From positions 1,608,406-1,656,338 of the forward strand of contig NW_022985556.1 of assembly GCF_010093815.1 (NCBI RefSeq): 47,933 bases of DNA. The letters are read 5' to 3'. This document shows positions 1-47,933 of this stretch, piece after piece. Positions within the stretch are counted from its first letter, which is position 1. The number at the start of each line of letters is the position of its first letter. Origin of the DNA: Pseudovirgaria hyperparasitica. Lineage: Eukaryota; Ascomycota; Dothideomycetes; Acrospermales; Acrospermaceae. The position numbers were made by a program, and so were the translations under genes. The notes beneath the pieces are model-generated. The model had not been told where the DNA came from, made no database searches, and saw only the letters and a program-made list of their open reading frames with translations.

Positions 1-2
1 TA

Positions 3-2401
3 GATACTAATATTAGAGTAGTATTAAAGATAGATACGGCTATAATTACTAATATAGATAATTCCCCTACGAATACTATTATACCTCTAGATACTAGTAA
101 GACTTATCTACGGCTACTAGAAATAAAGAGGATACTCTTAGATAATATAGTAAACCTAGTCGATTCTCCGAAACGCCTAAAACTAGAATATATTATACTA
201 CTAGATATTAACTAGTAGATACGTGAAAACCAGGAACTATTTAGATTAGTAGATAATTTATATAGTAGATATATATCGGATAGTATATTAGCGAACGGCC
301 TTAACTTTAAAATCCTTTCTATAGATAATAACTCTAACGGAGATAAAGTAAAGCTAGATATAGAGGACTTAATTCCGGTAGATAATAATATTAGTACGAA
401 ACTATAGAAAGTATAAGTTATACTAAGAAGTAAGTAGAAATATATACTACTATACTAATATATCTATAGAATATTCGCTATTAATAACTCTAATAAAGTA
501 GTCTAAGCTATCTCTTATTATACGGAAGAGATATAGTTACTTACTATAAGTATATTTAGGCTTACGCTAGACGACCTAATAAAGAAGTTCGGCTATATAC
601 CTACTCTATATCTAGCCTTTAGTATAAGTAGGTTATATAGGCTATGGGCCGGCTAGTTACTCGCGGTAGTTACTATATTTAAGTAGCGGGCGGGTCCGTA
701 GAAGTACTAGATCTTAGTAGATAGTCTAGGGCTAGAGAAGATAATTATACTTATAACGTTCATCTACCTTACGTTTTATTAGGACTTTCCATATAATAAT
801 ATAGAACTTAATCTAGGAAATTATCTATAACTAACTTAAGACTTAGGTATAGATAGAAAGTACCTAATATAATCTCTATATCCAATTAAATGTCCGTATA
901 GCTAGACCGATAATTTTATCTATATACCCCGCCTTTAAGGACTATTTATACTATACTATCTAAGGTCCCTTCTAATAGTATATTAGCTATAGCGCTTTAA
1001 ATAGATATATAATAATATAGATAGTATATTTACCGATTAAATTAATAAACGGAATCTAATAAAGATAATAGTACAGCTAGCGTACTCGAAAACCCTTACT
1101 AACGCCTCTAGTATCCGATAATTCTTATATATAGACTAATAATACTTAGCTAAGAGATATCTATACCCTAAATAGGAATATAGTATTAATATTAGTAATA
1201 CTACTAAATTCAAGACTAATAAGGAGTATATTATTAGGGCATGGTTAATTCCCATTAATAGAACTACTACTACTAAATTTCCGTCGCGATATATAAAGAA
1301 CTATATAATCTATAGTACTATCTAGAGTATAGAACTCTAATATCTTAAATCTTTTAAGAGATGTATAGTTATAAGAGTAAAGAGGGCGAAATAATTTAGT
1401 ACTAAAAATACTTAAACTCGTAAAGTAGTATTCCTCGGTATATTAATAGTAGACGAGTTCTATTCTATAAAGAACCCCGATATAAAATAGTATAAATATA
1501 CGATATATAATACCCTTATATTTAGTATATAGGTTAGTATAACGCCCCTCTTAAATAGTCTAGTAGATATTCTAGTAGCTATCGAGGTAGGTACTCCGGA
1601 TAAGTTATCTAACTATATTAATAATAATACTACTAAAAGGGTATTCGAGAGCCTATAGAATAAAACTATAAGAAAGATTATTATAATATAGTTAAATAAA
1701 CTTCTTAGTTTAATAAAAGATAAGCCGGCGGATACGATGGCCGTAATAGTCTATAGGGCATTAGAAACTATAGAAGGTAAGCGTATACTACGTATAGTAG
1801 CCGATTAGTATTTACTATTTATTCTATAATAGGGACTACTAACTAAATAGTTTAACGGAGAGGCATATCTATCTATAATATTAAAGCTAGTAGTAGAGTT
1901 TATATCTATCCCGGCTATAGAACTAGAGAAGATAATTATATAGTTATACGAGAATAGAGATAGATAGTTTAATAATCTATAGTCTAACGGAACGCCGCGG
2001 GACTTATAGATATAATCTACCGCCTAGAGTAAATTAAAAGAGGGTACTAGGTCTAGACTTAACGCATACTACTATTAGGCTAGGCTAGCTACTACGTATA
2101 TACTACTTATATACCTTACTAATAAAAAGATAGAAGATAAGTAAATTAATATTACGCTTACGCGTTAGAGGGATAGTAATAATAGTATACTAAGTAAGAT
2201 AATCGCTAATTCTATACACGAAGCGCTTCTATAGCTAGATAAGGCTATATAAAAGAAGATAGTATCGCTAGCTAATAAATACGCTTCGAAGGTAAACTAG
2301 ATCTATAACTTTATTAATAATAACGTTTATAATAAAAGTACTAGATATACGCGATAAATATCTACTAACTACCTAGAGAAAATTATACTCGTATATACTA
2401 T
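3..2401 (+). pseudogene. Decayed SNF2-like ATPase, N-terminal part
   Basis: One frame (codons starting at multiples of 3) can be followed from position 3 to the LTR insertion at 2402 if TAG/TAA are read as former Gln/Trp codons. Around 990-1080 the frame resembles the Q-motif and Walker A region of SNF2 ATPases: a YQLQ..F segment, then a degenerate counterpart of the DEMGLGKT loop, then a hydrophobic helix. At 1440-1560 it reads LIVDEFYSIKNPD, matching motif II (DEAH/DEGH followed by IKN), followed by a motif III-like segment ending in LLNSLVDILVAI. The Walker lysine region is mutated, so the protein would be inactive. The C-terminal half lies beyond the LTR element at 13795. The family call rests on motif order and is moderately confident. 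The first ~900 bases are Asp/Asn-rich and unassigned. Confidence 0.5.
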
Positions 2402-2773
2402 TGTGGTGAGCCATCGCCACGTGTATCCCTTTTATAAATGGCTGTGTTCCTAGTATAGTAGTCGCGACGAACTCACAAGTATCTCTCCTAGGTATTATAA
2501 GTTCTCTTTGAACGCACGACTTCTTATTAGTTCTCTTTTATAATAGGACGGGTCTATATAATACTCTTAATTAATTCTTTAATAGCTAAGCCTAATAATT
2601 AATACCTATAGAGGCCCATAAACATAAGGAAAGGTCGAATAGTCGAATATTAGTAATGGGGGAAGCGCGCCGAGCAGAATGACCAAGGAAAACGCCCTCC
2701 TTAAATATATAATGAAGCCATATAATCGAGCTAGGGACATATATATATAGGGCTGCAGGAGCGGCCTTCCACA
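2402..2773 (-). repeat. 3' LTR of element 1
   Basis: 372-bp copy starting TGTGGTGAGCC and ending CCTTCCACA on the plus strand. It matches 13470-13790 with a few transitions, mostly C/T or G/A differences typical of RIP. It is the 3' LTR because the element is read on the minus strand. A short open stretch inside it is not a gene. Confidence 0.92.
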
Positions 2774-2790
2774 TATACCTCCCCGGCCTA
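2774..2790 (-). other. Polypurine tract of element 1
   Basis: Directly beside the LTR, the minus strand reads GGCCGGGGAGGTATA before the LTR start. A G-rich purine run at this place is the expected primer for plus-strand DNA synthesis, and it fixes the orientation of the element as minus. No convincing tRNA primer-binding site was recognised beside the other LTR. Confidence 0.6.
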
Positions 2791-2919
2791 TAGAACTACT
2801 ACCCTTAGTAGTGTAGTAACCGTGTGAGAAACCGTGTAAAGAACGCCTAAAAGAAAGACCTTAATACGAATAAAATGCGCCCCTAGTAAACCTCTTAGCG
2901 CGGGTAAACCTTAGCCCGG

Positions 2920-2952
2920 ATTATTAGTTAAGGGTAGCCCTTAACTAATAAT
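2920..2952. repeat. 33-bp perfect palindrome, copy 1
   Basis: 15-bp arms (ATTATTAGTTAAGGG and its reverse complement) around a TAG loop. It lies between the extra ORF and the 3' LTR of element 1. The identical 33 bp recurs at 10222-10254, and near-identical copies lie in the LINE sequences. Confidence 0.85.
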
Positions 2953-2989
2953 TAGGTAGGTTTTTAGGCGCCTAATCTTAGTACTTAAG

Positions 2990-5900
2990 GTCGCGAGCCA
3001 GCTCCTAAAGAATCGTGTTCGCTTATCTTAGAGAGGTTAGATTTCTCCTTATCAGATAGTTTATTAGGCCTCTTCTATCTATAGAAGTTCTCTTTAATAT
3101 TATCTAGACCCGCGTCGGACTCGAATTTCTTAAAATTAATTAGCCGCTTAGCGGCGCGCGCCTCATTAAATTCCTTCTAGAACGACCTATCCCTATAGAC
3201 TAGCCTTTTCTACCTTACTATTTTCTTAAAGGTCTCTACGAATACCCTCGAGCCCTCCTTAAACCAGGCGTCTATCTTAGCTTTAAGTTATTAAGGACTT
3301 ACGTTAAGCTACGTAGCTACCTCTTCTTTTACCTCCTAGCTATTCTATCTTTTACGGCCGACTAATACGTTACTAACGGCGTTAAAACTCGGGAGTTAAA
3401 CTACGGCTAGGAAGGTAAAAGGAATCGCGCTATATTTATTAGAAAATCCTAACGGAGACATAGGTCCCGGAGTTAAATTCCTATAAGCTACTACGAGTTG
3501 TTCCCATGTACCTATTTTAGACACTTCTATTATTATGTGATTAGGGCTAATCGCGATATACTATAGAAGCATCATACATCTTCTACCCTTTACGGGACCC
3601 TAGGCGCCGTATATTATTAGTAGGCTAGAGATATGTACTTTAAGGGACTAGTAGGGGACTAGGACGAAGGGACTAAATCGTTTCTTATCGTCCGTATTAT
3701 AGATCTTATCATTAATAGCCGTAATTATACCGTTTCGATTGACCCCCTCGCGGAGCTTAGCCTTCGACTACTATTTATTTAAGAACTTATAGGAGCGGGG
3801 AACGATTATAGTATAGTTATTACTTCGTTCGTCGTCGAGACTAATACTCCCCTAGATCATGTTAAACCCGTATCTATCGCTAGGATCGAGGATTCGATTA
3901 ATGGCGTTATCGAGATACTTAAAACCCGTCTTATTACCCCTATCCTAGGACTTCGCATAGTACGGGTACGAGATTAGATAGTAGTTAAGATCGGGCCGAA
4001 GAGCGATATAGGTGAGCTAGTAAAGTAGGCATTACCTAATAAACTATTAGATATAGGAGTAGTATGTAGTTCGTAGCCAGCCGTAGTTCGATTTCTTATT
4101 AAACATGCGCTGGTGGTACTTATACATATTAAATTCATCCCTCGCGAGTTCTAGAATACTCTTATTAAGTATAGAGGTCGTCTTTTTAAGTGGCTCGAAG
4201 AGCCCTTTAATATTAATACTTCCGGTACGTTCCTACTCGTCGAAGAGTTATCTATCTATCCTACTATCCTCCTTCTAAATTATAAATGCGATACTAGTAA
4301 GGATGGTTTTAATATTAATAACTTGCTTCGGGGTCTCTAGGGCCTAGTAACAATAGACACCTAATACCTCTATCAGATAAGGTAGCCACGCGTACTTCGC
4401 GAACCAGATATAACAGTCCTTATAAACTTTAAGGGCCCCTACGTTATCTCTAAACTTATATACTATTTTAAGTCTCGCTACTAGGTTTAAGTAGGACACG
4501 CTAACGAGTATATTATTCTTTCTAGCCACGTCTTGGTAATGCTTATAGTAGACTTTATACGGAACAGCCATGTTACCTATCTACGCTTTCTAGCGCACTA
4601 GTAGGGCCATTCCCTTAATACTCGTGAAATTCTTCTTTAATAATATAGCTACCTTAAAAGTCTTCGTTACTAAAGGCGCGTATTAATACTTCTTAGGCTC
4701 GTCCTCTTCCTTAACCGATACTATTATCTTAGAGTACGAACTAAGAATAACCGGGGATTATCGTATAGGCGCCCCTAGTAATTACTAAGGGCCGGTAGAT
4801 AAGGCACGTCCGCGAGTAGGTTTTATCGGTATAGCCGTAATAGATACTAAAGAGGTTCTTACATGGCCCGGTAAGGGATATATACTAGTAGTAGTAGAAG
4901 GAATACTTACTTTAAACGGACGACTAGCTTTAAAGAGATAACGTGCTACTAAACTAGAAGGCGTGCTTCGTGGAGGGGACTTTACTATAGACGTTACCTA
5001 TACTAGTTTTAGTAACGGTAAGGTCTAAGGCGGAGGCAATATACTCATCTCTTTGATTTATAGGTAGTATTCGACGGGCCTATAAACCATTCTACTTATC
5101 TATAACTATTAACTAGCGGGGATAATAAGTCCTATCTTATTATAGAACGTTAGTTTATTTTATCGGCTAGGGTAGTTCGAGAGTTACTAGAGAGATAGAC
5201 TATCCTCGTTACTATCGCTAGCTAGGGTAGCATCGATATTAGAGCTCTAAAGATATACCTTAATTCCCCTTCCCTTCTATCCCTAGCCGATTCGGGACTA
5301 TAGAGATACGTTTAACTAGTTCCTCGCTCTCGCCTATATCCGCATTCGTAAGAGCGCTACTAGCTTTTCTATAAAGTTCTATGTTTACTAGAGCTATCCG
5401 AGGGCGGATTAGAGTAACTAGCTATTATTATTAGGGAGGTCTTTTCGCTAGTTTTATAGGATCGCATTTTTGGCTTTTAGGATATGGGAGTTAGTATCTC
5501 TTCTATAATAAATTATCTTATAGACTTCTTTCGGAATGGAGGAGTTAATCTTTACCTTACTATACCCTATTACGGCTCCTACTTCCTAGAAGAGGTTAAC
5601 TATACTACTTAAGAGCTATTCTATAAGGCTAGTAATGTGAAGGAGATTATTAAATATATCTAGAATATAGTCCTATCGCTCTTACGGGTCCTAGATAGCG
5701 ATGATTCGGTTAATAGTAGACTTATTTACTTCTATAGCTTCTATAGCCTATCCGTGCGGAGTAGTAGATGGCCTCGATACTATAATAGCTATTAATGGCC
5801 CTACTTTAGTACTTACGACTCTTAACTAGGACCGCGTCTATCTTATTAGTACTTAACGATCTTATAACTCTTTATAGGTAGGCGTTTTCTTTTTCGGCGG

Positions 5901-6080
5901 GGCTATTATTATTATTAGTTCTATTAGCGAGTTACGTTCTAAGAAGAGATAGTTAAGCGAGGCGGAAGTAGAGGAGGAGGTTTTATCGATTAAGGAGGTA
6001 TAGAGAGGTGTAAGAGGAAAGAGTTATATACTATCTTAAGTTCTCTTTTTATGCCTCCTCGAATGCCGGGTATATAGTAA
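2990..6080 (-). pseudogene. Extra ORF of element 1, downstream of integrase
   Basis: After the integrase, a minus-strand frame with few stops runs from about 4700 down to about 3000, and coding-like but more broken sequence extends back to about 6080. The clearest block (4571-4344) starts MAVPYKVYYKHYQDVARK. Further on are an acidic-aromatic block with GSISLDDE (~3830) and a late block with HISS...GPVKG...GTWEQL (~3650-3500). The spacing is loosely like uncharacterised fungal proteins with a 2-oxoglutarate-oxygenase-type fold, but no HxD...H triad can be shown, so no function is assigned. Standard gypsy elements end after integrase, so this is an additional or captured reading frame. It lies inside the LTRs and in the same orientation as pol, so it was probably mobilised with the element. 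A tail rich in Lys/Arg/Glu is seen at 3300-3000. Confidence 0.5.
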
Positions 6081-6106
6081 TTTTTATAAATGATTCTTGC
6101 TAACGG

Positions 6107-6232
6107 CTATAGGCCCGTATACGTGTCGAATCTATGAATGAATATATACTAGGTATATAGGAAATCTATGAATAAATGTGTCTACCGGGTATATAGCGGA
6201 ATCTATAAATAAATAGATACCGGGTATATTCT
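6107..6232. repeat. Tandem repeat, ~41-bp unit, RGGTATATA motif
   Basis: About three degenerate units, each containing ACCGGGTATATAG (or ACTAGGTATATAG) followed by AATCTATGAATGAAT or AATCTATAAATAAAT. A related array with the same core occurs at 29745-29870. It lies in the non-coding gap between pol and the extra ORF of element 1. Confidence 0.7.
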
Positions 6233-6462
6233 TATCCTTATAAGACTTCCTATAAGTATCTTTTTCTTCTATACCTCCTCCTTCTTTTCTTCCTTATTAG
6301 TTTCTAATAGGGCCCGTTCTATAGTAATAAAATAGGCCTTTAATAGGTGGGCTTCGATTACACGACCGGCTTTAATATATGGTAGATAGAATTCGCGTAA
6401 ACGCCATTATGTCTTCTTTCGAGCATTGCTTACTTTAATAATAAGTTTTATTATTTTATAGT

Positions 6463-6533
6463 AATGATAGGGTTTATCATCCTCTTTCGATGATAGAGTT
6501 CATCGTCCTTTTTCGATGATAGAGTTTATCGTT
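6463..6533. repeat. Triplicated ~26-bp hairpin repeat
   Basis: Three successive units of the form CGATGATAGAGTTCATCG spaced by pyrimidine-rich CCTCTTT or CCTTTTT. Each unit is a small inverted repeat (GATGA...TCATC). It lies in the spacer between the integrase C-terminus and the extra ORF of element 1. Confidence 0.7.
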
Positions 6534-6559
6534 ATAAGACTACTTTTATAAGTATCCCT

Positions 6560-9500
6560 TCCCTCCTTAAAAAAACTTCTATCCTCTAGAAGAAGATATT
6601 AATTCTAGGGAAACATAAATATTCTTCTCTATTAAAGTCTTGCGGAGTAGGAATTACTACTTCTACCCGGGTTCGTGTAGCGTCATCGAGGTGTTCCATA
6701 AGTTATTTATAATAGTTTTCCTTATCGCTACTCTCCTTATTTTCCTTGGTAATTCTTCTAATTAGTAGTCGCGAGGGCTCGTTATAACTCTTATTACTTA
6801 TATTTCTCATGAAATATTTCTTTAATCTATGGCTAGGAAACGTCCCTCTAAGCATGGCTCTATTAAGCTCCGCGAGCTTATAAGTGTAATTAAACACGGA
6901 CTAGATTCTATATGGCCCTCTCTAATACTACCTTAGCTTCCGCCCTATATCCTTCTATTACTACGAGTCGTATAGAAGGATAATTATATTAACTAGTAAC
7001 GACTCTTAACGAAGGTAATGGTTATTATTCTATGCCTCTCTCGATTCCTCACGCGTTCGTGTTACGTAGATATAGGCCTCCTTAAGATCCTCGGATCTTC
7101 TCTTAAGTTATCTAGCTTAAAGAGCGAGTAAGTCGGACGTTAATCGCACCTCGTCCTAAGGGAGTATTTAGAGCGACTCGAATTCGACTTTAATAGATAT
7201 AATTAGTTTATGGCCGAGCACGAGGTATATAGTACTATACCCTATACTAGTACGTGTCGTTATTCTATCTACCTAGACGACCGCATAGAGGTGGCCGGGC
7301 TAGTTCTTAAATCCGCTATTAGTTATCTTCGCGAGAGTATTAGCGAGTAGTATAAAACTTCTCTTAATAATTCTATTTACTCAGGGATTATACATAGACG
7401 TAACCTTCTAATAAATTCTATAGAGTCAGAGGAGCTCCTCTATAGCACCTATATTTTCTCTACTACCATTATAGGTGATTTTAGGAATGATTCTATATCT
7501 ATAGATTACGTTCTTAAAGAGGAACTTTACGATAACTATGGACGTGGCCGCCGTACATGCCTCCGCCTTAGTCTATCCGCTTAGCTATTCTTATATAGAT
7601 ACTACTTTACTATACCCTATAGAAGGTAGTAGCGTCGTTACGTCTAAGTATATTCTTTACTAAAGAATAGGCGTTATAACATGGTGGAGCCCTTTATTAA
7701 GACCTCTAAGGAGTTTACTTCGTCGTTAATATTTATTATAGGTTTTCACGTGCTATCGCACGTCTCTACGTATACCTACCTACTAATACTTATTCTTAAT
7801 TCTTCCGAGGGTCCCTTTACTACCTCTATAATCTATCTTATTATAAGTAGCGGTAATTATACACGCCCTAGTATTCGGATCCTTAATTACTCGTGTATGT
7901 TAGCGATACCTATCTTCTCTCTACTAGAGTATTTGGTCACGCATAAGGAACTTTAGATAGTCGGTTATAAAGGCCTTATACGCTCGGTCGGTTAGATTAG
8001 TTAGCCTCTTAAGTATAGTAAGGTATTTCGTAATCCTCTACTATTTATTACTATATTTATCTATTAAGGGAGACTTAATGGCGGTATAGTCGAGTGTCCC
8101 TATCGTGTAATCTCTTCTACTAACGGGCTTAATTAACGACGTCTCTAGCACGTCTATATATAGAGCTATGTCTATAAACTCGTCTAGGTTAAAGGTAGAG
8201 ATGTCTAGTGGTTCTTCTCCTTCGTATATCCGTAAGATACTATCGGTGACTACGTTACGCTTCCTAGGTACGTGCCTAACTATAAAGTTCTATAGCTAAA
8301 TCCACGCGAGCCACCTAGTAACGAGCGCCCCTAGTAAGTTAGTTACGGTATAGTTAATTTAAGCGACTAGAGTATTCGCGTCTATTTCTATAATAAAGTG
8401 CGTGCTATAGAGATATTACTAGAACTTCTATAACGCGTGGAGGAGGGCTCGGTACTCTAGCTTCACGGTATCGTAGTTTCTCTTAGCTTTTAACTATATT
8501 CCTCTATTATACCGCGATAGCTAATATTTATAATTCTCGTTCTCCTATATTAACGTAGCTCCCTACCCAACGTTACTAGAGTCCACTACTAGGATTATAT
8601 CTTCTGTATCTATCCCGTACCGTAACGTTGTTAGTGCGGGAGTAGTAGTTAGAGCTATCTTTAGCGCGTCTATCGAGGTCTACTCCTTAGCTATCTACTA
8701 CTAGGCCGATTTATTCTTTAATAGTATAAATAGCGGCGATGCGATAATAGCGTACCCGGGGATCTATATCCGGAAATATATATAAACGCTAAGGAAGGCT
8801 CGTATATTCGTCGTGTTTTTGTAGGGTTTCTAGTCCCTAATAGTAGTAACCTTTTTATTACTCGGTCGCCTCCCTTTAATGTCGTAGATATATCCTATAA
8901 CGTTAGCGGCTTTAACATACTACTAAGTCTTCTTACTACTTAGGGCGTATCCGGCGCGCTCTATATCCGCGAGAACCTTATCCACGTTAATTAAATATTC
9001 TAGGATATACCTACGAATTCTAGGTAGGGCCTCCTTAGAGTTATATTTTATTATAGGTCCTTTAATGCCTAAGTCATCTAGGAATAGTAGAGCCCTCTCC
9101 GGGATATGTTCTTATATAATAGTTAATATAATCCTAACGAACTAAGCTACTAAATTAGTAGCCCCTTAAGGTAATATTATCCCGTGTAGTAATCCTAGGG
9201 GCGTTATAAACCCCGTTAAGTCTTAGTAATGCTCTACTAATAGAATCTAATCATATTCTAAGAAGAAGTCGGTAAATGTTAAGACGGCTATCCCCGTAAA
9301 GTGCTCCGAGAACTCTTTATATAAGGGCGGCGTGGCCGTATCACGAATGGTAACTTAGTTAATTTCTATCGCCGAATTAATTAACCTATAATCTCGTTCC
9401 TTATTAGCTTCCTTCTTCTTTTCTATAAGAAAATAGACGTTTTAATAAGGACTACTATAGGGCTCGAGCCTTCCGCTATTAAGACGCTCTTTTAGAATCG

Positions 9501-10760
9501 TAAGTACCTTCCTATAAAGGGCTCTAGAAATGTTAAAGTTCTTGGTCTACTATACCTTATGTTCTACCGTTCGGATCTCCTACGGAGGTACCACCTCTTC
9601 GTTAAATTTACTAAGGTATAAGAATTTCTATGCTAGTACTTTCTCGCGATATAATAAGATTATATATAGTAACTTAAGTTCCGCGGGACGTAGCTCTATT
9701 CTAATCTTTAGCTAACTTATACGTAGAGGCGTTAGACGTGTTCCTAGCGGGATAGTTACCCTTCGAGGCTCTATTAGTCTATTAAACACGTTAAGGCCTA
9801 GATAGACGGCTAGAAGAAGTGTCTACCGTGCGATTACTTATTTACGCTAGTCTAGATACCCTAATGGATTTCTAGGAACCTTTCGGTGGGCTTCGGAGTT
9901 ATCCACGGGGTGTACTTTAACTCCCTTTCTTTTATATATAGTAGCTATACTAAATCCCTTTAATACCCCGGATGAATACCGTCTTTAGAGGCCGGTAGAG
10001 CCTACTATAAGCCGTTCTATTATCGTGCCTTATTTATATACGAAGGTAGCGTACCTTACCGCCATAACTAGGGCGGCTAAGTTATCTTTTCTCGATAACT
10101 AAGTAATATTTTTAGGCCGGATTTTCTCGGAAAGTAACTCTATATAACTTATTTCTATATCCATATAAAAATATAGCCTATCCCCTTTATTAGTGGGTTT
10201 ACCGGACCCTATTTAGTACGGATTATTAGTTAAGGGTAGCCCTTAACTAATAATCTAGCTTAACTCCGGCTTCCGGCGACATGCTCCGCTATATAGTTAG
10301 TCTCTAGCCACGGAGTTACCCTCCTTCTCTAAGACTAGAATATACTTATCCGGACTAGTTTCGAAGGTTATACATTCTTATCTATATACGGAGTAGACTA
10401 TTAAGAGTACTTACCTAGAGGCTAACCTCTATACCGTAAGTAAGGCCTATCTAGTATATAGCTCCCCTAGGATAAGGTTATAATTAAGTTCTCTATATAT
10501 AAATATTAAAGTGGCCGTAACGATCCGACCTATATAGATAGGGTATTACTATACTATTCCCACGAATAGAGTACTATACTAAGTAGCGCTAACTAAACTC
10601 GAGTTCTTTATATATAGTAGAAGCGAAGATATCGCTAGCCTAAGACGCCTCGTAGCATCTAGTTAAATACTATTTATCTATGCGCCACTATCGAATAGTA
10701 CTATACTAGTCGCCCTTTTAGGACTAACTTCTATAGGGTATCTTAGACACTTAGCTACTA
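6560..10760 (-). pseudogene. pol: Decayed pol of element 1: PR-RT-RNase H-integrase
   Basis: Read on the minus strand through RIP stops. Protease: LFDSGA (complement of 10681-10692), with catalytic Asp retained. RT: FTDFFLEYD near 9290-9260, then IPERALLFLDDLGIKGP at ~9110-9060, so both catalytic Asp codons survive. RNase H: DIILVVDSSN (~8601-8575), later FIIEIDANTL and HVPRKRNVVTDS (~8280-8250). Integrase: a zinc-binding region around VGIRRDVR..V..YN (~7790-7740), then LDVTTLLPSIGYSKVVSI..LSGWTKAEA (~7640-7570, stops read through). A C-terminal part still open at 6897-6703 includes LRGTFPSHRLKKYF. The order is standard Ty3/gypsy. The enzyme copies itself into the genome via an RNA intermediate. 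Many in-frame stops make it non-functional. The palindrome at 10222-10254 lies between protease and RT and carries stops in every frame. Confidence 0.85.
10222..10254. repeat. 33-bp perfect palindrome, copy 2
   Basis: Identical over 33 bp to 2920-2952 (15-bp arms, TAG loop). It lies within the pol region of element 1, between the protease motif and RT, and has stop codons in all three frames. That suggests an insertion rather than native coding sequence. Confidence 0.85.
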
Positions 10761-10779
10761 GCCTTACTATCTCTTCCTT

Positions 10780-13300
10780 AAGCTAATTAATATCTTATTA
10801 CGTAATAGCTATCCCCGTAGTATAGAGGGGTACTAATACGTTAAGTTTATTTATCTCGGGAGCTATTATATGGTCGTTTCTTCCTTTCTTCTCGGCTCTC
10901 TCTTCTTAAGCCTTATAGACCTCTCTAGCTATAAAGTCGGGAGCGCCCTTCTTAAATACCGCACGACGTAAGTCGCTATTAAGGCTTAATAGTTCGCTAA
11001 TAGTAATGTTCATGGTTATCTCTAGAACGCGCACCAGCCATACTTCGCTAGCTTCTATGCTTAGCCGCTATCCTTCGCGTAGATAGTTATTAAGCTTAAC
11101 GCCTTAGATACGTGCCTTTTAACTAGAATTTAGGCTATCCCCTTTATCTATCTTATCCTCTAGCGCCGTTAGCTCTTATTTAGACGTTCCCTAGTCGCTA
11201 CTCTTCTCGCCGTCCTCCTATTCCTTAATAATCCTTATATACTACCCTTCATGCATTCTACGGAGACGGGCGATCTTTCTTTTCTTAGTACGATTAGGTA
11301 TACTCTTTATAATCCCCCTTCTAGATATTACGAGCATAGCGGGCTCTTCTAGAGCCATCTCCTCGTGGATATATCTATTACTAGCTACGTCGAAGCGTTC
11401 ATAGAATTCTATATATCTATCTTTCTTACTCTTGGGCGACGTGACTTCTTCTTCTAAATCGCTATCCGCTAAGGCCTAGTAGGGACCCTTTATAGATTTT
11501 ATACTAATACTATATACTAGCACTCCCTATAAAGCGTTAATATTTACTACGGACGTAGAAACCTTCACTCCTCCTCCGTACTAGCTTAGGCCGTTTTAAA
11601 CCGTTACTACGTAGTTCCGGATAGCTTATAGAGTAGCTTATGGCCCTACCGAGGAGGGTAGTAATAGAATTTCTTCTCCGTTCGTCCTAAAACGCCCTTA
11701 GAATACTCGCACCCTATTAATATTTAGTAATCCGTCTCTAATGTATCCTACTATCTCTAGACATCTATATATTAGGTAATCTCCTCTATATATAATATAT
11801 ATAATTAGTCTTCGAGGTCTATTCTAGGCTATAACGCCTTCTTAGGAGTCTCGGGTAGAGACGTATTCTCTATTCTATATATAATTCTATAGATAAACTT
11901 ACGTTAGTTCTATAGATATACCTTATACTTAGAGATATACTAAAAGATTTAGCCTTCGCGCCTACTAGTTAATAATGGCCGAAAGTAGCTTAGGTTCGTA
12001 CTTCTTAAGGGATGGGAATAAGAGATTAGAGGTAAAGTAGAACTTCATCTTAATTAACGTGAGGTCTAGTTTACTAAATCTCTCTACCATCTTATTAAAC
12101 TTATCCGATTCTAGCGCGACGTGTACTACGACTAGAGAGGGGTGGTTAAATTCATTAGTTCTTCTTTCTTCATGTGACTACTCTTCTAAGCCGGTCTTCT
12201 TACTCTCTATCTTTAATTTATGGTATATGGCTATAGCTAGCTCTTATACGGCTAAGTACTTATTAATACGAGCTAGTTTCTTAAGTGCTCTAGCCTTTCG
12301 TGATACGAAGCTATAGATAATTACCTAGTCGTAACTATGTACTTCTATCGTAAGTTAACATTTCTCTATAGCCCGAGCCTTAAGACTATTAGGTAGCCCT
12401 TCTAGGAAGAGCTCTATTCGCGAATACGAGCTTAGGCTTCCTTTAGCCGTAAGTTTCTCCGTGATAATATAATACTAGGAGTAGTATATGGGGAGAGAGT
12501 AGGATGGGTCTACTTTAACCATTTCCACGTATTTTCGGATAAAGTAGATGGTACCTTCCTTAAGGGCAGAGTTAAATGGAGAGAATTCCTTTAATAATTC
12601 TTCACGTAGCGTGGCCTACTACTATTTCTAAAACCTACTTATTCCTTTAATAGTAGGATAGAGATAGTCCTTATAGTATGACGGTAGGGAGGTTATCTTC
12701 TTATTAGGCGGAACTTTATAGTTTATATATATGTCCTTATACTTCTAAAGGAAGGCCGTAATGTTTATTCCTTTAAAGCGCTTAGGGGCTAGAATAGATA
12801 GAGGTACTATCCTTCCTTATCGCGTAAATGCTATGAAGAAGTTAAGTATCTCTCTACGAGTTACTAGGTTATTATTTTAAGCTCCTATTATACTATTACT
12901 AGTAGTAGGTATACTAGTAGAGACGCTAGGGGTAAGGTTATTAGTTAAGGGATTACCTTAACTAAAGGTTAGCCTAATGCGTCTACCTATAACACCTATC
13001 ATCCCTTCTCCATGTTAACTAATCCCTTTATAAGGTAAACTATTACTATCGTCTTTATCGATATAAGGTTCACGGTATCCTACTTATATTATTATCTTCG
13101 TGTAAGGCGTTCCTAAAGTAGTATACTCGTATAGCCGTGTTTATAAATAACAGCTATAGTAGTACTAAATAGATTATATTTATCGTTTTTAAACTCTTCT
13201 TTACTACTTCATCTAGCCCTATTTTATATCCTATTCCCCTAAGACATTTTCGAGTCGTGCTATCACCCGTGTTAGCATGCGTATACTTTTTACAGCTACT
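10780..13300 (-). pseudogene. gag: Gag region of element 1 (decayed)
   Basis: This minus-strand stretch precedes the protease and must hold the structural gag gene by position. I see hydrophilic, Lys/Glu-rich coding-like frames with many stops, but no zinc knuckle I would defend. A 10-bp-arm relative of the palindrome lies at 12941-12965. The call rests mainly on gene order. The first few hundred bases after the 5' LTR are probably untranslated leader. Short plus-strand open stretches here are antisense shadows. Confidence 0.45.
12941..12965. repeat. Degenerate palindrome, copy 3
   Basis: Arms TTAGTTAAGG and CCTTAACTAA around GATTA, preceded by TTA as in the longer copies. It is a weaker member of the same palindrome family. 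Confidence 0.55.
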
Positions 13301-13469
13301 TTTAAGAGGCTAGCCCCTAGCGACTCCGGACTCCCTATTTTCCGGACTCGTAGCTTCGATCTAGTAAATCTAGACTACCTTATTAGGCACGCTATATACT
13401 TCCCCTAAGCTAGTTTCGGAGTCCTAATCTCCCCCTATAAGTTCGTAGTCCGGGTATAACCTCTAAAAT

Positions 13470-13790
13470 TATGGTAAGCTATCGCCACGAGTGTCCCTTT
13501 TATAAATGGCTATGTTCCTAGTATAGTAGTCGCGACGAACTCATAAGTATCTCTCCTAGGTATTATAAGTTCTCTTTGAACGCACGACTTCTTATTAGTT
13601 CTCTTTTATAATAGGACGGGTCTATATAATACTCTTAATNNNNNNNNNNNNNNNNNNNNNNNNNNNNNNNNNNNNNNNNNNNNNNNNNNAGTAGAATGAC
13701 CAAGGAAAACGCCCTCCTTAAATATATAATGAAGCCATGTAATCGAGCTAGGGACACATACATATAGGGCTGTAGGAGCGGCCTTCCACA
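13470..13790 (-). repeat. 5' LTR of element 1 (with assembly gap)
   Basis: Starts TATGGTAAGCT (RIP form of TGTGGTGAGCC) and ends CCTTCCACA. It aligns to 2402-2773 on both sides of the N run. The aligned ends imply that about 101 bp of LTR are represented by only 50 Ns. Confidence 0.9.
13640..13689. other. 50-N assembly gap inside the 5' LTR
   Basis: Fifty consecutive N. By alignment to the other LTR the missing segment corresponds to 2572-2672, so the gap length is a placeholder and about 51 bp too short. Confidence 0.9.
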
Positions 13791-13794
13791 CTAT

Positions 13795-14430
13795 ATTAGT
13801 AAGCTTAATGTTTCTATACTTAGTAAGTATTTATACTACCTACTAGTAATATAATTCACTAATATATATAGGTACTACGTCTATATATATAAGCGAAAAT
13901 ATTAGTATATTTACTAGCCGGCCTAAGTACGTCCGAATTAAATAAGGTATATAGATTATTTAGATTAACTAAGTTAGATTCTCCGTGTATTCTACTAGTA
14001 TTAGCTTCGTAGGTCTATAAAGGATAAGATCTAATAGTTACTAGTTTTATAGTATTAGTAGACTAATACTTACGTAAGAAGACGTGGCCGTAGATAAGTA
14101 TAAGATATTATTACTATAGATAATATTAGCCTATAGTATATATATATACTTTAATTTTAGACTATTTAGAGGTTAAGGCTAGACTTACCGCGTTAGGTAA
14201 GGCAATCGAAAGTATAAGAATATAAGCCTTAGACCTAGGAAAAGAAGATATAGCTATAGTAGAGATAGCTATATCTAATATACTAGTAATAGGCGTACGC
14301 TTTAATTCTATAGAAATATAGTAGTATAGAAGTAAGTAAGGTAGTTAGTTAATTAGCTTCTAAGAGACTAGATAGTATAGTAGTATAAATATAAACCGCT
14401 ATTTACTCGTAATTATATATCTATATATAT
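13795..14430 (+). pseudogene. Decayed SNF2-like ATPase, C-terminal part
   Basis: Removing element 1 and one CTAT target copy joins 2401 to 13795 in a single reading frame. The right-hand frame includes VRFSVYSTSISFVGL at 13973-14017, which resembles helicase motif V of SNF2 C-terminal domains (LLST..gg.GLNL). Aromatic and Arg-rich segments follow, where the Q..gR.hRiGQ motif would be expected, but I cannot recognise that motif. Stops occur throughout. The call is supported by frame continuity with the N-terminal half more than by this piece alone. The true end is uncertain. Confidence 0.4.
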
Positions 14431-15030
14431 CTATACGTGAAGAGAAATAAGATATTTATTCTATACTATTATATAGTAGGATATTACTATATATGCCGGT
14501 ATATAACGGAATATTCTAATATACGCCGGTATATTATAGAATATTCCTAGATACTTAAAGTATAGTCGTAGTATAAAGTAGTATTACTATTATATACCGG
14601 CATATAGTAGAACGTTACTATATATACCGGTATATAACGGGATCATGTTCCGACATACTATACGCCGCTAGTATATTATAGAATATTTCTAGATACTTAA
14701 AGTATAGTCGTAATATAAAGTAGTATCGCTATACTATACCGGTATTTAGTAGAACGTTACTATATATACCGGTATATAACGGGATTAAACGTTTTCTTAA
14801 TATTTAATAGAACGATTCTAAAAGAACCGGGATAGCTCTAGAAGAACTAGTAGGACGACTCTAGAAGAACTAGGATAACTCTAGAAGGACTAGAACGACT
14901 CTAGAAGTACCGGGACGACTCCGGGAGGATTGGGATAACTCTAGAAGTACCGGGACCCATTTAGGATAACTTTAGAAGTACTAGAAGACCTAGAAGTATT
15001 AGGAGCGTCATATCTTTTCTAATGTAAGTA
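14431..15030. repeat. AT-rich tract with 142-bp tandem duplication and a minisatellite
   Basis: No gene seen. Segments 14532-14642 and 14674-14784 are near-identical at an offset of 142 bp; both contain ACTTAAAGTATAGTCGTA and ACCGGTATATAACGGGAT. From 14811 to about 15004 is a degenerate ~20-bp minisatellite of the type GACGACTCTAGAAGTACCGG. Both are more G/C-containing than their surroundings. Confidence 0.75.
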
Positions 15031-15189
15031 TTCTATTTATACTAAACGTTCTATTTATACTAAACGTTCTATTTATACTAAACGTCCTATTTATACTAAA
15101 TATACTAGTTATACTAAATATTCTATTTATACTAAATATACTAGTTATACTAAACGTCCCGTTTATACTAAACGTACTATTTATACTAA
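15031..15189. repeat. 17-bp tandem array (about 9 copies)
   Basis: Unit TTCTATTTATACTAAACG and variants (ATATACTAGTTATACTAAA). The copies are directly adjacent with no unique spacers, so this is a minisatellite and not a CRISPR array. Confidence 0.85.
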
Positions 15190-17347
15190 TAGAATAATTA
15201 GTACTAGTTATTCTCTTAATACTAATTAGCTTACTAGTACTACTTATTTACTATATACTAATCACTCTCATAGAATAAATAGTATATAGTATTTTAGCTT
15301 CTCTATCTACTCTACCTACTCTATCTACTCTATATACTCTATCTATTTTAATAGAAGTCTCTTTTCTAAAGTAATATCTTTATCTAAAGTATCTCTATAA
15401 CTCTATATATCTTATTATTTTAAATTATATCTTTAGTATATTTAATTATAGTCTTTAAATTTAATACTAGAAAGATAGTATATAATAGAGAGTAGAGGTT
15501 AAAAATTAATTAGACTAGGAACTTAAATTAAATAGTACTATTCTAAGCTCTCTCCGACTATATAGCTATAATAAAATATAGTAGACCTTTCTTTCTTCTA
15601 TCTTTAGAAGGTATCCTTTATCTATTAAAAGATATTCTTATCTAGAACTATCTTTAATAACCTTTTCTTCTACTAGATACTTCCCTCTATATTTCTAGTT
15701 ACTATTTTTATTCTCTTTTATATTATCTATTCGGCCTCGTGGTAGTCTATATAGTTCTCTAGCTATATACTAATATCCGACTTCTCTTAAAAGTATATAC
15801 TCTTTATATATAGATTAAAGACCCGACTTAAACGTCCGCTACTATCTAACTTTATTTTAATTTAAGTATTAGTCGGGGTAGATAGACTACTAGTTAAGGT
15901 AGCTATAACTAGAGATAATAAGTTAGTAATAGACTTATTTATACTATATATATATATATATACTATTATTTACTATTCCTATAGTTACTTAGAGTAGATC
16001 TATACTTAATATCTAAGATAGTATAATCTTATCCGTAGCTACTACTAGTAGTATAGAACTCTTATCTATATCTAATAGTATATAAGATAATTTAAGGTAC
16101 TTATCTAACTAGTTTAGAGTATCTAACTTATTCTTTTTATAGTAGTTAGTATCTATATAGCCTCTATAACTTTAGTATATACTTATATTATCTAATAGCT
16201 TAGACTTCTTACTCTTATCTAAGTTATCTATATTTACTTTAGAGAAGTTATCTAGGTTATCTTTATATAGATTTATATATATAGTATCTAGGTTAATTAG
16301 TATTAGTACTATAAATACTAATACTATTAGTAATTTTTAAATATAGTTAATATAGTAGGGCGCCTAGTTCGACTATATTAGGCTTAGCGCTTACTATTTC
16401 TCTATATAATTTAGTATATAATTAGATAAAAGTATATATATATATCTAGTATTAGTAGAGAGTATACGAATCTATAGTAACTAAAGAATAAGTTTAGTAT
16501 CTACCCGCTACTATATTTATTAAGGGTATGCCTTATTATAATATATATAATAGTAATTATAGATAGTAGGATTAGTTGGAATATACTACTATAGTACTCC
16601 TTTAATCTAAGGAATCTTAGAGACTATAGTAGAACTAACTTTAGAGCCTTAATTACTACTAGCTCTATAAATATTTTCCGAGTTATACTAGTATTATACT
16701 AATAATTAGTAATATATCTAATATAATATAAGTAATATACCTTTACTTCTATATACATGTTATTATATATTAGGTTACTTATACTAGCTTTTCTTTTCTT
16801 AGCTATCTTCTAGTTCTAGTATTTAGATACTATCTATCTAACTCTAGAGAGGAGTTAGTAATAGAAGTTTATTATATCTTTCTTTACTAGCGTAATAATA
16901 TAGACGGGAGATATATTTTATAAATTATAATTAAGGTAGTAGCTACTAAGATTAATATCTCTAGCGGCTATCTAGGCTACTATCTAGCTATATATTAAGG
17001 TAATTAAATACTAGTAGTAACCGGTCTAAAAACGTTATAGTAATTAAAATCTCTATTATTATAAGATACTAGTCTTATTTATAAGACTAGAGACTATCTC
17101 TATAAGACCGCCTCTTTTTATAGATAGTTAGTTCTCTCTCTACTACTATTTCTCTATCTTCTTCTATTAAGCTAGATAGCTAATATAGTAGAGGAGAGGA
17201 TATAAGACCGTAGTATCCCTAGTTACTATTACGGTAGAATATTACTATGATATCTAAGCTATATAGAGCGTTACTACTATATTTACTACTAGTATATCTA
17301 GACTACTAGTTTATTAGTAGATAAATAAACACGTTAAGATAAGCTAG
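15190..17347. other. AT-rich debris; a minus-strand relic frame at ~17280-16340
   Basis: No gene can be named. 15300-15355 is a simple (TCTACTCTAC)-type repeat. On the minus strand from about 17280 to 16340 a frame with few non-RIP stops is visible, including EEDREIVVERELTIYKKRR and, later, SSTIVSKIP.IKGV. It looks like a decayed ORF of unknown family. The rest is saturated with TA, consistent with heavy RIP. Confidence 0.4.
17343..17347. repeat. Target-site duplication of element 2, left
   Basis: GCTAG immediately before the LTR; the same GCTAG follows the right LTR at 24612-24616. Confidence 0.9.
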
Positions 17348-17562
17348 TATTAAGGGTAGACCCTAGGTATACTTAACGCTAGCGTACTACGCCTACGCTA
17401 CTACTCTCTCCTCGCTTAATAAAGCTAAGTAAGCCCCTTTTCAATAGCGTACTCCGTCCCTTATCTTAAGGAAGCTAAGTAGACTCTAGCTTCCTCCCTT
17501 ATTAAACTTACTATATTCTATAAATACTCTTATATCTATATATATATTGTATTTCCGTAATA
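17348..17562 (+). repeat. 5' LTR of element 2
   Basis: TATTAAGGGTAGACC at the start, CCGTAATA at the end: RIP forms of TGTT...AACA. It is the same length as the right LTR, and the two differ by roughly 18 transitions by eye. An inner AGGGTAGACCCT palindrome lies at the left end. Confidence 0.92.
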
Positions 17563-17600
17563 TTAAGTTTAATTCTATTTTACTCTCTAAGTACTTTACT

Positions 17601-18890
17601 ATGGACTTCGGAGATAATACGTAGAGTAACGCTAGGGGTAAGCTAGACTAAGACCTAGATCTAAATATAGGGTTATAAAGCGCCGAAGAGGCGATCTTTA
17701 ACCTACTATAACGCTAGTAAGCCCTTAAATAAGAGATTCTTACTATAAGGAACTAAGCCTCCTAGAATTAATTAAGCCCCGCTATAAATGAACTACTAAA
17801 GTCTCTACTTAAAAAGATAACCTTAACCCCGTAAACTAACTAGAAACTATTAGAATCTAGGGACTAGAAACCGCCCTCCTAGAACGGTAAAGTAGCTACC
17901 TTCTAAGACTATCTATTATAGTTATATAGCTTCTATAAGGTACGATCCGCGCTTAAGCTAAAGCTATCTCTAGATTACTACTAGAACGCTATCTACGATA
18001 CTCTACTAGCGCGTAAGAGAAACTAAATATAATACTTCTAGAAAAGGGGAGACTCTATAAAAGGCAAGGACCCTAAAGTCTTCTTTATATAACTTAAGTA
18101 TATATACACGGATAGTAATAAGAAGGCTAAGACCTTAGAAAAGCTTTCGTTACTTAAATATATAAACGGCTAACCTTAGTATAAATACTAACTTGAATTC
18201 GACGGGCTTCTACTAAGCGCCGGTAGAGATAACTAGAAAGATAGTATAAAAATCAGCTATTTCTAAAATACCTTCTCGAATCCCGCTCGCACGTATATAG
18301 CCTCTATACTAAGGATTATAGACTACTATAGCTTTGCGGAAGAGGTTAAGAGAATTATAATAAACTTAGAAGATACTAAGTAGTTTAAGGTAGCTAATAA
18401 GAAGTAGAAATAGGATATAGTTACTATAATAAAAAGCACGGTAGCTATAAGGTTATATAAGTATTACGCCGCGGCTAAAAAGAATAAGAATAGAGATACT
18501 ATTATAGACCCTATATATACGAGTAGAGACTAGAAGAAAGAATCTAGATTCTACTATAAGACGGAGGAGATACCGAAGGTAAAGTAGATTAACTAAGTAG
18601 AAAGAGATAGACGCTAGAAAGAAGGGCTCTACTTCCGTTATAGGGTATCGGGATACTAGATTAAAGACTATCTATATACTAACCCCTCCTTAACCTCTAA
18701 AAGGATTATAAAGATTAATTAAGTTAAAATTACACCTCTATTAGAGATTAAAGATAATCTTACGGATTCCGATAATAAGTACTTAGAAAATATTTAATTC
18801 CCTCTTAAAGTTAAGAGTAGAGAGTAGAGGATACACTAGTAGATAGATAGGCTAAGTTCTAAAGTATAATAGATAGAAACCTTGTATATA
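17601..18890 (+). pseudogene. gag: Decayed gag of element 2
   Basis: Starts ATGGACTTCGGAGAT 38 bp after the LTR (MDFGDNT..., with Gln codons now stops). In the same frame 1,029 nt later (18630-18671) lies a zinc knuckle in RIP form, Y-x2-Y-x4-Y-x4-Y, where each Tyr is a mutated Cys or His (original C-x2-C-x4-H-x4-C). Gag forms the particle that packages element RNA. No open version survives. Confidence 0.75.
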
Positions 18891-18899
18891 CGGACGTAG

Positions 18900-21800
18900 T
18901 CCTCTAAAAAGCTATTAGGACTTTTACGCTTATTAATAAAGGCTACTAGTACTACGCTATAATTTAAGAAGATCTAATAGAAGGTCTAGAACTCCTCTAT
19001 AGATATCGCGGAAAGCGTATAATTAAGGGAGTAATAGACGCTATAAATAACTCTAAAATTCGTAGAGTCGTCACGTTTTATATAGAGATAGATAATTATA
19101 GATAAGATATCTACGCTTATATAGTACCTAACTTAGCCTTCCTACTTATCCTTAGAAATACTTAGAAAGCATATAATAAGGTATAGACCACGCCTGATAA
19201 GCGACGGTACTACTATAGCTAAGTAAAGCGATAGATAGATAAAGATCTTAACTACTATAAGCTAGGGACCGCCGAAGAGTAGACGGACCCTATAAAAGAA
19301 TATAAGAACTCTAAAGGGGTCCTTATAGTAAACACGGTATCTATAGAGAATATCTATAAGACGCTAGAGAAGAAGAAAGAGCTATTACTAGAATAGATAT
19401 AGAAGATACTACCCCCGTAACTCTAGAATATAGCTCCGCTATTTTCTAAAAGAGAAGCGGATAAACTCGCGCCGTACTAACTAGATATTAATTATAAAAT
19501 TAAGATACGCGAGAAAGCGGACGGGATACTAATAGACTTACTATAGAGGCGGCTATTTAGTATAGTAAAGGACGAGCTCCTTATACTAGTAAAACTTCTA
19601 AGAAATCTTCTAGTAAAAGGGCTAATTTAGTATACTATATTAGAAGCTACGGCCTCTATATTATTTATAAGAAAGTCTAGTAGAGAACTCCGGTTCTATT
19701 ATAACTACCGCGCCTTAAACGCTATTACTAAGCCTAACTAGTACCTCTTACTACTAATACTAGAGACCCTCTAAAATCTAACGGACGCTAAATAGTTAAC
19801 TAAGGTAGATATTATCGCTGCCTTCTACTAGATCCGTATAGCCCCTAGTTACGAATATAAAATGGTATTTAGAACTCGGCTAGGGTCGTTCGAATAGACG
19901 GTATATCCGTTCGGGTTATTAGGGGCTCTAGTAACCTTCTAACGGTATATTAACTTCTTACTATAAGAATAGCTAGATAACTTTACTTTAGCCTATATAG
20001 ATAACGTAATTATCTACTTAAATAGATTAAAGAAAGACTATTTTAGTAAAGTACGTATTATTCTTTAGAAGCTCTAGAACGGAGATCTCTATCTAGACCC
20101 TAGGAAAAGTAAGTTTACTTATAAAAAGATTAAGTACCTTAGGTTTATTATATATACTAATAGAAAAGGTATAGGCCCCGACCTAGAGAAGCTAGAAGTA
20201 GTAAAGGTCTAGTAGAAGCCGAATACCTAGAAGAAAGTATAATGGTTCCTTAGGTTCTATAACTACTACCGGATGTTTATTATAAACTATTCTAAGCTAG
20301 CCGGGCCTCTTACGGTACTTACTAGTAAGAATACTCTATTCTTCTAGGGAAAGAATAAGGAAGAGTCGTTCTAGGCCCTAAAGGAGAAGTTCTTAGGGGC
20401 CCTAGTTATAGTATACTAGGACCCTTATTAGAAGACGTTCCTTAAGATAGACTATAGTAGGTTTACGCTTAGAGAAGTACTACTTTAGAAAAATAAAGGA
20501 ACTCTTAGACCCGTTAGATTTTTCTTATAGAAGCTAAATAAAGCGGAGATTAACTATAATATCTATAATAAGGAGATACTTACTATAATCTTCTACTTAA
20601 AGTTCTAGAACCCTAAGTTAAAAGTATATGGTCCCTTTACTATATAGACGGATTATAAGAATCTTAAATACTTTATAATAAAGCGTTATCTATTAGAACG
20701 CTAAATATAGTAGTACGAAACCTTATCTAAGTACTAGTTCTTCTTAGTTTACTAACCGGGATCCGAAGCGGTCGTCTCTAATACTCTATTAAGATAGGAA
20801 TAAGATATACTTAGAGTAGATAATAAAGAGTCTAGGTTCTATAGGTTTCTAGACCCTAAGAATATAAAAGATTAGCTAGTCTCTAAGGTAAGACTATCGG
20901 CGGCCTATACTACCGACTTACTATTTAAGAATATATCGCTAGAGACTAAGTCTATCTATAAAGAGCCGGCTTTCCCGGGACCTTTCTAGGACTACTCTCT
21001 AAATAATCTATAGACTATAATAGTAGAAAAGGACTTAATATACTAAACTATACTCCATATAGTAACGGAAGAAGTATAGTTATTTCTAAGTAAGGTAAAG
21101 CTAAAAGTCTAAGTAGTAGATTATAGTATTAGCTCGGAGGGCTACCTTAACTACCGTAGAAAATTATAGATACTAGGCGCAAAGGTAACTATAGAAGCTA
21201 AGTATAAAGTACTAGGGCCCGGCGATTTAGAAGGGGACGTCCTTTAGACTAAGCTTATCTAGTCTATATACGACTTACCGCTCTATAGCTACCTAGACTA
21301 AGATTCTACTACTTCTATACTAGCACGAAGCTTCTACTAGCCGCTATAGGTAAGATACGTAAGGTAGTTTCTATAAAATTATAACTACTATAGACGGAAT
21401 AAGGTATAGTAGGAATAAAAACACGGACTTCTAAAGTCTCTCCTAGTCTCTAATTATTTCTTCTAGAAGATCTTAATAGACTTTCTTACTAACCTACCCG
21501 GCTTAGAAGAGAACTACTACTTATAGGTTATTAAAGACCGCCTAAGTAAGACCGTAGTATTATAAGCGATATCTACTATAAAGATAGAGAAATATACTAA
21601 GGCGTTTATAGATTACTAGGTAAGGTACTATAGTATACCCTTAGTAATAATAAGTAATTAAGAAATAAACTAGACTAGCTATTTCTAGAAGACCTTTTAT
21701 AGCCTTACCGGAGTAATCTAAAGACTAAGCTCTATATACTATCCTTAAATAGACGGAGACCTAGAGAGAATAAACTAGGAGGTATAGAGCTACCTACGAA

Positions 21801-22740
21801 ACTTTATTAATTAGAAATAGTCTAATTAGAAAACCTAGCTTCTAACTATGTAACTAGTACTAAACGCGCGCTACTAAGTAGGGCTAGGAATAAGCCTATT
21901 CTTCGCTACCTATAGATATAACCTACCGTCCCTCGTGCCTCTATAGATAGAAACTAACTCTAGTTTCTCGCTCCCTACTAAATAAAGAGCGGAAACCTTT
22001 ATAAAAAAGATAAAGGATATTACTAAGCTATATTAAGTAAATATAGTAGAGACCGTCTAAAAGTAAGAGGAGTCCGTAAATAGAAAGTAAACTCTAGTAC
22101 TAGTATACCGTGTAGGAGATAAAGTATAGCTTAATTTAAGAAACTATATAATAAGTTAACTAAAGAAGAACCTAGACTTAAAGTACGCGAAATATACCGT
22201 AGATAAAGTTCTATTACTAGTGTCCGTTAGACTAAGGGGGCTTCCTAGTAATATCTACCTAGTATTCTATATAGATCTACTTAGACTAGCTAGCGAAGAC
22301 TCTCTACCTAGATAGGAGACTAATAATAAATAACTAGACTCTATACTTATTAAGATACACGAAGAGTAGTAAGTTAAAGAGATACTATATACTAGAAATA
22401 AAGGGCGAGGATAGAGAAGAGAAGTCCTAGTAAAATAGGCTAGATACCACGACCTAATATAGAAACCCTTAGTAAACCTAATAGATACTACCGTATTAGA
22501 TAAGTTTAAATAGAAGTTCGGACCCGCTAAGATAAATAATAGCCTACTAGAGTAGTAGACTATAAAGAAAAAGAAGATATCTATCTAGTAATCTATAGAA
22601 TATATAGATAAAGAAGAGGAAGACTATACGGTCTTAAGAGAGAATAGAAAAGGAATTCATTCTATAGAAAAAAAAAAGGAAAAAAAAGAGAGAGAACTAA
22701 ACGCTAAAGGAAAAGGCCCGGAGGCTAGTATATTCTAATA
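18900..22740 (+). pseudogene. pol: Decayed pol of element 2: PR-RT-RH-IN-chromodomain
   Basis: One frame (position mod 3 = 2) holds all domains, so only substitutions have occurred. Protease region ~18926-19180: TLINKGY, a damaged D-S/T-G site. RT 19480-20330: YYNYRALNAITKPN at ~19700, QTVYPFGLLGA at ~19900, and AYIDNVIIY at 19991, where the second catalytic Asp is now Asn. RNase H 20440-20800: DYSRFTLREVLL and later NYNIYNKEILTII. Integrase ~21300-22300. Chromodomain 22370-22530: VKEILYTRNKGRG...EVLVK.ARYHDLI.KPLVNL. The chromodomain usually guides integration to heterochromatin. The frame is -1 relative to gag. The C-terminal tail is Lys/Glu-rich. Confidence 0.88.
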
Positions 22741-24378
22741 GGCCTACGGGTTAGCCTAACGGGGCCCTAATACTAACGCTAGAGGAATACCGCCTATACT
22801 ATAATAGGAGGTTAGCGAGAGAATTTAACTAGAGTCTAGAATTAAACTTATATTTAACTCTACTAGACTACTATATTAGTTATTTAAGTAGTTATCTAGG
22901 AGGCGACGGTACTAAAAGTATAGTTAGTAATTATTTATCTAGGGAGTCTAAATAGTCTTATACGGGAAGTAGACTAGCTACTTATAAAGACTATAAAGCC
23001 TTTACTACTTTTAGAACCTAGGCGAGGTTCTTATAGATATCTAGCCTAAACTAACTATTAGCCGGGCGTTAAAATATAGAACTAGAAGAGAAAAGAACTT
23101 ACGCCCTAGTATTAGTCGACTAAGTCTATACTACGTAAGTAATATGAGTAATCTCCGGTCTAAAACACTCGGTTAGCGGTTATTATAATAAGGGTTTCTA
23201 AGTTAGCTTATAGATTCTAGTAATTTACCCTTCTTAAGGTATAACGAGTATAGAAGTAACTTTAGTTTAACTAAGTAAATTAGCGGAGTCTAATATAAAT
23301 AATATAGAGTCTAATACTTATCGCTTAGTTAGCGTAGTCTTCGCTAGCTAGGGCATAGCCCTAGTAGTAGATAATATTATTTATCTATAGAACCTAAGTA
23401 TTAGTAACTAGACTCTAACTAGACGAGAAGAGAGAATCTAATCTTACTACGGAGAAGAATAAGATTATTAAGGTCTAGAAAAACAGAAGAGAAACTATAC
23501 CTTTATACTTAGGACCCTTAAAATTATAAATAGACCTTTATAAATAGGATATTATAAATAGAATATCTATAATACGTAAATATCTATTTACGTACGACTC
23601 TAAAAACGCGTAAATAACTCTTATTTACGTACTCTTAATAGATAAGTAAATAGTCCTAGCGTACGTAATAATAGGCACCCTATTAACTAAGAAGTACCCG
23701 GTAAGAGATAGGTTAATATAAAAATAGTTCTTAATTAAAGAACTAAACCCTTTCTTCTATATACTTAATAATAGGTCTAAGGCCTAAGAAGGTATAGGGC
23801 TAAGGCCTAAGAAGGTATAGGGCTAAATTAAAGTAGACGCGCGGATAGTAAGTCTAGTAGGATTTCGCTAGACTTACTACGCAAATATATATATTAAGTC
23901 TAAGTAGCCTAGCTTATAGAGAGTACTATACGTAGCGGTAATAGAGGCTACTACTATCCTATAATAATAATTATTACTACTAGAGTAATAATAGGCACTA
24001 CTATATTAGGAAGCTATTCTTAGATAGACGGCTATCTACCCGGTACTAGGGGGATATAGATATAAAAGGAGCTACTAATGTAGGAATTAAACTACCTTCT
24101 ATAAATAACCTATAATAGGTTTAATAGGTAGATTCTTTTAATAGGAGGTGTACGCGCCACGACCTAATAGTAGACGTTAAGTCTAGTTACTAAGGCCTAT
24201 ATTAGGGGGCGTCGTATATAATAATAAGTATTACCACGAGCCGATAGTAATTACTACTATAATAACTAGATATAGAAGAGCGGCTTTATTAAGGGTTTTC
24301 TAGGAAGCCGGCGGGAATTAGCTAGATAATACTTACTTATAAGCGGTCCGCGGCTAGAATAGGGTATAGTAATAAATA
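22741..24378. other. Element 2 region after pol, coding status unclear
   Basis: About 1.6 kb between the chromodomain tail and the polypurine tract. Both strands show stretches with only RIP-type stops, so I cannot decide whether a further ORF exists. 23777-23825 contains a directly repeated 23-bp unit (AAGGCCTAAGAAGGTATAGGG). 23520-23640 has AT-rich inverted and direct repeats around TACGTAAATA. Confidence 0.5.
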
Positions 24379-24396
24379 AGTAGAGAGAGGGGGTAA
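24379..24396 (+). other. Polypurine tract of element 2
   Basis: AGTAGAGAGAGGGGGTAA immediately upstream of the right LTR; primes plus-strand synthesis and confirms plus orientation. Confidence 0.8.
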
Positions 24397-24611
24397 TATT
24401 AAGGGTAGACCCTAGGTATACTTAACGCTAGCGTACTACGTCTACGCTACTACTCTCTCCTCGCTTAATAAAGCTAAGCGAGCTCCTTTTTAATAGTATA
24501 CTCTATCCCTTATCTTAAGGAAGCTAAGTAGACTTTGGCTTCCTCCCTTATTAAACTTACTATATTCTATAAATACTCTTACGTCTATGTATACGTCGTA
24601 TTCCCGTAATA
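24397..24611 (+). repeat. 3' LTR of element 2
   Basis: 215 bp, same ends as the left LTR, followed by the GCTAG target duplication at 24612-24616. Confidence 0.92.
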
Positions 24612-24616
24612 GCTAG

Positions 24617-25439
24617 GTATATATATATATATATTTTATATTAATAGCTATTATATAAGTCCCTATTATTAATACTAATATATATCTATATTATATTATA
24701 TCTTTATTTACCTATTCTATTTAGTTTACTATAGTTACTAGATTATCTTCTATTAGTTTTACTACTATAGTAGCTAGATAGCCCCTTAACTATCTTCTAT
24801 ATTAGAGATTCTATAGAGAAGATATATAAGAGATTAGTAGATATTTTTATTAGCTATAGATTAGTAATCTACTAGATAAAATATTAGATAGTAGAATAAT
24901 AACTAGCTAATAGATATAATAAAGATTTAGACGTAGACTAATATAGTATTTTATATAGACGTGTAATACTTATATATTATTATTAATAATTTTACATAAG
25001 TATATATAGAAATTAAGAGACTAAGAGCTAGGTAGAAGTCGGGGGCTAGTAGATATATATCGGGCTTTCAACGGGCTTATACCTAACTTCTTCTAGTATA
25101 TATCTAGAATATCTACTATATACTATATTATTACTATCTACTAATAATTATACTATAGTATTTTTCCTTTATAGTAACTATATCTTAAGATACTATAGAC
25201 TATAGTCTTCTACTAATACTATAGTAGAAAGATTAGTAGTATATACTATATAATCCGTAGGTACTATAACTCGGAACTATATAGACGAGTATAGCTTACT
25301 ATATTACTATTATTATTATAACTATTAGGTCTATAGCTACTACTATTAACCGGGTTATAGCGCGGCTTTAGTACTTATAGTTATATTAGTTAATAGAACT
25401 CTTTAGTTTACTCTATTAGTATTAAGCTACTAAGCGTTA
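24617..25439. other. AT-rich RIP-saturated sequence, no recognisable gene
   Basis: Starts with a (TA)n run. No CpA/TpG to speak of. It may contain the lost 5' part of the Plavaka-like ORF that follows, but nothing can be named. Confidence 0.5.
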
Positions 25440-25872
25440 ATTAGAAGTCTAAGTCTATAGAATTAGATACTTCTACTACTAATACGGCCCTATATAAAGA
25501 TACTACTATATTCCCTAATTATATTTTAGACCTAGAATCTATAGAGGGCGTTACTAGTAGCTATAGTACTAATTTAGTATATTAGTCTAATATATATAGT
25601 AGAAATACTATAACTATAGTAATAAGAGTATCTAGTACTATATATTTAATAAAAACGTTTAAAGAAGAGAGTAGTATATATATTCTAGTAGACTAGAGTA
25701 GACGTAATAATCTATCTAATATAAGTATATATAGTCTATTATTATAGTAGTAACTAATTTAGTAGACCCGATTCGGTTAATTTAATAGTAAGTTTATAGA
25801 GCGCCTTATAATATAGATAAATTGGTTTAGTATTTTAAATATAGCGTATAATAAATTAACTACTATCCTTAA
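25440..25872 (+). pseudogene. Plavaka-like transposase relic, N-terminal segment
   Basis: A plus-strand frame (mod 3 = 2) runs to the insertion point of the LINE fragment, including TALYKDTTIFPNYILDLESIE near 25484-25546 and INWFSILNIAYNKL just before 25872. With the 763-bp insert and one 17-bp target copy removed, this frame continues directly into 26653 and onward. The segment itself has no diagnostic motif; its identity comes from that continuity. Confidence 0.5.
25856..25872. repeat. 17-bp target-site duplication of truncated LINE, left
   Basis: TTAACTACTATCCTTAA, identical to 26636-26652. Length and exactness are typical of target-primed reverse transcription. Confidence 0.9.
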
Positions 25873-26635
25873 TAATAATAATAATATTATATAACTAGAT
25901 AGAGTAGTACTCTATAGGCCTATGCCTTCTCTAGTCTAAGCTACTATATAAGAAGAAACCCTATAGAAAAAAACTTCCTTATATCTATAACTATATCTCG
26001 TTAAACCTCTATTTTATCTTAAGTATATAGCTATAGAGTACGCCTATTAGTCTATAGCCTATATTACTATTATTTTACCCTTAGATAGTACGTATAGATA
26101 TAGAGGTTATTAGTTAAGGGCTACCCTTAACTAATAATCGGGGTTCTTCCGGGGTTCTTCTAGTATATATTAGGTTACTACTAGCGTATATCGGGTCTCT
26201 TCTAGTATATATTTCTAGGTCTACTAGTACTAGAGGAGTAGTAGATATATAAGTATCTATTAGGAGACATTCTTAGGGTACTTATTAAGCTATTATATAA
26301 TATCTAAAGTCTTTATAATATAGATAAGCTATTACCGTTATATATAGAGGTTAGGGTATATAGCTAGATAGTAGCGTATTATACCTCTCTAGCCGTATAC
26401 CTTATACTATAGGGAGGTATTAGGAACGCCTCTCTTATAGAGGTAGTATAGAAGTTCTATAGTATCTATTCGGGCTTAGATAAGTATAGATACTTAGGCT
26501 TTCGTTAGCCCTTTATATATCTATTTACTTAGTTCCTTCTATAGTCCTTAAATCTACTCTAGATATCTATCCTACTAGAAGGTCTAGTAGATATAGAGTA
26601 TCTCTTTCTACTTGTCTTAAGTCTACGACTATATG
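25873..26635 (-). mobile_element. 5'-truncated LINE copy (763 bp)
   Basis: Reverse complement of 35190-~35945, that is the end of ORF2 plus the 3' UTR of the LINE at 30.9-36.0 kb. On the minus strand it ends in a (TTA)n tail, directly against the left 17-bp target duplication. Truncation at the 5' end, a simple-sequence tail and flanking duplications are hallmarks of LINE insertion. It contains the palindrome at 26107-26137. Confidence 0.9.
26107..26137. repeat. 31-bp palindrome, copy 4 (in truncated LINE)
   Basis: 14-bp arms TTATTAGTTAAGGG / CCCTTAACTAATAA around CTA. It is at the same place in the LINE 3' UTR as copy 6. Confidence 0.85.
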
Positions 26636-26652
26636 TTAACTACTATCCTTAA
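26636..26652. repeat. 17-bp target-site duplication of truncated LINE, right
   Basis: TTAACTACTATCCTTAA, exact match to 25856-25872. Confidence 0.9.
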
Positions 26653-29490
26653 ATAGACTTCCGCTATACCCTCTAATCTTTTTATACTAAAATCTAATAT
26701 TATATATAAGTAGTTATTATACTACCCTAAAGGGATACCGTATAAAAGTTAGTAGTATAGCTATAATATATTTAGTACTACTATAGTTAAATGCTAGTAT
26801 AGAAATCCACTTATATTAGTAGAATTCCTTCTTAGATACTAACTATTTACTAGTAAGCTCGTATTTAAGCTAGTGTAATAATTTACTAGTTTAGACGACT
26901 AGATATATAGTAAAGTCTATATAGTAGATAGTTAGTAGAATATATATACTACTATTCCGGACGGTATCTTTATCGTCTCTATTATTTTATCTTTAGATAA
27001 GATAAACCTTACTAACTATAGTAGTAATAGAGTAGTATAGCTAGTCTATCTATCTATTTATAATCTACTACTAAACGTCTACTTATCTAGAAGTCTACTA
27101 TTATTTCTACTACTTACTCTATTACTAGTAGTTAAGCTAGAAATAGTAGCGAATTACTTTATATTCTATTAGATTATAAGTAAAGTTCTAGTCTATATAT
27201 CCGCCTACGATAGAGTCGTTAACTATACTAATTATTATATAGTATTATAGGCTATATAGAGTACTAGAGTATTAGTATTATATACTAATAGTAGCTTACG
27301 TATATACTATCCGTGTTTAGCTTTATATATTATAGATTTTCTAGAGTAGGTACTTATTATAGGTATATTCTATTAGTATATATATCTAATATATATAGTC
27401 TCTAGTAATAGACAATAGTATCTACAAGAAGCTATTACTAGTATATAGAAGTTCTATATATACTTATTATTATAGAAATAGATTTACTATATATATTATA
27501 AGTTAATAACTAATAGCTATAGTAGTAAGTATACTAGTAGTAAGATAGATAATAGAATAAGTATACCTAGTATCTTATTATTTTCGTCAATATCTTTCAC
27601 GCTAGTAGTATAGAGCTATTATATTTACTAATTAGTTAAGAGTTAGTATTCTAGTAGATAGATAGAGCTATTAGATAATTTCGTCTAGTTACTTACTAGA
27701 GTTAATATATACTACGCGGTTACTCTAGATATTCTATATTAACTATATAAGGGTATATTAGAATATATATTTAATTAGATAGTCTTATATATTATTAATT
27801 AAGAGCGTACGGGATATAGATTAAAGGGTATATTTACTAGTATACCCTCTATAGAATAAGTAAAGAAGGTAATTAATAAGTAATTTACGTCTATTAGGGT
27901 ATTTAGTTATTATAATCTACTTATATATATAACTTTAGTAATATAATAGATAGGGGTAATGTTTAAGTATATACTAGTAGTATTTATAGTTACGTTTAAA
28001 CCGCTCCTATATTATAATTAATACTTTCTAAGTATAGTATAGACGGTTATTAATATATATATATTAGCGGCGTACTATATATATAATATATAGATACTAG
28101 TATACTTAGAGGAGACTATATAATACTTAGACGATCTAAAATACTAGTTTATACTATATTATAGAGATAAATTAGAGGATAATTATTTTAACTTTCTAAA
28201 GTTCTATATATTATTGTACCTAGTTAATACTATTAAGTACTATAGTTTATTATATCTAATATTAGCGGAGCTACTAGAGTAATCTTATATTATAGTAAAG
28301 AAATTATATTAAGGTTTAAATAAGAGGGAGATATTTCTATAGTAGATACTAGTAGTAGATATACGTATAACTAATACTAAAATCTCTAGTAGTATAGAGG
28401 TAGTAGCTAGTAATAGTATATTAGTAGCCTCTAGCCTAGAGTAGCTTAATAATATATATAAGCTAGTTAGCTAGCGGCGTATTTTCAAGGAGCTATACTA
28501 GAGTAAATATATAATCTATATCTTATAGAGCTATAGACTATCTATATCCTACTAGACTACTATTAGTAACCTCTATAATATATATAGTAGTAGTTTTATA
28601 TTACTTAATATGGTTACCCCCTTTATATATAACTATTATAATTAGCTTATTAGAGATAATATATTAAGAGAAGTAAATATTAAATATATTAAAAAGAACC
28701 CTTCGTAGGTACGGGTTCTTTCTATCTATATATATAAGACTATATACGTACTAATATAACTAGATAGAGATATATCTATAGAGGCCTTCGATCTAGTTTA
28801 GATAAGATATATCTATAACTAGTAAAAGAGTAGTAAGGCTAGAGAGAATTATATATTAGTATAGGAGTTTAATAAGGGTAGTAACTACCTTAATAGAAAG
28901 CGGGTTAGTAAAGTCCGTATATTTCTAGAGGTATATAATATAGAGAGTATCGATATAACCAGTAGTATAGCGGCGTGATTCCTAGGTATATTAGTTAAAC
29001 TACTTAATAACTTAGGTAGAGGTAATATTAATACTATTAGTAGCCTTATACTATTATATATAGCGGGTTAAAGGTTAGATAATAAGACTTATATAATAGA
29101 TAGGTTCCGTATCTACGAGCTAGAGTATATTCTACACCCTATATAGATTATATTATATTAGTTAGTTACGGATAGTTTATTCTAGTTAAATATATATAGT
29201 AATTAGGGAATCTATAATAAGGTATATAATCTAGACTTCTAGGCTATAAATAGATAGAATATAACTATAGCGTTAAAATATAGACGCGTGTTATAAGTCT
29301 ATCGCTATCTACTACTATCTACTATAGTATACTAGTATATACTATTATATAGCGGAAGTTATAGTTTATATATAGTAGTACTTAATAGTTATATTCTATA
29401 CTAGAATATCTCTAAGGAATAATTATAGTTTATTATAATTAGTTCTATAAAAGACTTATATTTAATAACTATCTATAATTTTAGCTAAGG
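26653..29490 (+). pseudogene. Plavaka-like (CACTA/KDZ-related) transposase relic, main part
   Basis: Same frame (mod 3 = 2) as 25440-25872. At 26945-27110 it reads TTIPDGIFIVSIILSLDKINLTNY, then VYLSIYNL and later LLLVVKLE, in the order of the Plavaka transposase core as I recall it (IPIILSSDKTQLT, VYLTIGN, Y.P..KLE). At 27263-27370, RVLVLYTNSSLRIYYPCLALYI followed by DFLE.VL fits the following ADG..R..YP.laaYiaDyPEQ.L block. Coding-like sequence continues to ~29490, including RFRIYELEYILHPI at 29110. This family cuts and pastes DNA. Stops from RIP plus one TGA at 28976 inactivate it. No terminal inverted repeats were found. The family call is by remembered motif pattern only. Confidence 0.6.
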
Positions 29491-30900
29491 AGTATCTAGG
29501 GATATACCTCCTTATTATCTAATAATTACTAGCTAGTATAAAAACTCTACGTCTCTAAAAAGGGTATATAGAACTTAAAGAATTCTTATTTATAGATAGA
29601 ACTAGATCTAGATAGTATTAATCTAAAATAGATAGATTATATATATTAATACTCTAAAATCCGAATTATATCTCTAGATCTACTAGACCTAGCTCGTATC
29701 TAATTCTAATATTTTCGTTATTCGCGTTTATATCTTATTAGATACTAGGTATATAATAAGTCTATAGTTAAGTAAGTATCGGGTATATAACGAGTCTATT
29801 AATAAATAAATACCGGGTATATAACGAGTCTATATAAATAAGTATAAATAAGTATATACTAGGTATATAACGCTCTTACTAGAGAAACGTCTTCCTTAAG
29901 TATCTCCCTCTTCTAATATTTCTTCTTCTCTTTCTTTATTCTTTCTCTAGTCTTATAAGTATAGTTAGACTTATATTACTATATTATTAATATATATATT
30001 CTTATATAGACCGTTAGAAACTATAGTAACTAGATATACGCTCTTATAATAGATAAATATACTATACTAATACGTTATATTATTCGTGTTTAATATAAGA
30101 GTTCGCTACTACGATCGTTTATTATTATACTTATCTATCTCTTCTTAATAATAGTACTAATTAATAGTAATCTATTATAGAGATAATAGTTAGTATTATA
30201 TACTTCTCTTAAATATTTATATATTAATATTATATAAGTATATACTTCGCGGAGGTCCTCTATTCTTTTCTTAAGCTATCTAGACTATTCTCTAATTACT
30301 AAAAAACTCTTATATCTAACTATTTCTACTATTTATTCCTTAGTTCTACTTATTAGACTTCGAATAATAGTAAACTATAATAGATTAGTAGTTATCTATA
30401 TTTTATATATACTAAGTTAGTATACCTAAATATAACGGATAATAGTATATTTATAATAGTATATACTAGATCTTATAGTATTTCTCTTTAGTGGTAGATC
30501 TATATAGTTATAAAGACGGTCTACTATTCTATTATATCTATATACTACGCTACTCTTTTATTATATATAGATAGTATTACTAGAGTAGAGCTATCGCCTA
30601 GTAAACTTAATATTATATATAGAGTATTATATATTTAACGTTGTTATTTCACGTACCCTATATTAGTACGGAGTTAAAAACTTCTTATACTCTAATAGAC
30701 TAAACTAGTTAATTCGGGGTAAAATAGTAATTTACATATATTAAACGATAGAGTATACCGAGTATAATAACCTCCAATATACGTACGTATATATAGCGTA
30801 TAATATACGATAATACTAATATATAGAGATACTATATATATATACTCGAAGACTCTTTAATAATATAAGTATAGACTATATCTAATAAACGTCGATATAC
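29491..30900. other. Unassigned AT-rich region with tandem array
   Basis: 29745-29870 holds about three units with ACCGGGTATATAACGAGTCTAT followed by ATAAATAAATA, related to the array at 6107-6232. It is followed, as at 6240, by pyrimidine-rich CTCCCTCTTCTAATATTTCTTC-like sequence. The rest has no nameable gene. The right end should include the 5' leader of the LINE, whose exact start I cannot place. Confidence 0.5.
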
Positions 30901-30910
30901 CGACCCCCTT

Positions 30911-30941
30911 TTATTAGTTAAGGGCTACCCTTAACTAATAA
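30911..30941. repeat. 31-bp palindrome, copy 5 (just before LINE ORF1)
   Basis: Perfect 14-bp arms with a CTA loop, ending 2 bp before the ORF1 start codon (ACCATGG). Confidence 0.85.
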
Positions 30942-30943
30942 CC

Positions 30944-32250
30944 ATGGCGGCCTTAGGTATTATAATACCCTAGTATACGCCGGATATACCCCTACTAGTA
31001 TAGTAGAAACGGCTATATAGCGATATTAATATAGATAGCTAGATACCTATCTAAAATATAGGAACTAACTAAGGGTACGAAGCGCTATAGATAACCTAGA
31101 CTAAGGGGACCCCGAGAGGGGAGACCCTCCTAGATAAAATTAAATACTAGATAATATATATAGAGAGGGACGCCGAGAAGGGAAAGAAGACTCTCCTTTA
31201 TATATTCTAGAACCTTATCTAGAATCTAAGAGAAATTATAGAGGAAGAAAGGAAGTTACTACGAGAGGAACCTAGTAGTAGACTTAACTAAATAGAAGTT
31301 AGCCTACGAAGAATCTAGAAAGAGCTATCCTAAGGTAAGCGCCCTAATACGTAGGCTTAGATTATAGTAATACCCGGAGCTACCGTACTAAGAACTACTA
31401 GAACTATAGATAGAGTATATAGTATACGTATTATAATCTAGGATAAGAATATACTAGTATAGATCTAATAGATATCTCTAAAGGAAATTATAAATAAGAT
31501 TAATAAATAGAAAGGAATATAGTTAAGCGTCGTAGCTACTAAAGTTACGCTAGGTAGGGTAGTACTTACTACTATAACGAATACTACGTAGTAAAACATC
31601 TTACGAGATCCGAACACGATAGATAGTATCTTCTCTAGCGCGTCTATTAGGGTAGCTATATATCTAATTATAGTATATATAGTATCTATACGGGGATAGG
31701 CTATCGGAGCGGAGAATATTACGTGTATAGAATAATCTAACATATAAAAATACCTAGGGATTAAGATTATAAAGCGTAATAGAAGAATCTATAGGCGATT
31801 AAGACGACGGTAAAAAAACACTCTACTATAATTATAGAGCTCTAAGACCCCGCTCTTATATAATATATTATATAGAAGGGATTCCTAGTAGAAGGAGAGC
31901 TCCTTATAGCCGAGCCATAGAATAGGGTATAGGTAATAATATAGTACTTTAACTATTAAGGGTATAGATATACTATATAAAGATACTTATAGAAGACTAA
32001 GTGCGGATAGTACTATAGGGACCACGCCACCTAGAAGTACTCTTATAAACTATAAGAAGACGGACTAAGAAATAGGGATATAGTATAGTATTTAAACTAT
32101 AACGGGAAATATCTATTATAGTCGTTAACGTATATAAAACGTAAATAGATTATAGAATATATTTATATAATAAAAGCGAGAGACGTAAGATAGTTATAGA
32201 ATATAATATCTACTACGGGCTCTTTCTTTATAATACCTCTAACCTCCCCT
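30944..32250 (+). pseudogene. LINE ORF1 (gag-like, decayed)
   Basis: Starts ATG in a strong context (ACCATGG) and reads MAALGII. then Glu/Lys-rich helices such as IIEEERKLLREEPSSRLN (~31236). The frame is mod 3 = 2 at the start but mod 3 = 1 from about 31810 (KGFLVEGELLIAEP at 31876), so at least one indel lies between. Zinc knuckles at 31945-32055 appear as Tyr-substituted C-x2-C-x4-H-x4-C followed by KCG..Y..DHAT.K, the tandem arrangement of Tad-like ORF1. The product binds element RNA. The end is approximate. Confidence 0.7.
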
Positions 32251-32349
32251 CTAGAAGGTAGTTAGATAGAATAGTAGACTATTCTAAAGACGATAGAACG
32301 ACTAAAAGATATAGTTAAAGCCGCTACCGCGCGAGGATAGTCGCGTCTC

Positions 32350-35300
32350 TAAGGAATAAGTATATAGATATATATACTCCCTAGTATCTAATAAGGGACT
32401 AGAATATACTCTAAATTATATAGATAAATATATAATATAAAAGAGAGAACTAGGCGACGCTCCTCGAAGAGACTAGTACTATAATACTTACTATCTAGGA
32501 ACCCTATAAATACTACTAGATGAGTAAACTAACCATACACCCCGGATACTATACTATATACCCTCTAGAACTAGAAAGACGAGTTCTCTTCTATATTTAT
32601 AGGTTAATACTACTCTTATTATAGTTATATACCAAGCGTAATAACCTTAGGATAATACTATACCTATAAATAGATATAGGCCCCCTATATATATATAATA
32701 TATATAACTAATAATATATATTTATACTAGATAAGATACTTAAGGGTACTACGGAACTAGGGTAATACATCCTTCTAGAAGACTTTAACCTCTACTACTA
32801 ATAGTAGGGAGGCCTAGCCGTAGTTAGAGAAGAACTTAGAGTAAGGGAACTACGTACCCGCTACCACGACTTTCTATATCTACTTATATCTATAGAATAA
32901 GTTATATAGAAAAAATATAAATAGAATAAAGATAGGTCTACGCTTAATCTTATCTTCGCTACGGAGTATATTAGTTACTAGATCTAATACTACTACCTAG
33001 GCTAGGTATAGACGGATTCCGACTATAAATATATAGAAACTATAATAAATATATATACCCCGAATAAATAACGGGGATAATAGATATAGAAGAATACTAA
33101 CTAGAAAAAGTATCTAAAGGACCTGGAATCGGCGATTCTAGATCCCTCTATAGTCGATATATCTAATAATCTAGCTATAGACTAGGCCGTATAGATACTC
33201 CTATAAATATACTAGAATATAAGAAATAAATATATACTATACTAAATATACTAGCCCCTAGAAGTAAAGAGAATTCCTTAAGTATAGGAAAGTAGATAAG
33301 ACGCCTAAAGACTATATATATATATATACTATACGAGAATACCTAAGTCGTAGAAAGAATAGAAGAAAGCGATATAATAATATAATAAAGTCCTCCGTAA
33401 TAAAAGGCGTAAATAGTAGTATATAATTACTAGTTAATAGATATGATACGTAATAGGGCTATAGTATATAGTAAAATAGGCTAAGGGCATAGATACTCCG
33501 ATACCCCTACTACTTATATCTCCCCTAATATATTAGGGGAGAATATACTCTATAAGTCTTAAGAAAACTAAGGCCCTATAGAAGACTATATTCCCTCTCC
33601 TAGAACTAGTAGATCTATTAGATATTTATAGCGCTAAATATCTATACGCGGTAGATATCTCTAAAGAAGTTACGGAGAAGGATATACTTAATATTATTAA
33701 GATACTTCTAAATAATAAAGTATCTAGACTAGATGGAATTCTAAATTAATACCTAAAAAGTACTATAAAAGTAACCCTACCGCTTATTACTCGTATATTC
33801 TAAGCATGCGTTACGTAGGGATACTACCCCTAGTACTTCCGAGTTGCCTATACTATTATACTTCTAAAACTAGAAAAGAGCTCTAACTTTCTAAAGGGAT
33901 AGAGACTAATTACTCTTCTCTTCTATCTAGATAAGATACTAGAGACTATAATAGCGAAGAAGATAAGTACCGTAGTATAGAAATATAATCTTCTCCCTCT
34001 AAACTAGAAGGTAAAGGTAGATAGCTCCCTAATAATAGCTATCTAATATATTATTAAAGTCGTCTAGGCCGTATAGAAATAGGGACGGGTAGTATCGCTT
34101 CTCTCCCTTAATATGGCCGGAGCGTTTAATAAGGTAAACTATATAAGACTTATTTATAACCTCCGGATAAGACGAATACTAGAATAGATTATACGCTTTA
34201 TATAGTTATTCCTTATAGAAAGAATAACTTAGGTATATATCCCTAGATACTAGAGCGAATATAAAGAGATGGTATACGGTATCCTATAAGGGAGTACTAT
34301 CTCTCCAATCCTATTCCTCTTCTTTATAGTAGACCTTCTTTAAGAAATAAAGTATATAGAGATAGTTAGATACGCTAATAATATATACCTTCTAGCTATT
34401 AATAATAATACTAACTAAACGTATAGATAACTAGAATAGAACTATAAGAGGTACCTCTAGTAGATAAAACGCCACGGAGTAAAGTTCGCCCTAGAGAAAT
34501 ACTAGCTTATATACTTTATTAATTATTAAGAAAAATAGATAACTAGGGAAGGCGAACGACGCCTCTAAATCGACGTATTTAATAAACTACTAGTATAAAG
34601 TATACGCGCGCTTAGAGTTATACTAGATAGTAAGCTTAAATAGGGACTATAAGTAGTATACGCTATCTCTAGGGCCCTCCGGGTAGAAGCTACTATATAA
34701 TAGATTATAGTCTCTATGTAGGGAACCGCCTAGGATAAGGTACGCTAGCTATATATATCTATAGTATAACCCGCCTTTATATATAGACACGAGTACTAGT
34801 ATACGGCCCTTATATAGACTAGGCGAATAAAGCTCGAATCTATATAGAACCGTATACTCCGTCTTATATTAGATATATATAAAGCTACTAATATGGTACT
34901 ACTACGACGCGAGATAGATATTATAAGTATATATAACTTCTACTAGATATAGAGGGTGGTATACTTTACTAAATAATAAGTATAGAAATATATAGGAAAC
35001 GTAGAATATACTTTTACCACGCTATATATATGAATTAGTATATATTACCATATACTCCTATATATAGACCGGAATTAAATATAGTATAGGTACTTAATAG
35101 AAGCCGACTCTAGCTAAGTAGTATAAGAAGTCTAAGATGCCCTAGACACTCTTCTAGACTAGTAGAGCCTTTAAGAACTCGTGAAAAATATATAGTCGTA
35201 GACTTAAGATAAGTAGAAAGAGACACTCTATATCTACTAGACCTCCTAGTAGAATAGGTACCTAGAGTAGATTCGAGGGCCATAGAAGAAACTAAGTAAA

Positions 35301-35560
35301 TAGATATATAAAGGGCTAACGAAAGCCTAAGTATCTATACTTATCTAAGCCCGAACGGGCGCTATAGGACTTCTATACTATATCTATAAGAGAGGCGTTC
35401 CTAATACCTCCCTATAGTATAAGGCGTATAGCTAGAGAGGTATAATACGCTACTATCTAGCTATATACCCTAACCTCTATATATAACGGTAATAGCTTAT
35501 CCACGTTATAAAGACTTTAGATATTATATAATAGCTTAATAAGTACCCTAAGGACGTCTC
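32350..35560 (+). pseudogene. LINE ORF2: endonuclease and reverse transcriptase (decayed)
   Basis: Single frame (mod 3 = 0) over the landmarks. AP-like endonuclease: ILTI.EPYKYY at 32484 with catalytic Glu, EDFNLYY at 32778 (GDFN motif), TDSDYKY at 33012 (SDH motif with His to Tyr). RT: the catalytic block at 34365-34400 reads VRYANNIYLLA, so both YADD aspartates are Asn. Next come Arg/His-rich RHGVKFALEKY.LIYFI near 34470-34520. A C-terminal region up to about 35560 includes EAFLIPPYSIRRIAREV. The enzyme nicks target DNA and copies element RNA there. Both activities must be dead. Confidence 0.82.
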
Positions 35561-35686
35561 CTAATAGATACTTATATATCTACTACTTCTCTAGTACTAG
35601 TAGACCTAGAAATATATACCGGAAGAGACCCGGTATACGCCGGTAGTAACCCGATATATACTAGAAGAACTCTAGGAGAACCCTAA

Positions 35687-35717
35687 TTATTAGTCGAGAG
35701 TAGCCCTTAACTAATAA
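35687..35717. repeat. 31-bp palindrome, copy 6 (LINE 3' UTR)
   Basis: TTATTAGTCGAGAG TAG CCCTTAACTAATAA. The left arm differs from the others at 3 sites, two of which (CG against TA) fit RIP of the other copies. Confidence 0.8.
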
Positions 35718-35937
35718 CCTCCGTATCTATACGTACTATCTAAGGGTAAAATAATAGTAATATAGACTATAGACTAATAGGCGTATTCTATAGCTATATA
35801 CTTAAGATAAAATAGAGGTTTAATAAGATATAGTTATAGATATAAGGAAGTTTTTCCCTATAGGGTTTCTTCTTATATAGTAGCTTAGACTAGAGGAGAT
35901 ATAGGTCTATAGAGTACTACTCTACCTAGTTATATAA

Positions 35938-35968
35938 TATTATTATTATTATTATTATATTAGTATAG
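35938..35968 (+). repeat. (ATT)n tail of the LINE
   Basis: AATATTATTATTATT-type run at the 3' end of the LINE; a shorter (TAA)n run is at the matching end of the truncated copy (25870-25886). Confidence 0.8.
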
Positions 35969-36199
35969 GATTAGATACTAGCCGTATATTTCCCTACCTC
36001 TATTAAATTAATAAGTTATTACTAATAACTATATAGACTACTCGCGTTAATATAGCCGTAATGTATATATTATACCTACGTCTATTATATAGTATATATA
36101 TCTCGTCTCTCTATTACCCTAGTAATATATACTATTCTCTATTCTATCTATCTATAGCTATATCTAGCTAGCCGCAAATAAATAGCTAAGTAGAAGCGA

Positions 36200-37784
36200 G
36201 TCTTAATCTACTTTATATATTTAGAGCGTCTAATAGATAGAAACTTTAGATATATATAGAAGAGTTAATTTAGGAGGAATTTACTAGTCTATTACTAAAT
36301 CTACGTAGTAAGGAAGTAAAGGACTACTATATAAAACGAGAGTATTACCTATAGATAGTCGTAGATAAATATATATTTATTAATAGTAGTTATACTATTT
36401 TATAGATAGATACTATATATTAACTTAATACTATATTCTTAGTATTTATACGTAACTAGCGGCGGTTAGCTAAATACTATTATATACGTTAAAACGATAC
36501 CCTAGGCTAGATAAGCTATTATAATATTATATATACCCTATGAACCCGCCTAATATATCTAGCTAACCTAGTTATTTAACTATTAGACTACTAGTATCTA
36601 TATCTTCTAAGGTAGCTATACTACTATATTATATATATATATATCTATAGTCCTTATCCGCGATTATACTCGGGTTACCCTAGTACTAATAATAGCTATA
36701 TAGAATAGTATAATACCGTTAAATATTAAGGGTATAAAAATATATAATATAGTAGGTCTTAGTATAAATAAACTATTAGAATTTATTAGCTTATCTATAG
36801 ATATACTAGGGGACGTAGATAGTTATAGATATAGTTGCGTCTACCTAGAATATCTAATTCTACTAAGTAAGTTAAGTAATATAGTCCTTTATAAGGATAG
36901 TTTAGACTAGGTATTATAGTAGACTATTAAATAGATACTAGGCTTAGGACTAGATCGGGTGGTTTTCCGCGTAGGTAATATAAACGGTATATTTAGAAGT
37001 CTACTATAATATATTAACTATAATCTAACTATATAGAAACGTCGCGCTATAAGTATAGTAGTAGAATTCCTCTATCTAGCGCGTGTAGATAAGCTTAAGA
37101 TATATATATACTAATAGATATTAGTATATATTAATATATTACGACTACTAAGCGGCGTATACTAATATATACTAGTATATCTAGTATATACTAGTATAAT
37201 ACTATCGCTCTTCTATAGACCTAATACTATTTATATATCTTAGGTTTTCGGTTATTAGTTATATATAGAGTTATATATATGGCGGATACCTTACTAGATT
37301 TAGATCTTTTATTAATAGTATATAGATACGCCCTAGTCTACTTAATATAGACGTAGTTAATACTTTATCTACTTAAATAATAGATATTAATAACGACGCG
37401 ACTAGTATATTTATCTATTATATTATTAGCTAGCTAATATTATATTAGAAGAGTTAAGCGCCGCTATTCTATATACTCTACCTATTAATATTAATATACT
37501 AGTAATTATAATCTAATTACCTTATAAATTAATATATAATACTAGTATACTTAAGAGTTTAAGCGAACGTATAAAAGTCTAATATTATATATTATTTAGG
37601 GCTAGAGAGAAAGCGCCTACTAGCGTAGTAGTTATTAAGATAATAGTAGAAGTCTATATATAACTAGATATACTAAGTCCGTCTCCTTCTTATATAGTTC
37701 TATTACTAGATAATATTACTAGTTTTAATATTACGGGAGAGGAGTTTATAGATATAAATCTATAAATATTAGTATAATATCGGC
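36200..37784 (+). pseudogene. Decayed ORF, possible DUF3435-type tyrosine recombinase (part 1)
   Basis: A plus-strand frame (mod 3 = 2) can be followed from about 36530 to the element 3 insertion, and another coding-like frame (mod 3 = 1) from 36205. Segments of interest are RDYTRVTLVLII at ~36670, WRIPY at ~37280, RRS.YFIYLNNRY..RRD near 37340-37400, LPYKLIYNTSILKSLSERIK near 37520-37590, and ITGEEFIDINL at the end. The order (R-x-G-like site, H-x-x-R-like region, basic helical C-terminus) is loosely like fungal DUF3435 (FluG-type) recombinases, the family that includes Starship captains. The catalytic R-H-R-Y set cannot be shown. Treat as unproven. Confidence 0.35.
37780..37784. repeat. Target-site duplication of element 3, left
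   Basis: TCGGC before the LTR; identical TCGGC at 45168-45172. Confidence 0.92.
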
Positions 37785-38012
37785 TGTTAGGACTCAGCCT
37801 TAGGCAGGACTCGACCTGCACGTACCTTAGCTAACAGGGTTAGGAGGTGACGTGAAGGGCGGTAAACAGTCACGTGCTAGATAGATCGGCGTCCCTTTGT
37901 ATATATACTCTCGGATTCCTACCGAAAGGGTTCGGTAGTAATTCGTTCTATAACAGAATACACCCTATTATTCCATCTAGCTACACTACTATCTAATAAC
38001 CCTATTCTTACA
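37785..38012 (+). repeat. 5' LTR of element 3
   Basis: TGTTAGGACTCAG...CCCTATTCTTACA, 228 bp. No convincing tRNA primer site directly after it (TTCGAATTACTACC). Confidence 0.94.
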
Positions 38013-38046
38013 TTCGAATTACTACCTATATAGTACTATAGTTAAG

Positions 38047-39490
38047 ATGGTCCAACCAGAACCAAGAAGGTCGACACGATCCACTATAGGGATAAGCAAT
38101 ACTATATTAAACAATAGGGATCCTCTATAATTAGCATTAAATCCGGCCGTTCTTAATAGAGAAGTAGAGATGTCCGACCGAATCACGGAACTTTCTAATA
38201 AGGAAATAGTAGATACACTAAGCGACTTCCCACGATAGGAAGCTAGATAACGAGTCGTGGTAGAGCTACACGAGGAATCGCAACTATTAATCGCTAAACT
38301 ATAGGAGTATATCGCTAATCAAGCCCGAGAGATATAAATCTTTAAAGAACAGACTAAACGTGCGAAACTCCTCGCAAAACGACGAGAACTTAACGAGTCT
38401 CTTAAAAGACTACGCGGAACGATAGTAGGTGGACGACTTCCTACACCAATTCAGGCGGAATTAGTTCACCTACCATTAGAGTTGCGATAATCCACCGTAC
38501 ACCCGGCCGCTTCGTTGCCGATTTACCCTGCTCCTTCCTTAGGTGTGCCGAAACCTAAAGATCCGACTATATTTATAGGGAAGAACCAAAAGGAGTGGAA
38601 AGATTGGAAGAGAGACTGCGAGAAGTACTTCCTCGATAACCCTATACTCTTTTCTACCGAAGTATAACGTATTTCATTCGGAGAACGTTACTTAGATTTA
38701 TAATCCCGTAATCAATAGGATAGATAGAAGGAAGTTAAGCTACTATTAGCGACAACCTGGGAACATTTAGCTATATTTATACTAAATACCCTCGGAACTA
38801 ACGGAGAACGCGAAAGAAAGGCACTATCTAAGTTAAGAAGCGTGGCATAACGACCGAACTAGACACCTACTTAACTACTATAATACCTATAAAACCTCTA
38901 GGATAATATCCCTACACTATAGAAAAATATTCGTATATTCTAGTTTCGCGAAGTACTACTCCCGTTAATCCGCGAAAGATTAGGAATAGTATTATTAAGT
39001 TTTAACTATCTACACGAATTAGAGGAGAAAGCTAACGAACACTACCGCATCCTTAAGGAACGCGGCTCTCTAGGTAAAACCGACGAACCCTATACGGGTT
39101 AGAAACGAGGTCGATCGAATACGTTCGATTAAGAGTAACCTTACCGCGATTAACGCTAGAAGAGCGTAAATCGGGGTAGAAACGCGTCAAGAGGACACCA
39201 AAACAATCAAGACGGTGGTTCCCAACGCGGAAAAGGATAAGGCACAGGCTTAAATATAACGCCTATCGCAAAACAGTAGGATCATAGCGCACTTTATTAC
39301 TATAAGTATAGAGAAAAGGGATATATTTCGCCTAACTACAAGAATCCGAAAAAAGAATAGGCTAGTACGCGAGATCTAACCGCGTTCTTAGCTAAATTAT
39401 ATATACTTAGAAGGAGCCATAGCGCCTTCCAGCGAGTAAAGACCTAATATTACTAAAAGTATCGTTACCTATAGTAAATGGTAATAAAAC
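38047..39490 (+). pseudogene. gag: Decayed gag of element 3
   Basis: Starts ATGGTCCAACCAGAACCAAG 34 bp after the LTR (MVQPEPRRSTRST). The frame (mod 3 = 1) carries a leucine-rich coiled segment (~38170-38420), a capsid-like part including FIGKNQKEWKDWKRDCEKYF (~38572-38632), and a basic Arg/Gly/Asn/Gln-rich linker. A zinc knuckle follows at 39298-39340 in RIP form (Y-x2-Y-x4-Y-x4-Y for C-x2-C-x4-H-x4-C). Most stops replace Gln. This is standard Ty3/gypsy gag, about 450 codons, which packages element RNA. The true gag stop cannot be told from RIP stops. Confidence 0.85.
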
Positions 39491-39494
39491 TATA

Positions 39495-42400
39495 TAGGCC
39501 CTCGTGGACACTAGTATAGAAGATAACTATATTTCGTCGATTCTCGCTAAGGAGTATAGATTATCGTACGATCTCGGTAAAGTTGGCCGAACCATCGTAG
39601 TTAATGGATATAAAGTTAGAACTTTAGATAAAACTATAACGAATTACGAAGTTCATGACTTAAAGATAATAAAATAGTAGATGTCTAATGAATTCATCGT
39701 GGCTAATATTAGCCAATAGAATATGATTCTAGGGATGCCTTAGCTTAAACGCCTAAACCTAATCCTCGATTTTTAGAAGGAGATATTAACGTTCCGTTAA
39801 TATCGCGGTAAATTATACTAGTAAGTCGTAACTATTAGTAAGGAGACATGGAACCTCGCCGTGCGGACCCGATCGTCGCTAGTCTACCTTATATCCCTAT
39901 TAATCGTCGACGAAGACGAAGAGAATAGTAATAATCGGGGTAAAGACACGCTATCTAACGTATATTCGCAGTACACGGATGTGTTTTCGGTAGGGGACGC
40001 GTTACTTCTCCCCGACCATAGACCATATAAGCTAAAGATCGAGCTCGAAGAGGGAGTAGACGTCCCTTATAGTCTACTTTACCTACTTTTAAGACTAGAA
40101 CTCGAAGTTCTTCGTAAATATATTAAAGAATATCTCGGAAGAGGCTAGATACGTTATAGTACGTCATTAGCCGGCGTATCTATTCTCTTCGTGAAGAAGA
40201 AAGACGGAAGTTTACGTCTATGCGTCGACTATCGAGCACTAAATGCGGTGACTAAGAAGAATCGTCACCCATTGCCGTTAGTTAGTAAATCTTTAGACTA
40301 ATTAATAAAGGTAAAGTACTTTACGAAGCTAGATTTGCGAGATATATATTACCGGCTTCGAATCCGTCGCGGAGATGAGTAGAAAACCGTATTTCGGACT
40401 AGATATAGTCATTTTAAGTATACTATTATGCCGTTTAGGCTAACAAATGCGCTAGGAGCGTTCTAAGGATACATTAATACTACACTTATAGGATTACTTA
40501 ATGTGATCTGCGTAGTTTACCTTGATAACATACTGATTTACTTCGATAGCATGTAGGATCACGAAGAACACGTGAAATCGGTGCTAAATCGTTTAAGACA
40601 GTATAAACTCTACGTAAAGTTATCTAAATGTAAGTTTCACTAATAAGAAGTTGGGTTTCTCGGCTTTATTATAACACACGGCGGCCTTAAAATGGAGCTA
40701 GAGCGTGTCAAGACCATTATGGAATGGCTAGAACCTACTACTATACGTTAAATCAGGACGTTTATAGGTTTCGTGAACTATTATCGTAAATTCATTATAG
40801 GTTTCTTACGAATTGCGGCGCCGCTTAATAAACTCATAGAGAATGGCGGTAAAATCCCTATAGGTGGGCGAGCATAGCGTAAAGCTAAGTTGGTCGAGAT
40901 ATAGTTAACGCCGGAAGCGCGAGATGCGTTCCGATCATTAAAGAATTGCTTTATAACTACGCCGATTCTTAGGTATTTCGATCCCAAGAAGCATATTCGG
41001 GTCGAAATAGACGTATCTAGATTCGCAATTGCTGGAATTATTAGTTAACCGTATAAAGATGCGAAAGATAAGGTGTAATAGCACCCGGTCGCCTTCTTTT
41101 CCCGTAAAATGGCGGATATAGAGACGCGTTATAACACGCACGACTAGGAACTACTCGTAATTATCGAGAGTTTCAAGCAATAGCGACATTATTTAGAAGG
41201 CTCCGTATATTAGATTGAATTATTATCGGATCACGTAAATCTACGTTACTTCATGTCGACTAAGGTCCTTAATTACTAATAAGTACGTTAGGCTAAGTGG
41301 ATATTAATATTTAACTTTAAAATCTTATATAAAGCTAGAAGAGAGAATAAAGTAGATCCTCTATCACGGCGTAAAGATTACGAGAAATCGTCGTAGAATA
41401 ACGTAGATAGTCGGTGTAATTTAGACTATGCTATACTATAGATACTAAAAGACTAGTTATCTAATAGAGTGCCGGAAGCCAGGATACTTTCGGCGACTCT
41501 CCGCGGGAATTAGAGCGGGCATTAAGTAATCTAAACTAACGTCTAAGAAACAGAGTAAATCCTCGAAGACTTAATTAAATCTACCTAGAATTCCGATGTA
41601 TTAGTAAAGAAAGTCATAAGCATAAAGGGAATGGCTATAGAACCGCCGTAGTTGTTAAGGTAGGAACGACGATCGGACGCGATCTACTTCCAAGGCCGAC
41701 TCTACGTGCCGGAAGGCGGCTTACGAATCGATGTTTTAAGGGAATAGCACGATTACGCGTTAGTAGGGCACTTCGGCGTTATAAGGACGGTCGATTTAAT
41801 CCGAAGGACGTACGACTAGCCGGGTCTTTATAAATATATAAAAGACTACGTAAAAACGTGTAACGTTTGCCAGCATACGAAAGTGTATAGACACTTGCCA
41901 TATGGCGAATTGAGGCCATTACCTATGCTAAAGGAAGCATGGAAGGAATTGTCGATGGATTTTATTACAGATCTACCCCTAAGTAAGTGTCTTAGGCATG
42001 TTTATAATAGTTTACTCGTAGTTTTAGATAGATTTACGAAGATATTATACTATATCCCTATAAGGAAGACGATCTAAGTACCGGATCTTATAGATATACT
42101 ACTTCGTGATGTAGTTCGGCTCTATAGTACGCCGAATAGTATAGTTTTAGATAGAGGTCCGTAGATAACGTCTAAGTTTTGGAAGGATTTCTACTATACG
42201 CTAGGAATTAAGCGGAAACTTAGTACCGCGTTCTACCTATAAATAGATAGGTAGATAGAGCGGTAGAATTAGATAGTTAAGGCGTATTTACGCGTATATT
42301 ATAACTATAAGTAAGATAACTAGGTAAGGTTGGTCTGTATCGCGGAATTCGCGTATAATAATAGCCGATATGCGTTAACCTACGTAAGTCCGTTCGAAGT

Positions 42401-43079
42401 AAACTTCGGTCAAAACCATAAAGTGTAGTTCATAGGAACTTAGTATAAATTAGAGTAGCCTAACGTTAAGGCGACGGAGATTACGATAGAACTATTCTAA
42501 ACGTAAAGAAGCGTTATAAAGTTATTATAAGATGCTATAGATTATAGTAAATCGTACTATAATAAGGGTAGAAAGCCTATGATCTTTAATGTTAGAGATA
42601 AAGTTTTACTAAATAGTAAAAATATTCGTAGTATCAGGCCAAAGAAGAAGCTTAACTACACGATGATAGGTCTATTTAAGGTTACTCGTGTAATTAATAA
42701 CCAGGCGTATAAGTTAAAACTCCCTCCCACGTTAAAGATATATAATATATTCTATATCACGCTTCTCGAGCCATTCCATGCCTTATCGTTACCGGATCGT
42801 TCCGAACAGACGTTATATAAAGTAGTTACGTAAGGAGGTGCGGATATCTATGAAGTTAAGTAGATACTAGGCCAATAACGTGCCGAAGATGGCACGTGGC
42901 TATATAAAATTCGTTGGAAAGGGTATAATCCTAACGAAGATACTTGGGAACCCGTAATATACATTAGTAAAGCAGCGATGTTAGCGTATAAGTAGCGATT
43001 AGCAAAGGAAGCCGCGGAATCGTAGAGAATTATACTAAAGTACGGCGATTTAACGTTTTTTAGTATAGTTCGGCGCTGA
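39495..43079 (+). pseudogene. pol: Decayed pol of element 3: PR-RT-RH-IN-chromodomain
   Basis: One frame (mod 3 = 0), -1 relative to gag. Protease: ALVDTSIEDNYIS at 39498 (DTGA with the Gly lost). An open block at 39861-40148 covers the RT N-terminus. [21 protein letters not shown] at ~40207, FTKLDLRDIYYRLRI at ~40320, and VYLDNILIYFD at 40515, with the second Asp changed to Asn. RNase H: RHYLEGSVY at ~41185, ending near VDPLSRRKDYEKS (41354). Integrase: zinc region to CNVCQHTK (41859-41885), open core MDFITDLPL at 41954 and open block 42579-42833. Chromodomain 42850-42985: YEVK.ILG..RAEDGTWLYKIRWKGYNPNEDTWEP. It ends at TGA 43077, a stop RIP would rarely create, so probably the native end. 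Confidence 0.93.
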
Positions 43080-43429
43080 GGACGGCCGCCTAAAAGGAAG
43101 AAGATAAAAGAGATATAGATCTTTAAAACATTCTAAGGAATTAAGGAACTTCCTTAGAAAGTTCGAACTTAGAACTTTAAAAAATTAACTAAAAAAGAGA
43201 CTTAGAAAAATGATTTACTAAGAGAAATGGACATCGAAAATCGGTGTCGATCGGTATAGATCGGTATAGATCACTAAAGAGATTAAAGAAGTTATTATTA
43301 AAGAAAGATAAAATTAAGGAAGCTAAAAGAAAATATAAAGATCTATATAGATCTATGTAAACTCGTACTAATCTATCTAGAAGAAGTAAGATCGCTTTAA
43401 AATTAAAACCGAAAAAACCAAAACGCCAG
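43080..43429. other. Element 3 spacer after pol with GATCGGTATAGATC repeats
   Basis: Purine-rich, A-rich sequence after the pol stop. GATCGGTATAGATC-like units occur at 43248-43272, and relatives at 43448-43465 and 43731-43745. No sense-strand gene seen. Confidence 0.5.
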
Positions 43430-44368
43430 ATAAAAGAGACATATTAGCACCGATCGGTGTAGATCCAAACCGATTAAGTCGGAGTAGGAGTAGAAGTACT
43501 AATTACCGCGATGGTTGCATCCAATTCCTTCCGCTAGTTCTTATTTAGCATAGTATAGAGCTTTATAATATAAGTCTCTAGCCTTTCGTTCCGACGCTAT
43601 AAATTCTATATAGCGCGTCTTATAGCTATGAACTCCTCTATAGAAACCTATGGAGCGGCGGAACCCGGGACGGAGAGGGACGGACCGGTGCGGGCACGCT
43701 GAGAATTACATAAATCAGCGAAAAGATTTAACGATCGGTATAGAACTATATACCGTTGGTATAGAAACTTCTAGATTAGAGCCATCTTCCCTAAATTTAC
43801 GGCTCTTTAGCACGCGCGAGGAAGGAACCTTGGCCTTTTTACTAGAACCTTTTCTAGGAATTTTAATATCGCCGGTGTATAGAAAGAAGTCCGAAGTGGT
43901 AGAGATTTTAGCACTATTATAGAGATTGATATATATTAGTAAGAATCTATAACGATTTAAGAAAAACGATATTACCTAGTAATCGCGGTAATAATAGCTA
44001 TAGTAGATTCCGATAAACCCTTACGGATCTTATTAGAATCGTACTCCTAGGCGTAACCCTTACCTTAGGTATATAGCTCGTAGAAAGCCTTCTCTAAGGT
44101 GTTGCGATCGGTAGTACCACGCTCCTTATCGGTAGGGGTTACTAGAGGCCTAGTAGTAATCTATACTAATATAAGTAAATCTACGTAAAGTTCTTCGAAC
44201 TTACTTAAATACCTATAAGTAATAACGCTTCTTGGTTATGTAAGTGCCGTATATCATAGATTTAGTACTACCGTGAGTAATGTACGACGGAAAGCGATAA
44301 CTATAATAATATATAGCTAGATTATTAGAGCCCGGCCTAGGTCGGGGTAGATTAATGGCTTTTGACAT
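43430..44368 (-). pseudogene. Antisense ORF in the 3' region of element 3 (decayed)
   Basis: Read on the minus strand: MSKAINLPRPRPGSNN from ATG at 44368, then, after a frame change, TPTDKERGTTDRNTLEKAFY (~44140-44080) and KIRKGLSESTIAIITAIT (~44030-43975). Next comes DIKIPRKGSSKKAKVPSSRV (~43870-43815), then VSIEEFIAIRRAI and RRNERLETYIIKLYTMLNKN (~43645-43530). Codon texture, a basic linker and an amphipathic helix favour this strand over the sense strand. No family recognised. It lies between the pol stop and the 3' LTR, facing pol. Chromoviruses normally have no gene here. At least one frameshift or intron separates the N-terminal part from the rest. Confidence 0.5.
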
Positions 44369-44939
44369 ATTGGTAATGTATGCGAGACAGGGATTATTCG
44401 AAGGCGCCTGTTTCCGCGCTAATTACTTTAGAGCGTCGAGATTTCGGGAAACCATATTATGATTATTATTAATTTATGCGGATTATTACGAATTATGTTA
44501 TTACTAGCTAAGGACGGCACGAAAATTAGTAAATTGCGTAAATCGTACTAAATAGTAGTAAATCTATATAAATCTATGTCTATAAGGATCGGGTGATATA
44601 CCTAATAATCTAAAAAACTCTATAAAGAGTTAAGAAGTTTTTTAAAGAAAGGAATATTTCTAAGAAAAGATTTTAATATAGGTAGCACCCGGGCTTACCT
44701 AATCATATTACGTGATACGCTAGGCCTAATTAGGTAATCTCACCTATGTAAGAAGTTAAGATAGATAAAATCTAGTTTATTAGGAAAACGCTTATGTAAA
44801 TCTTAGATTAGTGAATATCGGTAAGTATCTAAGACGAAGCGTAGAGAACGACTAAGGTCTTACGAGACTTAGGATGGGGATATAGAGATAGATAATAATC
44901 TAGGTTGCTAAGGGTAGCTTCCTAGAGGGAAGGGATAAT
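44369..44939. other. Element 3 untranslated 3' region and polypurine tract
   Basis: No gene recognised. GAGGGAAGGGATAAT (44925-44939) directly before the right LTR is the likely polypurine tract. It would also hold any promoter of the antisense ORF. Confidence 0.6.
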
Positions 44940-45167
44940 TATTAGGACTTAGCCTTAGGTAGGACCCGACCTACATATACCTTAGCTAATAGGGTTAGGA
45001 GGTGACGTGAAGGGCGGTAAACAGTCACGTGCTAGATAGATCGGCGTCCCTTTATATATATACTCTCGGATTCCTACCGAAAGGGTTCGGTAGTAATTCG
45101 TTCTGTAATAGAATACACCCTATTGTTCTATCTAGCTACACTACTATCTAATAACCCTATTCTTACA
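44940..45167 (+). repeat. 3' LTR of element 3
   Basis: 228 bp, TATTAGGACTTAG...CCCTATTCTTACA, followed by TCGGC. Same length as the left LTR. Confidence 0.94.
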
Positions 45168-45172
45168 TCGGC
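45168..45172. repeat. Target-site duplication of element 3, right
   Basis: TCGGC, identical to 37780-37784. Confidence 0.92.
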
Positions 45173-45640
45173 TCGATAGTACGTATTATAGTATAAGGTA
45201 AGTTATATTTAAGTAGTAGTTAGATATATACGCTAGTATACTAATAGATATATAGTATCTCTACTATAAATAGAATAGATAAGATATAGCTAGTAATATC
45301 TTACTATCTAGAAGAGATAGTTATTATAGAATTTAGAAGATAGACTTAGTATCTATAGCGTTAGTATATCGGACGGCTAAACTTTTATATAATACTATTT
45401 ACTTATATCTATATTTATCTAAGCCCTAATTTAATAGTCTTCTATAACGTACTATATACTTAGTTAGTAAGCTACTAGACTTATATAATAGTAGTATACT
45501 ACCCTACTTTATATACTACTTAAGCTACTATTACTTTAGTCTACGTTAATCTTAGCTTCCTTTAGTTATCTCTATATTATAAAAGAAAACTTCTATAAAC
45601 CTTTCTTCTATTTATCTTAGTTTTTAAATCTAAATCTTAT
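45173..45640 (+). pseudogene. Decayed ORF, possible DUF3435-type recombinase (part 2)
   Basis: Joining 37784 to 45173 gives one continuous frame across the element 3 insertion: ...EFIDINL.ILV.YRLDSTYYSIR..., then DIASNILLSRRDSYYRI.KIDLVSIALVYRTAKLLYN. This looks like a basic, helical C-terminus. Continuity shows the ORF predates element 3. The family call is as uncertain as for part 1. The last ~150 bases before 45640 are AT-rich and unassigned. Confidence 0.35.
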
Positions 45641-45657
45641 CTTCTATACTTTATTCT

Positions 45658-47933
45658 ATGTTAATTATAACTATATATAAATACTATATTAAACTTAACT
45701 CTATTAACCCTTAAGGTCTATTCTATATAATAGTTAATAAGGTTATATTTATAGTTTATAATATAGATTAAGAACTTATTATATTTAGTAATATTTAGGA
45801 CTAGTCTATACTTAACATAATTAAGCCTTATATTTAAGTCGAGTCTTATATTTAAGTTAAGCCTTACGTTTAAGTTAAGCCTTATACTTAAGTTAAGCCT
45901 TATATTTAAGCTAAGCCTTATACTTAAGTTAAGCCTTACGTTTAAGTTAAGCCTTATATTTAAGCCAAGCCTTACGTTTAAGTCGAGCCTTATATTTAAG
46001 CTAAGTCTTATATTTAAGTTAAGCCTTATACTTAAGTTAATTCTTATGTTTAAGTTAAGCCTTATATTTAAGCTAAGCCTTACGTTTAAGTTAAGCCTTA
46101 CGTTTAAGCTAAGCCTTATATTTAAGTTAAGCCTTATACTTAAGCCGATTCTTACGTTTAAGCTAAGCCTTATATTTAAGTTAAGCCTTACGCTTAAGCT
46201 AATTCTTATATTTAAGCCGATCCTTATATTAAAGCTAAGTCTTATACTTAAGTTAAAGCTTATAATATAACTACCGTCTCAACCGATAATAAACTACTTA
46301 TCTTTAGTATACTTACTAGTAACTACTATTCTAATAATAAGTATAAACTTAAGAAGGTCTAAAGTAGTAAGGCTCCTATTCCTACTTACGCTATCTATTA
46401 GATCTCTCTTATATAGAGTAATCTATAGTTAACCTTTAGGAATATCTATAGTATTAGTAGAGAAATAGATAGACTTAAGTAGAAATAAGCGAAAACTTAA
46501 GCCGAGCTTAAGCTAGTAGTATTTAAGGCTTATAGTAAAGGTTATAGCTTCGAAGAGTTAATTAGTTATATATATAGATTTCTTAAATTCTCTAAGTACC
46601 GCTCTTAGATTAAGTTATATACTTACTTCTAATAGATTAATAAAGGGAAATTAATATCCTTAATAAGCTTACTCCGCTTTAATTATACTAATATCCTTCT
46701 ATTATCTAACTACTCTATAGTATAGATCTTTAAGATTAAGTAAGTAGATAACTTTATTAAGTATTTTTCTAAACTTTCTAATCTTATTATAAGCGAAGCG
46801 GATAAAGCTAATATACTATATATTAATACCGGTCTCTATAAAGACTCTTATGACTTTTAGATTATTAAACTTATAGCTAGTAAGCTTCTTAGTATAGGTT
46901 TTACTATCCCGTTATATATTAGACCCGATATAATATATAAATAAGTAAAGTAATTCTTTAAAGATCTAGGTACTTATACTATAGTTTATATCTTACTACC
47001 GCTACGTAACCCTATAGATCTTACTAGCTTTAATAATAAGCTTAAACTAGAGAGCGATCTAATTAATTTATAGTATATAGAAGTTACTACTCTCTATATA
47101 TAATACGGTATATTAAGTAGGCCGGATACTTAGCCCTAGATCTCTATTCTCTACCACGAGTTATTCGATAAGAAATTTAACTACCTAATATATATTACTA
47201 TAAGTATCTTATAAGATAAATAGGCGGATCTTCTATTATCCTAATTCTAAGACGTTACTATTAGATATATCTAGCTCTTATATATTACTTAGGCGCTCTT
47301 AGCTATTATCTATTCTATTAATATAAAAGAATTCTATTATATAGAACTAGGTAGTCGTAGATACCTTAAAGTAGATTTAAAGAATTATAATAATAATACG
47401 TACTACTTTAAAGTCCTTTAATTTCGTCTAGGTATCCTTAAGGCTATTTACATGCCTTACTCTAAAAGTCTTTAATAAGGTTAGACGTTCTTCTAAAGTA
47501 TCTAAGGTACTAATTATATTAATAGATACGGTTACTAATATAACTTAAGCTCGTCCTAAATATTTTATTTAGACTAGTAATACTAGTTTAAGTATAATTA
47601 GGTCGTCCCTTACTACGCTTATAGAGTTTATAGATATTCCGGCTTTAGTTAGCGTATAAATCTATAATAAGCTTACTAAGTAATATATTAATACGTGCTA
47701 GAAACTAATCTACCACGCTATATAAGCTTCTAGAGATAGCGGCGTAGACGACTACGCCGCTTAGAATATGTTTAATATAATAGTCCTTAATATTATCGTG
47801 GACTCGGTATCTATATCTCTAATATATAGGTCCCCTAACCCTAATAATAAGATTCTAGATTATAGTATAGAGCCTTAGAATACCCTTATTACTCTTTCTA
47901 AATTATCTATATCCCTAGATAATAATAAGGATA
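45658..47933 (+). pseudogene. Decayed ORF with N-terminal hexapeptide repeats, runs off the window
   Basis: From ATG at 45658 one frame (mod 3 = 1) continues to the end of the window if TAG/TAA are read as former Gln. After about 55 residues comes a tandem array of six-residue units (K-P-Y-x-Q-x, with the Q codon now TAA). Then come SREIDRLK.K.AKT.AELK (a likely coiled coil, ~46450), SKGYSFEELISYI (~46539), ASKLLSIGFTIPLYIRPDI (~46880), and LKVDLKNYNNNTYYFKVL (~47370). An Arg- and Tyr-rich tail with R-V-Y-R-Y-S-G-F (~47620) could be a damaged zinc knuckle. I do not recognise the family. A gag-like transposon protein or a host repeat protein are both possible. Confidence 0.45.
45832..46258 (+). 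repeat. 18-bp tandem array (~24 copies) encoding KPYxQx units
   Basis: Unit AAGCCTTATATTTAAGTT and variants, in perfect register (multiples of 18) and inside the decayed ORF at 45658. The period of six codons shows it is a protein repeat. The plus-strand open stretch in another frame (F-K-L-S repeats, 46046-46270) is its shadow. Confidence 0.9.

Follow-up and report, generated by a model that had tools for sequence, protein, structure and literature searches.

How does one 31-bp palindrome come to lie in both a LINE and a gypsy-type LTR retrotransposon within a single stretch of fungal DNA? An earlier note on this window (the whole 47,933-nucleotide stretch, C8:1608406-1656338) of Pseudovirgaria hyperparasitica, which we take to be probably a parasite of rusts, had described near-perfect hairpins in the two elements and had suggested a tiny mobile or recombination unit. 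Searching the window and the genome (35.03 Mb in 59 contigs), we find the hairpins to be real, their earlier coordinates correct to 1-3 bp, and the palindrome indeed common to two unrelated retroelements. It now seems to be inherited within both elements; the reading that we prefer, with a probability of about 0.42, is that an old discrete palindrome was copied into both retroelement lineages and has since been a passenger only.

The palindrome and its two carriers

Six copies lie in the window, at 2921, 10223, 12938, 26107, 30911 and 35687, in the 31-bp form TTATTAGTTAAGGG-nnn-CCCTTAACTAATAA, and they are distributed over the following features.

2400..13796, minus strand: gypsy-type LTR element, RIPped (LTR self-match; RNase H Pfam matches)
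about 13796-13468 (5') and about 2777-2400 (3'), minus strand: LTRs of the gypsy element (self-match)
12938..12968, minus strand: Gyp3, degenerate palindrome with an AATC-type centre near the gag start; right arm intact in element sense
10223..10253, minus strand: Gyp2, perfect palindrome in the gag-pol region; pairing runs a few bases past the 31-mer
2921..2951, minus strand: Gyp1, perfect palindrome 143 bp before the 3' LTR, towards the 3' end of the last coding-like stretch
26107..26137, minus strand: LINE3 palindrome in the 3' end of a second LINE (25870-26637; self-match)
30683..35960 (ends approximate), plus strand: full-length LINE with RT and (TTA)n tail, RIPped (pre-insertion sites; RVT_1)
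30911..30941, plus strand: LINE5, perfect palindrome whose end lies 2 bp upstream of the ATG at 30944
35687..35717, plus strand: LINE3, palindrome whose left arm is mutated and which contains an in-frame TAG for ORF2 (35691-35693)

The 14-bp arms are perfect at 2921, 10223, 26107 and 30911, while the copy at 35687 has three mismatches, all in the left arm, and that at 12938 has four relative to the 31-mer. Exact TTATTAGTTAAGGG half-sites stand at 2921, 2938(-), 10223, 10240(-), 12938, 26107, 26124(-), 30911, 30928(-) and 35704(-). Pairing in little-mutated copies reaches 15-bp arms around one central A/T, and the rare little-RIPped copies read TTATTAGTCAAGGG-CWG-CCCTTGACTAATAA. Across the genome, a search returned 426 perfect 31-mers against none for the reversed control, with 505 forward and 502 reverse exact 14-mer halves against 0 and 1; exact palindrome forms are far beyond chance.

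The first carrier was assigned as a LINE from its RT, 3' tail, target duplication and pre-insertion site. An RVT_1 match was found in the window copy (Pfam) and a weak Exo_endo_phos_2 match in a sister copy (E = 0.0001; 22.6 bits, below the Pfam cut-off of 27.4), insertion is shown by pre-insertion sites in C1c and C1d, and three other copies have target duplications of about 11-15 bp (by eye), and the copies end in a (TTA)n tail. At the protein level it has relatives in, among others, Podosphaera aphanis and Talaromyces stipitatus ('transposon I factor'), and a homologue search with the 5' part of the LINE found none. The third codon position is where transversions between LINE subfamilies (703 sites) are most frequent, and the codon phase from about 31276 onward places the ATG at 30944 in the ORF1 frame, with little transversion periodicity in the first 300 bases past that ATG; the coordinates and this phase uphold the claim that the 30911 copy sits 2 bp before the LINE start codon. 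At the other end of the LINE, ORF2 ends at the LINE3 TAG in the little-RIPped copies L033 and L035, and in copies a1 and a5 the ORF2 frame reaches the TAA of the surviving LINE3 right arm. The earlier note rightly placed 26107 and 35687 in LINE sequence, but the self-match 35187-35954 / 25870-26637 makes them one LINE position seen in two opposite copies. The LINE 3' regions of L033, L035 and L038 (on C7, C26 and C39) are nearly without RIP (CpA ratio 0.94-1.04) in a family that is otherwise heavily RIPped. For three little-RIPped LINE copies the LINE5 site was not found at the expected distance, where L044 and L047 lack LINE similarity and L045 lies inside the LINE.

The second carrier is of Ty3/gypsy type by its LTRs and RT-linked RNase H, the latter at about 8685-8301 on the minus strand with PF17917 and PF17919 above cut-off; the searched pieces of the window copy gave no RT or integrase Pfam match. 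Because the RNase H lies on the minus strand, 12938 is the 5' site and 2921 the 3' site. Four further copies are about 92% identical, and since the five (one of them incomplete) differ at only 17 transversion sites, we read them as a young burst that was then RIPped. The least-stop frame is identical on both sides of 10223, and the frame at Gyp1 is ambiguous, since about 70 bp upstream the copies differ by 1 bp. An extra coding-like stretch of the element lies between pol and the 3' LTR (window about 6000-2970, minus strand). Elsewhere in the window, the LTR elements at 17345-24611 and 37787-45168 have no palindrome match at up to eight mismatches, and self-comparison reveals a tandem-repeat array at 45811-46264.

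Positions, flanks and free copies

All 27 perfect copies whose flanks were read (27 of 426) sit at four fixed positions, two in the LINE and two in the gypsy-type element, and the remaining copies were judged by counts of their left-flank letters. A YV left flank occurs in one of the 426, itself a LINE3 copy; VT stands before 72 matches, 63 of them with AT, and the two AT-flanked copies that were opened (L024, L032) both belong to the LINE5 position in a single subfamily. Across the window and 200 kb of contig C1, the flanks sort into five classes: LINE5, LINE3, Gyp1, Gyp2 and Gyp3, the last of them degenerate. Gyp3 is represented by 47 copies genome-wide, 45 with an identical centre and two with one letter different, all of them degenerate by construction of the pattern, which used a looser core without the outer letters on one side. 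Two further matches in the 200 kb of C1, L026:307 and L023:5812 (7 and 8 mismatches), fall outside the five classes, pair poorly and were treated as unrelated; their repeat is also present at about 28437-29188 of the window.

The flanks of the LINE and gypsy sites differ directly outside the palindrome, and all 40 of the non-simple 16-mers that the window's LINE and gypsy element have in common lie inside it. Within the LINE, all four sampled subfamilies carry palindrome sequence at both LINE5 and LINE3, except that at LINE3 half of it is missing from a1 and a5, while a2 stops short of the site, so that the palindrome would predate the subfamily split.

Searches for empty sites used exact flank patterns with RIP letters. 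Genome-wide they returned no empty or shortened Gyp1 site and no such Gyp2 site, and the LINE3 pattern gave nine matches, all with one half-palindrome, two of which are the aligned a1 and a5 copies. The LINE5 pattern gave three matches against one in the control, which is chance level; the one opened, C51:13344, proved to be host-like DNA and was rejected as an empty site. The comparison of occupied and empty sites that had been proposed thus yielded no clear empty site at any of these four positions, and exact-flank patterns found no LINE or gypsy copy with both flanks and no palindrome. Direct repeats at the printed flanks were looked for by eye, with no empty site for comparison, and none was noticed.

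Outside the two elements we found one related stand-alone near-palindrome, at C19:255595, which spans 47 bp of host DNA and, as DNA, has 23-bp arms with two mismatches; its RNA fold is predicted at -28.5 kcal/mol. It lies between the 3' ends of two convergent frames: one is a gene with Myb matches and weak chromo and Reb1-type ones, and the other presumably encodes a protein of the DNL zinc-finger type. BLAST with the surrounding DNA (L034, L041, L042; C19:253000-258500) found nothing alike in the window or in 200 kb of C1. Inverted repeats of the form TCAAGG-n(1-7)-CCTTGA occur at 42 places genome-wide against 7 for the reversed control; nine of the 42 have the palindrome's spacing, and the seven of these that were opened are six element-derived copies and the C19 locus. 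An exact 8-bp core picks out six sites, namely two LINE3 copies (C7, C26), a divergent LINE3-like copy (C45), a Gyp3 copy (C8), a chimera (C47) and the host locus (C19). These searches for host copies required exact cores, which decayed copies would escape. In all, five positions in two elements and one host locus were observed.

Two junction loci belong beside these. In the chimera (L036, C47:11013), a 20-bp LINE5-like flank and the palindrome are followed by the truncated RT of another LTR element, which starts at or within the last 7 bases of the palindrome; the junction is bracketed by an 8-bp inverted repeat, CTGCGCCG/CGGCGCAG. C36:16731 (L046) was rejected as an independent site, being a LINE 3' end truncated inside the palindrome and fused to a coding sequence that we take, from its translated letters, to be HET-like. 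No match to a known RNA family was found in L034, L035, L036 or L039, and the un-RIPped core has no occurrence in viral contigs.

RIP, reading frames and conservation

The window is strongly RIPped, with CpA observed/expected ratios down to 0.05. TCAAGGG survives in one arm or more at 14 sites of the RIP-degenerate palindrome, at four of them in both arms, and the centre of little-RIPped palindromes is C(A/T)G, with an AAT type in Gyp3 and at C19. Little-RIPped palindromes have one open frame per strand, and the six-frame stop is therefore a product of RIP: the earlier description of stops in all frames is right for the palindrome after RIP and wrong for its native form, which is open on each strand. 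RIP can in this way produce a false six-frame stop signal, a warning for similar readings elsewhere. The suggestion that symmetric RIP helps to keep the arms matched fits the data, in that TCAA becomes TTAA in both arms. Special protection of the palindrome centre from RIP was considered and rejected, as the centre is un-RIPped in 15 of 50 perfect copies among the matches listed and other RIP-variable sites are similar.

Counting transversion and indel differences in the arms over six LINE subfamily pairs gives 6 for LINE5 and 44 for LINE3 (mean 13.6), and 42 of the 44 come from the a1 deletion. As a fraction of LINE windows only, those doing as well or better amount to 0.261 for LINE5 and 0.977 for LINE3, the latter figure driven by that same deletion; compared with 5' UTR windows alone, 0.064 of 204 do as well as LINE5. 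Between subfamilies y and c1 both LINE5 and LINE3 are unchanged, as are 15% of all windows. Neither LINE site shows a measurable gain in conservation over the remaining LINE; identity among copies was accordingly rejected as proof of selection, and alone it neither shows nor excludes it.

Explanations for the sharing

Copying of one ancestral sequence would explain the sharing. An old discrete unit of about 31 bp, TTATTAGTCAAGGG-C(A/T)G-CCCTTGACTAATAA, may have entered two retroelement lineages by copying, at several positions that tolerated it, namely the edges of UTRs, the ends of ORFs and the gag-pol region, presumably during reverse transcription or break repair, for which a strong hairpin would be a plausible template-switch or break point. 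Afterwards the palindrome would have spread solely as a passenger of element transposition, and after amplification RIP would have turned TCAA into TTAA on both strands, keeping the symmetry and creating stops in all frames. We favor this old copying because of the fixed positions, the lack of empty sites, the differing flanks and the restriction of shared 16-mers to the palindrome, and further because conservation of the LINE sites is at background level and one stand-alone palindrome exists in host DNA. Several observations count against it. Five positions in two elements against one found elsewhere in a 35-Mb genome is far from random copying, and no occupied/empty pair was seen with exact-flank patterns. 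The palindrome also tends to lie near the edges of coding units (before LINE ORF1, over the ORF2 stop, at the gypsy gag start, in the gag-pol region and at the 3' end), and this tendency, together with the place of LINE5 near the conserved end of the 5' UTR windows, could point to a function. A further reading, which we regard as rather improbable, is that a gene-less 31-bp palindrome hitch-hikes on unrelated retroelements, its hairpin RNA or DNA being captured by reverse transcription or break repair; it would then accumulate at tolerant retroelement sites and enter host DNA rarely.

The main rival is a shared cis-acting site that both elements use, whether as the target of a dimeric protein (of host or element) or as an RNA hairpin, and that was either gained by convergence or kept by selection. 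Such a candidate function, proposed from sequence features, is a serious possibility although an unlikely one, and over it we weakly prefer old copying as the account of the sharing. A cis site would suit the two-fold symmetry around one base pair, the several copies per element near coding edges, the strong predicted RNA hairpin (-18.1 kcal/mol, where shuffles average -4.4), the excess of TCAAGG/CCTTGA places over control and the position of LINE5 already described; the arms also contain TTAGTCA/TGACTAA, which we take to resemble AP-1/Yap-type sites. It sits less well with the absence of excess conservation relative to the LINE as a whole, with the half-palindrome form of LINE3 in nine copies and with the degenerate state of Gyp3 in the window copy, three others and L039. 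Of the 42 inverted-repeat places only nine have the palindrome's spacing, and the seven opened are element-derived apart from C19.

Next, and in our view improbable, is that sequence passed directly from one element to the other through recombination or gene conversion within nested, repeat-rich islands, no separate unit being involved. The LINE and the gypsy element are neighbours in the window, the chimera joins a LINE5-like flank and the palindrome to the RT of another LTR element, and a 46-bp stretch matches at 93% between Gyp1 and Gyp2 and takes in about 10 bp of left flank, all of which are consistent with exchange. Against it, none of the 40 shared 16-mers lies outside the palindrome, and LINE and gypsy sites have different flanks.

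Present-day mobility of a tiny palindromic element is very unlikely. The stand-alone C19 copy speaks for it, but we saw no clear empty sites, no population of singletons and no direct repeat at the flanks, and the copies read, with their fixed positions and almost no free copies, do not support a currently mobile or recombining unit. The earlier note had itself named as the counter-observation a palindrome confined to fixed positions in the two elements and native to their intact relatives, and the first part of this is largely the situation in this genome, the related C19 copy excepted; its mobile unit survives mainly as a past event. Chance or RIP-made convergence can be set aside, for although RIP makes AT-rich sequences alike and the window has a mild excess of the 14-mer at up to three mismatches (35 matches, where shuffles average 26.1 and 5 of 100 reach 35), the same palindrome is present in little-RIPped copies and the genome-wide counts of perfect copies refute it.

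That a LINE and an LTR element both carry one perfect 31-bp palindrome provides a clean marker of sequence exchange, or of shared control, between unrelated classes. If it was captured by reverse transcription, it would show how non-coding hairpins can spread without a transposase; if it is a binding site, two retroelement classes would be using one and the same factor.

A literature search, in sources seen as excerpts, found no description of this palindrome, and the nearest known systems resemble it in part. Sites for host proteins are present in retroelements such as Drosophila gypsy (Su(Hw)) and the S. pombe Tf elements (Sap1), and these are likewise recurrent cis sites in a retroelement; there the binding proteins are known, whereas the fungal case is one perfect palindrome in two element classes. 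Rickettsia palindromic elements are bacterial and longer than 31 bp. They are similar in being short palindromic units at many places with unrelated flanks, some within coding frames, but the fungal unit is almost confined to two retroelements and is known from fixed positions rather than insertion events. Mitochondrial double-hairpin or repetitive hairpin-forming elements, as far as the excerpts describe them, are also short hairpin repeats dispersed at unrelated sites; they differ in being mitochondrial, while the fungal palindrome is nuclear, forms a single hairpin and holds fixed retroelement positions. Finally, the mitochondrial genes of Nematomorpha are described, in the excerpt available, as containing coding palindromes of up to 284 bp (PMC6649704), which share with ours the overlap of palindromes with coding sequence, yet those are mitochondrial and can be far longer, whereas the fungal case is one 31-bp sequence repeated.
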